Below the pieces are notes generated by a model. It searched no databases and was not told the origin of the DNA. It saw only the letters and a program-made list of their open reading frames with translations. Source: Streptomyces xanthii (GTDB lineage Bacteria; Actinomycetota; Actinomycetes; Streptomycetales; Streptomycetaceae). Taken from it: 64,000 nucleotides of DNA. The stretch lies in the NCBI RefSeq assembly GCF_014621695.1, contig NZ_CP061281.1, positions 4,092,001 through 4,156,000 of the forward strand. The letters are read 5' to 3'. A program made the position numbers and the translations under genes. Shown here piece by piece: positions 1 to 64,000 of this stretch (the first letter of the stretch is position 1; each line of letters begins with the position of its first letter).

Positions 1-1
1 C

Positions 2-1261
2 CGCCAGTACCCGCCCGAGGAGTGCCACAAGGCCGCCCGCTGGGTCGCCGACGCCTTCTCCGAGGCCGGCCTGCACGACGTGCACCTCGTCGAGACCTCC
101 GACGGCAGCCACGCCGTCGTCGGCCACCGCCCGCCCCCGCCCGGCGCGCCCACCGTCCTGCTCTACTGCCACTACGACGTCCAGCCGCCGCTCGACGACG
201 CCGCCTGGACCACCCCGCCCTTCACCCTGACCGAGCGCGACGGCCGCTGGTACGGGCGCGGCACCGCGGACTGCAAGGGCAACATCGTCATGCACCTCAC
301 CGCGCTCAGGGCGCTCGGCGACGACATCCCCGTAGGCCTGAAGTTCGTCGCGGAGGGCTCGGAGGAGCAGGGCACGGGCGGCCTGGAGGCGTACGTCACC
401 GAGCACCCGGAGGAGTTCCTCGCCGACGCCCTGCTGGTGTGCGACACCGGCAACGCGGAGGTCGGCACCGGCACCGCGACGATCACCCTGCGCGGCCTCG
501 CCAACCTCGTCGTCACCCTCGACACCCTCGAGGGCGAGATCCACTCGGGCATGTTCGGCGGCCCCGCCCCCGACGCGCTCGCCGCCCTGATCCAGACCCT
601 GTCGACGCTGCGCGACCCGGCCACCGGCGCCACCCGGATCGACGGCCTGGACTGCGAGGGCACCTGGGAGGGCGTCGGCTACGACGAGGCGACCTTCCGG
701 CGCGACGCCGGCGTCCTGGACGGCGTCCACCTCACCGGCACCGGCACGGTCGCCGACCGGCTGTGGGCCCGCCCCGCCGTCACCGTCCTCGGCATCGACT
801 GCCCGCCCGTCGTCGGCTCCGCGGCCGCCGTCCCCGCCACCGCCCGCGCCCGCGTCAGCCTCCGCGTCCCGCCGGACATGGACGCCGGCACCGCCCGCGA
901 GGCCCTCACCAAACACCTCACCCAAGCCGCCCCCTGGGGCGCCCGCGTCACCGTCGAGACGGAGAGCACGGGCTCCCCGTTCCGCGCCGCCACCGACGGC
1001 CCCGCCTACCAGGCCCTCGGCACGGCCATGAGCGAGGTCTACGGCAAACCCCTCGCCTTCCTCGGCCAGGGCGGCTCCATCCCCCTGTGCAACGTCTTCG
1101 CCTCGGCCTACCCCCGCGCCGAGATCATCCTCATGGGAGTGGAGGAACCCCGCTGCCTCATCCACGCCCCGAACGAGAGCGTCGACCCGACGGAGATCGA
1201 GCACATGGCCCACGTGGAGGCCCTGTTCCTGAAAGAGTTCGCGACCCGCGCCACCCCGTGA
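2..1261 (+). CDS. M20 family dipeptidase, 5' end outside window
   Basis: The frame is open from base 2, so the N-terminus lies before the window and 419 residues remain. It is a zinc-dependent M20 (ArgE/DapE/CPG2) cytosolic peptidase of the dipeptidase type. The metal site is visible: HYDVQP at 170-187 (zinc His and its Asp), GRGTADCKG at 254-280 (bridging Asp), EGSEEQG at 353-373 (catalytic Glu and metal Glu) and LIHAPNES at 1157-1180 (last metal His). HSGMFGG at 542-562 belongs to the lid domain. The internal ATG at 80 is not the start, because homologous sequence continues upstream to the window edge. Exact substrate is unknown; dipeptides are the usual one. Family assignment is secure, substrate is not. 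Confidence 0.9.
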   Translation, partial: RQYPPEECHKAARWVADAFSEAGLHDVHLVETSDGSHAVVGHRPPPPGAPTVLLYCHYDVQPPLDDAAWTTPPFTLTERDGRWYGRGTADCKGNIVMHLTALRALGDDIPVGLKFVAEGSEEQGTGGLEAYVTEHPEEFLADALLVCDTGNAEVGTGTATITLRGLANLVVTLDTLEGEIHSGMFGGPAPDALAALIQTLSTLRDPATGATRIDGLDCEGTWEGVGYDEATFRRDAGVLDGVHLTGTGTVADRLWARPAVTVLGIDCPPVVGSAAAVPATARARVSLRVPPDMDAGTAREALTKHLTQAAPWGARVTVETESTGSPFRAATDGPAYQALGTAMSEVYGKPLAFLGQGGSIPLCNVFASAYPRAEIILMGVEEPRCLIHAPNESVDPTEIEHMAHVEALFLKEFATRATP

Positions 1262-1287
1262 GAACCGTGAGAACCGTGAGAACCGTG
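1261..1287. repeat. Three tandem 9-bp repeats (AGAACCGTG)
   Basis: Directly after the dipeptidase stop the unit AGAACCGTG occurs three times without interruption, starting inside the TGA. It lies between the gene end and the tRNA terminator. It probably arose by slippage; no function is evident. Confidence 0.8.
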
Positions 1288-1298
1288 AAAACAAACAA

Positions 1299-1321
1299 CC
1301 CCCGAGTCGACGACTCGGGGG
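1299..1321 (-). terminator. Rho-independent terminator of the tRNA-Gly gene
   Basis: Perfect 11-bp arms (CCCCCGAGTCG and its complement) separated by one base, so the real loop takes a few stem bases. Read on the minus strand it is followed by a T-rich run (TTGTTTGTTTT). It sits immediately after the 3' end of the minus-strand tRNA. Confidence 0.85.
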
Positions 1322-1326
1322 TCCGG

Positions 1327-1400
1327 TGGAGCGGGTGACGAGAATCGAACTCGCGCTCTCAGCTTGGGAAGCTGATGTTCTACCATTAAACTACACCCGC
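1327..1400 (-). tRNA. tRNA-Gly (anticodon CCC), CCA encoded
   Basis: The minus strand folds as a cloverleaf: acceptor GCGGGTG pairs with CACCCGC, and the TTCGATTC T-loop is present. The anticodon arm is TCAGC-TTCCCAA-GCTGA, giving CCC, which reads the glycine codon GGG. The discriminator base is U, as in bacterial tRNA-Gly, and CCA is encoded. The gene body is 71 nt. It stands alone between two plus-strand genes with its own terminator, so it is transcribed independently. Confidence 0.93.
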
Positions 1401-1619
1401 GCGGTACGGCCGTTGAACTGATCCGTACTGGCGGACACTGTACCTCATCCCGGGCCCCGGGCGCGTGAGCGCCGGGGCCCGGCTGCGTTCCGGGGCCTGG
1501 AAGTGACTGCGGGTGAAGGGAGTTGGGGCGTACGGTGGGGGGACCGCGCGAGGGTTGTTCAGAGGCGGAGCGCCGCGTGGATTCGCGTCCCTTTCATCCC
1601 GTAATGTGACCCCGTCGTC

Positions 1620-1635
1620 GGTCAGGAAACTGACC
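1620..1635. repeat. Short inverted repeat upstream of the zinc-ribbon gene
   Basis: GGTCAG-GAAA-CTGACC, a perfect 6-bp stem with a GAAA tetraloop, 33 bp before the start codon of the small zinc-ribbon gene. It could be an operator or a leader hairpin. The rest of 1401-1619 shows no gene that I can support. Confidence 0.4.
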
Positions 1636-1668
1636 ACATGGCTCGTGGGGAAGGGACTCCGGGACTTG

Positions 1669-1836
1669 ATGGACTCGATGGAGCGCACCGTCGTCCGATG
1701 TGCCGAGGGGCACGTGTTCAGCACCGCTTCGTTCCCGATGCAGCAGGCCGACCGACTCGGTCCCGGCCGGCTCATCCGGTGCCCGCGCTGCGCCCGGCTC
1801 CGGCACGCGGTTCCGGTGGGCGCCGACAAGCGGTAG
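1669..1836 (+). CDS. Small zinc-ribbon protein (55 aa)
   Basis: A 55-residue protein starting at ATG 1669, or possibly at the second ATG at 1678; an AAGGGA box lies about 12 bases upstream. The frame continues upstream to 1513, but that part has poor codon bias and no plausible ribosome site. The sequence has RCAEGHVF near the N-terminus and RCPRCARLR near the C-terminus, that is a C-x3-H plus C-x2-C set able to bind one zinc. Such short ribbon proteins are common in Streptomyces and are of unknown role. It is followed by a strong terminator, so it is monocistronic. Confidence 0.65.
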   Translation: MDSMERTVVRCAEGHVFSTASFPMQQADRLGPGRLIRCPRCARLRHAVPVGADKR

Positions 1837-1852
1837 GCAGCGAGGACGGCTC

Positions 1853-1890
1853 AGCGCGGGGGCCCGCCGATTGTGGCGGGCCCCCGCGCT
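1853..1890 (+). terminator. Terminator after the zinc-ribbon gene
   Basis: Arms AGCGCGGGGGCCCGCC and GGCGGGCCCCCGCGCT (16 bp, perfect) around the loop GATTGT. There is no U tract, which is usual for Streptomyces terminators. It separates the small gene from dcd. Confidence 0.8.
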
Positions 1891-1895
1891 CTGCG

Positions 1896-1908
1896 TATCC
1901 TCAGTGAG
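1896..1908 (+). promoter_or_regulatory. Probable leaderless promoter of dcd
   Basis: TATCCT ends 6 bases before the GTG start of dcd and there is no Shine-Dalgarno sequence. A -10 box this close to the start codon implies that transcription starts at or next to the GTG. Confidence 0.5.
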
Positions 1909-2483
1909 TGCTTCTCTCAGACAAGGACATCCGGGCCGAGATCGACGCCGGGCGGGTGCGGATCGATCCCTACGACGAATCCATGGTGCAGCCGTCGAGC
2001 ATCGACGTACGTCTCGACCGCTACTTCCGGGTGTTCGAGAACCACAAGTACCCGCACATCGACCCGAGCGTCGAGCAGGCGGATCTGACCCGGACGGTGG
2101 AGCCGGAGGGCGACGAGCCGTTCATCCTGCACCCGGGCGAGTTCGTGCTCGCGTCGACGTACGAGGTCATCTCGCTGCCCGACGACCTCGCCTCGCGCCT
2201 CGAGGGCAAGAGCTCGCTGGGCCGGCTCGGCCTGGTGACGCACTCGACCGCCGGGTTCATCGACCCGGGCTTCAGCGGGCACGTCACGCTCGAGCTGTCG
2301 AACCTCGCGACCCTGCCGATCAAGCTGTGGCCCGGCATGAAGATCGGCCAGCTGTGCATGTTCCGGCTGTCGTCGCCCGCCGAGTACCCGTACGGCAGCG
2401 AGCGATACGGTTCGCGTTACCAGGGGCAGCGTGGGCCGACGGCCTCCCGCTCCTTCCAGAATTTCCATCGGACCCAGGTGTGA
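1908..2483 (+). CDS. dcd: dCTP deaminase (probably dUMP-forming type)
   Basis: 191 residues, the normal length. The enzyme deaminates dCTP in the pyrimidine deoxynucleotide pathway; actinobacterial members often also hydrolyse the product to dUMP. Visible family motifs are PSSIDVRLD near residue 28, HPGEFVLAS near 79, [13 protein letters not shown] near 98 (nucleotide and catalytic Glu region), [14 protein letters not shown] near 113 and WPGMKIGQL near 144. The start is GTG with no ribosome site, consistent with a leaderless message. The 3' end overlaps a possible GTG start of the next gene, suggesting co-transcription with the phosphoribosyltransferase. Confidence 0.95.
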
Positions 2484-2494
2484 GCGGCAGCAAC

Positions 2495-2992
2495 ATGAGT
2501 GACGTGCGCGAGAACCTTACGTACGAGATGTTCGGCGGCGCCGTGCGCGAGCTCGCGCAGACCATCGCCGACGACGGCTACGAGCCGGACATCATCCTGA
2601 GCATCGCGCGCGGCGGCGTCTTCGTCGCGGGCGGCCTCGCCTACGCCCTGGACTGCAAGAACATCCACCTGGTCAACGTGGAGTTCTACACCGGTGTGGG
2701 CACCACCCTCGAGATGCCGGTCATGCTCGCCCCGGTGCCGAACGCGATCGACTTCAGCGACAAGAAGGTCCTGATCACCGACGACGTCGCCGACACCGGC
2801 AAGACGCTGAAGCTGGTCCACGACTTCTGCCTCGACCACGTCGCCGAGGTCCGCTCCGCGGTGATCTACGAGAAGTCGCACTCGCTGGTGAAGTGCGAGT
2901 ACGTGTGGAAGCGCACGGACGACTGGATCAACTTCCCGTGGTCCGTCGAGCCGCCCGTCGTGAAGCGGGACGACCAGGTTCTCGACGCCTGA
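2495..2992 (+). CDS. Phosphoribosyltransferase family protein
   Basis: 165 residues from ATG 2495. An in-frame GTG at 2480 overlaps the dcd stop and would add five residues by translational coupling. The fold is type I phosphoribosyltransferase, with the PRPP-binding loop VLITDDVADTGKT around residues 92-104 and a hydrophobic SIARGGVFVAGGLA segment that resembles the hypoxanthine/xanthine enzymes. It probably transfers phosphoribose to a purine base or analogue, but the base is not decided by the sequence. Position behind dcd fits nucleotide salvage. Confidence 0.85.
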   Translation: MSDVRENLTYEMFGGAVRELAQTIADDGYEPDIILSIARGGVFVAGGLAYALDCKNIHLVNVEFYTGVGTTLEMPVMLAPVPNAIDFSDKKVLITDDVADTGKTLKLVHDFCLDHVAEVRSAVIYEKSHSLVKCEYVWKRTDDWINFPWSVEPPVVKRDDQVLDA

Positions 2993-3008
2993 GGCGCAGC
3001 AGATGTGA

Positions 3009-3053
3009 AGAAGGGCCCGGCGCCGTCGATCTCCGACGGCGCCGGGCCCTTCT
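3009..3053. terminator. Strong bidirectional terminator
   Basis: Two perfect 20-bp arms around the 5-base loop ATCTC, lying between the convergent phosphoribosyltransferase and Yip1-like genes and able to serve both. Confidence 0.9.
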
Positions 3054-3070
3054 GTCTGGTCCTCTGCGGG

Positions 3071-3919
3071 TCAGAACGTGCCCAGCTTGATGATCGACAG
3101 CAGGGCGATCAGCTGGATCGCGGACGCGGCCAGGGCCTTCGGCCAGGGGAGGTCGTGGGACTTGGAGACCATCGAGGTCAGCAGGGCGCCGGCGGCCAGC
3201 CAGGTGGCCCAGCCGAGCAGCTGCACGAACATCTCGTCGCCGCCGAGGAACATGCCGACGACCAGACGCGGGGCGTCCGTCAGGCAGGCGATCAGCATGG
3301 ACAGGCCGACCGTGGGCTGCCACGCGCCGTCGCCGCCGAGCTGGCGGGCCAGGGTGTGCGTGACGACGCCGAGGATGAAGAAGCTGATCGTGACGGCGAC
3401 GCCGGTGGTCAGGACGTAGGGGATCGCCGACGACATCGTCGCGTTGATCACGTCCTCGCGGGCTCCGTCGAAGCCGAAGATCGCGAGCAGGCCGTAGACG
3501 AAGGTCACGACGAGGGCCGGGCCCCACATCGCGTAGTCCCGCATCTGGAGGTACGTCTGGTTGGGGCGCAGGACGACTCCGGAGAGGAGTTCCTTCCAGT
3601 GCAGGCGGGGGCCGACGGGGCCCGCCGGGGCCGCGCCCGCCTGGTACGTGGCGCCCTGGTTGTACGGGTCCTCGTGCACCGAGAAGGCCTGCGTGTGGCC
3701 CGGGTTGTTCGCCGCGTACGGGTCGTGGCCGCCGCCGAAGTACTCCGGCTCGCCGTGCCCGCCGCCCTGGGGCCACTGCTGCTGAGGCGCCTGCGGCGGT
3801 TGCCCGTACGGCTGCTGCGGGTACTGCTGCTGCGGTTGTCCGTACGGGGCGTGCGGGGGGTGCCCTTGCTGCGGCGCTTCGCGGTTGTCCCGGCCGCGTC
3901 CGTTCCTGAATCCAGCCAC
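3071..3919 (-). CDS. Yip1-like multi-pass membrane protein with Pro/Gln-rich N-terminus
   Basis: 282 residues from GTG 3919. The first about 110 residues are rich in Pro, Gln, Gly and Tyr (YGQPQQQYPQQPYGQ) and look disordered and cytoplasmic. The remainder holds about five hydrophobic segments and matches the Yip1/DUF1282 membrane type. The GTG start is preferred over the upstream ATG at 4003 because a TACGTT box lies 7 bases before it, fitting a leaderless transcript, and because the region above is not protein-like. Function in bacteria is unknown. Confidence 0.75.
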   Translation of the reverse strand: MAGFRNGRGRDNREAPQQGHPPHAPYGQPQQQYPQQPYGQPPQAPQQQWPQGGGHGEPEYFGGGHDPYAANNPGHTQAFSVHEDPYNQGATYQAGAAPAGPVGPRLHWKELLSGVVLRPNQTYLQMRDYAMWGPALVVTFVYGLLAIFGFDGAREDVINATMSSAIPYVLTTGVAVTISFFILGVVTHTLARQLGGDGAWQPTVGLSMLIACLTDAPRLVVGMFLGGDEMFVQLLGWATWLAAGALLTSMVSKSHDLPWPKALAASAIQLIALLSIIKLGTF

Positions 3920-3932
3920 GTAGTCGAACGTA
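3920..3932 (-). promoter_or_regulatory. Probable leaderless promoter of the Yip1-like gene
   Basis: On the minus strand TACGTT is followed by 7 bases and then the GTG at 3919. No ribosome site is present. This supports the chosen start. Confidence 0.45.
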
Positions 3933-4040
3933 CCTGGTTTCGACGGCCCGGTGCCGAGCCCGGGGGACCGGGCCCGGCATTGCGGCTGAGCTGTGACATC
4001 CATTACGGGGCCCCCTAGGGGGCACCACCGGGGGCGGGGG

Positions 4041-5513
4041 TCAGTTGGCGGCGTTGGCGCCGAACTCCGGGTAGCCGTCCGTGCTGACGCCGGCGGCCGT
4101 CGTGGAGATCGAGCGGGCGCCCGTCGTGGTGATCTTGGTGCCGTTGGACGGGAGGTAGGTCAGGGAGCCGTTGAAGTCGTTCTCGCCGAGGGCGCCGATC
4201 GTCAGGTCGGACTTGCCGTCGCCGGTGACGTCGGTGAGCTTCACCTCGGAGCCGAAGTAGTCGTACGCCTCGTCGTCGCCGGGGACGCCGGCGGTGGACT
4301 GGGCGAAGAACTGGGTGCCCGAGAGCGTGTCGATGCCGTTCGGGGAACCGTAGAGGACGGTGACCGCCCCGGTGTCGACGACCGAGGGGTCGCCGAGGTT
4401 CTCACCGGCGGCGCCCACGACCAGGTCCTGGTAGCCGTCGCCGTTGATGTCGCCGAGGGAGACCTCGCCGCCGAACCAGTCGCCGCGCTCGGAGCCGCCG
4501 GGGACGTTGCCGGAGTCCTGGGTGACGTTGGTGGTGTCGGCCGGGCCGGTGGCCGAGCCGTACGTGATGTGGACCTGGCCGCCGACCACGGACTCGGGGA
4601 CGGAGGGGGAGCCGTCCTTGGACGGGTCGAAGTCCTGGCCGGTGACGATGTCGGCGTAGCCGTCGCCGTTCACGTCGCCGATGCCGGTGATCACGCCGCG
4701 CTTGAGCTGCTTGGCGCCGCTCATGGTGAGGCCGGAGGCGGAGCCGGGGACGTAGTAGTTGGTGTTCCAGCCGGAGCTGGTCTCGTAGCCGTTGACGATC
4801 AGGTCGGTCTTCTTGTCGCCGTTGACGTCACCGGCGGTGAGGTTGAGCGGGCCCGCGTCGCTGGCGGCGATGACATTCGGCTTGACGGTGTAACGGCCGC
4901 CCGAGGTACCGGACTTGGTGATGCCGCCCTTGTAGACGTAGACGGCGGCGCCGGTGGAGCCGACCGCGAGGTCTTCGACCCCGTCGCCGTCGAAGTCGCC
5001 CGCGGCGAGGGTCTTGCCCCAGCGGTCGTGGGAGGAGACCGCCGGGTCGGGGAGCGTGGTGCCGCCGGTCAGGCCGCCGGCGGACCCCCACAGAATGGTG
5101 ACCATGCCGCCGTCGGTGTCGCCGTCGATGTCCTCGAAGGAGGCGGACACGGCGAGGTCGTCGAAGCCGTCCTTGTTGAAGTCTCCGTAGGCGCTCATCC
5201 AGCCGAAGTGGTCGCCCTTCTCGGCGCCGCCCGGAACGCCCGGCGAGTTCTGGGTGAGGGTGGCGCGCTTGGTGCCGCTGACGCCGGTGGGGGAGCCGTA
5301 GAGGGCGACGATCGAGCCGGCCTCCTTGTAGCCCGCGACGGTCGCGTCGCCCGCGGAGAACGCGACGTCGCCGTACCCGTCACCGTTGAAGTCGGCCTCG
5401 TGGTGGTGGACGGAGTCGCCGGCCGTGGCCGTGCCCGTGGCGGTGACGGCGAGGGCGCCGGTGAGGGCCGCGGCGACGGCGGTCGCCGTGAGGAGGTGTC
5501 TGTGCTTGGCCAT
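4041..5513 (-). CDS. Secreted FG-GAP repeat (integrin-like beta-propeller) protein A
   Basis: 490 residues from ATG 5513 with an AGGAG ribosome site 8 bases upstream. Residues 1-32 form a Sec signal peptide (basic MAKHRH, long Ala/Leu core, ending near TATAG). The rest is a series of about seven FG-GAP/VCBS blades, each carrying a calcium-binding loop of the type DxNGDGYxDL, for example ADFNGDGYGDVAF and GDINGDGYQDLVVG. Such proteins form extracellular beta-propellers that bind ligands or calcium; no catalytic domain is visible. It is the first of three adjacent FG-GAP genes and has an ECF-type promoter motif at 5628-5655. Confidence 0.9.
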   Translation of the reverse strand: MAKHRHLLTATAVAAALTGALAVTATGTATAGDSVHHHEADFNGDGYGDVAFSAGDATVAGYKEAGSIVALYGSPTGVSGTKRATLTQNSPGVPGGAEKGDHFGWMSAYGDFNKDGFDDLAVSASFEDIDGDTDGGMVTILWGSAGGLTGGTTLPDPAVSSHDRWGKTLAAGDFDGDGVEDLAVGSTGAAVYVYKGGITKSGTSGGRYTVKPNVIAASDAGPLNLTAGDVNGDKKTDLIVNGYETSSGWNTNYYVPGSASGLTMSGAKQLKRGVITGIGDVNGDGYADIVTGQDFDPSKDGSPSVPESVVGGQVHITYGSATGPADTTNVTQDSGNVPGGSERGDWFGGEVSLGDINGDGYQDLVVGAAGENLGDPSVVDTGAVTVLYGSPNGIDTLSGTQFFAQSTAGVPGDDEAYDYFGSEVKLTDVTGDGKSDLTIGALGENDFNGSLTYLPSNGTKITTTGARSISTTAAGVSTDGYPEFGANAAN

Positions 5514-5627
5514 GCGTGGCTCCTGCTGCAGGGGATGCCTGGCGGGCATCCGCGACGATGAGGTGCCGGTTTCGCCGTCGTTCACCCGGAGTTGTCCGGG
5601 GCATGATCGGCGGTTCGGCGAACAGGA

Positions 5628-5655
5628 GACTCCTTGTGGGGTGCAAGGGTTGTAC
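5628..5655 (-). promoter_or_regulatory. ECF-sigma-like promoter motif, site 1
   Basis: Minus strand GTACAACC followed, 17 bases after the final C, by GTC. The same layout occurs at three other secreted-protein genes in this window. Transcription would start near 5620, leaving a leader of about 105 nt before the FG-GAP gene at 5513. Confidence 0.6.
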
Positions 5656-5675
5656 GGGGGCGGTGACAATTTGTG

Positions 5676-6965
5676 TCAGCCGGTGAACACCGTGGTGGAG
5701 AAGGCGAGTGCGGCGTCGGGAGAGGCGATGGCGGGCTCGGTGACGCCGCGCAGCACCTCGACCGTGTCGGTGTCGCCGTCCGCCGCGGCCCGTTGCAGGA
5801 CGAGGTCGCCCTTGCCGTCGCCGTCGAAGTCCGCGACGGCGACGACGCGGCCCTTCACGTCGGGGCCCGACAGGAGCCGGGTGCCGCCGTGCACCATGCG
5901 GACGGGGTCGCCGGCGTCGCCGGAGACGACGAGGTCGGTGCGGCCGTCGCCGTCGAAGTCGCCCGCGTCCAGGGCCGATCCGGTCGGCGCGGGGACCTTC
6001 ACCGTGCGGCCCGCCGCGCCCTGGGGGCCGTAGAGGGTGATGCCGGTGGTGGTGAGGACCGCCGCGCCGGGGGTCGTGCCGAAGCGGCCGAAGGCCACGT
6101 CCTCGCCCGCGGGGTACTTGGCCCCGGGGCGGCCGGGGCCGGTGGGGCCGCCGCGTACGAGGGCGGAGCGGGCGGTGCCGGTGTGGGCGCGGACGAGGAC
6201 GTCGTCGGCGCCGTCGCCGTCGAGGTCGGAGGCGGGGCCGGCCGGGACGTTGCCGGAGGCCTGGACGAGGCGGGCGGTGCCGCGGGGGGCTCCGGCGCGG
6301 GTGAACGGGCCGGGCAGGAAGGTGAGTCGGCCGCCGCTGGCGTGGATGACGAGGTCGCCGTCGCCGTCGTCGTCGAAGTCGCCGCACACGGGCTGGTCGG
6401 GCCAGTCGTTGCCGAAGCGGGCCTTGTCCGGGATGCGGAGGGTGACGGCCTTGCCGGAGATGCCGGTGGGGGAGCCGAAGAGGATCTGCACGGGGACGGG
6501 GGGCCGGCCCTGGCCGTCGTAGGGCGGGTCGGTGGAGACGACGAGGTCGGAGAAGCCGTCGCGGTTGAGGTCGCAGGCGGCCTCGGAGCTGAACGCGGCC
6601 GGGATCTGGCCCTTCGTCGGGGCGGCGTACTCGGCGGGGGAGAGCAGTTGGCGGGTGGCCGGGTCGGGGCCGTGCTTCTCGCGGCCGTAGACGATGCCGA
6701 TGCCGGGGTCGTCGCCGAGGCCCTTGTGGGCGAGGTCGTCGAGGACGAGGTCGGGGGTGCCGTCGCCGTTGAAGTCGGAGGGGACCTTGCTGCCCTTGCC
6801 CTCGGGGATCGGGCGGGTCTGGGTGTGGGCCTTCTTGGCGGCCAGGGCCGAGGGGGCGGTCTTGCCGGCGGAGGCGCCGTCGCCGCCGGAGCAGGCCGTC
6901 AGGGGCAGGGTGAGGGCGAGCGCCAGTGCTCCGCTGATGCCGAGTGTCCTGGTTCTCGTGTTCAC
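5676..6965 (-). CDS. FG-GAP repeat lipoprotein B
   Basis: 429 residues from GTG 6965. The N-terminus is a lipoprotein signal (NTRTRTLGISGALALALTL, then the lipobox LTAC), so the mature protein is tethered to the outer face of the membrane by a cysteine near residue 24. FG-GAP/VCBS blades follow, with calcium loops such as SDFNGDGTPDLVL, CDLNRDGFSDLVV and GDFDGDGRTDLVV. The open frame runs upstream to 7079, but the lipobox spacing fixes the GTG. Unlike its two neighbours it has no ACAACC-N17-GTC promoter. Ligand unknown. Confidence 0.88.
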   Translation of the reverse strand: MNTRTRTLGISGALALALTLPLTACSGGDGASAGKTAPSALAAKKAHTQTRPIPEGKGSKVPSDFNGDGTPDLVLDDLAHKGLGDDPGIGIVYGREKHGPDPATRQLLSPAEYAAPTKGQIPAAFSSEAACDLNRDGFSDLVVSTDPPYDGQGRPPVPVQILFGSPTGISGKAVTLRIPDKARFGNDWPDQPVCGDFDDDGDGDLVIHASGGRLTFLPGPFTRAGAPRGTARLVQASGNVPAGPASDLDGDGADDVLVRAHTGTARSALVRGGPTGPGRPGAKYPAGEDVAFGRFGTTPGAAVLTTTGITLYGPQGAAGRTVKVPAPTGSALDAGDFDGDGRTDLVVSGDAGDPVRMVHGGTRLLSGPDVKGRVVAVADFDGDGKGDLVLQRAAADGDTDTVEVLRGVTEPAIASPDAALAFSTTVFTG

Positions 6966-7063
6966 CGTGTGTCCCCGCCCGCTTTTTTGTGTGTGTGACC
7001 GCAACATGATGGCTTTTGACGGGCGGGAGGTTAAGGGGCGGGGGGTGGCTACTGCGTCACGTG

Positions 7064-7095
7064 GGGCGGGGCCGCGCATGGGTGCGGCCCCGCCC
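7064..7095 (-). terminator. Terminator after FG-GAP gene C
   Basis: Perfect 12-bp arms (GGGCGGGGCCGC and complement) with an 8-base loop, just downstream of the minus-strand FG-GAP gene ending at 7107. It makes that gene a separate transcription unit from gene B. Confidence 0.75.
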
Positions 7096-7106
7096 GGCGG
7101 TACGGA

Positions 7107-8621
7107 TCAGTCGTCGATGGCGGCTCCGAAGCGGGCGTTCTGGTACGGGGCGTGGAGGGAACCCGCACCGTAGGTCCAGGAGCCGGTCGCGGTGACGCCT
7201 CCCGATCCCGCGGAGAAGACCCAGATCACGCCGTCGTTCGTGTTCTCGCCCGGCGCCGCGGCGAGGAGCCCGAAGCGGCCGTCGTCGTTGGGGTCGGTGA
7301 ACGCGACCTGCGCGCCGAACTTGTCGCCCTTCTCGGCGGTGCCCGGCACGTTCGTGGAGTTCTGGTTGAAGTCCTTCACCCCGGTCGCGGTGAGACCGCC
7401 GGCGGACCCGCGCAGCACCCAGACCGCGCCCGCGTCGGCGACCGTGCCGATGTCCTCGCCGGACGCGCCGACGGCCAGGTCGGCGAAGCCGTCGCCGTTG
7501 GTGTCGCCGACGGAGAGGTCGCTGCCCCAGCCGTCGCCCTTCTCGGCGGTGCCGGGCACTCCGGTGGTGTTCTGCGTCCACCACTCGGGTTCGCCGTAGG
7601 GGCCGGTGGCCGAGCCGTAGTGGACGCCGACGAGGCCGCCGGTCATGGTCTCGCCGCCGTCGTCGGGGCTGTGGGGTTCGCCGGTGATCAGGTCGTCCTT
7701 GCCGTCGCCGTTGACGTCGCCGGAGGCCACGACGGGGCCGCCGCGCACGGCGAGGATGGGCAGCGGGTCGGCGTCGGAGGCGGTGCCGGGCAGGACGTAG
7801 GACCAGCCGTGGCCGGGCTCGGAGCCGACGGAGGTGCCGGAGACGACGAGGTCGGCGAAGCCGTTGGCGTCGTAGTCGCCGGTGGTCAGGGACTTGGGCT
7901 GGATGCCTTCCGGTTCGTCCTGGGCGGCGCGGGCGGCGGGCGCGTTCTGGGTGAAGTTGCGCCGTGAGTCGCGGGCGAGGTTCTTGCCGGTGGTGCGGGC
8001 GGCGGCGGGGGCCGTCTCGTAGCGGTAGATCGAGAGGCCGGCGTCGTCGAGGACGGCGAGGAGGTCGCCGGGGGTCGTGTCGGAGAAGCGTGCGGCGGCG
8101 AGCGCGGAGCCGAAGTGGCGTCCGGCGGCGAGCTCGTCGGACTGCAGCCAGGTGCTGTCGGCGCCGGTGAGGCCTCTGGGTGTGCCCCAGAAGACGACGC
8201 CGCCGCCGGAGTCGGCGAAGGAGGCGAGGTCCTCGCCGGGCGCGCCGACGATCGCGTCGTCGTAGCCGTCGCCGTCGAGGTCGCCGGTGGCGACGGCCTG
8301 GCCGAACGCGTCCCCGGTCTCGGCGCCGCCGGGCACCCCGGTGGTGTCCTGGCTGAACACCGCGGAGCGGGTGGTGCCCATGCCGCCGGAGCCGCCGTAC
8401 TGGACGGTGACGAGTCCGGCGCCGGTGTGCCCGCCGACGGTGGCGCCGGGCGCGCCGACGAGCACGTCGTCGTAGCCGTCGCCGTTGAAGTCGGTGTTGC
8501 GGTCGTTCGCGCGGGTCCCGCCGGGCGTGCCGGCGTACGCGGACGGGGCGGTGGCGATGAACATGCCGCCGAGAAGAAGGAATGACGCCGCTGCGAGGGC
8601 GGCCGAACGGTTCTTGCGCAC
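7107..8621 (-). CDS. Secreted FG-GAP repeat protein C
   Basis: 504 residues from GTG 8621, with AGGAG 8 bases upstream. A Sec signal peptide (RKNRSAALAAASFLLLGG) ends around residue 30 (SAYAG). About seven FG-GAP blades follow, with loops DFNGDGYDDVLVGAPG, GDLDGDGYDDAIVG, GDVNGDGKDDLITG and GDTNGDGFADLAVG. It resembles protein A in architecture and promoter type, so the two are likely co-regulated paralogues. No enzyme domain is evident. Probably a cell-surface or extracellular ligand-binding protein. Confidence 0.9.
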   Translation of the reverse strand: MRKNRSAALAAASFLLLGGMFIATAPSAYAGTPGGTRANDRNTDFNGDGYDDVLVGAPGATVGGHTGAGLVTVQYGGSGGMGTTRSAVFSQDTTGVPGGAETGDAFGQAVATGDLDGDGYDDAIVGAPGEDLASFADSGGGVVFWGTPRGLTGADSTWLQSDELAAGRHFGSALAAARFSDTTPGDLLAVLDDAGLSIYRYETAPAAARTTGKNLARDSRRNFTQNAPAARAAQDEPEGIQPKSLTTGDYDANGFADLVVSGTSVGSEPGHGWSYVLPGTASDADPLPILAVRGGPVVASGDVNGDGKDDLITGEPHSPDDGGETMTGGLVGVHYGSATGPYGEPEWWTQNTTGVPGTAEKGDGWGSDLSVGDTNGDGFADLAVGASGEDIGTVADAGAVWVLRGSAGGLTATGVKDFNQNSTNVPGTAEKGDKFGAQVAFTDPNDDGRFGLLAAAPGENTNDGVIWVFSAGSGGVTATGSWTYGAGSLHAPYQNARFGAAIDD

Positions 8622-8703
8622 GTGCGGCTCCTGGGCTGACGGAGGGCCGGGCAGCGCGGGGGGACGGCCGGAAAGGGCCCGTTCCTTTTCCGACATACCG
8701 TTT

Positions 8704-8731
8704 GACACGGGATCAACCGGAAGGGTTGTAC
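8704..8731 (-). promoter_or_regulatory. ECF-sigma-like promoter motif, site 2
   Basis: Minus strand GTACAACC, then 17 bases, then GTC, the same layout as at 5628-5655. The next three bases CTT also match that site. The predicted leader to GTG 8621 is about 75 nt. Confidence 0.6.
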
Positions 8732-8760
8732 GGCTCTTACAGCGGCTTTCTTACGACAGA

Positions 8761-8792
8761 GAGGGCACCCCGTGAATTCACGGGATGCCCTC
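8761..8792 (-). terminator. Terminator of the Fe-S reductase gene
   Basis: 16-bp arms beginning GAGGGCA with a single C/A mismatch, centred on GAATTC. It lies 50 bp after the stop of the minus-strand Fe-S reductase. Confidence 0.6.
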
Positions 8793-8842
8793 GATGTCGT
8801 ACGGGAGTCCGCCTCAGAGGCTGATGTCTCCCGAGTGGCGGC

Positions 8843-11125
8843 CTACTTGACCGGCTCCGGCTCCGGCGCGTCCTCGGTCTCCGTCTCGCCCGCCGGGTCG
8901 GCCGGCGTCTTGACGGAGTCGAGGAGCAGCTGGGCCACGTCCACGACCTGGATGGACTCCTTGGCCTTGCCGTCGTTCTTCTTGCCGTTGACCGAGTCGG
9001 TCAGCATGACGAGGCAGAACGGGCAGGCGGTGGAGACGATGTCCGGGTTGAGGGACAGGGCCTCGTCGACGCGCTCGTTGTTGATGCGCTTGCCGATGCG
9101 CTCTTCCATCCACATGCGGGCGCCGCCGGCGCCGCAGCAGAAGCCGCGCTCCTTGTGGCGGTGCATCTCCTCGTTGCGCAGGCCCGGGACCTTGCCGATG
9201 ATCTCGCGCGGGGGCGTGTAGATCTTGTTGTGGCGGCCCAGGTAGCAGGGGTCGTGGTACGTGATGATGCCCTCGACCGGGGTCACGGGGATCAGCTTGC
9301 CCTCGTCCACCAGGTGCTGGAGCAGCTGGGTGTGGTGGATGACCTCGTAGTCGCCGCCGATCTGCGGGTACTCGTTGCCGATCGTGTTGAGGCAGTGCGG
9401 GCAGGTGGCGACGATCTTCTTGGCGGTGCGGGGCTTCTTGGACTCCTCCGTCACCTTGCCGTCGTCGTCGTACTCCTCGCCGAAGGCCATGTTGAGCGCC
9501 ATGACGTTCTCCTGGCCGAGCTGCTGGAACAGCGGCTCGTTGCCCAGGCGGCGGGCGGAGTCACCGGTGCACTTCTCGTCGCCGCCCATGATCGCGAACT
9601 TGACGCCCGCGATGTTGAGCAGCTCGGCGAAGGCCTTGGTGGTCTTCTTGGCGCGGTCCTCGAGGGCGCCGGCGCAGCCGACCCAGTAGAGGTACTCGAC
9701 CTCGGTGAGGTCCTCGATGTCCTTGCCGACGACCGGCACCTCGAAGTCGAGCTCCTTGAGCCACTCCAGGCGCTGCTTCTTGGCGAGGCCCCAGGGGTTG
9801 CCCTTCTTCTCCAGGTTCTTGAGCATCGTGCCCGCCTCGGACGGGAACGCGGACTCGATCATCACCTGGTAGCGGCGCATGTCGACGATGTGGTCGATGT
9901 GCTCGATGTCGACCGGGCACTGCTCGACGCAGGCGCCGCAGGTGGTGCAGGACCACAGGACGTCGGGGTCGATGACGCCGTTCTCCTCGGCGGTGCCGAT
10001 GAGGGGGCGCTCGGCCTCGGCGAGGGCGGCCGCGGGAACGTCCTTGAGCTGCTCCTCGGTGGCCTTCTCCTCGCCCTCCATGGTCTTGCCGCCACCCGCG
10101 AGCAGGTAGGGCGCCTTGGCGTGGGCGTGGTCGCGCAGCGACATGATGAGGAGCTTCGGGGAGAGCGGCTTGCCCGTGTTCCAGGCGGGGCACTGCGACT
10201 GGCAGCGGCCGCACTCGGTGCAGGTGGAGAAGTCGAGCAGGCCCTTCCAGGAGAAGTGCTCGATCTGCGAGACGCCGTAGACGTCGTCGTCCGAGGGGTC
10301 CTCGAAGTCGATCGGCTCGCCCTTGGAGGTCATCGGGAGCAGCTCGCCGAGCGAGGTGTCGCCCTTGGCGTCGCGCTTGAACCAGATGTTCGGGAAGGCC
10401 AGGAAGCGGTGCCAGGCGACACCCATGTCGGTCTTCAGGGCGACCGTGATCATCCAGATGAAGGAGGTCGCGATCTTCAGACCGGCGAAGAAGTAGGTGA
10501 GGTTCTGGAGCGTGGAGACGTCCAGGCCCTCCAGCGCGTTCACGACGGGGTACGAGATGAAGAACGACGCCTCGTAGCTGTCGACGTGGTGCTGGGCGCC
10601 TTCGAGGGCGTGCAGCATGAAGATGCAGACGCCGACGATGAGGATGACGGCCTCGACGAAGTACGCCTGGCCGAAGTTGGAGCCGGCGAAGCGGGACTTG
10701 CGGCCCGGCTTGCGCGGGTGGGACAGCTGGCGGATCGCGATGAGGACGACGATGCCCAGGACCGTCATGGTGCCGATGAACTCGACGAAGACGTTGTAGG
10801 GCGCCCACTCACCGATGATCGGCAGCAGCCAGTCCGCCTGGAACAGCTGGCCGATGGCGTTGACGATCGTCAGCAGCAGGGAGAAGAAGCCCACCGCCAC
10901 GAACCAGTGCGCGACACCGACGACGCCCCAGCGGTTCATGCGGGTGTGGCCGAGGAACTCCCTGGCCACGGTGAGGGTGCGCTGTGCGGGATCGTCCGTG
11001 CGGGTGCCCTTGGGCACGTTCTGGCCGAGCCGCATGAAGTTGTAGATCTGCAGGAGAGCACGGACGAACAGCGCCGCGCCCACCACGATCAGAACCAGCG
11101 ACACGATGATCGCGGCGAGTTGCAT
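8843..11125 (-). CDS. Membrane-bound heterodisulfide-reductase-like (Fe-S)-binding oxidoreductase
   Basis: 760 residues from ATG 11125 (GAGGAG ribosome site 6-7 bases upstream). The first about 270 residues contain some six membrane helices. Two ferredoxin-type [4Fe-4S] motifs follow, CTECGRCQSQCP near residue 301 and CTTCGACVEQCP near 395, then two CCG domains with VGCAGALED, CPHC, HDPCYLGRH and GFCCGAGG. This layout matches the actinobacterial (Fe-S)-binding / EtfQO-like oxidoreductases that pass electrons from flavoproteins (for example ETF in fatty-acid oxidation) to membrane quinone. The electron donor is inferred, not shown. An operator-like palindrome precedes it. The last 40 residues are acidic and disordered. 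Confidence 0.88.
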   Translation of the reverse strand: MQLAAIIVSLVLIVVGAALFVRALLQIYNFMRLGQNVPKGTRTDDPAQRTLTVAREFLGHTRMNRWGVVGVAHWFVAVGFFSLLLTIVNAIGQLFQADWLLPIIGEWAPYNVFVEFIGTMTVLGIVVLIAIRQLSHPRKPGRKSRFAGSNFGQAYFVEAVILIVGVCIFMLHALEGAQHHVDSYEASFFISYPVVNALEGLDVSTLQNLTYFFAGLKIATSFIWMITVALKTDMGVAWHRFLAFPNIWFKRDAKGDTSLGELLPMTSKGEPIDFEDPSDDDVYGVSQIEHFSWKGLLDFSTCTECGRCQSQCPAWNTGKPLSPKLLIMSLRDHAHAKAPYLLAGGGKTMEGEEKATEEQLKDVPAAALAEAERPLIGTAEENGVIDPDVLWSCTTCGACVEQCPVDIEHIDHIVDMRRYQVMIESAFPSEAGTMLKNLEKKGNPWGLAKKQRLEWLKELDFEVPVVGKDIEDLTEVEYLYWVGCAGALEDRAKKTTKAFAELLNIAGVKFAIMGGDEKCTGDSARRLGNEPLFQQLGQENVMALNMAFGEEYDDDGKVTEESKKPRTAKKIVATCPHCLNTIGNEYPQIGGDYEVIHHTQLLQHLVDEGKLIPVTPVEGIITYHDPCYLGRHNKIYTPPREIIGKVPGLRNEEMHRHKERGFCCGAGGARMWMEERIGKRINNERVDEALSLNPDIVSTACPFCLVMLTDSVNGKKNDGKAKESIQVVDVAQLLLDSVKTPADPAGETETEDAPEPEPVK

Positions 11126-11177
11126 TGGGGGCTCCTCGGGCCTGCGAGGGGAGGTCTCGTTGTTGACCGACGATTGA

Positions 11178-11191
11178 TTACTAAGCGGTAA
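11178..11191. promoter_or_regulatory. TTAC-N6-GTAA operator-like palindrome
   Basis: TTAC-TAAGCG-GTAA lies 53 bp upstream of the Fe-S reductase start. Sites of the TTAC...GTAA shape are bound by TetR-type regulators of lipid metabolism in actinobacteria, which would suit an ETF-linked reductase. The regulator itself is not in the window. Confidence 0.4.
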
Positions 11192-11424
11192 CTTATGCAG
11201 TCCGTCTGAGACTACCCACTTACCCGGTCGCAATGTAGTCGCCAGGGTCGTGATCTGTGTCGCTGAGGTATCACTCAGTGGGCCCGATGGCGGGCTCGGG
11301 CTGCGCCGCGCGGTAGATCGTGTTATTCGCCCCATATTTGGACATAACGGATTACCTTAAGTCGGTATCCGGACGGGCGAGCCCCCCGGTGTCATCCCGA
11401 TACCGCAATCAGTCGAGGGGCCCG

Positions 11425-12423
11425 ATGGACGCGCTCACCTACCTGGTCACCGGCGGCGCGGGCTTCATCGGCTCGCATCTGACGGACGCCCTCCTCGACC
11501 GGGGCCACACCGTCGTCGTGCTCGACGACCTCTCCACCGGCGACCGCGCCAACCTCGACCGCGCCTGGCCGCAGCGCGGACTGCGCTTCGTACGCGGCTG
11601 CGTCCTCGACGACCGGCTCGTCGACGAGCTCACCGGCCGCTGCGACGTCGTCGTCCACCTCGCCGCCACCGTCGGCGCCCGCGTCGCCGCCCGCCCCCTC
11701 GACTCCTTCACCGCGAACGTGCGCGGCACCGAGACCGTCGTCGCCGCCGCCCTGCGCCACCGCCGCCGGCTGCTGCTCGCCTCCACCTCCGAGATCTACG
11801 GGAAGAACGGCGCGGGCCCGCTCGCCGAGACCGACGACCGGATCCTCGGCCAGACCACCGTCGCCCGCTGGTCGCACTCCACCGCCAAGGCCGTCGACGA
11901 GATCCTCGCCCTCGGCCACCACCGCGAGCACGGACTGCCCGTCACCGTCGCCCGCCTGTTCAACACCGCCGGGCCGCGCCAGGCGCCCGGCTGCGGCGCC
12001 GTCGTGCCCACCTTCGCCGCGCAGGCGCTCGCCGGCCGGCCCCTCACCGTCCACGGCGACGGCACCCAGCGACGCTGCCTTGCCCACGTCGACGACGTCA
12101 CCGACGCGCTGCTGCGGCTCCTGGACCACCCCGGCGCCGTCGGCGAGGTCGTCAACGTCGGCTGCGGCGAGCCGACCGCCGTCGCCGACCTCGCGGGCCT
12201 CGTCGTCGAGCGCGCCGGCTCCCCGTCCGCGCTCCGCTTCGTCCCCCACGACACCGGTGCGCCCGGCGGCGAGGACCCGACCCGGATCCCCGACACCGGC
12301 AAACTGCGCGCACTCACCGGCTGGCGGCCCCGCCGCACCCTCGACGACATCGTCGACGCGGCCCTGGCCGACGCGGCCGCCCGCCGGCCCGCCGCACCGC
12401 TCGCCGCCGCGGCCCGGGGCTGA
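11425..12423 (+). CDS. NAD-dependent epimerase/dehydratase, catalytic Tyr replaced by His
   Basis: 332 residues from ATG 11425 with GAGGGG upstream. It is an extended short-chain dehydrogenase of the UDP-glucose 4-epimerase/dTDP-glucose dehydratase type. The dinucleotide loop TGGAGFIGS is at residues 9-17, and substrate-site STSEIYGKN is near 117. In the catalytic YxxxK motif the tyrosine is histidine: residue 151 is CAC (11875-11877) in SHSTAK, with Lys155 kept. That should cripple classic epimerase chemistry, so the enzyme may be inactive or altered. It heads a compact set of glycan genes separated by 0-1 bp or short overlaps. Likely substrate class: nucleotide sugars. Confidence 0.85.
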   Translation: MDALTYLVTGGAGFIGSHLTDALLDRGHTVVVLDDLSTGDRANLDRAWPQRGLRFVRGCVLDDRLVDELTGRCDVVVHLAATVGARVAARPLDSFTANVRGTETVVAAALRHRRRLLLASTSEIYGKNGAGPLAETDDRILGQTTVARWSHSTAKAVDEILALGHHREHGLPVTVARLFNTAGPRQAPGCGAVVPTFAAQALAGRPLTVHGDGTQRRCLAHVDDVTDALLRLLDHPGAVGEVVNVGCGEPTAVADLAGLVVERAGSPSALRFVPHDTGAPGGEDPTRIPDTGKLRALTGWRPRRTLDDIVDAALADAAARRPAAPLAAAARG

Positions 12424-12424
12424 C

Positions 12425-13408
12425 GTGCTGTACGGGACCGCCGCCGCGTCGGCCGCACTGCTGCTCACCACCCTGCTGACCGCCGCCCTGCGCCCCCTCG
12501 CGCTCGGCCGGCGCCGCCGCCGGGGCGTCGCCCTGCGCGGCGCGCCGCGCGTCGGCGGCCTCGCCCTGCTCACCGTCACCGGGGCGGTCGCCGCCGCCGG
12601 AGCCCTGACCGGCGCCGTGCCGCTCGACCCCGCCACGACCGCGCTGCTCACCGGCGCCACCGTCGTCGGCCTGCTCGGGCTCGCCGACGGGCTGCGGCCC
12701 GGCGGACTCGACGCACGGGTGCGGATCGCCGCCGAGGCCGCGGCCGCCACCGTCGTCGTCCACCTGGCCGGGCTCGGGCTGCTCACCGGGGCCCTCGCCG
12801 TCCTGTGGATCGTCTTCGTCACCCACGCCTTCCGGCAGCTCGACACCTCCGAGGGCGTCATGGGCACCGTCGGCGTCGTCACCGCGCTCGGCCTGTGCGT
12901 GTGCGCGGGCGCCGAAGGGCTCGGCGCGCTCGCGGTGCTCCTCGCGCTGCTCGCCGCCGCGCTCACCGGGCACCTGATGCACGCCTGGCACCCGGCGCGG
13001 GCCCGGGCCGGCGGCTGCGGCGCGCTCTACACGGGGTTCCTCGTCGCGGGCGCCGCGCTCCTGGTCAACGCGGAGCACACCGCGCCCGAACCGGCCGCCT
13101 CGATGTTCGCGCTCACCGCCCTGCCCGCCGCCGACGCCGTGCTCGCCCTGGTGACCCGGCGCCGGGCCCGCCGCCCCGCGCACCTCGCGCACCGGCTGCG
13201 CCGGCTCGGCCTGACCGCGCCCGGCGCGGCCGTCGCCCTGGGCGTCGCGACCGCGCTCACCACCGTCGTCGGCGTGCTGCTGCACCGGGGCGCGCTCGGT
13301 CCCGAGGCCGTGTGGTGGCCGGCCGCCGCACTCGCCCTCGCCGTGCTCCTCGCGCTGCGCGACACGAAGGCTTCCGAGGCGGTACGAACCGAAGGGGTAC
13401 GCACATGA
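12425..13408 (+). CDS. Degenerate WecA/MraY-like polyprenyl-phosphate sugar-1-phosphate transferase
   Basis: 327 residues from GTG 12425, one base after the epimerase stop. About ten hydrophobic segments are present. The order of conserved pieces follows the MraY/WecA family: GAPRVGGLAL near residue 40, GLADGLRPGGLDARVRIAAE near 85, and THAFRQLDTSEGV near 137. The usual Asp-Asp pair of the second motif reads AD-G, and the NAxNxxDGxDG loop has become THAFRQLDTSEG. Several metal and substrate residues are therefore missing and activity is doubtful. The next gene overlaps by ATGA. Confidence 0.65.
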   Translation: MLYGTAAASAALLLTTLLTAALRPLALGRRRRRGVALRGAPRVGGLALLTVTGAVAAAGALTGAVPLDPATTALLTGATVVGLLGLADGLRPGGLDARVRIAAEAAAATVVVHLAGLGLLTGALAVLWIVFVTHAFRQLDTSEGVMGTVGVVTALGLCVCAGAEGLGALAVLLALLAAALTGHLMHAWHPARARAGGCGALYTGFLVAGAALLVNAEHTAPEPAASMFALTALPAADAVLALVTRRRARRPAHLAHRLRRLGLTAPGAAVALGVATALTTVVGVLLHRGALGPEAVWWPAAALALAVLLALRDTKASEAVRTEGVRT

Positions 13409-13821
13409 GGACGTTCGGCGGGGCACGGGACCTGGTGCGCCGGCTGGTCCAGGACGAGATCGACCTGGTGCTGGACTCCGGCGCCCACGACGGCGGCTTC
13501 GGACGCGCCCTGCGCCGGGCGGGCTACCGCGGCCGCATCGTCTCCTTCGAGCCCTTCGGCGGCCCCCGCGCCGGGGTCCGCAGGGCCGCCTCCCGCGACA
13601 CGGCCTGGCAGGTGCTCCCGTACGCCCTCGGCGACCGCGACACCCGCTGGACCCGCCGCCTCGACGGCATGTGGGAAGAGGTCGTCGCCCCCGGCGAACG
13701 CGTCCTCCTCCAGGTCGACCGCCACCCCGAACTCCCCCAGATCCTCGCCGGAGCGGGCCCCTTCGAGGAGGACCTGACCCTGGTACGGACCGGGGTCGCG
13801 GGAGAGGCGGCGTTCGCATGA
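13405..13821 (+). CDS. Compact FkbM-family methyltransferase-like protein (138 aa)
   Basis: Starts at ATG 13405 inside the ATGA overlap with the preceding gene. FkbM methyltransferases use SAM to O-methylate sugars or polyketides and are usually about 230-280 residues; this one has 138. The N-terminal SAM signature is kept (DLVLDSGAHDGGFGRAL, then GRIVSFEPFGG), and so is the C-terminal block with LLQVDRHPELPQILAGAG. The middle that normally joins them is absent. The gene is therefore an internally shortened version, either functional and minimal or decayed. Its stop overlaps a following ATG (ATGA). Confidence 0.6.
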   Translation: MRTFGGARDLVRRLVQDEIDLVLDSGAHDGGFGRALRRAGYRGRIVSFEPFGGPRAGVRRAASRDTAWQVLPYALGDRDTRWTRRLDGMWEEVVAPGERVLLQVDRHPELPQILAGAGPFEEDLTLVRTGVAGEAAFA

Positions 13822-14006
13822 CGGATCCCTCGGCGGGTGCGCGGGTGGTGGTCCGTCGCGCAGGCGGGGGTTTCGGTGCGGGGCGGGTGCTTGTGTGGGG
13901 CTTTCGGCGGTCGGGTGGGTTCCGGTGCCCGGGTGGCTCCCGGTTCTTCGGAGCGGTCCTCGTGCCCGTGCGGGCCGTGGGCCCGGGAGAGGCGGTGGTC
14001 GCGTGA
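13818..14006 (+). CDS. Small coupled ORF of unknown function (62 aa), uncertain
   Basis: ATGA overlap with the FkbM-like gene at 13818 and GTGA overlap with the glycosyltransferase at 14003 would couple all three in translation. The peptide is rich in Gly, Arg and Val and matches nothing I recognise. Third-position GC is lower than in its neighbours. It may be a real small gene, a relay that keeps ribosomes moving, or the eroded remnant of a longer gene. Confidence 0.3.
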   Translation: MTDPSAGARVVVRRAGGGFGAGRVLVWGFRRSGGFRCPGGSRFFGAVLVPVRAVGPGEAVVA

Positions 14007-15076
14007 GGATCGCGCTGGTGCACGGGTTCCACGGGCCGGGCGGGCCCGGTGGGGAGAACGCCGCCGTGCTCGACCAGGCCGCCGCGCTCGTCCGCGCCGG
14101 GCACGACGTGCACCTCGTCGTCACCGCCGCGGGCGGACCGCTGCACGCGGCGCCGCGACGCCGCGCACCCTGCCCGGTCACCGTCGTCACCGGGCAGGGC
14201 CGCGGCCCGCTGAGCGCGCTGCGGGCCCTCGCCCCCGACGTCACCCACATCCACCACGCCCCGCCCGGCGCCGGACGCGCCTGGGCCGCCGACTGGACCG
14301 GCCCGCTCGTCGCCACCCTGCGCGACACCCGCCCCCAGGGCGGCGCCGGCGGCGTCCTGCACCGGCTCGCCGCGCTGCCGCAGGCCCGCGCCGCCCGCGC
14401 CGACCGCGACCCGCTGCTGCGCCGCGCCGACCGGCTCGTCGTCCGCTCCGAACCGGCCCGCGACCAGTACCTGCGCGCCGGGGTGCCGCTGCGGCGCCTC
14501 GCCCTGATCCCCGACTTCGCGCCCGCCGTGCCGACCGTGCCGGACGCCCCCGAAGGGCCCTGGACCTACGTGGGCCGGCTCGCCCCGGAGACCGGGATCC
14601 TCGACCTGCTGCGCCGCTGGCCCGAGGGCCGGCGTCTCGACGTGCTCGGCGCGGGGCCGCTCGAAGGGGCCTGCCGCGCCGCGGCCCCCGCCTCCGTACG
14701 GTTCTCGGGGCCCGTCGGGCGGGGCGGGCTGCGGGCCGGGCTCGTGGGGCGGCGCGGGCTCGTCGTGCCCGGGCGCGGGGCGCAGGACCTGCCCGTCTGT
14801 TACGCGGAGGCGCTGGCCGCGGGGGTGCCCGTGCTGGCCGTGGGGGGTGCGGCGGTGCCGCGGGCCGTCCGGGCCGAGGGGACGGGGACGGTGGCCTCCT
14901 GGGCGGCTCCGCTGGGCTCCGCCCTGGACGTGGCCGAGCGCCTGTTCCCGGGATTGTCCGCGCACTGCCGCGCCGTCCACAGCGAGTCCTACGCGCCCGA
15001 GCCCTGGATCGACCGGGTGGCCCATGTGTACGCCGCCGCCGTCCAGCACGGTCCTTCTGGTCTCGTACGCGGCTAG
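14003..15076 (+). CDS. Glycosyltransferase family 4 (GT-B) protein
   Basis: 357 residues from GTG 14003, overlapping the small ORF by GTGA. The N-terminal domain opens with RIALVHGFHGPGGPGGENAAV, the usual glycine-rich acceptor loop of GT4 enzymes. The C-terminal domain carries TYVGRLAPETGILDLL and DLPVCYAEALAAGVPVLAVGG, the nucleotide-sugar binding and EAxAxGxPV region. It should transfer a sugar from a nucleotide donor to a surface glycan precursor. It is the last gene of the plus-strand glycan set, and a dispersed repeat element follows it. Donor and acceptor are unknown. Confidence 0.85.
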   Translation: MRIALVHGFHGPGGPGGENAAVLDQAAALVRAGHDVHLVVTAAGGPLHAAPRRRAPCPVTVVTGQGRGPLSALRALAPDVTHIHHAPPGAGRAWAADWTGPLVATLRDTRPQGGAGGVLHRLAALPQARAARADRDPLLRRADRLVVRSEPARDQYLRAGVPLRRLALIPDFAPAVPTVPDAPEGPWTYVGRLAPETGILDLLRRWPEGRRLDVLGAGPLEGACRAAAPASVRFSGPVGRGGLRAGLVGRRGLVVPGRGAQDLPVCYAEALAAGVPVLAVGGAAVPRAVRAEGTGTVASWAAPLGSALDVAERLFPGLSAHCRAVHSESYAPEPWIDRVAHVYAAAVQHGPSGLVRG

Positions 15077-15078
15077 GG

Positions 15079-15250
15079 GTGGGTGGGGCTTGGTCGCGCC
15101 CCGCGGCGGAGCCGCTGATCGGACACAGCCCCGCGCCCCTGAAATGCAGACCCTTCGGGTCGCATTCCCCCGAGGCGCAAGCGCCCGATGAGATCGCGCA
15201 CGAAGTGCGCATCTCAGGGGCGCGGGGAACTGCGCGACCAGCCCCCACCA
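15079..15250. repeat. Dispersed composite inverted-repeat element, copy 1
   Basis: The ends are inverted copies of GGTGGGGGCTGGTCGCGC and GCGCGACCAGCCCCCACC (with one gap at the left). Inside are blocks shared with the other copies: CCGCGGCGGAGCCGCTGAT, GACACAGCCCCGCGCCCC, AAATGCAGACCC...GGGTCGCATT and GGGGCGCGGGGAACTGCGCG. It lies between convergent glycosyltransferase genes and may act as a terminator for both. Confidence 0.75.
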
Positions 15251-15268
15251 GCCCGCACCCGGCAACGC

Positions 15269-16141
15269 TCAAGACGAGGCACCCCGGTGGCCGCGCCCCC
15301 GGGTGCGACCAGCCCGCAGTGCCGCCAGAACGTACGGCGCCACGATCAACCCCGGCGCCCGGACCCCCGCATGCCGCACGCAGTACACCGCCCAGGGCCA
15401 CACAGGCCGCTCCGCCTCGGACGCGACCCGCCGCAGCGCCTCCCGCACCCCGATCCCCGGCTCCGAGGACGCGGGCCGCCCGGAACCGCCCCCGGCCCAC
15501 TCCCCGACGGTTCGCGGAGCCACGTACGCCGCGACCCCGGCCCGCCGCGCCCGCAGCCCGTGATCGTGATCCCCCATCCCGTGCCGGAACACCTTGTCGA
15601 TGTCCCCGACCCGCTCCCGTACCGCCCACGGCACCAGCACCACGTCCCCGTCGTACGTGGCACAGCGCTCGGGCGCCCCCGTCGGCTCGACCAGGGCGAG
15701 CGCGGGCGGCCCGGAGCGCCCCGACCGCACGGTGACCCCCGCGCGGGCGACCGCCCCGACGACGATCGCCGCGTCGTCGAAGCGCCGCGCGGTCGCGAGG
15801 AGCTCCGCGAGCGCCCCGGCCCGCAGCCGCACCCCGACGCCGAGCCAGAGCTGGTGCGTCGGCTCGGGCAGCCCCGCCGCGCGGCTGTTGCGGCTGGCGA
15901 GGCGCATGCCGTGGCTCCAGTAGACGTCGGGCCCGGCCTCGGCGACCTGGACGCCGGGGTGCGCGCGGCGGACGGCCTCGGCGGTGCCGTCGCGGGACCC
16001 CGCGTCGACGAGATGGACCCGCACGCGCGTGCCGGCCGGCAGCCCGGTCTGCGCGGCGAGGGCGTCGAGGGCGGCGAGCGTCGAGGCGCGGCGGTCGCGG
16101 CAGGTCATCAGTACGGCTACCTGGGGCGGCTGCGACTCCAT
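15269..16141 (-). CDS. Glycosyltransferase family 2 (GT-A) protein
   Basis: 290 residues from ATG 16141; an in-frame ATG at 16159 is also possible, and neither has a good ribosome site. The GT-A opening is VAVLMTCRDRRASTLAALDAL, followed by VHLVDAGSRDGTAEAV (nucleotide site) and GPDVYWSHGMRLASRN. TYDGDVVLVPWAV and DIDKVFRHGMGDHDHGLRA form the acceptor/metal region seen in rhamnosyl-type GT2 enzymes. It likely adds a sugar to the same surface glycan as the genes at 11425-15076. It is divergent from dnaK. Confidence 0.85.
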   Translation of the reverse strand: MESQPPQVAVLMTCRDRRASTLAALDALAAQTGLPAGTRVRVHLVDAGSRDGTAEAVRRAHPGVQVAEAGPDVYWSHGMRLASRNSRAAGLPEPTHQLWLGVGVRLRAGALAELLATARRFDDAAIVVGAVARAGVTVRSGRSGPPALALVEPTGAPERCATYDGDVVLVPWAVRERVGDIDKVFRHGMGDHDHGLRARRAGVAAYVAPRTVGEWAGGGSGRPASSEPGIGVREALRRVASEAERPVWPWAVYCVRHAGVRAPGLIVAPYVLAALRAGRTRGRGHRGASS

Positions 16142-16237
16142 AAGGGATATTAGGTACATAAGGGCACCGGGACGAGTCCAACTCCCGCCCCCTCGCGGCG
16201 CGTCGGCAATCTGCTTGCCCATAAGGGCTGAATAAAA

Positions 16238-16258
16238 GTTGAGCGGGCTCGACTCAGG
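16238..16258. promoter_or_regulatory. HAIR operator 2 (HspR site), upstream of dnaK
   Basis: GTTGAGC-N7-ACTCAGG, matching the HspR-associated inverted repeat CTTGAGT-N7-ACTCAAG at 11 of 14 arm positions. It is 75-95 bp before the dnaK start. A TTGACG that could be a -35 box lies just downstream at 16263. Confidence 0.75.
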
Positions 16259-16290
16259 TCTGTTGACGGGGAGGGGTGGGGTGGTGCACC

Positions 16291-16311
16291 CTTGAGCCAG
16301 TTCCACTCAAG
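16291..16311. promoter_or_regulatory. HAIR operator 1 (HspR site), proximal to dnaK
   Basis: CTTGAGC-N7-ACTCAAG, 13 of 14 arm bases matching the HAIR consensus, 21 bp before the dnaK ATG. HspR bound here, with DnaK as co-repressor, would shut off the operon outside heat shock. Confidence 0.9.
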
Positions 16312-16314
16312 TAG

Positions 16315-18845
<2,531 letters not shown>

Positions 18846-18890
18846 CGTACACACGCGCAACGGAATGAGTGAGGAGGGACGTCGGGGCCG

Positions 18891-20084
18891 ATGAGCACCA
18901 AGGACTTCATCGAGAAGGACTACTACAAGGTCCTCGGCGTCCCCAAGGACGCCACGGACGCCGAGATCAAGAAGGCGTACCGCAAGCTGGCGCGCGAGAA
19001 CCACCCCGACGCCAACAAGGGCAACCCCAAGGCGGAGGAGCGCTTCAAGGAGATCTCCGAGGCGAACGACATCCTCGGCGACGCCAAGAAGCGCAAGGAG
19101 TACGACGAGGCGCGTGCCCTGTTCGGCAACGGCGGGTTCCGTGCGGGACCCGGCGGCGCCGGCGGCGGCACGTTCAACTTCGACCTGGGCGACCTCTTCG
19201 GAGGCGGCGCCCAGGGCCAGAGTCAGGGCCAGGGTGGTTTCGGCGGCGGCATCGGCGATGTCTTCGGCGGCCTGTTCAACCGGGGCGGCGCGGGCACGGG
19301 CACCCGTACCCAGCCGCGCCGGGGCCAGGACATCGAGTCCGAGGTGACGCTCAGCTTCACCGAGGCGGTGGACGGGGCCACGGTCCCGCTGCGGATGTCC
19401 TCGCAGGCCCCCTGCAAGGCGTGCTCCGGCACCGGCGACAAGAACGGCACGCCGCGCGTGTGCCCGACCTGCGTCGGCACCGGGCAGGTCTCGCGGGGCG
19501 GCGGTGGCGGCTTCTCCCTCACCGACCCGTGTGTGGACTGCAAGGGGCGCGGCCTCATCGCCGAGACCCCCTGTGAGGTCTGCAAGGGCTCCGGCCGCGC
19601 CAAGTCCTCCCGCACCATGCAGGTGCGCATCCCCGCCGGGGTCTCCGACGGGCAGCGCATCCGCCTGCGCGGCAAGGGCGCTCCCGGTGAGCGCGGCGGC
19701 CCGGCCGGCGACCTGTACGTCGTCGTCCACGTCGACGCGCACCCGGTGTTCGGCCGCAAGGGCGACAACCTGACGGTGACCGTCCCCGTGACGTTCACCG
19801 AGGCCGCCCTCGGCGGCGAGGTCAAGGTCCCGACCCTCGGCGGCCCGTCCGTCACCCTGAAGCTGCCCCCGGGCACGCCGAACGGGCGGACGATGCGGGC
19901 CCGCGGCAAGGGCGCCGTCCGCAAGGACGGCACGCGCGGAGACCTGCTGGTCACGGTCGAGGTCGCGGTCCCCAAGGACCAGGACCTGACCGACGAGGCC
20001 CGTTCGGCCCTCGAGTCGTACGCCAAGGCGACTGAGGACACGGACGTACGGGCAGAACTGTTCCAGGCGGCGAAGGGAGCCTGA
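18891..20084 (+). CDS. dnaJ: Co-chaperone DnaJ (type I Hsp40)
   Basis: 397 residues from ATG 18891 with GAGGAGG upstream. The J domain carries the HPD motif ([11 protein letters not shown] near residue 38). A Gly/Phe-rich linker follows. The zinc-finger domain has all four CxxCxGxG repeats: [24 protein letters not shown] and CEVCKGSG. The C-terminal peptide-binding domain is complete. It delivers clients to DnaK and stimulates its ATPase. It is 45 bp after grpE and 5 bp before hspR, so one transcript is likely. Confidence 0.98.
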
Positions 20085-20089
20085 GCCAG

Positions 20090-20539
20090 ATGGACGGCCG
20101 TCGACGAAGCAACCCGTACGAACTGACCGACGAGACACCGGTGTACGTGATCTCGGTGGCGGCCCAGCTGTCCGGCCTGCACCCGCAGACCCTGCGCCAG
20201 TACGACCGCCTCGGCCTCGTCTCGCCCGACCGCACGGCCGGGCGGGGCCGCCGCTACTCGGCCCGCGACATCGAACTGCTGCGCACCGTCCAGCAGTTGT
20301 CGCAGCAAGAGGGCATCAACCTGGCCGGCATCAAGCGCATCATCGAGCTGGAGAACCAGGTCGCCGCGCTCCAGTCCCGCGTCGCGGAGCTCTCCGCCGC
20401 GGTGGAGGGCGCCGCGGCGGCCATGCAGCAGCGCGAGGCAGCGGTCCACGCCTCGTACCGCCGCGACCTGGTCCCGTACCAGGAGGTCCAGCAGACCAGC
20501 GCCCTGGTGGTCTGGCGCCCGAAGCGCCCGAAGGACTGA
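20090..20539 (+). CDS. hspR: MerR-family heat-shock repressor HspR
   Basis: 149 residues. The N-terminal winged helix-turn-helix reads VYVISVAAQLSGLHPQTLRQYDRLGLV and then GRGRRYSARDIELL, the MerR pattern; a helical segment (LENQVAALQSRVAELSAAVEG) forms the dimer coil. HspR binds HAIR sites and represses dnaK and clpB operons, working with DnaK. Being the last gene of the operon it controls, it closes an autoregulatory loop. Both HAIR sites at 16238-16311 and the one at 33721-33741 are its expected targets here. Confidence 0.96.
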   Translation: MDGRRRSNPYELTDETPVYVISVAAQLSGLHPQTLRQYDRLGLVSPDRTAGRGRRYSARDIELLRTVQQLSQQEGINLAGIKRIIELENQVAALQSRVAELSAAVEGAAAAMQQREAAVHASYRRDLVPYQEVQQTSALVVWRPKRPKD

Positions 20540-20547
20540 CCCGCGTC

Positions 20548-20590
20548 ACGCCGTGTGGCCCCGGACGACCCGTCCGGGGCCACACGGCGT
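20548..20590 (+). terminator. Terminator of the dnaK operon
   Basis: Two perfect 20-bp arms around a 3-base loop (ACC), starting 9 bp after the hspR stop. No U tract. Confidence 0.88.
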
Positions 20591-20640
20591 TCCGGGTCTC
20601 ACCTCACGTCGTCCCGGACGGCCCGTGCCGACGGCGGTGA

Positions 20641-20654
20641 TAGCGTCCTGGCCA
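20641..20654 (+). promoter_or_regulatory. Probable leaderless promoter
   Basis: TAGCGT is followed by 7 bases and the ATG at 20654, with no ribosome site. Confidence 0.45.
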
Positions 20655-20947
20655 TGCTCCAGGAGAACACCCAGCCTGCCGAGCCGGTCCGCCGGTCGGC
20701 CAAGCGTGTCATCGGCGCCGTCGTCCTGGTTCTCCTCGGGGCGGGCCTGCTGTACGTCGGGATCGACGCGATCGCCGATCCGGCCTCTGTCGTCGCCGAC
20801 TCGGCGAACACGGGGCGCAGCGCGGACACCGAAGCCGAGGCCAAGATCGTGGGCCTGGTGATGTGCCTCTTCGGGATCTCGGTGCTCGGCTTCGGCATCA
20901 GTCTCCTGAGGGCGAACGCGACCCAGGGCCCGAAACCCGGCAGCTGA
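20654..20947 (+). CDS. Small two-helix membrane protein (97 aa)
   Basis: Starts at ATG 20654. Two hydrophobic stretches are clear: residues about 18-40 (VIGAVVLVLLGAGLLYVGIDA) and about 66-85 (IVGLVMCLFGISVLGFGIS), joined by a short acidic and polar loop. Both termini are probably cytoplasmic. I do not recognise a family. It stands alone between the heat-shock operon and the DUF397 gene, with its own probable leaderless promoter. Confidence 0.65.
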   Translation: MLQENTQPAEPVRRSAKRVIGAVVLVLLGAGLLYVGIDAIADPASVVADSANTGRSADTEAEAKIVGLVMCLFGISVLGFGISLLRANATQGPKPGS

Positions 20948-20963
20948 GAAGTCTGCCCCGAGG

Positions 20964-21164
20964 TCACAGACCGCCCAGGAAACCGGCCCAGGCCGTCCCG
21001 CTCACGGCCAGGTGCGGGCCCTCCGCGTTCTTGGAGTCCCGTACGTGGGTCGTGCCAGGGGCGTGGGCCACCTCGACGCAGTCGGGCTCGTCGCCGCCGC
21101 TGCTGTAGGTGCTCTTGAACCAGGCAAGCTCGGTCGGGGAGCCGGCGTTGGTCTCGCGGTTCAT
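20964..21164 (-). CDS. DUF397 protein (66 aa)
   Basis: Starts at ATG 21164, overlapping the stop of the upstream XRE regulator by ATGA. The sequence has the DUF397 pattern: AWFKSTYSSGGDEPDCVEVAHAP, then VRDSKNAEGPHLAVSGTAWAGFL. DUF397 proteins are encoded by dozens of Streptomyces loci next to an XRE/DUF5753 regulator and an RsbW-like ATPase, as here, and at the whiJ and abaA loci influence development or antibiotic production. This copy probably partners the adjacent regulator. Confidence 0.92.
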   Translation of the reverse strand: MNRETNAGSPTELAWFKSTYSSGGDEPDCVEVAHAPGTTHVRDSKNAEGPHLAVSGTAWAGFLGGL

Positions 21165-22009
21165 AGTTCTCCCAGCACTCGCTCGATGAAGGCCAGTGAC
21201 TCCCCTGGCGAGAGGGCCTGAGCTCGGATGATGCCACACCGGAGTTCGATGCTGCGGAGCTGTTTCGGGTCGGAGACCGGGCGGCCGTTGTACAGGCCGT
21301 CACAGCGCCCGATCGCGGTTCCGTCCTCGAACTTCAGCACGTCCATGTTCCCGCTCATCCCCGCGTGATCCTCCCGGTCCGTCGGCATCACCTGGATCTC
21401 GACCGTGCGCAACTGGCCCAGATCCAGGAGATGTTCGAGCTGGCCGCGCAGGACGGTCCGGCCGCCGATGGGGCGGCGCAGGGTCACCTCCTCCTGGATG
21501 AAGCTGAGGGCAGGGGCCGGGTCGCGGTCGAAGACGGACTTGCGGGCCGTGCGGCCGGCCATCGCGCGTTCGATCTGCTCGGACGACAGCGCGGGGCGGC
21601 GCATCGAGAAGAGCGCCTGCGCGTACTCGGGGGTCTGGAGCAGGCCGTGCGGGCTGTGGTTCCAGTACGAGGTCAGTTCGACGGCCTTGGCCTCCAGTGC
21701 CGCGATGTCCCGCACCTTCTTCGGGTACCGGACCTCGGCGACATCCGGCTTCATCGCCTTGAGCAGGCCGTTGGCGCGGAGCACGTCGTCGGCCTTGTCC
21801 AGGAATTCAGGGCGCGGGATCCGCGTACCGGACTCCACTTTGTAGACGATGCCTTCGCCGTAGCCGAGTGCCGCGCCGAGTTCCGAGACCTTGAGGCCGG
21901 CCGCCTCGCGCAGCGCTTTCAGCTGGTGTCCCACCAGGGCGATCACCGCCGCTCCCTGTACGTCACCGGGTTCGATCTCCCAGCCGTCACCGTCCGTCGC
22001 ACCGGTCAT
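21161..22009 (-). CDS. XRE-family regulator with C-terminal DUF5753 (WhiJ-like)
   Basis: 282 residues from ATG 22009; an upstream ATG at 22072 adds an unlikely basic extension. An N-terminal Cro/C1-type helix-turn-helix lies around residues 30-85 (LKALREAAGLKVSELGAALGYGEGIVYKVE). The rest is the DUF5753 ligand-sensing domain, with TPEYAQALF, RRPIGGRTVLRGQLEHLL and FEDGTAIGRCDGLYNGRPV. Such proteins are usually repressors paired with a DUF397 protein. It is coupled to that gene and divergent from an RsbW-like ATPase gene. The target is probably the 22010-22176 intergenic region. Confidence 0.92.
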   Translation of the reverse strand: MTGATDGDGWEIEPGDVQGAAVIALVGHQLKALREAAGLKVSELGAALGYGEGIVYKVESGTRIPRPEFLDKADDVLRANGLLKAMKPDVAEVRYPKKVRDIAALEAKAVELTSYWNHSPHGLLQTPEYAQALFSMRRPALSSEQIERAMAGRTARKSVFDRDPAPALSFIQEEVTLRRPIGGRTVLRGQLEHLLDLGQLRTVEIQVMPTDREDHAGMSGNMDVLKFEDGTAIGRCDGLYNGRPVSDPKQLRSIELRCGIIRAQALSPGESLAFIERVLGEL

Positions 22010-22078
22010 CCGCGCGTACCTCCCGCCCGTTCGGCTCCCCGCCCACGTTCCGTGAACCGCCCTACCCACCAAGGGGCT

Positions 22079-22115
22079 TGGACAGCCTGTACAGCTCTGG
22101 ACAAACGCTGGACAG
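22079..22115. repeat. Three TGGACA direct repeats in a divergent promoter region
   Basis: TGGACA begins at 22079, 22098 and 22109 between the divergent XRE regulator and ATPase genes. The direct-repeat arrangement could be the binding site of the regulator or overlapping -35 elements. Confidence 0.35.
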
Positions 22116-22176
22116 TGACCGTACGTGACAGGCGAGTCGCGGATCAGGGTATGCGGGGGCGGCCACGCTGAGTGAT

Positions 22177-22689
22177 GTGAATCGACAGAACTTCAGCGTC
22201 CAGCTGTCCCCGACCCCGCGCGCGGCCCGCCTCGCCCGCCTCCTCGCCGTCGAACAACTCCGCACCTGGGGCCTCGCCCACGCCCTCGACGACGCGGCGC
22301 ACGTCGTCGCCGAACTCACCGCGAACGCCGTCACGCACGGCCGCCTCCCCGTCCGCGACTTCGTCCTCAGGGTGTACGTGACCGAGGGCGTCCTGCGCAT
22401 CGAGGTCACCGACACCCGCGCCGACCGCCTCCCTCAACTCCGGGTGGCGGAAGGGGAGTCGGGACGCGGGCTCGTCCTCGTCGAGGCGCTCGCCGAGCGG
22501 TGGGGTGTCACCCAGGGGCCATTTCCCCGTAAGACCGTCTGGGCTGAGCTGAGGCTCGGCCGGCCGGGGTGTGGAAACCTGGGCGCCGGTGCCGTGGGCG
22601 GTCAGTACAAGGAACTCTTGGCCGGGGGAAAGGAACCTTTCCAAGCCCCACCTCTCCCCGCCTGCGAGCCGGTTCACCCGCAGTGGTGA
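22177..22689 (+). CDS. RsbW-like ATP-binding protein (HATPase_c_2)
   Basis: 170 residues from GTG 22177. The GHKL ATPase fold is recognised by the N-box VAELTANAVTHGR near residues 41-53, VLRIEVTDTR near 71 and the G-box GESGRGLVLVEALAERWG near 88-105. Anti-sigma kinases of the RsbW/SpoIIAB type share this fold, and orphan copies next to XRE/DUF397 pairs are typical in Streptomyces. The C-terminal 50 residues are not conserved in appearance. A likely role is to modulate a sigma or anti-sigma partner for the adjacent regulator. Confidence 0.88.
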   Translation: MNRQNFSVQLSPTPRAARLARLLAVEQLRTWGLAHALDDAAHVVAELTANAVTHGRLPVRDFVLRVYVTEGVLRIEVTDTRADRLPQLRVAEGESGRGLVLVEALAERWGVTQGPFPRKTVWAELRLGRPGCGNLGAGAVGGQYKELLAGGKEPFQAPPLPACEPVHPQW

Positions 22690-22762
22690 ACCTTGCCAAT
22701 TCCGCTGGCAATTGCCCTAGTTGGTTGCTCTACGCTCACCGCAACAACCCCAGACAGACGTC

Positions 22763-22798
22763 GGCCCCCGACGGGACTAGCGATCCCGGTCGAGGGCC
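22763..22798 (+). promoter_or_regulatory. Structured 5' leader hairpin
   Basis: GGCCCCCGACGGGA pairs with TCCCGGTCGAGGGCC (one mismatch and one bulge) around a 7-base loop, 30 bases before the ATG at 22828. An AAGGA ribosome site follows the hairpin. The leader from the AT-richer TTGGTTGCTCTACGCT region to the ATG is about 90 nt. It may control translation or transcript stability. Confidence 0.45.
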
Positions 22799-22827
22799 TG
22801 ACCATCAAGGAAGATCACGACTTCCCC

Positions 22828-23676
22828 ATGGATACGAGCGACCTTAGCGTGCCCTCGCACGCGCAGTCCCACGATGCCGGAAACGACCGCCCGGACGAGT
22901 GCACCGAAGTGCCCGCCGGCGCCGGGATCGTGCACGAGAACGCCCGGCACGAAAGTCACTTCACGGTCGTCGGCAACCACCTTGCCCAGCATCGCGAACT
23001 CTCCGGCCTCGCCATCGGCCTGGCCGTGCACATCCAGTCGCTGCCGCCCGGCGCCAAGGCGGATGTGCGCACCCTCGCTGCCCGCTTCCCGGAGGGCACC
23101 ACGCGTATCTCGGCGGCGCTGCGGGAGCTCGAAGCGCACGGGTACCTGCGGCGCGAGCGGCACCGGACGCCGGACGGGCGGGTCCGGACGCGCACGGTCT
23201 CCTGCAACCGGCCCGGCGCCCCACCCGCCCAGCCGCGCCGCCGCCCTCCCGCGCCGAGGAAGCCCAGGCCGCTGACGGTCCCGCAGCCGGAGCACCGGCC
23301 CGGCCCCGCGCTCCTTCAGGCCTGCACCGAACTCCTCGCCGGCCTGCACCGCACGGACTCCCGCCTCACCCTCCCGGCCCGGGACATCGAACGCCTCACC
23401 CCGGGCGTCGCGGCCTGGCTGGAACGCGGCCTCACCCCCGCCGCCGTCCGCCACGCCCTCAGTCGGGGACTGCCGGAGGGCGGCCCGATCCACCGCCCCG
23501 CAGCCTTGCTCGCCCACCGCTTGCAGGCCGAACTGCCGTCGTGGTCACGCCCGTTCGATCTTCCGGAGCCGGCCGAGCCACCCGTACGGCATCCCCTCCG
23601 CAACTGCGACGTGTGCGACCACGCCTACCGTGGCCCGGAACCGGGCCGCTGCCCCGGGTGCGTCAGCCGACCTTGA
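22828..23676 (+). CDS. Winged-helix protein with C-terminal zinc ribbon
   Basis: 282 residues from ATG 22828; the frame extends to 22693, but that would run through the leader hairpin. Residues about 85-140 form a winged helix (ALREL EAHGYLRRERHRTPDGRVRTRT), similar to the helix-turn-helix proteins found many times per Streptomyces genome. A Pro/Arg linker leads to a helical C-terminal half (LTPGVAAWLERGLTPAAVRHAL) and a final CDVCDHAY...GRCPGC four-cysteine ribbon. DNA binding is likely; targets are unknown. Its 3' end overlaps the convergent fibronectin gene by 14 bp. Confidence 0.75.
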   Translation: MDTSDLSVPSHAQSHDAGNDRPDECTEVPAGAGIVHENARHESHFTVVGNHLAQHRELSGLAIGLAVHIQSLPPGAKADVRTLAARFPEGTTRISAALRELEAHGYLRRERHRTPDGRVRTRTVSCNRPGAPPAQPRRRPPAPRKPRPLTVPQPEHRPGPALLQACTELLAGLHRTDSRLTLPARDIERLTPGVAAWLERGLTPAAVRHALSRGLPEGGPIHRPAALLAHRLQAELPSWSRPFDLPEPAEPPVRHPLRNCDVCDHAYRGPEPGRCPGCVSRP

Positions 23677-25612
23677 ACGTGATGCGCGCGAGCGAGCCGT
23701 AGCGGCCGTACGTGTCAGCCACCTCGACCTCGACCGTGTAGGTGCCGATGGACGTCGGGCGCCAGGTCAGCGCGTTCCCGGTGGTGGTGCGGGTGAAGGC
23801 GTTCGGGCCGATGACCCGCCAGCGGTAGCCGCCCGGCGTGTGTCCCGGCTGCGCTGCCGGGGTCGCCGTGACCGTGACGTCCTGGCCGAAGCCGTGGCCC
23901 GCGCAGTCGTTGGCGGTGCACTCGGTGAACGGGGCGGACAGAGTGAGGGTCGCGGCCGCGGGCGCCTCCGGGGTGGCCGGGGTGAGGCGGTCCGCCGCGG
24001 TGGTCGGGGACGGGGCCGAGTCGAGGCCGTTCTGGTCGACGGTGGTCACGTAGTACCAGGCCTTGCCCGCGGTGGCCGTCGTGTCGTCGAAGACCTGGGC
24101 GGTGACCGGGCGTTCCGTCAGCAGGGTCCAGGCGCCGTTCGGGTCGGTGCGGCGGTAGATGCGGTAGCCCTGGTCGTTGAGGGTCCAGGGGATGGCGAGC
24201 CGGGTGGCGCTGTCCATCGGGGTCGCGGTCGGGGCGCCGGGCGCGGCCAGGGCGGAGGCCGCGGGGCGCGTGGCCGTGGCGGTCGCGGAGACCGGCGAGA
24301 CGTTGCCCGAGTGGTCGACGGCGTACACGCGGTACGACGTGGGGACACCGGCGGTCGCCGTCGCGTCCAGGTAGGAGGTGCCGAGGACGATGCGCGGGCC
24401 GCCGCCGTCGTTGCTCTCGGGGGTCGACACCCACACCTCGTAGTGTGCGGTGTCCTCCGTGGCCGCCTGCCAGCGGACGTTGTTGCCCGCGGTCGTGCCG
24501 TCCGCCGTCACGTCCTGCACCTGGGAGGGCGGGGTGACGTCGGGCTCGCCGGTGTCGGCGACCGCGGACGGGGCGGAGACGTTGCCCGCGGCGTCCCGGG
24601 CGACCACCTGGTAGTACCAGCGGGGGGTGGTGGAGAACGACGGCGTGTCACGGAACGACGTGTCGGTCAGCCATCCCGAGACGGCGGTGTAGGTCCCGTC
24701 GGCGGCGGCCGCCCGCCGCACCTGGTAGCCGGTGGCACCGGCCGAGGTCTGCCACTTCGCCGTGACGCCGCCCTCGGACCGCTCGACCGCGAGGCCGGCG
24801 GGAGCGGCGGGCGCGGTCTTGTCGGCCGTGGTGACGGCGAGTTCGGCGGAGGCGGCGGAACGGTTGCCCGCCTTGTCGACGGCCCGGATCCGGTACTGGT
24901 ACGCGGCGCCGGTGGCCGGCGGGTTGTCGGTGTACGGGGAGGACGTGGTCGTCGCCAGGTACTCCCACGTGGTCGCGGCCGCCGCCTTGCGGTAGACGCG
25001 GTAGTTCGCCAGGTCCATCTCGACGTTCTTGGCCCAGGACAGCGTGGCCTTGCGCGTGCCGTTGTCGTAGACGGCCTTGAATCCGGCCGGGGCGAGCGGC
25101 GCCGTCTTGTCGTACGTGGCCGAAGTGCGGGGCACGTACGTGTACTTGACCTGTGCGGTGCCGGTCCAGTTCACGTAGTCGATGCGGAGGGTGTGCCGGC
25201 CCTTGGGGACGGTCAGGTTCACGGTCTTCGCGTGTGACGAGCCGGTGTTGGACCACAGGTCGATCTTGCGGCTGCCGTCCAGGTAGACGCGGATGCCGTC
25301 GTAGCCGGAGGCGGCGAAGGTGAACGGGCCGCCGGAGCCGAAGTCGCGGGTGACGGACCAGCGCACGCCGAAGTTGTTCGTGGGCAGGCCGGTGGCCGGG
25401 GCGCCGGTGCCCCATTTCTGGTCGATCGCCGAGTCGCAGTCGGTCTTCTTCGGCGTACCGGAGAACGTGGTGTTGGCGAAGAACTCCCGCTTGAAGACGG
25501 GCGAGGCGCAGGTGACGGTTGCGGCGCCCGCGGCCGGGACGGCGGCGCACAGCAGGCCGGCGGTGGTGGCTGCCACCAGGAGTGCGGCACCGAGGGGTCT
25601 GGCGGATGTCAT
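23663..25612 (-). CDS. Secreted PA14-like / fibronectin type III protein 1
   Basis: 649 residues from ATG 25612 with AGGA 5 bases upstream. Signal peptide residues 1-31 end at AGAA. A PA14-like lectin domain follows (residues about 35-165, with TNNFGVRWSVTRDFGSGGPF, YDGIRVYLDG and HTLRIDYVNW). Four to five fibronectin type III modules come next, each with patterns such as YRVYR and YQYRIRAVDKAGNRSAAS, and a C-terminal PKD-like segment ends in SLARITFKVG. No catalytic domain is seen, so a role in binding surface or extracellular glycans is likely. It is co-transcribed with the small secreted protein upstream and is a paralogue of the gene at 26639. Confidence 0.88.
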   Translation of the reverse strand: MTSARPLGAALLVAATTAGLLCAAVPAAGAATVTCASPVFKREFFANTTFSGTPKKTDCDSAIDQKWGTGAPATGLPTNNFGVRWSVTRDFGSGGPFTFAASGYDGIRVYLDGSRKIDLWSNTGSSHAKTVNLTVPKGRHTLRIDYVNWTGTAQVKYTYVPRTSATYDKTAPLAPAGFKAVYDNGTRKATLSWAKNVEMDLANYRVYRKAAAATTWEYLATTTSSPYTDNPPATGAAYQYRIRAVDKAGNRSAASAELAVTTADKTAPAAPAGLAVERSEGGVTAKWQTSAGATGYQVRRAAAADGTYTAVSGWLTDTSFRDTPSFSTTPRWYYQVVARDAAGNVSAPSAVADTGEPDVTPPSQVQDVTADGTTAGNNVRWQAATEDTAHYEVWVSTPESNDGGGPRIVLGTSYLDATATAGVPTSYRVYAVDHSGNVSPVSATATATRPAASALAAPGAPTATPMDSATRLAIPWTLNDQGYRIYRRTDPNGAWTLLTERPVTAQVFDDTTATAGKAWYYVTTVDQNGLDSAPSPTTAADRLTPATPEAPAAATLTLSAPFTECTANDCAGHGFGQDVTVTATPAAQPGHTPGGYRWRVIGPNAFTRTTTGNALTWRPTSIGTYTVEVEVADTYGRYGSLARITFKVG

Positions 25613-25672
25613 GGCGGTCCTGAGAGGAGTGGAGTTCCTGAAGGGAAGGGAAGGGAGGGGGAAGAGCGGGGG

Positions 25673-26443
25673 CTATTTCAGCGCCACGCTGTCGCCCGTG
25701 GCCGTCACCGGGCTCGTCGTGCCCGAGCCCGCGAACTTCCAGCGCCAGGTGCCGGACGCGTTCGCCGTGAGCGTCGTCTTCAGCTTGCCCGCGCTGTCCG
25801 TGGTCGCGGACTTGACCGTGGTGTAGGTCGAGGTGCCGGACTTCTTGAACTGGAGGGAGACGGACTTGCCTGCGTAGCCCCAGTAGGCGTTGGAGTCCCA
25901 GCTGGCGCGGGTCAGGGTGCCGGTCACCGTCAGGGTGCGGCCCTTGACCACCGGTTCGGGGGTGGCCTGGGTGGCGGTGAGCTTGGCGTAGCGCTTGATC
26001 CTGACCGTCTTGCTGGTGTCCAGGGTGTAGAAGTCCTGGTCGTTCGCCGCCGCCTCGGCGTCGAGGTGCCAGGTGCCCGCGTCGGCGTTGCGCAGGTCCG
26101 CGTAGTCGTCGGAGGCGTTCGCGTCGAAGGAGTACTTCCAGGCGCACTTCATCGTCGTGGACGTGGGGCGGGTGCAGGACGCGGAGTAGGGGAACGCGAT
26201 GCGGCCCGCGGGGCTGACCAGCTTGCCGCCGTAGATGCCCTTGATCCCCGAGCCGTCCTTGGCGGTCGCCGTCACGGTCAGGTACTGGGTGGCGCTGACG
26301 CCGACGTTCACCGTCGACTTGCTGAACGTGACCGACGTGAACGTCGTGTCCCCCTTGTGGGTGTCCGCCTGCGCGGCGGGCGTGAGGAAGGGGAGCAGCA
26401 CGAGGGCGCCGCCCGCGACGGTGGCGGCCGTACGGATTCGCAT
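25673..26443 (-). CDS. Secreted protein of unknown family (256 aa)
   Basis: Starts at ATG 26443. A signal peptide ([19 protein letters not shown], cleavage after AQA near residue 26) is clear. The mature part is all-beta in character, rich in Thr, Ser and Ala, with two probable immunoglobulin-like halves; one cysteine pair (SCTRP and MKCAW) could form a disulfide. I do not recognise a named family. It is the first gene of a two-gene operon with the PA14/fibronectin protein (60 bp gap) and is driven by ECF-type promoter site 3. Confidence 0.75.
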   Translation of the reverse strand: MRIRTAATVAGGALVLLPFLTPAAQADTHKGDTTFTSVTFSKSTVNVGVSATQYLTVTATAKDGSGIKGIYGGKLVSPAGRIAFPYSASCTRPTSTTMKCAWKYSFDANASDDYADLRNADAGTWHLDAEAAANDQDFYTLDTSKTVRIKRYAKLTATQATPEPVVKGRTLTVTGTLTRASWDSNAYWGYAGKSVSLQFKKSGTSTYTTVKSATTDSAGKLKTTLTANASGTWRWKFAGSGTTSPVTATGDSVALK

Positions 26444-26497
26444 GGTTCTCCAGGCAGAACGGTCCGGATCTTCGACGCTTCGTCCGGGCGTGGAGAA

Positions 26498-26525
26498 GAC
26501 ACGTGGAGGGTTCGCTTGGTTGTAC
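26498..26525 (-). promoter_or_regulatory. ECF-sigma-like promoter motif, site 3
   Basis: Minus strand GTACAACC, 17 bases, GTC. Predicted start about 50 nt before the ATG at 26443. It is back to back with site 4, with 18 bp between their GTACAACC boxes. Confidence 0.6.
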
Positions 26526-26543
26526 GGCGGGTGTACGGGCTTC

Positions 26544-26571
26544 GTACAACCTTCGGGGCAGGTCAGGGGTC
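26544..26571 (+). promoter_or_regulatory. ECF-sigma-like promoter motif, site 4
   Basis: Plus strand GTACAACC, 17 bases, GTC, driving the PA14/fibronectin gene that starts at 26639 after a leader of about 60 nt. With site 3 it makes one compact divergent promoter for both secreted units. Confidence 0.6.
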
Positions 26572-26638
26572 ATGAAGCCGATACGCCGCTCCCCACCCGT
26601 TTTCCTTGCCTCGTCCGAGAGAGGCCGAGAGGATCCCG

Positions 26639-28096
26639 TTGCACAAGAAGAGATCCGGCGCCGCCGCTGTCGCGGGGGCGCTGTCCGTCGCCGCGGTCGG
26701 CGGGCTGCTCGCCGTCGCTCCCCAGGCGGCCGCCGCCACGACCTGCTCCACCAACGTCTACCAGCGGTCCTTCTACAAGAACACGACGTTCTCCGGCACT
26801 CCGGTGAAGACCGACTGCGACAGCGCCATCAGCCAGAACTGGGGCACGGGCTCCCCGGCCACCGGCGTGCCCACCAACAACTTCGGCGTGCGCTGGTCCG
26901 TCACCCGTGACTTCGGCTCCGGCGGCCCGTTCACGTTCAACGTGTCCGCCACCGACGGCGTCCGCGTCTACCTGGACGGCGTCCGCAAGATCGACCTCTG
27001 GCAGGGCACCGGCGACACCGCCCGCTCCAAGAGCGTCAACCTCACCATGCCGTCCGGCAAGCACACCCTGCGCGTCGACTACGTCAACTGGACCGGCGCC
27101 GCCAAGGTCTCCTACACGTACGCGCCCCGCACCTCGGCCACGTACGACTCGGTGAAGCCGCTCGCGCCGACCGGTGTGAAGACCGCGTACGACACCACCA
27201 CGCGCCGCACGACCGTCTCCTGGTCCGCCAACAAGGAGATGGACCTCGCCGGGTACAGCCTGTACCGCAGGGAGGCGCGGACGGGGAGCACGTGGACGAA
27301 GGTCGCGTCCACGACCACCGGCCGCAGCTACACCGACCCGCTGGTCAACCCCGACGACCGCACGCCGTACTACTACGAGGTCCGCGCCAGGGACAAGGCC
27401 GGCAACACCTCGTCCGGCTCCGCCGACACCATCGTGCGGCCGGTCCCCACGGCGACCGGGATGACCGGCTCGTACGACCCGGAGACCCGCCGCGTCAGCC
27501 TGAAGTGGACGCAGAACACCGAGCCGCACTTCGACCACTACACCGTCATGTCGAACGAGATGATCGACGGGCGCGGCACGTGGGTGGCCATCGGCACCAC
27601 CAAGGGCAACACCTGGACCACCGATCCGGTCGTCGCCGACGGTGAGGCCAACCAGTACAAGGTGATCGTCACCAACGACGGCGGCACCACCGAGTACGTG
27701 GGCAACGGCTCCCTCAACGCGTATGCCGAGAACGAGGTCTGGCTCAACATCCCGGACCAGATCGGCCCGTACTACGCGCCCGACCTGAAGCTGGACCGCT
27801 GCGACGCCGGCGTGTGGGTCGCCGCGTCCGACTCGACGCCCGCCCCGATCCGCGACTTCGCGGGCTTCCAGGTCGAGCGTCGCCTCGCGGGCACCGAGGC
27901 CTGGACCGTCGTCCTGCACAAGGGCTACGACCCGCGACTGACGACGGCCACCGCCTCGGTCTGCGACCCGCTGCCGGTGGACGGGAGCGTCTACGAGTAC
28001 CGGGCGTTCACGTACGACCAGGCCGGGAACCTCTCCCCGGCCACCGAGATCCAGTCGATCCGCGTCGACGACATCTCCTGGCCCACCACCGGCTGA
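26639..28096 (+). CDS. Secreted PA14-like / fibronectin type III protein 2
   Basis: 485 residues from a TTG start at 26639, chosen because AGAGGA lies 6 bases before it and a normal signal peptide (HKKRSGAAAVAGALSVAAVGG, cleavage after AAAA near residue 36) begins there. The PA14-like domain is nearly the same as in protein 1 (TNNFGVRWSVTRDFGSGGPF, GVRVYLDGVRKIDLW, TLRVDYVNWTG). Three fibronectin type III modules follow, with EMDLAGYSLYRRE, YYYEVRARDKAGNTSSGS and VYEYRAFTYDQAGNLSPA. It is shorter than protein 1 by about 160 residues. No enzyme domain. Likely secreted adhesin or glycan binder. Confidence 0.88.
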   Translation: MHKKRSGAAAVAGALSVAAVGGLLAVAPQAAAATTCSTNVYQRSFYKNTTFSGTPVKTDCDSAISQNWGTGSPATGVPTNNFGVRWSVTRDFGSGGPFTFNVSATDGVRVYLDGVRKIDLWQGTGDTARSKSVNLTMPSGKHTLRVDYVNWTGAAKVSYTYAPRTSATYDSVKPLAPTGVKTAYDTTTRRTTVSWSANKEMDLAGYSLYRREARTGSTWTKVASTTTGRSYTDPLVNPDDRTPYYYEVRARDKAGNTSSGSADTIVRPVPTATGMTGSYDPETRRVSLKWTQNTEPHFDHYTVMSNEMIDGRGTWVAIGTTKGNTWTTDPVVADGEANQYKVIVTNDGGTTEYVGNGSLNAYAENEVWLNIPDQIGPYYAPDLKLDRCDAGVWVAASDSTPAPIRDFAGFQVERRLAGTEAWTVVLHKGYDPRLTTATASVCDPLPVDGSVYEYRAFTYDQAGNLSPATEIQSIRVDDISWPTTG

Positions 28097-28114
28097 CCGG
28101 TACGCGGCACGGTT

Positions 28115-28141
28115 CATGGGCCCGCCCATACTGGGCCCATG
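28115..28141 (+). promoter_or_regulatory. Inverted repeat over the start codon with probable leaderless promoter
   Basis: Perfect 9-bp arms CATGGGCCC and GGGCCCATG, with 9 bases between; the right arm includes the ATG at 28139. Within the spacer CATACT ends 6 bases before the ATG and could be a -10 box. Either an operator or an RNA hairpin could hide the start. Confidence 0.45.
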
Positions 28142-28657
28142 ACCGAGATCCGTACCCCTCGCCTCCTCCTGCGCCGCTGGCTGCCCGACGACGACCTGGT
28201 CCCGCTCGCCGAGATCCAGGCCGATGCGGCGGTGATGCGGTACGTCGGTGACGGCGCGCCGCGCTCCCTCGACGAGACCGCCGAGGACATCGAGCGCTGG
28301 GAGGAGGAGTGGGACGACGAGGGGTTCGGGATCTTCGCCGTCGAGCTGCTCGGATCGGGCGAACTCGCCGGCGCCGTCGGCCTCTACGTGCCGGACGCCC
28401 CGGCTCCGGTCGCCGGGCACATCGGCATCCAGTGGCGGCTCGGCCGGCAGTTCTGGGGGCAGGGGTACGCCTCCGAGGCGGCCCAGGCGACGCTGGAGTT
28501 CGCCCTCCAGGACCGGGGCATCGACCGGGTCGTCGCGGCCACCGCGGAGGGCGACACGTCGTCCGTGAAGGTGCTGGCCAAGCTGGGCATGGAGTTCACC
28601 GGCGAGGCCGACGGCATGCGGCTGTACGCGATCGACCTCACCGAGTACGAGGGCTGA
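28139..28657 (+). CDS. GNAT acetyltransferase, RimJ/RimL-like
   Basis: 172 residues. The opening TPRLLLRRWLPDDDL is the typical beta-1 of RimJ/RimL-type N-acetyltransferases, and the acetyl-CoA loop is RLGRQFWGQGYASEAAQATLEF (residues about 100-121). SSVKVLAKLGMEFTG is the conserved C-terminal motif. It transfers an acetyl group from acetyl-CoA to an amine, perhaps a protein N-terminus or small molecule. No functional clue comes from the neighbours. Confidence 0.9.
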   Translation: MTEIRTPRLLLRRWLPDDDLVPLAEIQADAAVMRYVGDGAPRSLDETAEDIERWEEEWDDEGFGIFAVELLGSGELAGAVGLYVPDAPAPVAGHIGIQWRLGRQFWGQGYASEAAQATLEFALQDRGIDRVVAATAEGDTSSVKVLAKLGMEFTGEADGMRLYAIDLTEYEG

Positions 28658-28796
28658 GCCCTCCCTCATTACCTTCGGCGTAATCGCGGTCCCGGGCACG
28701 TCCCGGCACTCTGAAGTCACCGGAACCCGGGCGGCGCACTCCGTCCGGGCTCCGGCCCCGACAGACGTAGTGACGACGCCCAGGAGGCCGACCGCC

Positions 28797-29189
28797 ATGA
28801 CGACCACCGGAACCAGCCGCACCGTCCACGAGGCCGCCGCCGACCGCTACTTCGAGGCGTGGAACGCCCGCGGCGCCGAGGCCCGCGCCAAGGCGGTCGC
28901 CGCCGCCTGGACCGAGGGCGGCACCTACACCGACCCGCTCGCCGACGTCGCCGGACACGAGGGCGTCGCCGCGGTCATAGCGGCCGCGCACGAGCAGTTC
29001 CCCGGCTTCTTCTTCCGCCCGCTCGGGGCCGTCGACGGGCACCACGGCATCGTGCGCTTCGGCTGGGAGCTCGTCTCCGAGGCCGACGGGTCCGCGCCGG
29101 TCGCCGGCTTCGACGTGGTCGAGCTCGACGAGGACGGCCGGATCCGTTCGGTCCACGGCTTCCTCGACCGGGTCCCTATGTCTTCATAA
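28797..29189 (+). CDS. SnoaL/NTF2-like protein
   Basis: 130 residues from ATG 28797 with AGGAGG 9 bases upstream. The cone-shaped NTF2 fold is suggested by AADRYFEAWNARG at the N-terminus, WTEGGTYTDPLADVAGHEGV (the pocket loop), and GFDVVELDEDGRIRSVHGFLD at the end. Members are polyketide cyclases, ketosteroid isomerases or simple ligand-binding proteins. No polyketide genes are nearby, so a metabolic or stress role is more likely. Monocistronic in appearance. Confidence 0.85.
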   Translation: MTTTGTSRTVHEAAADRYFEAWNARGAEARAKAVAAAWTEGGTYTDPLADVAGHEGVAAVIAAAHEQFPGFFFRPLGAVDGHHGIVRFGWELVSEADGSAPVAGFDVVELDEDGRIRSVHGFLDRVPMSS

Positions 29190-29313
29190 AAGGAATCTAA
29201 GGACCCGGTTTCGTTGCATTGTGGCTTCACCTCTTGACGCTCGGTGGGCGGCCGAGTTGGCTTCGAGCCACCTCGGTCGCACCACTGCGGCCATGTCAGG
29301 GAGGTATCCGCAC

Positions 29314-30438
29314 ATGAACACGCGCATACGATGCGTCACGACGACCGGCGTCGTATCCGTCCTCTTGGTCTCGCTCTCGGCCTGTGGTGGTCTGCTGCCC
29401 GGTGGGGACGGTGGCAGCAGCGAGCCCACGCACAAGGGAAACGATGTCAAGATCGGTCTGCTCCTGCCGGAGAAGGAGACGACCCGCTACGAGAAGTTCG
29501 ATCACCCGGGCATCGAGGCCAAGGTCGCCGAACTCACCGAGAGCCAGGGCGAGCTGGTCTACGCGAACGCGGAGCAGGACGCGCAGCAGCAGAGCCGCCA
29601 GTTGCAGCGCATGATCGACGCGAAGGTCGACGCGCTGATCGTGGACCCGGTCGACGCCGAGGCGATCGCGCCGTCCGTCCAGAAGGCGAAGGACGCGGGG
29701 ATCCCCGTCATCGCGTACGACCGGCTCGCGCAGGGCCCCGTCGACGCGTACGTCGGCTTCGACAACGAGCTGGTCGGCCAGACCCAGGGCAAGGAACTGC
29801 TCCTCGCGCTCGGTGACAAGGCGGGCAAGAGCAGCCAGGTCGTCATGATCAACGGCGCGCCGTCCGACCCGAACGCCGCCCAGTTCAAGGAGGCCGCGCG
29901 CGCCGAGCTGGCGAACACGGTCACCGTCGCGAAGTCCTACGACACCGCCGACTGGAAGGCGCAGAACGCCAAGGCGGAGATGAAGCAGGCCATCACCTCG
30001 ATCGGCGCGGGCCGCATCGCGGGGGTGTACTCGGCGAACGACGGCATGGCGGCGGGCGTCGTCGAGGCGCTGCGCGAGGCCGGCGTGACGAAGATGCCGC
30101 CCATCACGGGGCAGGACGCGGAGCTCGCGGCGGTGCAGCGGATCCTCACCGGTGACCAGTACATGAGCGTCTACAAGCCGTACGCCAAGGAGGCCGCGAC
30201 GGCCGCCGAGATGGCGGTGCGGATCGCTCAGGGCCGCACGATCGAGTTCGAGGCGCTCGCGGCGGACCGCACGAACAGCCCGACGACGAAGCAGATCCGC
30301 ACGGCGAGCGTGAGTGTCGTGGCGCTGAAGCGGGACAACATCAAGTCCACGGTGATCAAGGACAAGTTCTTCAAGGTGTCCGAGATCTGCACGGCGAAGT
30401 ACGCGGCGGCGTGCGCGGAGGCGGGGCTGACGAAGTAG
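29314..30438 (+). CDS. Sugar-binding lipoprotein, XylF-like (ABC transporter substrate-binding)
   Basis: 374 residues from ATG 29314 with GGGAGG upstream. The lipobox VSLSAC puts the lipidated Cys near residue 24. The mature part is a type 1 periplasmic binding protein (Peripla_BP_4) with VKIGLLLPEKETTRYEKFD, IDAKVDALIVDPVDAEA, YDRLAQGPVDAYVGFDNE and GVYSANDGMAAGVVEAL, the xylose-binding XylF pattern. It would deliver a pentose or related sugar to an ABC importer. No ATPase or permease gene follows, so it is an orphan here and must use subunits encoded elsewhere. Confidence 0.88.
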   Translation: MNTRIRCVTTTGVVSVLLVSLSACGGLLPGGDGGSSEPTHKGNDVKIGLLLPEKETTRYEKFDHPGIEAKVAELTESQGELVYANAEQDAQQQSRQLQRMIDAKVDALIVDPVDAEAIAPSVQKAKDAGIPVIAYDRLAQGPVDAYVGFDNELVGQTQGKELLLALGDKAGKSSQVVMINGAPSDPNAAQFKEAARAELANTVTVAKSYDTADWKAQNAKAEMKQAITSIGAGRIAGVYSANDGMAAGVVEALREAGVTKMPPITGQDAELAAVQRILTGDQYMSVYKPYAKEAATAAEMAVRIAQGRTIEFEALAADRTNSPTTKQIRTASVSVVALKRDNIKSTVIKDKFFKVSEICTAKYAAACAEAGLTK

Positions 30439-30469
30439 TCCGGCCGGTGCGGTGGCCGGGCGCCGCGTC

Positions 30470-31447
30470 TCACTCGCCGCTGTGCAGGATCCCCGACTCG
30501 GCGATCCGGTAGCCGAGCTGGGCGCGGCTCTCGCTGCCCAGCGCGGCCGCCAGCTTGGCGATGTGGAGCCGGACCGTGCGGATGTTGACGCCGAGCCGCT
30601 CCGCGATGACGGCGTCCGTGTGCCCCTCGATGAGCAGCGCGGCGATGGTCCGCTGGCGGTTCGTCGGGTCGCTGTGCGGGGCGGGGCCCGGCGCGGTCGC
30701 GGGGTGCATGGGCGTGGCGAGGCGCCACAGCCGCTCGAAGGTGGTGACCAGGTAGGAGATCAGGGCCGGGTGGCGGATCTCCAGGGCGACGGTCCGGTCG
30801 GTGCTGGCGGGGATGAAGGCGACGGAGCGGTCCAGGAGGACGAGGCGCTCGGTGACCTCGTCGAGGGTGCGCACCTCCACGTGGCCGTCGAGCTGCTCGT
30901 AGTGGGCGCGCACGGCGGGTGAGTGGCGGGAGGCGTGCTGGTACAGGGTCCGCATGTGGCAGCCGCGGGTGAGCAGTTCCTGCTCGCGGGGGAGGACCAT
31001 GGCCAGCTGGTCGGGTGGCCGGAAACCGCCGGGCTGGATGGTGAGCAGTTCCTGGGAGGCGCCGCGCATGGCTTCGGCGATGGCCGCGTTGATCCGCTGG
31101 AAGCCCATGTGGATGGAGATCATCGGGGAGTCGGGGACGGCGGCGCGGCGGGCGTCCAGCTCCATGAGCGGGGCGAAGGCGGCGGCGAGCCGGGCCTCGC
31201 GGCTGCGGCGCTGCGCTATCTCGTCCTCGATGCTGTTCAGGAGGGCCGGCAGGGCGACGGCGGGGGCCACGGGGCGGAGCCAGTCGGCGTCACCGGGGTC
31301 GGGCCGCAGGAGGCCGAGTTCGGCCAGGCAGGGCGCGGCGGACGCGTCGGACCTGCGCAGCCGGCCCCAGTGCAGCGCGTGCGCGTAGAGCCGCGAGCCT
31401 TCCTCGCAGAACTCCTCGGCTCCGTGCGGGTGGGCCTTGGCGGTCAC
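30470..31447 (-). CDS. LuxR-type helix-turn-helix regulator 1
   Basis: 325 residues from GTG 31447, overlapping the stop of regulator 2 by GTGA. The long N-terminal part (about 250 residues) has a TrmB-like layout without a receiver domain. The C-terminal LuxR/FixJ-type helix-turn-helix is RTIAALLIEGHTDAVIAERLGVNIRTVRLHIAKLAAALGS (quoted in pieces: TIAALLIEGHTDAVIAERL, then VNIRTVRLHIAKLAAALG). It ends in SRAQLGYRIAESGIL. It is a close paralogue of the upstream regulator and both face away from the DLGWN peptide gene, so they are candidate regulators of it. Confidence 0.85.
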   Translation of the reverse strand: MTAKAHPHGAEEFCEEGSRLYAHALHWGRLRRSDASAAPCLAELGLLRPDPGDADWLRPVAPAVALPALLNSIEDEIAQRRSREARLAAAFAPLMELDARRAAVPDSPMISIHMGFQRINAAIAEAMRGASQELLTIQPGGFRPPDQLAMVLPREQELLTRGCHMRTLYQHASRHSPAVRAHYEQLDGHVEVRTLDEVTERLVLLDRSVAFIPASTDRTVALEIRHPALISYLVTTFERLWRLATPMHPATAPGPAPHSDPTNRQRTIAALLIEGHTDAVIAERLGVNIRTVRLHIAKLAAALGSESRAQLGYRIAESGILHSGE

Positions 31448-32490
31448 GCGTCGCTCTCTCTGCTCGGCAGGTCCGGTTCGTGGTCCAGGATCCCCGATCG
31501 GGCGATCAGGAAGCCGAGCTGGGCCCGGCTCCCGCTGCCGAGGGCGGCCGCGATCTTCGCGATGTGCGCGCGGCAGGTGCGGACGTTCATCCCGAGGCGG
31601 CGGGCGATGGCCTCGTCGACGTGGCCCTCGATCAGCAGCTTGGCGATGGAGCGCTGGACGCCGGTGATGCCGTCGGTGGCCGGTGGGTACGGGGGCTCGT
31701 CGAGCAGGGGAGTCGCGCGGCGCCAGAGGTCCTCGAAGACCTTGGCGAGGTACTCGACGAGTCCGGGGTGGCGCAGTTCGAGGGCGACCTGGCGCTCCTC
31801 GCCGACCGGGATCAGGGCGACGGTCCGGTCGAAGATCATCAGTCGGTCGATGAGTTCTTCGAGGGTGCGTATCTGTACGTTCTTGCGGTTGATCCGGGCC
31901 GCGTAGGCGAGCGTTCCCTGGCTGTGGCGGACGGTGTGCTGGTAGATGGTCCGCATGGCCACGCCGCGGTCCAGGACGGTCTGGCCGCGCTTGAGGGCCA
32001 CGTTCAGGGTGTTCTCGCTGCGGCCGCCGCCGGGCTGCACGGTGAGCACCTCGAACTTGCACTCCGACGTGAGCTGCTCGATGCCCGCGTTGATCCGGGC
32101 GTCGCCCTCCAGGACGGTGATGGCGTGGGTGGCCGGTTCTGCTCGTGCCGTGATGGCCATGAACGGCTCGAAGAGCTCTGTCAGGGCCACGGCGGTCTTG
32201 CGCCGCTCCTGTATCTCGCGCTCCAGCGGTGTCAGCCACTGGGCGAGCGCGGCGTTGGGCGGAACCGGGAGGAGCCGGCTCGCGTCGTCCGGATCCGGGT
32301 GCAGCAGGGCCGAGGCGAGCAGGCACGGCGCGTCCTCGGCGGTCGCGCGCGCGAGGCGTCCCTCGGCCAGGGCGAGCGCGTAGAGCCGTGCCCCCTCGTC
32401 GCAGAGCGGGGTCGAGGGATGCGGATGTGTCGGTTTCGTACCTATTGAGAACAATCTCCACCCCCCAGGGTCCTGAACGTGCAGGAACAT
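31444..32490 (-). CDS. LuxR-type helix-turn-helix regulator 2
   Basis: 348 residues if ATG 32490 is the start. No ribosome site precedes it and the conserved sequence begins about 25 residues later (PSTPLCDEGARLYALAL), so a start nearer 32445 is possible. Architecture is the same as regulator 1: an N-terminal sensor-like region (LFEPFMAI, LTVQPGGGRSENTL, MRTIYQHTVRHS) and a C-terminal LuxR-type helix-turn-helix (AKLLIEGHVDEAIARRLGM, then RTCRAHIAKIAAALGSGS). The gene is divergent from the peptide gene at 32568, leaving 77 bp for shared control. Confidence 0.8.
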   Translation of the reverse strand: MFLHVQDPGGWRLFSIGTKPTHPHPSTPLCDEGARLYALALAEGRLARATAEDAPCLLASALLHPDPDDASRLLPVPPNAALAQWLTPLEREIQERRKTAVALTELFEPFMAITARAEPATHAITVLEGDARINAGIEQLTSECKFEVLTVQPGGGRSENTLNVALKRGQTVLDRGVAMRTIYQHTVRHSQGTLAYAARINRKNVQIRTLEELIDRLMIFDRTVALIPVGEERQVALELRHPGLVEYLAKVFEDLWRRATPLLDEPPYPPATDGITGVQRSIAKLLIEGHVDEAIARRLGMNVRTCRAHIAKIAAALGSGSRAQLGFLIARSGILDHEPDLPSRESDA

Positions 32491-32567
32491 GATGCATCGA
32501 CCCTGTGGCTTTGACGTGCCGGATTGAGACATCGTCTTGGTACAGCCGGGGGAGAGGAACCGACCAA

Positions 32568-32828
32568 GTGAGGACGAAGCCGACTATGTTGAAGCGCATG
32601 CTTCGCTCGGTGGTGATCGCCGCCTTTTCCGCCGGGCTGGCCGCCAGTGTCGCGAGCGGTCTCGATCTCGGGTGGAACGCGAGCCCGGCGAGCACGGTGG
32701 CGGCGACCCCGCCGGATCTTGGCTGGAACAGCAGCCCCGCGACCACCGACGGCTCCGCCGTGGCCCCTCCGGACCTCGGATGGAACGTCGCCCCCCAGGA
32801 CCTCGGCTGGAACGGTCCGGGCGCGTGA
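32568..32828 (+). CDS. Secreted peptide with four DLGWN repeats (86 aa)
   Basis: Start GTG 32568 with GGAGAGGAA upstream; ATG 32586 is an alternative. A basic, hydrophobic leader (LKRMLRSVVIAAFSAGLAAS) resembles a Sec signal peptide. The rest is built around DLGWN, found four times (32664, 32715, 32772 and 32799), separated by short Ala/Pro/Ser/Thr linkers. The four copies use different synonymous codons (GAT/GAC, CTC/CTT, GGG/GGC/GGA), so the protein motif rather than the DNA is being kept. I do not recognise a named family. The stop overlaps the GTG of the Rieske-like gene, so the two are translationally coupled. It could be a structural or signalling peptide or a precursor to be modified. 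Confidence 0.7.
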   Translation: MRTKPTMLKRMLRSVVIAAFSAGLAASVASGLDLGWNASPASTVAATPPDLGWNSSPATTDGSAVAPPDLGWNVAPQDLGWNGPGA

Positions 32829-33148
32829 TCACGCCACCCGACGACAAATCCCTGCGCCGCGAGATGGCGATCGCCTACCGGTCCGGCTGGCACACGGTCG
32901 ATCTCGTGACGGCGATCCCGAATCCGGGTGACTCGCTCATGGTCACCCTGTTCGGGGAGCCGATCGTCGTGGCGCGGGACGACGACGACGACATCCGGGC
33001 CTACCGGTGTCTGCGTCGACCGCGCGGCGCCCCCCAGCCGGTGCGGACCGTCGTCCGGTACGGAATGATCTTCGTCAACCTCGACCAGCGGGACCACCAG
33101 CTGGTCGGCGAGACGACCGGCACCACAGCCACCCCCCGCAGTGCCTGA
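32825..33148 (+). CDS. Degenerate Rieske-like protein without cluster ligands (107 aa)
   Basis: Starts at GTG 32825 in a GTGA overlap with the peptide gene. The sequence follows the N-terminal Rieske domain of ring-hydroxylating oxygenases: SGWHTVDLVTAIPNPGDSL, then MVTLFGEPIVVARDDDDD and IRAYRCLRRPRGAP. In true Rieske proteins the last stretch would read CxH and a second CxxH would follow; here the His is lost and the second motif is missing, with the sequence jumping to VRYGMIFVNLDQRD. It therefore cannot bind a [2Fe-2S] cluster. Probably a binding or chaperone-like partner of the DLGWN peptide. Function is unknown. Confidence 0.6.
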   Translation: MITPPDDKSLRREMAIAYRSGWHTVDLVTAIPNPGDSLMVTLFGEPIVVARDDDDDIRAYRCLRRPRGAPQPVRTVVRYGMIFVNLDQRDHQLVGETTGTTATPRSA

Positions 33149-33192
33149 CGCGATTCCCCCGTCGTTGTAGATCGCGCAGGTGCTTCCCCCCG

Positions 33193-33234
33193 CAGCGGCG
33201 TCACCGTGGAACCTGAACCACGGTGGCGCCGCTG
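33193..33234. terminator. Bidirectional terminator
   Basis: 17-bp stem (CAGCGGCG-T-CACCGTGG and its complement, with one G-T pair) and 8-base loop. On the plus strand it is followed by TAGTTTT. It separates the convergent Rieske-like and PPOX genes. Confidence 0.85.
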
Positions 33235-33265
33235 TAGTTTTCGTGCGGGACCGCCGCGGCGCGGC

Positions 33266-33685
33266 TCAGTCGTCGAAGACGCCGTTGCCCGTCGCGCGGG
33301 TCACCGCGATCTCGATCACGATCCGGTCCGGATTGGGCCGGGGCGTACGCGTGTACCGCTCCGCGTACCGCCGCTCCGCGTCCGCGACGCTCTCCCGGTC
33401 CGCGCGCACCGTCGCCGTCCCCTCCAGCGTCGCCCAGCGCCGGCCGTCCACCTGGCAGACCGCCACCCGGGCCGCGCCCGCCGCCTGCAGCACGTGGACC
33501 GCCTTGCGCGTGGTCCTGCTCGTGATCACCCGGGCCACCCGGCGCTCGGCGTCGTAGGTCACGCCGACCGGGACGACGTGCGGGGTGCCGTCCGCGCGCA
33601 GGGTCGTGAGGGTGCACAGGTGCCGTTCCCGCCAGAAGTCCAGGAAGGCCTGAGCCGGATCGTCCAGGTCGATGCGCTTCGCCAT
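33266..33685 (-). CDS. PPOX-class (split-barrel) flavin/F420-type oxidoreductase
   Basis: 139 residues from ATG 33685. The pyridoxamine-oxidase-like split-barrel fold is recognised from FWRERHLCTLTTLRADGTPHVVPVG, ARVITSRTTRKAVHVLQ and ARVAVCQVDGRRWATLEGTATV (in order from residue 17). Actinobacterial members of this size mostly bind F420, FMN or haem and reduce small substrates. The exact cofactor is not decided by the sequence. A TAGGTT box 6 bases before the ATG suggests a leaderless message. Confidence 0.85.
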   Translation of the reverse strand: MAKRIDLDDPAQAFLDFWRERHLCTLTTLRADGTPHVVPVGVTYDAERRVARVITSRTTRKAVHVLQAAGAARVAVCQVDGRRWATLEGTATVRADRESVADAERRYAERYTRTPRPNPDRIVIEIAVTRATGNGVFDD

Positions 33686-33697
33686 GCCCGGAACCTA
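33686..33697 (-). promoter_or_regulatory. Probable leaderless promoter of the PPOX gene
   Basis: Minus strand TAGGTT, 6 bases, then ATG at 33685; no ribosome site. Confidence 0.45.
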
Positions 33698-33720
33698 TCC
33701 CGGGACACCCCCTGCCTTAC

Positions 33721-33741
33721 CTTGAGCGGAATAGACTCAAC
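33721..33741. promoter_or_regulatory. HAIR operator (HspR site) upstream of clpB
   Basis: CTTGAGC-N7-ACTCAAC, 12 of 14 arm bases matching the HAIR consensus, 76-96 bp before clpB. TTGAGC inside it may double as a -35 box, with TACGCT at 33748 as a -10 candidate. Confidence 0.85.
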
Positions 33742-33816
33742 TTTGTGTACGCTGAATAAGTCAGAGTTGTCGTAGGAGGACCCCGGACGGGGTCGGACGT
33801 GGAGGAGAACGAGTAC

Positions 33817-36414
<2,598 letters not shown>

Positions 36415-36461
36415 GGCCGGCCGATCGTCTGCCGGGTCGCGGTCGATTGCCGGCCGCGGCC

Positions 36462-36612
36462 CCGGTGGGGGCTGGTCGCGCAGTTCCCCGCGCCCCTATG
36501 GAGATGCGCACTTCGTGCGCCATCTCCATAGGGGCGTCGGCGCATCGGGGAAATGCGACCCGAAGGGTCTGCATTTCAGGGGCGCGGGGAACTGCGCGAG
36601 AAGCCCCACCGG
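36462..36612. repeat. Dispersed composite inverted-repeat element, copy 2
   Basis: Left arm GGTGGGGGCTGGTCGCGCAG and its inverted right arm ending in AAGCCCCACC enclose a perfect hairpin around TATGGAGATG...CATCTCCATA and a GCATTTC block shared with copies 1, 3 and 5. It fills the clpB-YbjN gap (36415-36716) and may terminate clpB. Confidence 0.8.
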
Positions 36613-36716
36613 CCGGCACGCCGGGAGCGAACAGATGGCGGCAGACGGGGGGCCGGGCTTGCCCCCGGGGGCCCCCTCTGAGAGAGGATGAGTTGTATCC
36701 ATACGAAGGGACAGAC

Positions 36717-37253
36717 ATGAGCATCGACCCGTCCTCGATTCCGAACTTCGGGGCGCAGCCCGATCCCCAGGGGGCGGGACCGTCGGGCCCCGTCATCCCC
36801 GACCAGGACCTGGTCAAGCAGCTGCTCGACCAGATGGAGCTCAAGTACGTCCTCGACGAAGAGGGCGACCTCGCCGCTCCGTGGGAGGAGTTCCGCACCT
36901 ACTTCATGTTCCGCGGCGAGGGCGACCAGCAGGTCTTCTCGGTGCGGACGTTCTACGACCGCCCGCACGGCATCGAGTCCAAGCCGCAGCTCCTGGAGTC
37001 CATCGACGACTGGAACCGCCGGACGCTGTGGCCGAAGGTCTACAGCCACACCCACGACGACGGCCAGGTCCGCCTCATCGGCGAGGCCCAGATGCTGATC
37101 GGCACCGGTGTCTCCCTGGAGCACTTCGTGTCGTCGACCGTCAGCTGGGTCCGCGCCGCGATCGAGTTCGACCGCTGGCTCGTGGAGCAGCTCGGCCTGG
37201 AGGCCGAGGTCGACTCCGCCGAGGACGAGAAGCCCGAGGACGACTCGGAGTAG
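36717..37253 (+). CDS. YbjN domain-containing protein (type III secretion chaperone-like fold)
   Basis: 178 residues from ATG 36717 with GAAGGGA 6 bases upstream. After a Pro/Gly-rich stretch, the YbjN fold covers residues about 35-155 (VKQLLDQMELKYVLDEEGDL, FRTYFMFRGEGDQQVFSVR, LLESIDDWNRRTLWPKVYSH). The acidic tail ends in EDEKPEDDSE. YbjN proteins are small cytosolic proteins linked to stress and envelope phenotypes in other bacteria, with no defined reaction. Convergent with the mannosyltransferase gene, 10 bp apart. Confidence 0.85.
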   Translation: MSIDPSSIPNFGAQPDPQGAGPSGPVIPDQDLVKQLLDQMELKYVLDEEGDLAAPWEEFRTYFMFRGEGDQQVFSVRTFYDRPHGIESKPQLLESIDDWNRRTLWPKVYSHTHDDGQVRLIGEAQMLIGTGVSLEHFVSSTVSWVRAAIEFDRWLVEQLGLEAEVDSAEDEKPEDDSE

Positions 37254-37262
37254 GACCGAGGC

Positions 37263-38477
37263 CTACAGCGGGGTGTGCGCGTAGACGACGAGATACGCCC
37301 CGTACGCCGTCGAGAACCCGGCCAGCGCGCCAAGGACCGTCAGGGCCTGCGCGGGCCGGGTTCTCCATGTCCGGGCCAGCGCGGCCGCGAGGGGCAGCAG
37401 CAGCGGGAACGCGGGCAGCAGGAAGCGCGGCTTGGACTCGAAGAAGCCGGAGCCGCCCACCGCGACGAGCAGCAGGACCCCGCTGTACACGAGCAGCGGC
37501 AGCGGGGCGCGGTCCAGGAGCAGGAGCGCGTAGAGCAGGACGGCGGCCGCGACGATCAGCAGGCTCATCGTCCTGGGCACGGCGAACCGGTCCCCGTGCA
37601 GCAGCAGCTCCTTCACCGTGCGGGCCGCGCCCGCCCCGAGGTCGAAGGACGAGCCCCAGCGCCGCTGCACGGTGAAGTAGCCGCCGAGCGGATCACCGGT
37701 GCGCACCCCGACCCACAGCACGTACGCGCACCAGCCCATCGGCGCGAGCAGCGCGCCCGTCCACAGCCTGGGGACGACGCGGCCGCGCCGGCGGAGGACT
37801 TCGAGCAGGGCCGCGGCGACGACGGCGGCGGCGACCGCGCAGCCGTTGGGGCGGGCGAGGCCTGCGAGGGCGGCGAGGGAGCCGGCCCACAGCCAGTTCC
37901 CGTTCAGGACGGCGTACAGCGCCCAGGCGGCGAGCGCGGTGAGCAGCGGTTCCGTGTAGCCGAGCGACAGCACGACCGCGTGCGGCAGCAGGCCCCAGAG
38001 GACGACGGCCAGGGACGCGGTGACCGGGCCGTACAGGCGGGCGGCGACGCGGTGGATACCGAGGGCGGCGGCGAGCGCGGCGGCCCAGGCTACGAGGAGG
38101 CCGCAGGCGCCGCCGGACAGGAACGGCAGCAGGGTGCGCAGGGCGCGGATCAGGGCGGGGTAGAGCGGGAAAAACGCAAGGTCGCTCTGGACGATGTCGG
38201 GTCCGAAGCGCAGGGTGCGGGCGCCGTAGCCGTGCGCGGCGATCCCCAGGTACCAGAGCGAGTCCCAGGTGCGGCCGAGCACGGCGAGCGGCCGCTGCCC
38301 GCCGAGCCAGGCCGCGAGGGCGAGGGCCGCGGCCCCGGTGAGCCGGGCCGCGGCGAAGAGGCCGAGCGCGGTCAGGGCGGAGGAGGGGCGCCTCGGGGGA
38401 CGGATCCGGCGCGGCACGGGGACGGCCGCCGCCCCCTCCCGCTCCCCGGCCACCTGCGCGAACTGCTGCTGGGTCAC
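37263..38477 (-). CDS. Polytopic mannosyltransferase-like membrane protein (PIG-V/GT-C type)
   Basis: 404 residues with ten or more hydrophobic segments. GT-C hallmarks are the first-loop WDSLWYLGIAAHGYG near residue 72 (catalytic Asp in WD) and FFPLYPALIRALRTL near 103, as in GPI-mannosyltransferase PIG-V relatives. SLGYTEPLLTALAAWAL and GLARPNGCAVAAAV are also typical. It probably moves mannose or another hexose from polyprenyl-phosphate sugar onto an outer-surface acceptor. The start is ATG 38477; the tandem-repeat tract lies directly upstream and may influence its expression. Confidence 0.8.
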   Translation of the reverse strand: MTQQQFAQVAGEREGAAAVPVPRRIRPPRRPSSALTALGLFAAARLTGAAALALAAWLGGQRPLAVLGRTWDSLWYLGIAAHGYGARTLRFGPDIVQSDLAFFPLYPALIRALRTLLPFLSGGACGLLVAWAAALAAALGIHRVAARLYGPVTASLAVVLWGLLPHAVVLSLGYTEPLLTALAAWALYAVLNGNWLWAGSLAALAGLARPNGCAVAAAVVAAALLEVLRRRGRVVPRLWTGALLAPMGWCAYVLWVGVRTGDPLGGYFTVQRRWGSSFDLGAGAARTVKELLLHGDRFAVPRTMSLLIVAAAVLLYALLLLDRAPLPLLVYSGVLLLVAVGGSGFFESKPRFLLPAFPLLLPLAAALARTWRTRPAQALTVLGALAGFSTAYGAYLVVYAHTPL

Positions 38478-38600
38478 ACCACCGCACCCTGGGCGGCGCG
38501 CGCGCCCCGCGCCACCCGAACGCCTCCGCCCGGACCCAGCTCGTCCCGGATCGGGTGGGCCGCGCGGGTGACCCGGCGCGGCGGCGTGACAACCCTCCCG

Positions 38601-39176
38601 GGCGGGCTCTCTCGGGCGGGCTCTCTCGGACGGGCCTTCTCGGACGGGTTCTTCCGGGCGGGCTCTCTCGGAGGGGTTCTTCCGGAGGGGCCCTCTCGGG
38701 CGGGCCTTCTCGGAGGGGTTCTTCCGGCCGGGCTCTCTCGGACGGTCTCTTCCGGAGGGGCCCTCTCGGGCGGGCCTTCTCGGAGGGGTTCTTCCGGCCG
38801 GGCCCTCTCGGACGGTCTCTTCCGGAGGGGCCCTCTCTGACGGACCCTCCCGGACGGGTTCTTCCGGGCGGGCTCTCTCGGGCGGGCCTTCTCGGAGGGG
38901 TTCTTCCGGCCGGGCCCTCTCGGACGGGCTCTTCCGGAGGGGCCCTCCCGGACGGGCCCTCTCTGACGGACCCTCCCGGACGGGCTTTTCCGGGCGGGCT
39001 CTCTCGGACGGTCCCTCTCTGACGGGCCTTCTCGGGCGGGTTCTTCCGGAGGGGCCCCTCCAGCCGGGCTCTTCCGGACCGGCCTTCTCGGGCGGGATCC
39101 TCCAGCCGGGTCCCTCTCGGGCGGGATCCTCCAGCCGGGCTCCTCCCGGACGGGCTCGTCCAGCCGGGCTCTTCTG
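38601..39176. repeat. 14-bp tandem repeat tract, 41 units
   Basis: The whole 576 bp divides into 41 units, 39 of 14 bp and two of 15 bp, of the form G-R/C-S-GGG followed by a pyrimidine-rich half (typical units GGCGGGCTCTCTCG, GAGGGGTTCTTCCG, GACGGTCTCTTCCG). Units 7-11 recur as units 12-16 with one difference, so a 70-bp higher-order duplication exists. It occupies the gap between the aminotransferase and mannosyltransferase genes (both minus strand). Because 14 is not a multiple of three, long open frames crossing it are artefacts. Confidence 0.9.
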
Positions 39177-39177
39177 G

Positions 39178-40350
39178 CTACGCCTTGAGGCGGGTCACCG
39201 CGTCGCTCAGCACCTCGTCGCGCTTGCAGAAGGCGAAGCGGACGAAGGGGGCGCCGGCCGTGCGGTCGTCGTAGAAGACCGCGTTCGGGATGGCGACGAC
39301 GCCGCAGCGCTCGGGCAGGGCGCGGCAGAACGCGAAACCGTCGTCGAAGCCCAGGGGACGGATGTCGGTGGTGATGAAGTAGGTGCCCTGGGGGCGGAAG
39401 ACCGTGAAGCCCGCGTCCGTGAGACCGGCCGCGAGCAGGTCCCGCTTGGCGGTCATCGAGGCGCGGAACTCCTCGAAGTAGGAGTCGGGCAGCGCCAGCG
39501 CCTCGGCGACCGCGTACTGGAAGGGGCCCGCCGAGACGTACGTGAGGAACTGCTTGGCCGAGCGGACCGCGGCGACCAGCTCCGGCGCGGCGGTCACCCA
39601 GCCGACCTTCCAGCCCGTGAACGAGAACGTCTTGCCGCTCGACCCGATCGTCACGGTCCGCCCGCGCATCCCGGGCAGCGTGGCGAGCGGCACGTGCTCG
39701 GCGTCGTCGTAGGTCAGGTGCTCGTACACCTCGTCCGTGACGACGAGCAGGTCCCGCTCCACGGCGAGCTCGGCGACGGCGGTCAGCTCGGCGCGGGTCA
39801 GGACGGTGCCGGTCGGGTTGTGCGGGGTGTTGATCAGCAGGAGCCGGGTGCGGGGCGTGATCGCGTCGCGCAGCTCGTCCAGGTCGAGGCGGAACGATCC
39901 CTCGTGCGGGCGCAGGGTCACCGGGACCCGGGTGCCGCCCGCGAGAGCGATGCTCGCCGCGTACGAGTCGTAGTACGGCTCCAGGGCGACGACCTCGTCG
40001 CCGGGCTCGACCAGGGCGAGCAGCGAGGCCGCGATGGCCTCCGTCGCGCCGGCGGTGACGAGCACCTCGGTGTCGGGGTCGAACTCCAGGCCGTAGCGGC
40101 GCCGCTGATGGTCCGCGATCGCGGTGCGCAGTTCGGGGACGCCGGGGCCCGGCGGGTACTGGTTGCCCCGGCCGTCGCGCAGCGCCCGCACCGCGGCCTC
40201 CCGGACCTGCTCGGGCCCGTCGGTGTCGGGGAAGCCCTGCCCGAGGTTGATGGCGCCGGTGCGCACGGCCAGCGCGGACATCTCCGCGAAGATCGTGGTC
40301 CCGAACTCGGCGAGACGGCGGTTCAGCAGAGGGCGCGCGCTGGAGGTCAT
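39178..40350 (-). CDS. Class I/II aminotransferase (DapC / kynurenine-aminotransferase-like)
   Basis: 390 residues from ATG 40350, with GGAGG 9 bases upstream; an ATG three codons earlier at 40359 overlaps that site. PLP-dependent fold type I: INLGQGFPDTDGP at the N-terminus, VTAGATEAIAASLLALV, the NTPHNPTGTV loop, and the PLP lysine in SSGKTFSFTGWKVGW (residue about 235). It resembles enzymes annotated as N-succinyl-diaminopimelate, methionine or kynurenine-oxoglutarate aminotransferases. The amino donor is undecided. It sits 8.7 kb from the kyn genes, so a kynurenine role is only a possibility. Confidence 0.85.
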   Translation of the reverse strand: MTSSARPLLNRRLAEFGTTIFAEMSALAVRTGAINLGQGFPDTDGPEQVREAAVRALRDGRGNQYPPGPGVPELRTAIADHQRRRYGLEFDPDTEVLVTAGATEAIAASLLALVEPGDEVVALEPYYDSYAASIALAGGTRVPVTLRPHEGSFRLDLDELRDAITPRTRLLLINTPHNPTGTVLTRAELTAVAELAVERDLLVVTDEVYEHLTYDDAEHVPLATLPGMRGRTVTIGSSGKTFSFTGWKVGWVTAAPELVAAVRSAKQFLTYVSAGPFQYAVAEALALPDSYFEEFRASMTAKRDLLAAGLTDAGFTVFRPQGTYFITTDIRPLGFDDGFAFCRALPERCGVVAIPNAVFYDDRTAGAPFVRFAFCKRDEVLSDAVTRLKA

Positions 40351-40499
40351 GCGGGCCATCCTCCGCCGAACCTCTGGACTTCCTCAACTCTGCTTTGGCT
40401 TCGATCCGGTGCGGGAATCCCCACTCCACGCCGGTAGCGGCGGCCCTCGGGGATCACGGGGATTCCGAGGGGTTCGGGGGAACGGAAGGAGGACCGGTG

Positions 40500-40832
40500 A
40501 TGGAAGCAGTCGTCATCGTGGTCTTCGTCGCGGTGGTCGTCGCCATCGTGATCGGTACGGCTCGTGCGGGCGGCAGCAAGCCGCAGCGCACGTCTTTGAA
40601 GAAGAGCGGCGCCCGCGGCTCACGGCGCGGCGGCAGCAACAGCAACAGCAACAGCTGGTGGGCGGGCGGCGGGAACTCGTCGGTGGGGAGCTCCTGCTCC
40701 TCCTCGTCCTCCGGTTCGTCCGGACACCACGGCCACTCGTGCGGCAGCTCCTCCTCCTGCGGGAGCAGCGGTTCCTCCTGCGGGGGCGGCTCGTCGTGCG
40801 GCGGCGGGGGCGGGTGCGGCGGCGGCAGCTGA
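40500..40832 (+). CDS. Single-helix membrane protein with Ser/Gly/Cys/His-rich tail (110 aa)
   Basis: Start ATG 40500 or the GTG just before it at 40497; GGAGG lies 5-8 bases upstream. Residues 1-18 form one membrane helix (MEAVVIVVFVAVVVAIVIG). The remaining 90 residues are low-complexity: an RGGSNSNSNSWWAGGGN part, then alternating Ser and Gly with HHGH and seven cysteines spaced by four to eight residues. The tail resembles metal-binding or disulfide-rich low-complexity peptides. It does not match a family I know. It is divergent from the aminotransferase gene. Confidence 0.65.
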   Translation: MEAVVIVVFVAVVVAIVIGTARAGGSKPQRTSLKKSGARGSRRGGSNSNSNSWWAGGGNSSVGSSCSSSSSGSSGHHGHSCGSSSSCGSSGSSCGGGSSCGGGGGCGGGS

Positions 40833-41206
40833 CGCCGGCCCGGGAGGTGCGGCTCACGCGGGGACCACTGACACGGGGCAGTGGTGTCCGGGTGGGCCGC
40901 ACGCGCGTACGGGCGCACATCTGGACCAGTGACGACTCGGACATCCGTCCGGTCACGTACCCGCAGGTGGTGCGCCGGGCGCGAAAGGTCGCACGGAAAG
41001 TTGAACAGTTGAGCTGCACGGCGCCCGAGGGGATGGAAACCCTCCGAAAGTTGGGTAAAAACGCTGTGAGGTCGGGGCCGCCCATGATTCCCTTTAAGCG
41101 TCAACTCAGCCCTCGTACTACGTACTCATCGCGTTCGCGTGGGCACGAGCCGGTCCCTTTGACGTAGCCGGCCCCATCTCCCTTTGCGTGCTAGCGGAGC
41201 CGACCC
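40833..41206. other. 374-bp gene-free stretch
   Basis: No supportable ORF. It contains a small hairpin GAGGG-N8-CCCTC at 41027-41044 followed by an A-rich run (GGGTAAAAACG) and an AT-richer patch at 41080-41130 that probably holds the promoter of the DUF2617 gene. A small RNA at 40990-41070 is conceivable but not supported further. Confidence 0.3.
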
Positions 41207-41731
41207 ATGCTCACGACCCTGAACACCGCCTACTCCGACACCAGTGCGGCCGACCTGGCCTGGACACTCGGACGCGAGCCCCTTCCCGCGCTCGCCACAC
41301 TCGACATCGAACTCGCGGGCGCGAAGATGCAGTTGCGTCTTCTCGGCGCCTCTCACCAGGTGCTCCTCGAGGAGGAGAGCGGCGCCTGCTCGGAGACCGT
41401 CGCCTGTATGCCCGGCAGCAGCACCCCGCTCCCGCTCGGCGTCGCCAAGCGGGTGGGCGACTGGGAGTACGAATTCGCCGCCCGGGTCGAACATCTGACG
41501 GAAGGGCAGTTCGCGGGGCGCGCCCAGGAGCTGCTCGCCCTCGTCGCCGATCATCCGAACGGGCTCGCGGGCGTCTTCCCGGGCAGCCCGCACGCCTTCA
41601 CGGCGATGCTCGCCCACCGCCACGAGGGCCAGGTGCACTGGCGCACCTGGCACGCCTACCCGCAGGACGGCCAACTCGTCGCCACCCGCAGCCGGGTCGG
41701 CGTCCGCGTCCCGGTCGGCGCGATGGCCTAG
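41207..41731 (+). CDS. DUF2617 family protein
   Basis: 174 residues from ATG 41207 (weak GCGGAG ribosome site). The whole length fits the actinobacterial DUF2617 family, with LDIELAGAKMQLRLLGASHQV, WEYEFAARVEHL, FPGSPHAFTAM and HWRTWHAYPQ. The fold and function of this family are unknown; it is common and nearly always a single copy in Streptomyces. It lies 90 bp upstream of the spermidine-synthase-like gene, which appears to have its own leaderless promoter, so co-transcription is not required. Confidence 0.85.
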   Translation: MLTTLNTAYSDTSAADLAWTLGREPLPALATLDIELAGAKMQLRLLGASHQVLLEEESGACSETVACMPGSSTPLPLGVAKRVGDWEYEFAARVEHLTEGQFAGRAQELLALVADHPNGLAGVFPGSPHAFTAMLAHRHEGQVHWRTWHAYPQDGQLVATRSRVGVRVPVGAMA

Positions 41732-41808
41732 GTCCCGTCCGGTGCGGGGTATGCGTCCCGGGCCCTGTTCCACACGTGTGGGTGACAGGGTGCGGTCATG
41801 TGGTGACG

Positions 41809-41822
41809 TAGCGTTCCAGGAG
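41809..41822 (+). promoter_or_regulatory. Probable leaderless promoter
   Basis: TAGCGT, 7 bases, then the GTG at 41822; no ribosome site. Confidence 0.45.
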
Positions 41823-43336
41823 TGATCGAACCGCACGCGCCCGCCCCGCCCGGGGGCGCCGGGACACCCCGGCCCCTGGGCGCGCCGGAGCGTGCCCGCG
41901 CCCCGCTGCCGGTGAGGCCCGGCACGGGCCGGTTCCTGGTCCTCGTCGGCGTCTTCGTGTGCGCGGCCTGCGGACTCGTCTACGAGCTGGAACTGGTGGC
42001 GCTCGCCTCCTACTTGATGGGCGACTCGGTCACCCAGGCCTCCGTCGTGCTGTCCGTCATGGTCTTCGCCATGGGCATCGGCTCCCTCGCCGCCAAACGG
42101 CTGCGCTTCCGGGCGGCCGCCGGCTTCGGCATGGTCGAGGCCGTGCTCGCGCTCGTCGGCGGGTGCAGCGCGATGGCCCTGTACGCGGTCTTCGCCTGGA
42201 CCGGCGACTGGGGCGGGGCCTGGCGCGACGGACCCCGCTTCCTGCTCGTCGGGTTCTCCCTCGCGATCGGCGTGCTCATCGGTGCCGAGGTGCCGCTGCT
42301 CATGGTCCTCATCCAGCGGATCCGCAGACAGGACCCCGGCGGCGCCGTCGCCGACCTGTTCGCCGCCGACTACGTGGGCGCGCTCGTGGGCGGACTCGCC
42401 TTCCCGTTCCTGCTTTTGCCGATGCTCGGCCAGCTCACCGGCGCCCTGCTCACCGGGGTGGTCAACGCGGTGGCGGGCGGCGCCCTCGTCCTCGGCCTGT
42501 TCCGCCGCGACCTGAGCCCGCGCGGCCGCTGGCTCCTCCTCGCGGCCAACGCGACGGTCCTCGCCGTCCTGGCCTTCGCCTGGCTCCAGGTCGACGCGTT
42601 CGAACGGGCGGCGCGGGAAGCGCTGTTCGGGGCGCCCGTGCGGGTCGCCGAGCAGAGCGCGGAGCAGGAGATCGTCCTCACCGGAGACCCCGGCCGGCCG
42701 CCCGGTCTCTACCTCGACGGCCGGCTCCGGGCGGGCGGACCCGACGCCCGGCGCCGCGCCACCCGGCTCGTACGGCCCGCGCTCGGGGGCGGGCCGCACG
42801 AGCGGGTCCTCGTGCTCGGCGGCGGGGACGGCGTGACCGTGCGGGAGGTGCTCCGCGCGGGCGGCGACGGGGTGCGCCGGGTGGACGTCGTCGACACGGA
42901 CCCCGCCGTGGTGCGGCTGGCCCGGAGCGACCCGGGGCTCGTCGCGCTCAACGGGCGGGCGTTCTCCGATCCCCGGGTGCGGGTGGTCACAGGGGACGTC
43001 TTCGCGCGCGTACGGGGCGCGGCCGCGCGGGGCGAGCGGTACGACCTCGTCATCTCCGACCTGCCGGATCCGGCGCTCTCGGTGGACAGCGCGAAGCTGT
43101 ACTCCGAGGAGTTCTACGGGCTGGTGGAGCGGGTGCTCGGGGACGAGGGGCGGGTGGTGGTCCGCGGCGGGGCGACGGTCGCCTCGACCCTGCGGGGGGC
43201 CGGCTTCCAGGTCGTGGGGTACGGGCCCGGCTATGCCGTCGGGGGCGAGGGGGCGGTGCCGCGGCTGTGGGGCGTGCGGGTGGCCGAGGTCGACCTGGGT
43301 CGGGCTCCGTCGACGCTGGTGCATCCGCGTTATTGA
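41822..43336 (+). CDS. Membrane-bound spermidine-synthase-like protein
   Basis: 504 residues from GTG 41822. After a Pro/Ala-rich tail, six to seven membrane helices span residues about 40-255 ([58 protein letters not shown]). The C-terminal 230 residues form a Rossmann-like aminopropyltransferase domain with [41 protein letters not shown] and [13 protein letters not shown]. Soluble homologues make spermidine from putrescine and decarboxylated SAM; the membrane-fused type is widespread in actinobacteria and its substrate is uncertain. A cluster of dispersed repeats follows the gene. Confidence 0.88.
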
Positions 43337-43383
43337 CGCCTATGGCCCAGCGGCCCGAGTCCGTCTCGCGGCAGCCCCTCCGT

Positions 43384-43748
43384 CGTGGCTGGCCGCGCCC
43401 CGCGACGGAGTCGCTGATAGACACAGCCCCGCGCCCCTGAAGGCGCACTGCGTGCGCCCCAGGGGCCCCGGTGGTCGCGCCCTGCGGCGAGGTCGCTGAT
43501 CGGGGACGGCCTCGCGCTCTTGAAGGCGCACTTCGTGCGCTCCAGGGGCCAGGCTGGTCGCGCCCCGCGACGGAGCCGCTGATCGGGTACGGCCCCGCGC
43601 CCCTGAGGGCATGTGGCTTCGCCGCGCCTTCCCCTGAAGGCGCACTGCGTGCGCTGTCTCGTCGGGGGCTGAGGCATCGGGGAAATGCGACCCGAAGGGT
43701 CTGCATTTCAGGGGCGCGGGGAACTGCGCGACCAGCCCCCACCGGCCC
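43384..43748. repeat. Dispersed composite inverted-repeat element, cluster 3 (three tandem copies)
   Basis: Three partial units in a row, each with GGTCGCGCC(CT)GCGACGGAG..GCTGAT, ACAGCCCCGCGCCCCTGA and GGCGCACT(G/T)CGTGCGC, ending in the canonical block CTGCATTTCAGGGGCGCGGG followed by GAACTGCGCGACCAGCCCCCACC. The third unit carries an extra insertion around GGGCATGTGGCTTCGCCGCG. This is the whole 43337-43825 gap and contains no gene that I can support. Confidence 0.8.
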
Positions 43749-43811
43749 GCGGACCCGTACGAAACAGAGGGCGCCCCGGCGAAGAGGGAGACACGTTCCC
43801 GACGGCGTCGC

Positions 43812-43826
43812 TAGGCTCGGGCGGCA
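43812..43826 (+). promoter_or_regulatory. Probable leaderless promoter
   Basis: TAGGCT, 8 bases, then the ATG at 43826; no ribosome site. Confidence 0.5.
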
Positions 43827-44674
43827 TGGAGCATGAGGTGTTCGTTCCGGTACCGGCGGAGTCCCTGAGGGCGGTGCTCTGCGACCCCCTCCGCGTGGCC
43901 CGGGCCCTGCCCGGGTTCCAGCGTGACGCCTCCGGCGACGGTGGCCGGCTCAAGGTGCGCATCGGCGGGACCGCCATCACGTACCGCGGCAGCGTCCAGG
44001 TCACCGAGACCCCGGACGGCTCGTTCACGCTGACCGGCGACGGCACGGAGGCCCGCGGCACGGGCGCCGTCGCCTTCGAGCTGACGGCCCGGGTCGCCGC
44101 GTCGGACGGCGGCTCCCGCGTCACGTTCACCGGCACCGGTACCGGCGACGGCCGCGTGGCCGAGCTGGACGAGGACGCCGTGACCTCCGCCGCCCAGCGC
44201 CTGCTCGGCCGCTTCGCGGAGAACCTCGGCACGGAGAGCCAGGACCTGGGCGCGGATGAGCCGGAGGACGAGCTCGCCGACGATGCCGATGACATCGACG
44301 ACGCCGAAGGCATCGAGGGCGCCGGCGGTGCAGAGGGGCCGGAGGGCGCGGCCGGGCCGGAGGCGCTGTCCGTGTTCGACACCGAGGTGCCGCCCTCCTC
44401 GCTCGGCCCCGAGACCGACTTCCAGGGCGACTACGAGGGCGAATTCGAGAACGGCGAGCTCCCGGCTGAGCCCGCGGCCGCGCACGCCCGCCGCACGATG
44501 ATCGGCCGCAGCGCCGAGGAGGTCGACCACGCCCCGCCGCGCGGCCGCTACGCCCCGGTCCCCGGCCCGGAGGGCGCCGCCGCGAGCGCCACCCTGCGCT
44601 GGGCGGCCCCCGCCGCCGCCCTCGTCGTCGCCTCCGTGATCGTCGTGGGCCGCGCCCTGCGCCGACGCCGCTGA
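43826..44674 (+). CDS. CoxG-like SRPBCC protein with acidic linker and C-terminal membrane anchor
   Basis: 282 residues from ATG 43826. Residues 1-145 are an SRPBCC/CoxG (carbon-monoxide dehydrogenase subunit G type) domain: HEVFVPVPAESLRAVLCDPLRVARALPGF, then GTAITYRGSVQVTETP, EARGTGAVAFELTARV and DEDAVTSAAQRLLGRFAENL. A long acidic linker (EPEDELADDADDIDDAEG) follows, and a single helix near the C-terminus (AAPAAALVVASVIVVGRALRRRR) anchors the protein. CoxG domains bind lipids or quinones and help place partner enzymes at the membrane. No CO dehydrogenase genes are nearby. Confidence 0.82.
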   Translation: MEHEVFVPVPAESLRAVLCDPLRVARALPGFQRDASGDGGRLKVRIGGTAITYRGSVQVTETPDGSFTLTGDGTEARGTGAVAFELTARVAASDGGSRVTFTGTGTGDGRVAELDEDAVTSAAQRLLGRFAENLGTESQDLGADEPEDELADDADDIDDAEGIEGAGGAEGPEGAAGPEALSVFDTEVPPSSLGPETDFQGDYEGEFENGELPAEPAAAHARRTMIGRSAEEVDHAPPRGRYAPVPGPEGAAASATLRWAAPAAALVVASVIVVGRALRRRR

Positions 44675-44697
44675 CGGTGCGCCGCCCCGACACCGCC

Positions 44698-44712
44698 TAG
44701 GCTCAAGGCTCG
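44698..44712 (+). promoter_or_regulatory. Probable leaderless promoter of the aldose epimerase gene
   Basis: TAGGCT, 8 bases, then GTG at 44712. It mirrors the arrangement at 43812, including the same TAGGCT box. Confidence 0.5.
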
Positions 44713-45500
44713 TGACGACTCAGGAGACGACGCTGACCGCGGGCGACGCGGAAGTGACCGTGGCGCCGGGCAACGGCTGCCGGGTGAGCAGCTTGAAGAT
44801 CGCCGGGACCGAGCTGCTGCGGCAGGGGCAGAAGTACGGCTGCTTCCCGATGGTGCCGTGGTGCGGCCGGATCAGGGACGGCCGGTTCCTGGACGGCGGG
44901 CACGTCCGCCAGATGCCGCTCAACTCGCCGCCGCACGCCATCCACGGCTTCGCCCGCGACGCCGAGTGGAAGACGGCCCGTACGAGCGCGGCCGAGGCCG
45001 TGTTCACGTACGACCTGACCGAGCCGTGGCCGCACCCCGGGCGGGTCACCCAGATCGTCGCGCTCACCGAGGACAGCCTGACGCTGACGCTCGGCATCGA
45101 GACGTACGGCGACTCGTTCCCCGCGCAGGCAGGCTGGCACCCCTGGTTCAACCGGAACCTCGGCGGTGAGGACGTGCGCGTCGACTTCGAGCCCGCCTGG
45201 CAGGAGGAGCGCGGCGACGACCATCTGCCCACCGGTCGGCGGATCGACCCGAAGCCCGGCCCGTGGGACGACTGCTTCGGCATGCCGGACGGCGTCGATG
45301 TCACGCTGACCTGGCCGGGGCAGCTGGAGGTGAACGTGAAGAGCCGCGAGCCGTGGGTCGTCGTCTACGACGAGCAGGACGCCGCCGTGTGCGTCGAACC
45401 GCAGACCGGCCCCCCGAACGGCCTCAACACGCAGCCCCGGCTCGTGACCCCCGTCGATCCGCTGGAGGCGAGCACCACCTGGACCTGGCGACGGCTGTAA
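44712..45500 (+). CDS. Aldose 1-epimerase family protein
   Basis: 262 residues from GTG 44712. The galactose-mutarotase superfamily is recognised from GNGCRVSSLKIAGTELL, CFPMVPWCGRIRDGRF, PHAIHGFARDAEW (conserved His), FPAQAGWHPWFNRN (His, Trp), and VVVYDEQDAAVCVEPQTGPPNGLN (catalytic Glu in EPQTG). It interconverts anomers of a sugar or sugar phosphate. It lies upstream of pyrE, with its own promoter; a metabolic link is not evident. Confidence 0.88.
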   Translation: MTTQETTLTAGDAEVTVAPGNGCRVSSLKIAGTELLRQGQKYGCFPMVPWCGRIRDGRFLDGGHVRQMPLNSPPHAIHGFARDAEWKTARTSAAEAVFTYDLTEPWPHPGRVTQIVALTEDSLTLTLGIETYGDSFPAQAGWHPWFNRNLGGEDVRVDFEPAWQEERGDDHLPTGRRIDPKPGPWDDCFGMPDGVDVTLTWPGQLEVNVKSREPWVVVYDEQDAAVCVEPQTGPPNGLNTQPRLVTPVDPLEASTTWTWRRL

Positions 45501-45511
45501 AACGCGGCGCT

Positions 45512-45525
45512 TAAGCTCGTAGGCA
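45512..45525 (+). promoter_or_regulatory. Probable leaderless promoter of pyrE
   Basis: TAAGCT, 7 bases, then ATG at 45525; no ribosome site in between. Confidence 0.5.
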
Positions 45526-46079
45526 TGACTTCGAACGACGTGCGCGACGCGCTGCTCCAGCAGATCAAGGACAAGGCCGTGGTGCACGGCAAGGTGACGC
45601 TCTCCTCCGGTCTGGAGGCCGACTACTACGTCGACCTGCGCCGGGTCACCCTCGACGGCGAGGCCGCCCCGATGGTCGGGCAGGTGCTGCTCGACCTGAC
45701 GGCCGACCTCGACTTCGACGCGGTCGGCGGTCTGACGATGGGCGCCGACCCGGTCGCCGGCGCGATGCTGCACGCCTCCGCCGCGCGCGGGCAGCGCCTG
45801 GACGCGTTCGTGGTCCGCAAGGCCGCCAAGGCGCACGGCATGCAGCGCCGCGTCGAGGGCCCGGACATCAAGGGCCGCCGGGTGCTCGTCGTCGAGGACA
45901 CCTCCACGACGGGCGGGTCGCCGCTGGAGGCCGTGCAGGCCGTGCGGGAGGCCGGGGCCGAGGTCGTCGGCGTCGCGACGATCGTCGACCGGGCCACCGG
46001 TGCCGCCGAGAAGATCACCGAGGGCGCCGGGGTCCCGTACCTCTTCGCGTTCTCGAAGGACGAGCTCGGCCTGGACTGA
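45525..46079 (+). CDS. pyrE: Orotate phosphoribosyltransferase
   Basis: 184 residues, the usual length. Type I phosphoribosyltransferase with PRPP loop RRVLVVEDTSTTGGSPLEAV near residues 118-137, the KVTLSSGLEADYYVDLRRV beginning that is typical of PyrE, and VRKAAKAHGMQRRVEG (flexible loop with Lys). It joins orotate to PRPP to give OMP in UMP synthesis. The gene appears leaderless and monocistronic; fbaA follows after 143 bp with a strong ribosome site. Confidence 0.95.
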   Translation: MTSNDVRDALLQQIKDKAVVHGKVTLSSGLEADYYVDLRRVTLDGEAAPMVGQVLLDLTADLDFDAVGGLTMGADPVAGAMLHASAARGQRLDAFVVRKAAKAHGMQRRVEGPDIKGRRVLVVEDTSTTGGSPLEAVQAVREAGAEVVGVATIVDRATGAAEKITEGAGVPYLFAFSKDELGLD

Positions 46080-46222
46080 GGCGACCGGCCGGTAACCCCA
46101 CAAGTCTGGAAAGATGGGGGCGACGATGAAGTCACCCCATGGTGCTTGGTGAGGGTCGGACCACCGGTCAGGACACCAGAACAACCCAAACCCGCAACGC
46201 GCGCTTCACGAGGAGACGGCAG

Positions 46223-47254
46223 ATGCCCATCGCAACCCCGGAGCAGTACAACGAGATGCTCGACCGGGCCAAGGCGGGGAAGTTCGCCTACCCGGCCATC
46301 AACGTCTCGTCGACGCAGACCCTCAACGCGGCCCTCCAGGGCTTCGCGGAGGCCGAGAGCGACGGCATCATCCAGATCTCGACCGGCGGCGCCGAGTACC
46401 TCTCGGGCCAGGGCGTGAAGGACATGGTGACGGGCGCGCAGGCCCTCGCCGAGTTCGCGCACGTCGTCGCCGCGAAGTACCCGAACAAGATCGCGCTGCA
46501 CACCGACCACTGCCCCAAGGGCAAGCTGGACGGCTATGTGCGCCCGCTGCTCGAGATCTCCGCGAAGCGGGTCACCGACGGCGGTCTGCCGCTGTTCCAG
46601 TCGCACATGTGGGACGGCTCGGCCGAGACCCTCGCCGACAACCTCGACATCGCCCAGGAGCTGCTCGCCAAGGCCAAGGCGGCGAACATCATCCTGGAGA
46701 TCGAGATCACCCCGACCGGCGGTGAGGAGGACGGCGTCTCGCACGAGATCAACGACAACCTCTACACCTCCGTCGACGACGCGATCCGCACGGTCGAGGC
46801 CCTCGGCCTCGGTGAGAACGGCCGCTACCTGCTGGCCGCCTCGTTCGGCAACGTGCACGGCGTGTACAAGCCGGGCAACGTGGTGCTCCGCCCCGACCTG
46901 CTCAAGGAGCTGAACGAGGGCGTGGCCGCGAAGTACGGCAAGCCGGCCGGCTCGCAGCCGTTCGACTTCGTCTTCCACGGCGGCTCGGGCTCCACGATCG
47001 AGGAGATCCACACCGCGCTGGAGAACGGCGTCGTGAAGATGAACCTCGACACCGACACCCAGTACGCCTTCTCGCGCCCCATCGCCGGGCACATGTTCGA
47101 GAACTACGACGGCGTCCTGAAGGTCGACGGCGAGGTCGGCAACAAGAAGACGTACGACCCGCGCGTGTGGGGCAAGAAGGGCGAGACCGGCATGACCGCC
47201 CGTGTCGTCGAGGCCTGCGCCAACCTGCGCTCCTCGGGCACCCGCATCAAGTAG
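46223..47254 (+). CDS. fbaA: Class II fructose-bisphosphate aldolase
   Basis: 343 residues from ATG 46223 with GAGGAG 7 bases upstream; an upstream in-frame ATG at 46139 would include that site and is rejected. Zinc and substrate residues are visible: HTDHCPKGKLDGY near residue 94 (zinc His, catalytic Asp), LEIEITPTGGEEDG near 155, FGNVHGVYKPGN near 212 (zinc His), FHGGSGSTIEEI near 252 (zinc His) and NLDTDTQYAFSRP near 274. It splits fructose 1,6-bisphosphate in glycolysis and works in reverse in gluconeogenesis. Size puts it with the long class II-A enzymes found in actinobacteria. Confidence 0.96.
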   Translation: MPIATPEQYNEMLDRAKAGKFAYPAINVSSTQTLNAALQGFAEAESDGIIQISTGGAEYLSGQGVKDMVTGAQALAEFAHVVAAKYPNKIALHTDHCPKGKLDGYVRPLLEISAKRVTDGGLPLFQSHMWDGSAETLADNLDIAQELLAKAKAANIILEIEITPTGGEEDGVSHEINDNLYTSVDDAIRTVEALGLGENGRYLLAASFGNVHGVYKPGNVVLRPDLLKELNEGVAAKYGKPAGSQPFDFVFHGGSGSTIEEIHTALENGVVKMNLDTDTQYAFSRPIAGHMFENYDGVLKVDGEVGNKKTYDPRVWGKKGETGMTARVVEACANLRSSGTRIK

Positions 47255-47271
47255 CCCGACCGGTACCCCTG

Positions 47272-47315
47272 CGGGCCCGGCCCTCCCTCGGCACTGCGAG
47301 GGGGCGCCGGGCCCG
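47272..47315 (+). terminator. Probable terminator of fbaA
   Basis: An imperfect GC-rich hairpin: CGGGCCCGGC and CCTCG on the left pair with CGAGG and GCCGGGCCCG on the right, with internal mismatches, 18 bp after the fbaA stop. Confidence 0.55.
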
Positions 47316-47358
47316 TCCCGTTCCCCGCCGTCTTCCCCGCTGCCCGGAGGGCCCCTCA

Positions 47359-48513
47359 GTGACGTACGACTTCGACACCCCGGTCGACCGGCGCGGTACC
47401 TGGTGCGTGCAGTGGGACGGCATCACCGACCGCTTCCCGGACCCGGACCTGCTGCCGTTCACCATCTCCGACATGGACTTCGCGTGCCCGCCCGAGGTGC
47501 TGACGGCGCTCGGGGAGCGGCTCGCGCACGGCGTGTTCGGCTACACCGACTGGCGCAACGACGACTTCAAGGGCGCGATCCGCGACTGGTACCGGGACCG
47601 GTACGCGACCGAGGTGGACGTAGAGCGGCTCGTCTTCGGGCCCTCCGTGCTCAACCAGATCGCCCAGCTGCTGCGCATGTGGACCCGCGAGGGCGATGGC
47701 GTCGTCCTGCACACCCCCACCTACGACGGCTTCCGCAAGGCGGTGCTCGGCGCCCGCCGGGACCTGCGCGCCGTCGGCGTCGACGACTGGGCGGGCCTGG
47801 AGCGCGAGCTGGCCCGCCCCGACAGCCGCGTCCTCGTCCTGTGCTCCCCGCACAACCCCACCGGGCACGTGTGGACCGACGCCGAACTGCGCCGGATCGC
47901 GGACCTCGCCCGCAGGCACGACGTCGCCGTGATCAGCGACGAGATCCACTCCGACCTCGCCCACGCGGGCCGGCGCCACCTGCCGTGGACCCGGTACGGG
48001 GACGGACTGCGCTGGGCGCTGGTCACCTCCGGCAGCAAGTCCTTCAACTTCCCCGCGCTGAGCGGCAGTTACGGGTTCGTGGGCGACCCGGGCGACCATG
48101 CCGAGTTCGTCCGCAGGATGGGGCACGACGAGGGCCTGGAGTCGCCGCCGGTGCTCGCGCTGACCGCGCACATCGCCGCCTACCGCGAGGGCGGCCCCTG
48201 GCTGGACGCCCTGCGCGCGTACACGTACGGCAATCTGCGGCTCGTCGAGGAGCGGTTCGGCGCCGCGTTCCCCGGGCTCGGCTGGCGGGTGCCCGAGGCC
48301 GGCTACCTGGCCTGGATCGATCTGCGGCCGCTCGGGATCACCGAGGACGCCGGGCTGCAGCGGGTGCTCGTCGAGGAGGAGAAGGTCGCGATCATGCCCG
48401 GATCCGTGTACGGGGCGCCCGGCTTCGTGCGGCTGAACGTGGGCTGCCCGCGCGGCAAGGCGGAGGCCGGGGTGGACGCCCTGGTCAGGGCCGTGACCAG
48501 GGTGATCGCCTGA
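47359..48513 (+). CDS. MalY/PatB-type aminotransferase (C-S lyase)
   Basis: 384 residues from GTG 47359, with GGAGG 8-12 bases upstream. It is a PLP fold type I protein of the MalY/PatB class: FTISDMDFACPPEVLTAL, YTDWRNDDFKGAI, the loop LCSPHNPTGHVW, and VISDEIHSDLAHAG. The PLP lysine is in TSGSKSFNFPALSGSYG (near residue 231). The class includes cystathionine beta-lyases and cysteine-S-conjugate lyases. Methionine-cycle or sulfur scavenging is the likely role, but not proven. The DUF3151 gene is 30 bp downstream with its own probable promoter. Confidence 0.88.
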   Translation: MTYDFDTPVDRRGTWCVQWDGITDRFPDPDLLPFTISDMDFACPPEVLTALGERLAHGVFGYTDWRNDDFKGAIRDWYRDRYATEVDVERLVFGPSVLNQIAQLLRMWTREGDGVVLHTPTYDGFRKAVLGARRDLRAVGVDDWAGLERELARPDSRVLVLCSPHNPTGHVWTDAELRRIADLARRHDVAVISDEIHSDLAHAGRRHLPWTRYGDGLRWALVTSGSKSFNFPALSGSYGFVGDPGDHAEFVRRMGHDEGLESPPVLALTAHIAAYREGGPWLDALRAYTYGNLRLVEERFGAAFPGLGWRVPEAGYLAWIDLRPLGITEDAGLQRVLVEEEKVAIMPGSVYGAPGFVRLNVGCPRGKAEAGVDALVRAVTRVIA

Positions 48514-48530
48514 GCGCCGGACGCAGGCGG

Positions 48531-48543
48531 CACACTGGACCCA
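48531..48543 (+). promoter_or_regulatory. Probable leaderless promoter of the DUF3151 gene
   Basis: CACACT, 6 bases, then ATG at 48543; no ribosome site. Confidence 0.4.
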
Positions 48544-48956
48544 TGAGCCTTCACGAGAACCTCCTCGGGGGACCGCCCCCGACCCACCTGCCGGACGAGC
48601 CGGAGCCGCGGGAGCTGCTCGCGGGCGGCACCGACCCGGCGGACGTCGCCGCGAAGTACCCGACCTCCTCGCTCGCCTGGGCGCAGCTCGCGGACGCCGC
48701 GTACGAGCGCGGCAGCGTCGTCGAGTCGTACGCCTACGCGCGCACCGGCTACCACCGCGGGCTCGACGCGCTGCGCCGCAACGGCTGGAAGGGCCACGGC
48801 CCGGTGCCGTGGGAGCACGAGCCGAACCGCGGCTTCCTGCGGGCCCTGCACGCCCTGGCGCGGGCCGCCGGCGAGATCGGCGAGCAGGCGGAGTACGAGC
48901 GCTGCACGCAGTTCCTGAAGGATTCCTCGGAGACCGCCGCGCAGACCCTCGGATAA
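48543..48956 (+). CDS. DUF3151 family protein
   Basis: 137 residues. The complete sequence fits the actinobacterial DUF3151 family: SLHENLLGGPPPTHLPDEPEPRE at the N-terminus, then YPTSSLAWAQLADAAYERG, ESYAYARTGYHRGLDALRRNGW, GPVPWEHEPNRGFLRALHAL and EYERCTQFLKDSS. It is alpha-helical and reminiscent of tetratricopeptide repeats. Function is unknown; the family lies near fba and purA in many actinobacteria, as near fbaA here. Confidence 0.88.
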   Translation: MSLHENLLGGPPPTHLPDEPEPRELLAGGTDPADVAAKYPTSSLAWAQLADAAYERGSVVESYAYARTGYHRGLDALRRNGWKGHGPVPWEHEPNRGFLRALHALARAAGEIGEQAEYERCTQFLKDSSETAAQTLG

Positions 48957-48970
48957 GCAGGACCGAGTCG

Positions 48971-48996
48971 AGGCCCGCCTGTGATCAGGCGGGCCT
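48971..48996 (+). terminator. Terminator of the DUF3151 gene
   Basis: Perfect 11-bp arms AGGCCCGCCTG / CAGGCGGGCCT around TGAT, followed by TGCCGTTT. Confidence 0.85.
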
Positions 48997-49100
48997 TGCC
49001 GTTTCGGGGGAGGATTGCGGAGGATGCAGGTGGGGACCGGGGCCCCGTGCCGGTAACGGCAGGGCGGACCGCTACCCGGATACACATTCAGGAGACAGCG

Positions 49101-49967
49101 ATGTCCCACGACGCGGAACACGTAGCGGAAGACGCGACCCCACAGGACGCGGACGCACCCGCCACCCCGCATCTCGACTTCGCGGGCACGACGCCGTACG
49201 AGGACTACGTCCAGGCCGATGTGCTCACCCACCTCCAGCACCTGCGCTCGGACGACCCGGGCGAGATGGTCTTCCTGGTCACCACCCAGGTCATGGAGCT
49301 GTGGTTCACCGTCATCGTGCACGAGTGGGAGACCGCGGGCGGGGCGCTCGCGCAGGACGACGTGCCCACCGCCGTGGCGGCCCTCAAGCGCTCGGTGCGC
49401 GAGCTGCAGGCGCTCAACGACTCGTGGCGCCCGCTGGCGCAGCTCACCCCCGCCCAGTTCAACTCGTACCGGAGCGCGCTCGGCGAGGGCTCCGGGTTCC
49501 AGTCGGCGATGTACCGGCGCATGGAGTTCCTGCTCGGCGAGAAGTCGGCGTCGATGCTGGTGCCGCACCGGGGCGCCCCGCGCGTGTACGCGGAGCTGGA
49601 GAAGGCCCTGCACCAGCCGAGCCTGTACGACGAGGTGCTGCGGCTGCTCGCCCGGCGCGGCCACGGTGTGCCGCGGGCCGTCCTGGACCGGGACGTGTCG
49701 CAGCGCTACGTGCCCTCGCCCGAGGTCGAGGCGGTGTGGACCGAGCTGTACGCCGGTGACGAGAGCGGCGAGCTTGCGCGGCTCGGCGAGGCCCTCACCG
49801 ACGTCGCCGAGCTGATCTGGCGCTGGCGCAACGACCACCTGGTGGCGACGCGGCGCGCGATGGGCGCCAAGACCGGCACGGGCGGCAGCGCCGGTGTCGC
49901 GTGGCTGGAGAAGCGCGCGCAGAAGAACGTGTTCCCCGAGCTGTGGACGGCGAGGTCCCATGTCTGA
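49101..49967 (+). CDS. kynA: Tryptophan 2,3-dioxygenase
   Basis: 288 residues from ATG 49101 (AGGAGA 8 bases upstream). Haem dioxygenase that opens the indole ring of L-tryptophan to give N-formylkynurenine. Family motifs include TPYEDYVQADVLTHLQHL (substrate-binding Tyr/Leu region), EMVFLVTTQVMELWFTVIVHEW (His near residue 74 region), FQSAMYRRMEFLLGEKS and IWRWRNDHLVATRRAMGAKTGTGGS (proximal haem His in NDHL, then the GTGGS lid). It overlaps kynU by 8 bp, so the two are translationally coupled. Confidence 0.95.
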   Translation: MSHDAEHVAEDATPQDADAPATPHLDFAGTTPYEDYVQADVLTHLQHLRSDDPGEMVFLVTTQVMELWFTVIVHEWETAGGALAQDDVPTAVAALKRSVRELQALNDSWRPLAQLTPAQFNSYRSALGEGSGFQSAMYRRMEFLLGEKSASMLVPHRGAPRVYAELEKALHQPSLYDEVLRLLARRGHGVPRAVLDRDVSQRYVPSPEVEAVWTELYAGDESGELARLGEALTDVAELIWRWRNDHLVATRRAMGAKTGTGGSAGVAWLEKRAQKNVFPELWTARSHV

Positions 49968-51159
49968 CCTGATCGAGCGGGCGCGGGAGCTGGACGCGCG
50001 GGACCCGCTGGCGGCGGTGCGCGCCGACTTCGTCCTGGACGAGGTGGTGTACCTGGACGGGAACTCGCTGGGCGCGCTGCCCGCGAACGTGCCGGGCGCC
50101 GTCGAGGACGTCGTACGGCGGCAGTGGGGCGAGCTGCGGATCCGGTCCTGGACGGAGTCCGGCTGGTGGACGGCCCCCGAGCGGATCGGCGATCTCGTCG
50201 CCCCGCTGGTGGGTGCCGCGGCCGGGCAGATCGTCGTCGGCGACTCCACAAGTGTCAACGTGTTCAAGGCACTTGTGGGCGCGGTCCGGCTCTCCGGCGG
50301 CCCTGACGCGGGCCGGGACGAGATCCTGGTCGACGCCTCCACGTTCCCGACGGACGGCTACATCGCCGCGTCGGCCGCGCGGATGACCGGCTGCACGGTC
50401 CGCCCGCTGGCCCCCGCCGAGGTGCCGGACGCCCTCGGGCCGCGCACGGCCGCGGTCCTGCTCAACCACGTCGACTACCGCACGGGCCGGCTGCACGACC
50501 TGCCCGCGCTGACCGCGGCGATCCGCGCGGCGGGCGCCGTCAGCGTGTGGGACCTGTGCCACAGCGCGGGCGCGCTGCCGGTCGGGCTCGACTCGCACGG
50601 CGTCGACCTGGCGGTCGGCTGCACGTACAAGTTCCTGAACGGCGGCCCGGGTTCGCCCGCGTACCTGTACGTGCGGGCGGGGCTCCAGGACCGCTTCGAC
50701 TCTCCGCTGCCGGGGTGGAACTCGCACGCCGAACCGTTCGGCATGCGGCCCGAGTACGCGCCCGCCGACGGCGCGGTGCGCGGCCGGGTCGGGACGCCGG
50801 ACATCCTGTCGATGCTGGCGCTGGAGGCGGCGCTCGAGGTCTGGTCGCGGCCGGACGTGAGCGTGGACGCGGTGCGGGCCAAGTCGCTGGCCCTGACGGA
50901 TTTCTTCCTGGAGTGCGTCGCCGCGTACGTGCCCGAGGGGCGGGTCGTCACGGTCACCCCGCGGGCGCACGCCGAGCGGGGCAGCCAGGTGGCGCTGGCC
51001 TGCGAGGACGCGGGCGAGGTCATGGAGCGGCTGATCGCGGCCGGTGTCGTCGGCGACTTCCGGGCGCCCGACGTGCTGCGGTTCGGATTCACCCCGCTGT
51101 ACCTGTCCTTCGCGGAGGTGGAGCGCGCGGCGCGGGTCCTCGCCGACACGCTCGGGTGA
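49960..51159 (+). CDS. kynU: Kynureninase
   Basis: 399 residues from ATG 49960, overlapping the kynA stop by 8 bases. PLP-dependent fold type I enzyme that cleaves kynurenine to anthranilate and alanine. Visible are VYLDGNSLGALP near residue 28, WWTAPERIGDL near 65, GDSTSVNVFKALV near 88, WDLCHSAGALPVGL near 193 (Asp that holds PLP) and the Schiff-base lysine in CTYKFLNGGPGSPAYLYV near 221. Together with kynA and the hydrolase at 51306 it makes anthranilate from tryptophan. Confidence 0.95.
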   Translation: MSDLIERARELDARDPLAAVRADFVLDEVVYLDGNSLGALPANVPGAVEDVVRRQWGELRIRSWTESGWWTAPERIGDLVAPLVGAAAGQIVVGDSTSVNVFKALVGAVRLSGGPDAGRDEILVDASTFPTDGYIAASAARMTGCTVRPLAPAEVPDALGPRTAAVLLNHVDYRTGRLHDLPALTAAIRAAGAVSVWDLCHSAGALPVGLDSHGVDLAVGCTYKFLNGGPGSPAYLYVRAGLQDRFDSPLPGWNSHAEPFGMRPEYAPADGAVRGRVGTPDILSMLALEAALEVWSRPDVSVDAVRAKSLALTDFFLECVAAYVPEGRVVTVTPRAHAERGSQVALACEDAGEVMERLIAAGVVGDFRAPDVLRFGFTPLYLSFAEVERAARVLADTLG

Positions 51160-51180
51160 CCTGATCAACACGTGACGGTC

Positions 51181-51217
51181 CGCCGGCGCCCCGTCCTCAT
51201 CGGGCGGGGCGTCGGCG
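51181..51217 (+). terminator. Probable terminator between kynU and the hydrolase
   Basis: 13-bp arms CGCCGGCGCCCCG / CGGGGCGTCGGCG (one G-T pair) with an 11-base loop, 22 bp after kynU. Outer flanks CGTGACG and CGTCACG extend the symmetry. Confidence 0.7.
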
Positions 51218-51305
51218 CACGTCACGGGCCTGGTAGCGTCCGCGTACCCCGCGGTGCCCCGGACATGGCCCGGCACCGTCGCCCCTGACGCCGAGAGGTT
51301 GGAGC

Positions 51306-52205
51306 ATGCCGGACGAAGCCGCCGCCCGCGACGCGGCCGAGGAGGCGTCGGCCTTCTCGCACCCCGTCGTCGAGCCGGACGTCAGCGCCGCGTACGGAGA
51401 TCACCCGGACCAGGTGATCGACTTCCACGCGCCGAGGACGGCGGTGGCCACGGCCCCGCTGGTCGTGGCCCTGCACGGCGGCGCCTGGCGGGCGCCCTAC
51501 GACCGGAAGCATCTGAGCCCCTTCTGCGACTACCTGGCCCGGCGCGGCTTCGCCGTCGCCAACGTCGAGTACCGGCGGGGGCCGGGGGATGTCCCCCCGC
51601 AAGGCGCAGCCGTTCCTCATCAGGGGGTGAAGGGTCCCGTCGCCGGGCGCTGGCCCGAGACCTTCGACGACGTGGCGGCCGCCTTCGACGCGCTGCCCGC
51701 GCTCGTCGCCGAGCACCTGCCCGCCGCGGACGTGCGCCGCACGGTCGTCACCGGGCACTCGGCGGGCGGACACCTCGCGCTGTGGGCCGCGGCCCGGCAC
51801 GTACTGCCCGCGGACGCCCCCTGGTTCACCCCGGCCGCGCCCGCGCTGCGCGGTGTCGTCGCGCTCGCGCCGATCGCCGACCTGGCGCTGTCGGAGGAGC
51901 TGGGCGTGTGCGGCGGGGCGAGCGGCCAACTCCTCGGCGGTTCACCGAAGTTGTTCGAGGAGCGGCGGCCGTGGGCCGATCCGTCGCTGCTGCTGCCCAC
52001 CGGGATCGCCACGACGATCGTGCAGGGCCGCACCGACACCACCGTCCCGTTCGCGGTGACCGAGGCGTACGCGGACGCGGCGGCGCAGGCGGGCGAGGTC
52101 GTCGGCGTCACGTACCTGGAGGAGGTCGGCCACTTCCCGCTGATCGACCCGGCCGCCGACGCGTGCGCGGTCGTCGCCGAGGAGATCGCCCAACTCGCCT
52201 GGTAG
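51306..52205 (+). CDS. Alpha/beta hydrolase, probable arylformamidase
   Basis: 299 residues from ATG 51306 with GAGAGG upstream. The oxyanion motif HGGAWRAPYD (near residue 57) and nucleophile elbow GHSAGGH (Ser near residue 149) match the esterase-like kynurenine formamidases, which have HGGxW. The acid and base are likely in QGRTDTTVP and VGHFPLIDP. It would convert N-formylkynurenine to kynurenine, the step between KynA and KynU, which fits its position 147 bp after kynU. Residues about 95-113 (GPGDVPPQGAAVPHQGVKG) are an unusual Pro/Gly insertion just before GRWPETFDD. Confidence 0.8.
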   Translation: MPDEAAARDAAEEASAFSHPVVEPDVSAAYGDHPDQVIDFHAPRTAVATAPLVVALHGGAWRAPYDRKHLSPFCDYLARRGFAVANVEYRRGPGDVPPQGAAVPHQGVKGPVAGRWPETFDDVAAAFDALPALVAEHLPAADVRRTVVTGHSAGGHLALWAAARHVLPADAPWFTPAAPALRGVVALAPIADLALSEELGVCGGASGQLLGGSPKLFEERRPWADPSLLLPTGIATTIVQGRTDTTVPFAVTEAYADAAAQAGEVVGVTYLEEVGHFPLIDPAADACAVVAEEIAQLAW

Positions 52206-52366
52206 GGCAATGGGTTGAGAAGGAGTACCCCTACCCGGGTATGACGGGTGATACCTGGGAGCTACGCGCGAGGTTGGCTCCGTGGCGTGATGCCGGTTAC
52301 GGCCCGTGATTCATAACTTCCTTTCCAGAGGCACCGGACGGCGGTGCCCGGAGGGGGAGTGACGGC

Positions 52367-53425
52367 ATGGGCCGCTGGCCGGGACGGATCCGCCGGACGC
52401 TGCTCGCGGCGCTGGTGACGGGCGCCGTGGCGGTGCCGGTCTCGGCGGCCGCGCACCCCGACGTCCCCGCCCCGCCGCCGGCCCGCACCGGCCCGGTCAC
52501 CGCGGGCTCGCTGGACTCGGCGTACGACGCGAACCGGGCCGTGGCGCGGGAGGCCGCCCGCATGGCCGCCGGGTTCGGGGCGACGGGCAGGGCCCGTGAG
52601 CTGCGCGAGATGGCCGCGGACGGCCGGACGTTCCTGCACTTCGACGCGCGCGGCTCCGGCCGGGCCGTCGAGGTGTTCGGCGATCTGGCCCGCGCCCGCC
52701 GGATCGCCGTCCTGGTCCCCGGCTCCGACACGTCCCTCGACACCTACGACCGGTTCCGCGCGGGCGCGCTCGCCCTGCGCGACCGGCTCGGCGGACGGGC
52801 CGCGGTCGTCGCCTGGCTCGGCTACGAGACACCGGCCACCGTCAGCGCCGCCGTCGCCACACCGGGCCGCGCCGAAGAGGCGGCACCCCGACTGGTGGAC
52901 GCGGTAAGGGAGTTGAGGTCGCTGGGCAGCGGCGGCCACCGCCCCTCGGTCACCCTGCTCTGCCATTCGTACGGATCCGTGGTGTGCGGGCGCGCGGCGG
53001 GCGCGCTGCGCGGTCCCGCGGCGGTGTCCGACCTCGTCCTGGTCGGCAGCCCGGGCACCGGCGCGGACAGCGCCTCGGGGCTCGGCACCCGGGCCCGGGT
53101 GTGGGCGGCGCGGGGCGGCGGCGACTGGATCGCCCATGTGCCGCACGTGAGCGCCGGGTTCTTCGGCACGACGGTCGGTCTCGGCGCCGACCCTGTCTCG
53201 CCCGGCTTCGGCGCCCGGGTCTTCGCCGCCGGGGCCGGCGGCCACAGCGACTACTTCCGCCCCGGCACCCCTTCCCTCGCGGGGATGGCCCGCATCGTCC
53301 TGGGCTCGGATCCCCGCACCGGCGATCTGCGGGGCGCGGCGGCATCCCAGGCGTCCGACGGCTCCCCGTCGTCCCCCGTGTCCCCCGCAGGCGTGTCCGA
53401 TGTGACGGAGGCTTCTCATGCGTGA
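52367..53425 (+). CDS. Secreted alpha/beta hydrolase (DUF1023 type)
   Basis: 352 residues from ATG 52367. A signal peptide (RRTLLAALVTGAVAVPVSA, cleavage after AAA near 29) leads to a DUF1023-type hydrolase domain: RRIAVLVPGSDTSLDTYDRF, VVAWLGYETPATV, nucleophile elbow LLCHSYGSVVCG (Ser near residue 205) and LVGSPGTGADSA. A His near GAGGHSDYFRPG completes the triad. Substrate unknown; probable extracellular esterase or lipase-like activity. It overlaps the acyltransferase by 8 bp, suggesting joint action on an exported molecule. Confidence 0.85.
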   Translation: MGRWPGRIRRTLLAALVTGAVAVPVSAAAHPDVPAPPPARTGPVTAGSLDSAYDANRAVAREAARMAAGFGATGRARELREMAADGRTFLHFDARGSGRAVEVFGDLARARRIAVLVPGSDTSLDTYDRFRAGALALRDRLGGRAAVVAWLGYETPATVSAAVATPGRAEEAAPRLVDAVRELRSLGSGGHRPSVTLLCHSYGSVVCGRAAGALRGPAAVSDLVLVGSPGTGADSASGLGTRARVWAARGGGDWIAHVPHVSAGFFGTTVGLGADPVSPGFGARVFAAGAGGHSDYFRPGTPSLAGMARIVLGSDPRTGDLRGAAASQASDGSPSSPVSPAGVSDVTEASHA

Positions 53426-54602
53426 ACTCCTGCTGCCCGCACGGTCGTTCGTCCGGCGGGTCGACGCGGCGACCCCCGCGCACCGGGACCGCGCGGTCGA
53501 CGCGCTGCGCGCCCTCGCGATCTGCGGGGTCGTCCTCGGGCACTGGTTCGTCACGGCCCTGGTGCCCGGCGGCGACGGCGCCCTGCACACCGCGAGCCCG
53601 CTCCAGCACCTGTCCTGGCTCGCGCCCGTCTCCTGGCTGTTCCAGACGCTCGCCGTGTTCTTCCTGGTCGGCGGGCACATGGCGACCAAGGGGTACGCGT
53701 CGGCTCGGGCCCGCGGCGAGACGTACGGGGCGTGGCTGACGGCCCGGCTCGGGCGGCTGTTCCGGCCGGTCGCGGCGGTGCTCGGGGTGTGGACGGCGGC
53801 GGCGCTCGGCATGCTCCTGTCCGGGGTGCCGTACGACACCGTCCACACCCTGGGGAAACTCGCGATGTCCCCGCTGTGGTTCCTGCTGGTGTTCGCCGCG
53901 CTGACCGCCGCGACCCCGCTCGTGGCCCGGCTCAACCCGCTGTGGCCGCTGGCCGTCGTCCTCCATGTGGACCTCGTACGGTTCGGCTTCGGCGGCCCGG
54001 CCTGGCTCGGCTGGATCAACCTGGCGGCCGGCTGGCTCGTGCCGTACACGCTGGGCGCGGCCTGGACGCGGGAGGCGCTGGGCCGGCGGGCCGGGTCGGT
54101 GCTGCTCGCCGGCGGGGCCGCCGCGACGGCCGGGCTCGTCCTGTGGGCCGGGTACCCGGCGTCGATGGTCGGCGTGCCCGGCGCCCCCGTGTCGAACCTG
54201 AACCCGCCGACGCTCGCCGCCGTCACCTTCGGGCTCGCCCAGTGCGGACTCGCGCTGCTGCTCCTGGACCGGCTGCGGTCCTGGCTGCGCCGGCCGGTGG
54301 CCTGGGCGGCGGTCGCGGTGGTCAACCTGTTCGCGATGACGATCTTCCTGTGGCACCAGACGGCCCTGATGGCGGTCACCGCGACGGGCCTGCTCGCGGG
54401 CCGGCTGCCCGGCCTGCACACCGTGCCCGACTCGCTCACCTGGGTCGCGGCGCGGGCGGCGTGGCTGCCGGTGTTCGCGCTCGCCCTGACTGTGTGCTGG
54501 GCGGCGTTCCGCACGTACGAGCAGGGCGGGGGCCGGCGCGGCTCGCGCGTGGTCAGGGAGCGGCGCCGCCGGAGCCCGCGGGCCGTGGTCCGTCATGGCT
54601 GA
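53418..54602 (+). CDS. Acyltransferase 3 family membrane protein
   Basis: 394 residues from ATG 53418, overlapping the hydrolase gene by 8 bp. Around ten membrane helices with the family opening RDRAVDALRALAICGVVLGHW (catalytic His in GHW, near residue 42) and RLGRLFRPV. NLFAMTIFLWHQTALMAV near residue 300 is the typical WHQ motif region. It likely moves an acyl group from the cytoplasmic side to a surface glycan or lipid. Overlaps the two-component kinase gene by 8 bp if that gene starts at 54595. Confidence 0.88.
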   Translation: MRELLLPARSFVRRVDAATPAHRDRAVDALRALAICGVVLGHWFVTALVPGGDGALHTASPLQHLSWLAPVSWLFQTLAVFFLVGGHMATKGYASARARGETYGAWLTARLGRLFRPVAAVLGVWTAAALGMLLSGVPYDTVHTLGKLAMSPLWFLLVFAALTAATPLVARLNPLWPLAVVLHVDLVRFGFGGPAWLGWINLAAGWLVPYTLGAAWTREALGRRAGSVLLAGGAAATAGLVLWAGYPASMVGVPGAPVSNLNPPTLAAVTFGLAQCGLALLLLDRLRSWLRRPVAWAAVAVVNLFAMTIFLWHQTALMAVTATGLLAGRLPGLHTVPDSLTWVAARAAWLPVFALALTVCWAAFRTYEQGGGRRGSRVVRERRRRSPRAVVRHG

Positions 54603-54620
54603 CCGGCGGCGCCGGGCGCC

Positions 54621-54648
54621 CATGTCCCCCTCTAGGGTGGGGGACATG
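54621..54648 (+). promoter_or_regulatory. Inverted repeat around a -10 box at the sensor kinase start
   Basis: Perfect 10-bp arms CATGTCCCCC / GGGGGACATG with an 8-base centre TCTAGGGT. TAGGGT lies 7 bases before the ATG at 54646, so a leaderless promoter would sit inside an operator-like palindrome. Confidence 0.5.
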
Positions 54649-56031
54649 GTGGGGGACAGGGCGGGGGGCCGGAGGGAGCGCGGGGAAGCCGAGGCGGACG
54701 ATCTCGGGGCGCTGCTGCGTTCCCTGCGACGCGATCTGCTCACCTTCGAGCGCAGGCCGCTGCCGCCGCTGAGCCGCCCGCGGCTGCTGCGCTGGGTGCC
54801 GCACCTGCTGCTCGCCTGGATCGCCCTCGGCACGACGCTCTCCGGCATCGACCAGATCGGCAACGGCTACCACCTGGGCACACCGGCCGCCATCGCCCTC
54901 ATGGGCGTGCAGGGCGGCGCGATGCTGCTCGCGCTGTGGCGGCCCGCGTGCGCGTTCTGGCTGTCGCTGCTCGACTCCGTGCTCGTGGCACAGCTCGCGC
55001 TGCCCTGGCTGTCCGGGCAGGCGGCGTCCGGCGAGGACGCGTGGCCGTGGGCCGCGCCCGCCGTCGTCGCCCACGGGGCCGTGCTGCTGCTGCTCGCGCT
55101 GCGGGTGCCGACGCGGGCGGCCGTCGTCGCGTTCGCGCTGAGCGCGGCCGCCGGGCCGCTCGTCCAGCGCTCCGGGGCGGACATCGCCCGCTACTCCTCG
55201 ACGACGGCACTCTCCATCGTCGTGTTCGGGATGCTCGCCCTGCTCGGGATCGCGCTGCGCGGCCGCCGGGAGGCGCGGAACCGGCTCGTCGTCCAGGAGG
55301 AGATCACGGCGGAGGAGCGGGCCCGGCGCACGGTCCTGGAGGAGCGCGCGAACATCGCCCGTGAACTGCACGACGTCGTCGCCCACCACATGTCCGTCAT
55401 CTCGATCCAGGCGCAGGTCGCCCCGCACCTCGTCGAGAACCCGCCGGACGCCCTGAAGGAGAACCTGGACGGCATCCGCGCGAGCGCCCTGGAGGCGCTG
55501 GCCGAACTGCGGCGGGTGCTCGGGGTGTTGCGGGCGGAGGATCCGGGGGCGGGCGGCGTGGGCGACGACGATCCCGGTACGGCCGCAGCGCCGCAGCGCC
55601 CGCAGCCCACCCTCGACCGGCTCGACACGCTCGTCGCCGGCACCCGGGCCGCCGGGCTCGCCGTGACCGTCCTCGGCACCGGGGAGCGGCGCCCGCTGCC
55701 GCCCGGCGTCGAACTGTCCGCGTACCGGATCGTGCAGGAGGCGCTCAGCAACGCGCTGCGGCACGCGCCGGGTTCGACGGTCGAGGTGGCGCTCGACCAC
55801 CGCCCGGACGGGCTCGGAGTCCGGGTCACCAACACCGCGCCCGAGCGGCCCGCGGCGCCCTCGCCCGGTGCGGGGCACGGGCTGCTCGGCATGCGGGAGC
55901 GCGCCGCGATGCTGGGCGGCACGCTCGACGCCGGGCCCGTCGCCGTGGCCGGCGGCTACGAGGTACGGGCCTTCCTGCCCGCGTCCGGCGGTCCTCGCCC
56001 GGGCGCACGTCCTGCCGGGGGAGAGAACTGA
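54646..56031 (+). CDS. NarL-type two-component sensor histidine kinase 1
   Basis: 461 residues from ATG 54646; an upstream in-frame ATG at 54595 overlaps the acyltransferase stop and would give 478 residues. The N-terminal half has about five membrane helices (VPHLLLAWIALGTTLSG and others). The HisKA_3 dimerisation region carries the phospho-acceptor His in RANIARELHDVVAHHMSVI, and the ATPase domain has the N-box VQEALSNALRHAP and G-box GAGHGLLGMRERAAML. It phosphorylates the adjacent regulator. Closely similar to the kinase at 62293. Confidence 0.9.
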   Translation: MVGDRAGGRRERGEAEADDLGALLRSLRRDLLTFERRPLPPLSRPRLLRWVPHLLLAWIALGTTLSGIDQIGNGYHLGTPAAIALMGVQGGAMLLALWRPACAFWLSLLDSVLVAQLALPWLSGQAASGEDAWPWAAPAVVAHGAVLLLLALRVPTRAAVVAFALSAAAGPLVQRSGADIARYSSTTALSIVVFGMLALLGIALRGRREARNRLVVQEEITAEERARRTVLEERANIARELHDVVAHHMSVISIQAQVAPHLVENPPDALKENLDGIRASALEALAELRRVLGVLRAEDPGAGGVGDDDPGTAAAPQRPQPTLDRLDTLVAGTRAAGLAVTVLGTGERRPLPPGVELSAYRIVQEALSNALRHAPGSTVEVALDHRPDGLGVRVTNTAPERPAAPSPGAGHGLLGMRERAAMLGGTLDAGPVAVAGGYEVRAFLPASGGPRPGARPAGGEN

Positions 56032-56032
56032 C

Positions 56033-56710
56033 ATGCCGATCCGGGTCCTGATCGCCGACGACCAGATGATGGTCCGGCAGGGGTTCACCGTGCTCCTGAA
56101 CACCCAGCCCGACCTGGAGGTCGTCGGGCAGGCCGTCGACGGGCTCGACGCGCTCGCGCAGGTCGCCGAACTCGCCCCGGACGTCGTCCTCATGGACATC
56201 CGGATGCCCGAGCTCAGCGGCATCGAGGCGACCCGCCGGGTCACCGCGTCGCACCCCGCCGTACGGGTCCTCGTCCTCACCACCTTCGACCTGGACGAGT
56301 ACGTGTACGAGGCGCTGCGCGCGGGGGCCTCCGGGTTCCTGCTCAAGGACGCCTCCGTGGAGCAGCTCGCGGAGGCGGTCCGTGTCGTCGCCTCCGGCGA
56401 GGCGCTGCTCGCGCCGACCGTCACGCGGCGGCTGATCGCGGAGTACGCGCGGCTGTCGGACGGGGGCGCCCGGGCGGGGGCCGTGCCGGGGCAGCGGCCC
56501 GCGGAGCTCACCGACCGCGAGTCGGAGGTCCTCGTGCTGATCGCCCAGGGGCTGTCGAACGCGGAGATCGCGGAGAGTCTCGTCGTCGCCGAGCAGACGG
56601 TGAAGACCCATGTAGGCCGCATCCTCGTGAAACTGGGCCTGCGCGACCGCACCCAGGCGGCGGTCTTCGCGTACGAGTCCGGGCTGGTGACGCCGCGTTC
56701 GTCGCGCTGA
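56033..56710 (+). CDS. NarL/FixJ response regulator 1
   Basis: 225 residues from ATG 56033, one base after the kinase stop. Receiver domain with IRVLIADDQMMVRQGFTVLL (acidic DD), the phospho-acceptor Asp in VVLMDIRMPELSG near residue 54 and LTTFDLDEYVYEALRAGASG; a LuxR-type helix-turn-helix covers residues about 160-215 (LTDRESEVLVLIAQGLSNAEIAE). It shares very high identity with the regulator at 61643. Targets unknown; candidates are the hydrolase/acyltransferase genes just upstream and the ABC exporter. Confidence 0.93.
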   Translation: MPIRVLIADDQMMVRQGFTVLLNTQPDLEVVGQAVDGLDALAQVAELAPDVVLMDIRMPELSGIEATRRVTASHPAVRVLVLTTFDLDEYVYEALRAGASGFLLKDASVEQLAEAVRVVASGEALLAPTVTRRLIAEYARLSDGGARAGAVPGQRPAELTDRESEVLVLIAQGLSNAEIAESLVVAEQTVKTHVGRILVKLGLRDRTQAAVFAYESGLVTPRSSR

Positions 56711-56799
56711 GCGGATTCCCTGCGGGGCTTGGGCGAGGCCCCCGCGGGGTACGCCGGGGGCCGCGCCGGTTCAGCACACATCCCGGCCGGAGTGCTGCG

Positions 56800-56830
56800 G
56801 TGGCTGAGCGCGCAGTTCCCCGCGCCCCTC
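56800..56830. repeat. Dispersed composite inverted-repeat element, partial copy 4
   Basis: Only one arm is present: GTGGCTGAGCGCGCAGTTCC followed by CCGCGCCCCTC. It lies in the gene-free stretch 56711-57043, which otherwise holds only the terminator at 56900-56954. Confidence 0.65.
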
Positions 56831-56899
56831 TGCCGGGGCTCGACTCCCCGGCGCCTCTCGCCTCTGGCGTGGTGCCTCCCGTGCGCCCCCCTGCCTGCT

Positions 56900-56954
56900 C
56901 CCACCCACCCGCCCCCTCCGGGCCGGCGCCCCCGGAGGGGGCGGGCGGGTGGGA
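56900..56954. terminator. Bidirectional terminator with 24-bp stem
   Basis: Arms of 24 bp with one mismatch around a 7-base loop (CCGGCGC), between the convergent response regulator and GbsR genes. The left arm and its flank recur at 63877-63907. Confidence 0.8.
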
Positions 56955-57043
56955 GGAGGGCTGGACCACGGCTGGGCCCGGGGGTGGATGGTTGCGGGCA
57001 GGCGGGGCCGCCCTTCGATGCCGTCCCCGGGAAGGGGCAGGGT

Positions 57044-57571
57044 TCAGCGGGGCTGGGGGGCGTCCAGGCCGAGGGTTTTGCGGTGGGCTCGCCAGCGGGC
57101 CATCATTTCGGCCAGTTCGAGCTGCATGAACTCGAAGAAGGCCAGGGTCTCGGCGATGCGGCGGCCCGCGGGGCTGTCGGGGCCGAGGTTGTCGACGCCC
57201 TCGCGCAGGGCGTCCTCCCAGCGCTTGAGGACGCTGTCCCGGTTGCCCAGCGCCTCGTACCACTGGTTGCTGTGCACCCGGAACAGGTCGCGCCGCGTCC
57301 CGGGCTCCCGTTCGCGCGTGACCATGTGCTGCTGCGTGAGGTACCGCACCGCGCCGGAGACCGCGGCCGGGCTGACGGTGAGCCGCTCCCCGAGTTCCGC
57401 CGAGGTCAGCGCCCCGGAGTCGGAGGCGAGCAGCGCGGCGAAGATCCGGGCCGGCATCCGCGGCATCCCGGCCTCGACCAGCTGACCCGCGAAGCGTTCG
57501 ACGAAGCGGGCGCGCGGGTCCGCGGACCCCGCGGAGTCCACCGCTTTCGTGTCGTCGTCGGCGCCGCTCAT
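57044..57571 (-). CDS. GbsR/MarR-family transcriptional repressor
   Basis: 175 residues from ATG 57571 (CAGGAC upstream). Winged helix-turn-helix of the GbsR/MarR type: MPARIFAALLASDSGALTSAELGERL, then VSPAAVSGAVRYLTQQHMVTRERE. The helical C-terminus (FFEFMQLELAEMMARWRAHRKTL) is for dimerisation. Divergent from the ABC exporter genes, with a perfect 20-bp palindrome between them, the classic set-up of a local repressor of a drug or metabolite exporter. The inducer is unknown. Confidence 0.9.
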   Translation of the reverse strand: MSGADDDTKAVDSAGSADPRARFVERFAGQLVEAGMPRMPARIFAALLASDSGALTSAELGERLTVSPAAVSGAVRYLTQQHMVTREREPGTRRDLFRVHSNQWYEALGNRDSVLKRWEDALREGVDNLGPDSPAGRRIAETLAFFEFMQLELAEMMARWRAHRKTLGLDAPQPR

Positions 57572-57635
57572 GTCCTGATCATCTCCCCTGCCCGTACCGC
57601 CCCCGCCTGAGCCCCCGAGTTTATACGCTTCCTTA

Positions 57636-57666
57636 ACTTCACAAATTTGTGAAGTCCGCGTAGCTT
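57636..57666 (+). promoter_or_regulatory. 20-bp palindromic operator and leaderless promoter of the ABC exporter
   Basis: Perfect palindrome ACTTCACAAA-TTTGTGAAGT at 57636-57655. Nearby TAGCTT (57661-57666) is a -10 box ending 7 bases before the ATG at 57674. A -35 region 17 bp above it (57638-57643) falls inside the palindrome, so a bound repressor would cover it. Confidence 0.8.
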
Positions 57667-57673
57667 CAGAATC

Positions 57674-58597
57674 ATGACGAAGGCAATCACGGTCTCCGGA
57701 CTGCACAAGTCGTTCGGCAGGACCCACGCCCTGGACGGGCTCGACCTGGACGTCGAGGCCGGCGAGGTGCACGGCTTCCTCGGCCCGAACGGCGCCGGCA
57801 AGTCGACCACCATCCGCGTGCTCCTCGGACTGCTCCGCGCCGACTCGGGCGCCGTGCAGATGCTCGGAGGCGACCCCTGGGCCGACGCCGTGGAGCTGCA
57901 CCGCAAGGTCGCGTACGTCCCCGGCGACGTCACCCTGTGGCGCAACCTCAGCGGCGGCGAGGTCATCGACCTGTACGGACGGCTGCGCGGCGGCCTCGAC
58001 GAGCGGCGCCGCGCCGAACTCGTCGAACGCTTCGAGCTGGACCCCACCAAGAAGGGCCGCACGTACTCCAAGGGCAACCGGCAGAAGGTCGCGCTCGTCG
58101 CCGCCTTCGCCGCCGCCGACGTCGACCTGCTCATCCTCGACGAGCCCACCTCGGGACTCGACCCGCTGATGGAGGAGGTCTTCCAGGCGTACGTGCGCGA
58201 GGCCGCCCGCGAACGCGGACAGACCGTCCTGCTGTCGTCCCACATCCTCAGCGAGGTCGAGGAGCTCTGCGACCGCGTCAGCATCATCCGCAAGGGCCGC
58301 ACCGTCGAGAGCGGCTCCCTCGCCCAGCTGCGCCACCTCACCCGCACCAGCGTCACCGCCGAACTCGCGGGCCCGCCCAACGGGTTGGCGAACCTGCCCG
58401 GCGTGCACGGCCTCGACGTCCAGGGCCACCGCGTGCGGCTCCAGGTCGAGTCCGACCGGCTCGACGCCGTACTGCGCTCCCTCACCGCGTCCGGCGTCCG
58501 GTCCCTGACCAGCACGCCGCCCACCCTCGAAGAGCTCTTCCTGCGCCACTACCAGGAGGACCTCACCGGGGCCGCCCCCTCCGAGGTGACCCGATGA
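57674..58597 (+). CDS. ABC transporter ATP-binding protein (exporter type)
   Basis: 307 residues from ATG 57674. Walker [21 protein letters not shown] near residue 38, signature [14 protein letters not shown] near 134 (the divergent SKGNRQ form typical of these exporters), Walker [17 protein letters not shown] near 153 and the H-loop region [16 protein letters not shown] near 188. It powers the permease encoded next; the pair resembles drug or antibiotic exporters with a C-terminal extension. Repressed by the divergent GbsR protein by inference from the operator. Confidence 0.93.
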
Positions 58598-60225
58598 GCG
58601 CCGCCGTCACCGCCACCACCACCGGCTATGCCCCGCGCACCGGCGGCAGCCGCCAACTCGCCGGGACCGGCGCCCTGTTGCGGCTCGCCCTGCGCCGCGA
58701 CCGGATCATGATGCCGGTCTGGATCTACGTCGTGGCCCTCACCGTCGTCACCATGCCGAAGACCCTGAAGGGCCTGTACGGGACGGACGCCGAGCGGGCC
58801 GGCGTGCTCGACACCATGCGCACCAACAGCTCGCTGCGCGCCCTCTACGGACCGGCCCTCGACGACTCCCTCGGCGGGCTCACCGTATGGCGGGTCGGCG
58901 CGTACGCGGCCGTGTTCGCTGCGGCGATGAGCCTGCTGATCGTCGTCCGGCACACCCGCGACGAAGAGGAGAGCGGGCGCCAGGAGATGGTGTCCGCCGC
59001 GATGGTCGGCCGGCGCGCCCCGCTCACCGCCGCCCTGCTCACGGCCCTGATCGCGAACGCGACGATCGCCGTGTTCATCACCGTCGGCATGGCCGTCACG
59101 GCCGGTGACGGGCTCGCGGGCGCGCTCGCGCTGGGCCTCGCGACCGGCGGCGCCGGCATGGTCTTCGCGACGATGGCCGCGATCGTCGCCCAGTTCACCG
59201 AGAGCGCCCGGCTCGCCCGCGGCGCGACCGCGGGACTGCTCGGAGTGGCCTTCGTGCTGCGCGCCGCCGGTGACGCCGGCAGCGTCGACGGTTCGTCCGT
59301 CATGACCTGGCTCTCCCCGATCGGCTGGCTGGAGAACACCCGCGCCTACGCCGGTGAACGCTGGTGGGTGCTGCTCCTGTTCGCCGCGGCCGTGCTCGCC
59401 CAGGGCGCGGCGGCCTACGTCCTCGCCGGGCGCCGCGACATCGGCATGAGCTTCCTGCCCAGCCGCCCGGGACCGGCCCGCGGCCGGATCGGTTCCGCGG
59501 CCGCCCTCGCCCGGCGGCTCCAGCGCGGCAGCGTCCTCGGCTGGTCCCTCGCCTTCCTCGCGTCCGGCGCCGCGCTCGGCGGCGTCACCAACGGGGCCAC
59601 CGATCTCGTCGGCGGCAGCGCGGACACCCGCGAGATCATCGAGCGGATGGGCGGCCAGTCCGGGCTCACCGACGCGTTCCTCGCCGCGATGGTCGGCATG
59701 CTCGGCATGGTCGCCGCGCTCTACGTCGTCCAGGCCGTGCTGCGCCTGCACGCCGAGGAGACCGGACAGCGGGCCGAGCCCGTCCTGAGCGGCGCGGTGG
59801 GCCGGCTGCGCTGGGCGGCCGGCCACCTGGTCATCGCCTTCGGCGGCGCCGTGCTGATCATGCTGCTCGGCGGGCTCGGCCTGGCCGCCGGATACGGCCA
59901 CGACCTGGGCCCGATCCTCGCCGCGTGCCTGGTCCAGCTCCCCGCGGTGTGGGTGCTCGGCGCGGTCGCCGCGCTCCTGTACGGGCTCGCCCCCCAGGCC
60001 GCCCCGGCGGGCTGGGCCGTGGCCGGCGCGGCCCTGCTCCTCGGCTGGCTCGGCCCGGCCCTGAAGCTCCCGCAGGCGATCATGAACCTGTCCCCGTTCG
60101 GCCACCTCCCGAAGCTGCCCGGCGGCACGATGGACTGGCCGCCGGTGCTCGTCCTGACCGGTCTGGCGGCGGTGCTCGTCGCCGCCGGCCTCGCGGCCCT
60201 GCGCCGCCGCGACCTCTCCAACTAG
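58594..60225 (+). CDS. ABC-2 type exporter permease
   Basis: 543 residues from ATG 58594, overlapping the ATPase gene by ATGA. About twelve hydrophobic segments in two halves, with motifs [19 protein letters not shown] and [26 protein letters not shown] near the N-terminus and [20 protein letters not shown] in the middle. The two-half design is found in the polyketide-antibiotic exporter family (ABC-2 duplicated permease). Together with the ATPase it would form a two-subunit exporter. Substrate unknown. Confidence 0.9.
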
Positions 60226-60243
60226 CCGGTCACCGGCTGCGGT

Positions 60244-61458
60244 TCAGAGCTCGACCGGCAGTCCCTCGAGGCCCCGGATCACGAAGTTCGGCTTGCGCAC
60301 AGGCTCCGACGTCGCCCGCAGCGTCGGGGCCTGCGTCAGCAACGCCCGCATGGACGCGGCGAGTTCGATCCGGGCGAGCGGGGCGCCGATGCAGTAGTGG
60401 ATGCCCGCGCTGAAGGAGATGTGCGGATTCTCGGCGCGGGTCAGGTCCAGACGCTCGGGGTCGCGGAAGACCTCCGGGTCGTGGTTCGCGGAGCCGAAGA
60501 GCAGCGCCACTTCGGAGCCCCGGGGGATGACCGTCCCGGCGACCTCGATGTCCTCCAGGACCCAGCGTTCGAAGAGCTGGAGCGGGGTGTCGTAGCGCAT
60601 CAGCTCCTCGATCGCGGACGGGACCAGGGAGTGGTCCGCGCGCAGGGCGGCCAGCTGCCCGGGGTGGCGGAACAGGGCCGCCCAGCCGTTCACCGTGGAG
60701 TTGACCGTGGCCTCGTGGCCCGCGTTCAGGAGCAGCACGCAGGTGGAGATCATCTCCTGCTCGGTCAGCCGGTCGCCCTCGTCGTACGCGGCGATCAGAC
60801 CGGAGACCAGGTCGTCGCCGGGGTCGGTGCGGCGGGCGGCGATCAGCTCCCGCAGATACGCCGTGAACTCGACGGACGCCCGGACCGCGGCCCGTGCCGT
60901 CTCCTCCGGCGGATTCAGCTCGTACATGCCGCAGATCGCCGCCGACCAGGGGCGCAGCAGGGGCCGGTCGGACTCCGGGATGCCGAGCATCTCGGCGATG
61001 ACGGCGACGGGGAGGGGCTCCGCGACCGCCGTCAGGAGGTCGCCGCCGCCGGCCGCGACGAGGTCCCCGACGAGGTCGCCGGCCAGCTTCTCCACGTAGG
61101 GGCGCAGCCGGTCGACCGTGCGCGGGGTGAAGGCCTTGGAGACGAGGCGACGGATGCGGGTGTGGTCCGGCGGCTCCAGGTCGAGCATGCCGTGGTCGTT
61201 GAGGGTGTGGAACGGCTCGTGCTCCGGCGGTGGCGCGGTCCGGCCGAACTCCTCGTGCGTGCAGCGGTGTTGGTAGGTGCGGCCCAGACGGCGGTCCCGG
61301 AGCAGGGCGGAGACGTCCCGGTGGTGCGGGATCAGGTACTGGCGGGTGGGCTCGTAGCGGTGGACACGGCCGGACGCGCGCAGCGCGCGGTACGCGGGGT
61401 AGGGGTCGGCCAGGAACTCCGGGGACCAGGGGTCGAAGGCGGTGACGGTGTGGCTCAT
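60244..61458 (-). CDS. Cytochrome P450
   Basis: 404 residues from ATG 61458, the normal length for a bacterial class I P450. I-helix motif LLNAGHEATVNSTV near residue 240 (the A-G-x-x-T oxygen-activating pattern), ExxR in IEELMRYDTPLQLF near 278, and haem loop ISFSAGIHYCIGAPLAR near 340 (Cys ligand). TYQHRCTHEEFGR in the N-terminal third is unusual. It needs a ferredoxin and reductase encoded elsewhere. The substrate is unknown; its position next to an exporter suggests a secondary-metabolite or xenobiotic role. Probably leaderless (TAACGT 6 bases upstream). Confidence 0.95.
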   Translation of the reverse strand: MSHTVTAFDPWSPEFLADPYPAYRALRASGRVHRYEPTRQYLIPHHRDVSALLRDRRLGRTYQHRCTHEEFGRTAPPPEHEPFHTLNDHGMLDLEPPDHTRIRRLVSKAFTPRTVDRLRPYVEKLAGDLVGDLVAAGGGDLLTAVAEPLPVAVIAEMLGIPESDRPLLRPWSAAICGMYELNPPEETARAAVRASVEFTAYLRELIAARRTDPGDDLVSGLIAAYDEGDRLTEQEMISTCVLLLNAGHEATVNSTVNGWAALFRHPGQLAALRADHSLVPSAIEELMRYDTPLQLFERWVLEDIEVAGTVIPRGSEVALLFGSANHDPEVFRDPERLDLTRAENPHISFSAGIHYCIGAPLARIELAASMRALLTQAPTLRATSEPVRKPNFVIRGLEGLPVEL

Positions 61459-61470
61459 GAGCGGACGTTA
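61459..61470 (-). promoter_or_regulatory. Probable leaderless promoter of the P450 gene
   Basis: Minus strand TAACGT, 6 bases, then ATG at 61458; no ribosome site. Confidence 0.45.
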
Positions 61471-61546
61471 GTCCTGCCGTCCGGGGCGGGGACAGGCCCA
61501 CGAGCTCGGGTGGCCCGGGTCCGGCCGGCGTCCGCGGCCCCGATCG

Positions 61547-61634
61547 GGCTTCTCGCACCCCGCGGCGGAGCCGCTGACGGACACAGCCCCGCGCCCCTGA
61601 AATGCAGACCCTCCGGGTCGCATTTCCCCGAGGA
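61547..61634. repeat. Dispersed composite inverted-repeat element, copy 5
   Basis: GCTTCTCGCACCCCGCGGCG and GAGCCGCTGACGGACACAGC, then CCCGCGCCCCTG, AAATGCAGACCC-TCC-GGGTCGCATTT, the same blocks as in copy 1. It fills the gap between the P450 start and the second response regulator. Confidence 0.75.
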
Positions 61635-61642
61635 AGGCGCAG

Positions 61643-62296
61643 TCAGCTCGGGGTCACGAGGCGGGCCTCGTACGCGAAGACCGCCGCCTGGGTGCGGTCG
61701 CGCAGCCCCAGCTTCACCAGGATCCGGCTGACGTGCGTCTTGATCGTGGACTCTGCGACGACGAGACGGGTGGCGATCTCCGCGTTCGACAGGCCCTGGG
61801 CGATGAGGACGAGGACCTCCGTCTCCCGTTCGGTCAGCTCGCCGTAGGCCTCGGCGCGGACGCGGGGCGTCTCGGCGAGCTTGGAGAACTCGGTGATCAG
61901 ACGGCGGGTCACCGTTGGTGCGAGCAGCGCCTCGCCGGAGGCCACCACGCGGACCCCGTCGGCGAGCTGGCGGGCCGAGGCGTCCTTGAGGAGGAAGCCC
62001 GAGGCGCCCGCGCGGAGCGCCTGGTACACGTACTCGTCGAGGTCGAAGGTGGTGAGGACGAGGACCTTCGCGCCCTCACCCGCGGCGACGATCTCGCGGG
62101 TGGCGTCGATGCCGTTGAGCTCCGGCATGCGGATGTCCATGAGGACGACGTCGGGGCGCAGTTCGCGGACCCGGGCGACGGCCTCCGCCCCGTTGACGGC
62201 CTCGCCGACGACCTCGATGTCCGGCATGGCGCCCAGCAGCACCGAGAAGCCCTCGCGGACCATCATCTGGTCGTCGGCGATCAGCACCCTGATCAT
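61643..62296 (-). CDS. NarL/FixJ response regulator 2
   Basis: 217 residues from ATG 62296, overlapping the upstream kinase stop by ATGA. Receiver domain with IRVLIADDQMMVREGFSVLL, phospho-acceptor Asp in VVLMDIRMPELNG near residue 53, LTTFDLDEYVYQALRAGASG and LuxR-type helix-turn-helix LTERETEVLVLIAQGLSNAEIA near 150. Nearly identical in motif content to response regulator 1, differing mostly around residues 60-75 and in the linker. The two regulators may share or cross-talk on DNA targets. Confidence 0.93.
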   Translation of the reverse strand: MIRVLIADDQMMVREGFSVLLGAMPDIEVVGEAVNGAEAVARVRELRPDVVLMDIRMPELNGIDATREIVAAGEGAKVLVLTTFDLDEYVYQALRAGASGFLLKDASARQLADGVRVVASGEALLAPTVTRRLITEFSKLAETPRVRAEAYGELTERETEVLVLIAQGLSNAEIATRLVVAESTIKTHVSRILVKLGLRDRTQAAVFAYEARLVTPS

Positions 62297-63609
62297 GCGT
62301 CGCCCTCCGCGTCCGGCGTGGCCGCGACCGGCACGAACACCGAGACCTCGTAGCCACCGTCGTCCGTCGCGCCCGCCGTCATCTCGCCGCCGAGCATCGC
62401 GACCCGCTCCCGCATGCCGGTGACCCCGTGCCCCGCGCCGGGGCTGGGCTTCACCAGGGCGCCGGGCGGCCCGTTCACGATCCGCAGGCCGAGCCCGCCG
62501 AGCACGTACGCGACCTCCACCCGGGCCGGGGCGCCGGGCGCGTGCCGCAGGACGTTGCTGAGGGCCTCCTGGACGATGCGGTACGCGGACAGCTCGACGC
62601 CGGGCGGCAGTTCACGGACGGCGCCGGTCACGGCACGGTCGACGGTGAGGCCGGCGTCACGGACGTTGTCCAGGAGGCGGTCGAGGTCGGCGAGGGTCGG
62701 CTGCGGCGCGTCCGGCGCCTCGTAGTCCTCGGCCCGTACGACGCCCAGGACCCGGCGCAGCTCGGTGAGGGCCGCCACCGCGTTCTCCCGGATCGTCACG
62801 AACGCCTGCTCCAGCTCCGGCGGCGGGTTCTCCACGCGGTACGGGGCCGCCTCGGCCTGGATGGCGACGACCGACATGTGGTGGGCGACGACGTCGTGCA
62901 GCTCGCGGGCGATGTTCGTACGCTCCTCGAGGAGGGTGCGGCGGTCGCGTTCGACGGCGCCGGCCGTGCGCTCCTGGACGACCTCGCGGCGGGCCGTCCG
63001 GTTGACCTGGACCAGGGTCACCAGGGCGACCGCGATACCCGAGGCGACCAGCATCGGAACGGCGTCGCTGTTGTACCAGTCGCCGCCGGTCACCGGCGTC
63101 ACGACGAACCCGTAGAGCGTGCTCAGCGCCCACATGCCGGCCGCCGTGCGGGGCCCGGTGCGGGCCGCGACGATCATCATCACGAGGGTGTGCCCGACGA
63201 GGCTGCCCGCGGGCCAGGGGGTCGGGGAGCCGCCGGTCACGAAGACGAGGACGGCGGCCGCGCCCAGCGAGACCCACCAGGCGAGGACGGGGCGCAGCAG
63301 CGTGAGCGCCACCGGCGCCGCCACGAGGATTCCGCACAGCACGGCGACGTACGCGTCGGCGCCGAAGCTGACGCTCTCCGCGCCGACGGCGAACGTGAGC
63401 AGGGCGAGGGCCAGCACGGCGGCGTGCGGCAGCACCCCCAGTTCGCCGCGTATCCGGCGCGGGAACATCCGGGTCCAGGGGCCGTCGGCCGCGGCGCGGG
63501 GCAGCGGACGGTACGCCCGCACGTCCCGGAACAGGTCCGCGCGGAGCCCGCTCAGCGCCGCCTTGACCAGGCTGAGCTCGGGGCTGGCGGAGGTGGTCGT
63601 CTCGGTCAT
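62293..63609 (-). CDS. NarL-type two-component sensor histidine kinase 2
   Basis: 438 residues from ATG 63609, chosen because a TACCGT box ends 7 bases before it and no ribosome site exists; an upstream frame to 63681 is possible. About five membrane helices (VLPHAAVLALALLTFAVG, TLVMMIVAARTG and others) precede the HisKA_3 motif TNIARELHDVVAHHMSVVAI and the ATPase boxes VQEALSNVLRHAP and GAGHGVTGMRERVAML. It phosphorylates the coupled regulator. Paralogue of kinase 1, with a different membrane sensor part. Confidence 0.9.
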   Translation of the reverse strand: MTETTTSASPELSLVKAALSGLRADLFRDVRAYRPLPRAAADGPWTRMFPRRIRGELGVLPHAAVLALALLTFAVGAESVSFGADAYVAVLCGILVAAPVALTLLRPVLAWWVSLGAAAVLVFVTGGSPTPWPAGSLVGHTLVMMIVAARTGPRTAAGMWALSTLYGFVVTPVTGGDWYNSDAVPMLVASGIAVALVTLVQVNRTARREVVQERTAGAVERDRRTLLEERTNIARELHDVVAHHMSVVAIQAEAAPYRVENPPPELEQAFVTIRENAVAALTELRRVLGVVRAEDYEAPDAPQPTLADLDRLLDNVRDAGLTVDRAVTGAVRELPPGVELSAYRIVQEALSNVLRHAPGAPARVEVAYVLGGLGLRIVNGPPGALVKPSPGAGHGVTGMRERVAMLGGEMTAGATDDGGYEVSVFVPVAATPDAEGDA

Positions 63610-63622
63610 GCGCCTCACGGTA
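63610..63622 (-). promoter_or_regulatory. Probable leaderless promoter of sensor kinase 2
   Basis: Minus strand TACCGT, 7 bases, then ATG at 63609. Confidence 0.45.
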
Positions 63623-63695
63623 GGCGCCCCACCCACCCCGGGTCGTCCCCACCGGGACGGGTCCCTCCGGGTCCCCCTCAAGTACTACGCGCGGC

Positions 63696-63840
63696 CCTCC
63701 GGGCAGGGGCGGGTGCCTTGTCCTTCCGGGCAGGGGCGGGTGCCTTGGCTCTCCGGGCGGGGACGGGTGCCTTCCGGGTGGGGACGGGTGCTTCCGGGTG
63801 GGGACGGGTGCTTCCGGGCGGGGCGGGTGCCTTTCGGGGG
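63696..63840. repeat. GC-rich tandem repeat tract
   Basis: Six units of 19-27 bp built on CCGGGC(A)GGGG(A/C)CGGGTGC(C)TT, the first three longer, and the last followed by TTCGGGGG. Different unit from the 14-bp tract at 38601. Short antisense frames across it are low-complexity and not credible genes. Confidence 0.8.
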
Positions 63841-63876
63841 CCAGGTCGCAGGCTGGGGCTCAGCCCTGGCCCGCCG

Positions 63877-64000
63877 CCTGCTCCCACCCGCCCGCCCCCT
63901 CCGGGGCCGTCGGCCCGGCACCGGGCGCACCCCACAAGGGCTCGGGGCCGCCCCTAGCGCCGGGCGTACCCCAGAAGGGCTGTTGGCCTGCCTCCGACCG
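63877..64000. other. Gene-free window end with repeated blocks
   Basis: Contains CCTGCTCCCACCCGCCCGCC and CCCTCCGGGG as at 56894-56924, then two near-identical blocks of the type CCGGGCG(C/T)ACCCCA(C/G)AAGGGCT about 45 bp apart. No ORF that I can support. Confidence 0.5.

Follow-up and report, generated by a model that had tools for sequence, protein, structure and literature searches.

A putative ECF sigma factor promoter in front of secreted-protein genes of Streptomyces

Related ECF systems

Autoregulation is typical of ECF sigma factors, and the activity of one of them, sigma U of Streptomyces coelicolor, changes the secretome. The promoter of Mycobacterium tuberculosis SigL has TGAACC as -35 and CGTGTC as -10, which is similar to the motif described here, GTACAACC-N17-GTC; as a -35, GTACAACC departs from the consensus for sigma E. 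From the gene order ask (aspartokinase)-asd-sigma, the sigma gene studied here is presumably the ortholog of S. coelicolor SCO3613. SCO2639 was also considered as counterpart and rejected, as the ask-asd neighbourhood fits SCO3613 better. Sigma U, which we take to be SCO2954, is thus a different gene.

The TIGR02983 ECF sigma factors of Streptomyces belong to the same NCBI subfamily as the sigma protein described below and share with it the layout of an AAC-type -35 and a GTC-type -10. Sigma E and SigQ are assigned to ECF39 in PMC8999054, and PMC6767563 reports, for sigma E of S. coelicolor, that ECF regulons overlap. In contrast to that of sigma E, the gene studied here lies elsewhere, behind ask-asd, and is accompanied by an overlapping gene for a partner protein with one transmembrane (TM) helix. 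The best match among solved structures was M. tuberculosis SigL (E 2.9e-9, a weak similarity), from which the present system differs in that the partner matched none of the known anti-sigma families. SCO3613 is listed as a sigma factor in PMC12175524 and PMC9739823; a limited literature search yielded no regulon or promoter for this gene, which was mentioned in passing only.

The motif and the genes behind it

The window, i.e. the whole stretch of 64,000 nt that was analysed, corresponds to G000:C1:4092001-4156000 of the 8.35 Mb genome of Streptomyces xanthii. An exact search for GTACAACC-N16..18-GTC gave four matches, every one of them with N17; gaps of 16 and 18 bases added no sites, and shuffled windows contained 0.01 sites on average and 1 at most (100 shuffles). 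The four sites with an equal 17-base gap that had been claimed in an earlier note on this DNA were thus confirmed, both in their coordinates and in their spacing (Table 1). The distances from GTC to the gene start were ~114 (78 from an upstream start), 82, 54 and 67 bp, so that the claimed range of 45-110 bp holds for the last three and fails for the first, unless its upstream start is used. Sites 3 and 4 point away from each other, and 18 bp separate their adjacent -35 boxes.

Table 1. Sites with GTACAACC-N17-GTC, the genes behind them, further targets in the same genome and the sigma gene. Positions refer to the window, except for the sigma gene.
Feature	Position	Strand	Remarks
FG-GAP repeat protein 1	4041..5513	-	490 aa, signal peptide
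Predicted ECF promoter of FG-GAP gene 1	5628..5655	-	GTACAACC -35, N17, GTC -10; predicted start ~5619; orthologs compared
FG-GAP repeat lipoprotein	5676..6965	-	429 aa, without own motif
FG-GAP repeat protein 2	7107..8621	-	GTG start, signal peptide
Predicted ECF promoter of FG-GAP gene 2	8704..8731	-	Predicted start ~8695; exact before homologs L101-L111
PA14 domain protein 1	23663..25612	-	649 aa, signal peptide; gene 61 bp downstream of that for the 256-aa protein, without own motif
256-aa exported protein	25673..26443	-	Prediction of mainly beta strands (low-confidence model)
Predicted ECF promoter shared by the genes for the 256-aa protein and PA14 domain protein 1	26498..26525	-	Predicted start ~26489
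Predicted ECF promoter of PA14 gene 2	26544..26571	+	Predicted start ~26580
PA14 domain protein 2	26639..28096	+	485 aa as called, signal peptide
Target L006, DUF5707-like			Relative of the 256-aa protein; Pfam match just below cut-off
Target L007			D-Ala-D-Ala carboxypeptidase
Target L013			At least 476 aa (locus ends before stop)
Target L020			149 aa
Sigma gene	G000:C1:4176601-4177278		20.6 kb past the window end

The fixed spacing was also seen outside the window. Among 60 intergenic GTACAACC octamers (80 loci of named genomes, mostly Streptomyces), 53 had GTC at exactly 17 bases, and no alternative spacing between 8 and 26 occurred more than 4 times. An AAC-type -35 and a GTC-type -10 are thus found at one fixed spacing, as in ECF promoters. 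Alignment of the sites showed a preference for C before GTACAACC, for T two bases after it and for T after GTC, and little signal in the spacer; because the logo was built from exact matches, its boxes are fixed by construction and only the flanking and spacer columns are informative. The motif is defined by only 11 fixed bases and its function as a promoter is a prediction, which leaves room for reading it as an operator for a DNA-binding regulator in front of secreted-protein genes. We regard this as very unlikely, given that an AAC-type and a GTC-type box share a strand and are separated by a constant distance, that no palindrome or direct repeat was seen in the motif, and that a conserved GTG follows GTC by 8 nt at the sigma gene, as a leaderless transcript needs. 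If the sites are promoters, transcription would start ~9 nt after GTC.

The proteins behind the four sites all look exported by inspection, in agreement with the signal peptides that had been claimed for them. A loose signal-peptide script recognized 4/4 and a strict one 3/4, the latter missing FG-GAP protein 2 because its start was called too late; translated from the GTG at 8621, this protein begins VRKNRSAALAAASFLLLGG. The gene for the FG-GAP lipoprotein is possibly transcribed by read-through from the FG-GAP 2 promoter. The 256-aa protein is a paralog of the DUF5707-like target L006, and its AlphaFold2 model, computed for the protein alone, was too poor for a fold search (mean pLDDT 48). 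The window was said to lack a sigma gene, which is correct for genes with a Sigma70_r2 domain. Elsewhere in the window, at 16333-20539 and 33799-36414, the beginnings of the encoded proteins look like those of dnaK-grpE-dnaJ-hspR and clpB.

Exported proteins as predicted targets across genomes

In the complete genome, GTACAACC-N16-18-GTC occurred 21 times versus 7 times for the reversed pattern, and with N17 alone the counts were 18 and 1; the six relatives, picked from the best sigma matches, had 84 N17 matches versus 7. The reversed control underestimates what chance would yield: TAC-AAC reads as a Tyr-Asn codon pair, and counts above this control also occur in several genomes from other genera. 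Class-wide counts of the pattern were rejected as a test for the latter reason and because they are dominated by coding matches.

Six of the 18 N17 matches in the own genome lie inside genes and 12 are intergenic; 9 of the latter have a downstream gene within 320 bp (simple gene caller), which encodes an exported-looking protein in eight cases and a sigma factor in one (L012). The exported targets comprise FG-GAP, PA14 and Ig-like proteins and a D-Ala-D-Ala carboxypeptidase. By the strict script 7/8 of these genes had a signal peptide, as compared to 24/176 genes of the same genome (Fisher p 1.5e-5); in the six relatives it was 22/31 downstream genes versus 278/1156 genes from loci of the named genomes (p 8e-8). 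In both comparisons the genes are not all independent, as families and orthologs recur. The strict rule rejects some exported-looking proteins (L009, L252). The loose rule was discarded as a statistic, since 178/422 background genes passed a rule of this type and four sigma genes were flagged as well.

Over the seven genomes together, 102 N17 matches were found, of which 66 were called intergenic and 36 lie inside called genes. A downstream gene was present for 47 of the intergenic matches, seven times the sigma gene, and 26/66 had no exported-protein call downstream. Four "intergenic" matches without a downstream gene (L246, L253, L273, L284) are probably coding stretches missed by the gene caller, because the conserved stretch falls in a called gene in L014. 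Reading of the sequences gave, as other targets in the relatives, FG-GAP, Ig-like, PA14-like, L,D-transpeptidase-like and LytR-like proteins and small membrane proteins. One of the small membrane proteins, whose sequence starts with MHGHGY or MQGHGY, is preceded in four relatives (L235, L264, L269, L280) by a strongly conserved site, GTACAACC..GTCGGCCTATACG.

The likeness of the sites might also stem from duplication of genes together with their upstream regions, or from chance matches in coding sequence: the 256-aa protein is related to the L006 target, FG-GAP genes are repeated, and more than a third of the matches (the 36 of 102) fall inside called genes. Such an origin is hardly credible. 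It was already disfavoured by the shuffles, the spacer comparison and the fixed spacing; the spacers differ between sites and share little signal, and the motif is common to unrelated families (FG-GAP, PA14, carboxypeptidase, sigma factor).

Upstream of FG-GAP homologs (79 of 80 loci, one being too short) the motif was exact in 35/79, had one mismatch in 10 and two or more in 34; the reversed control never had fewer than two. For homologs of the 256-aa protein the corresponding numbers were 10/30, 8 and 12, with never fewer than three for the reversed control. Some of the FG-GAP homologs (L113-L115, L117-L121, L124) have upstream (C/T)CACAAC(T/C)-N17-(mostly CGTGTC), i.e. the same spacing with an altered -35, and these variant sites are possibly read by a related sigma factor. 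In relatives of the 256-aa protein (L188, L189, L191, L192, L201, L206, L207, L210), the triplet 17 bases after GTACAACC is ATC in place of GTC; these sites often share a stretch like CGTCACG(A/G)ATC, which may be a variant -10 or a second element.

Of the six target loci in the own genome, which were grouped by hand, four are no more than 200 kb away from the sigma gene (binomial p 9e-5), and ~190 kb of the chromosome (G000:C1:3996859-4188923) hold these four and the sigma gene itself. In several relatives targets were also observed within ~120 kb of the sigma gene.

The sigma gene, its own predicted promoter and its partner

The own genome has 45 Sigma70_r2 genes (46 matches, one gene being split in two), and in just one of the 45 was the exact motif present within 900 bp upstream of the domain. 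The encoded protein scored above the TIGR02983 (SigE family) cut-off (187.1 versus 141.55 bits), and its Sigma70_r2 and Sigma70_r4_2 domains were above cut-off as well. A GTG codon begins 8 nt after the GTC of the site. An ortholog was found in 100/101 Streptomyces genomes, the own genome included (best E 5e-73 or lower), the exception being a genome that is 79% complete, and in 80/80 genomes of the order (E up to 1e-40).

The upstream region was inspected for sigma loci from part of the genomes with an ortholog. The motif was exact at 54/55 loci, with one mismatch at the remaining one (L084), and GTG stood at +8 in 54/54 of the exact cases; with L335-L338 and L339-L341, which are exact too, the count is 61/62 distinct Streptomyces sigma loci. 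All 15 orthologs from two other families had GTACAAC(C/T/G)-N17-GTC (equal to GTACAAC-N18-GTC). Among 15 more distant homologs of the class, ACAAC-N18-GTC was present shortly before the start codon in 9/10 from family f20 and 2/5 others. No site was seen upstream of a second homolog, 47% identical, in one genome (L334 in G101). Because the conserved GTG sits 8 nt after GTC, the sigma mRNA is probably leaderless. The presence and conservation of the site point to an autoregulated operon, which the sigma factor would itself read.

The motif, its exact spacing and conservation, its position before exported-protein genes and its occurrence at a single sigma gene together suggest that GTACAACC-N17-GTC combines the -35 and -10 elements recognised by a single autoregulated TIGR02983 ECF sigma factor, the product of the gene at 4176601-4177278, which would control a regulon of secreted proteins; we assign this reading a probability of about 0.85. 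Points that count against it are the 36 matches inside called genes, the 26 intergenic ones without an exported-protein call, the homologs with two or more mismatches, the leniency of the reversed control, and the failure to find a secreted-protein regulon in the other families examined or a known anti-sigma domain in the partner. The earlier note's proposal of an ECF regulon dedicated to surface and secreted proteins is supported by the enrichment of exported-protein genes, by the single motif-bearing sigma gene and by the four target loci near that gene. Autoregulation of the sigma gene does not prove that the same factor reads the other sites. These could be ECF promoters read mainly by another ECF sigma factor, in a cascade with the sigma gene as one of its targets, or by several sigma factors with overlapping specificity; the regulon overlap described for sigma E and the presence of 45 Sigma70_r2 genes in the genome speak for such an arrangement. 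It is nevertheless improbable, as the exact motif was absent from the 900 bp preceding the region-2 match of every other sigma gene, the sole sigma gene observed downstream of a site in the six relatives is the ortholog of the present one, and the sigma gene keeps its site even in families without another clear intergenic target.

The start of the partner gene overlaps the sigma stop codon (ATGA-type) in 52/55 loci; in the remaining three the script picked another frame. The partner has a conserved arginine-rich stretch (DELALRR...AVPARRARKRQ), followed by a single hydrophobic helix and by an outer portion in which cysteines are conserved. Its gene overlap, cytoplasmic segment, single TM helix and outer domain correspond to the layout of a membrane anti-sigma factor. 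The Pfam matches of 28 partners (E up to 1) included no anti-sigma family, such as the zinc anti-sigma domain, and a weak DUF4232 match was found in 1/28. Because of gene position and layout, the one-TM partner is probably an anti-sigma factor.

Searches with exact patterns found no secreted-protein regulon in families f2 and f3 (29/38 listed places examined, 7 intergenic) or in family f20 (11/12 places examined, 3 intergenic); altered target sites would be missed by such patterns. The intergenic sites belonged to the sigma gene in three cases in f2/f3, where two others precede genes not called exported and two have no downstream gene, and in all three cases in f20. Because the intergenic sites with a recognisable target in the other families examined are mainly those of the sigma gene itself, the regulon of secreted proteins appears to have expanded in Streptomyces.

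For a secreted-protein regulon under this sigma factor the most likely sequence of events is the following. The partner would keep the sigma factor inhibited at the membrane, and an external signal would set it free. The freed sigma factor would first amplify its own, probably leaderless, operon of sigma and one-TM partner genes and would then switch on dispersed Streptomyces genes for FG-GAP, PA14 and Ig-like/DUF5707-type proteins and some cell-wall enzymes, the products of which may build or remodel the cell surface. As a more tentative proposal, sigma factor and partner may constitute an undescribed kind of ECF/anti-sigma pair, in which the sigma factor is bound by the short arginine-rich juxtamembrane helix while the outer domain, with its conserved cysteines, senses the state of the cell surface. 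The pair would be old and at first mainly self-regulating from a leaderless mRNA, and Streptomyces would have made it a switch for an extracellular coat of FG-GAP, PA14 and Ig-like proteins.

Overall, a widely conserved and little-studied sigma factor gains a likely job, which can be tested directly thanks to a sharp promoter, a list of targets and predicted start sites. The promoter may find use as a tool or marker for studies of secretion in Streptomyces, and the regulon would tie together secreted FG-GAP, PA14 and Ig-like families that have no assigned role.
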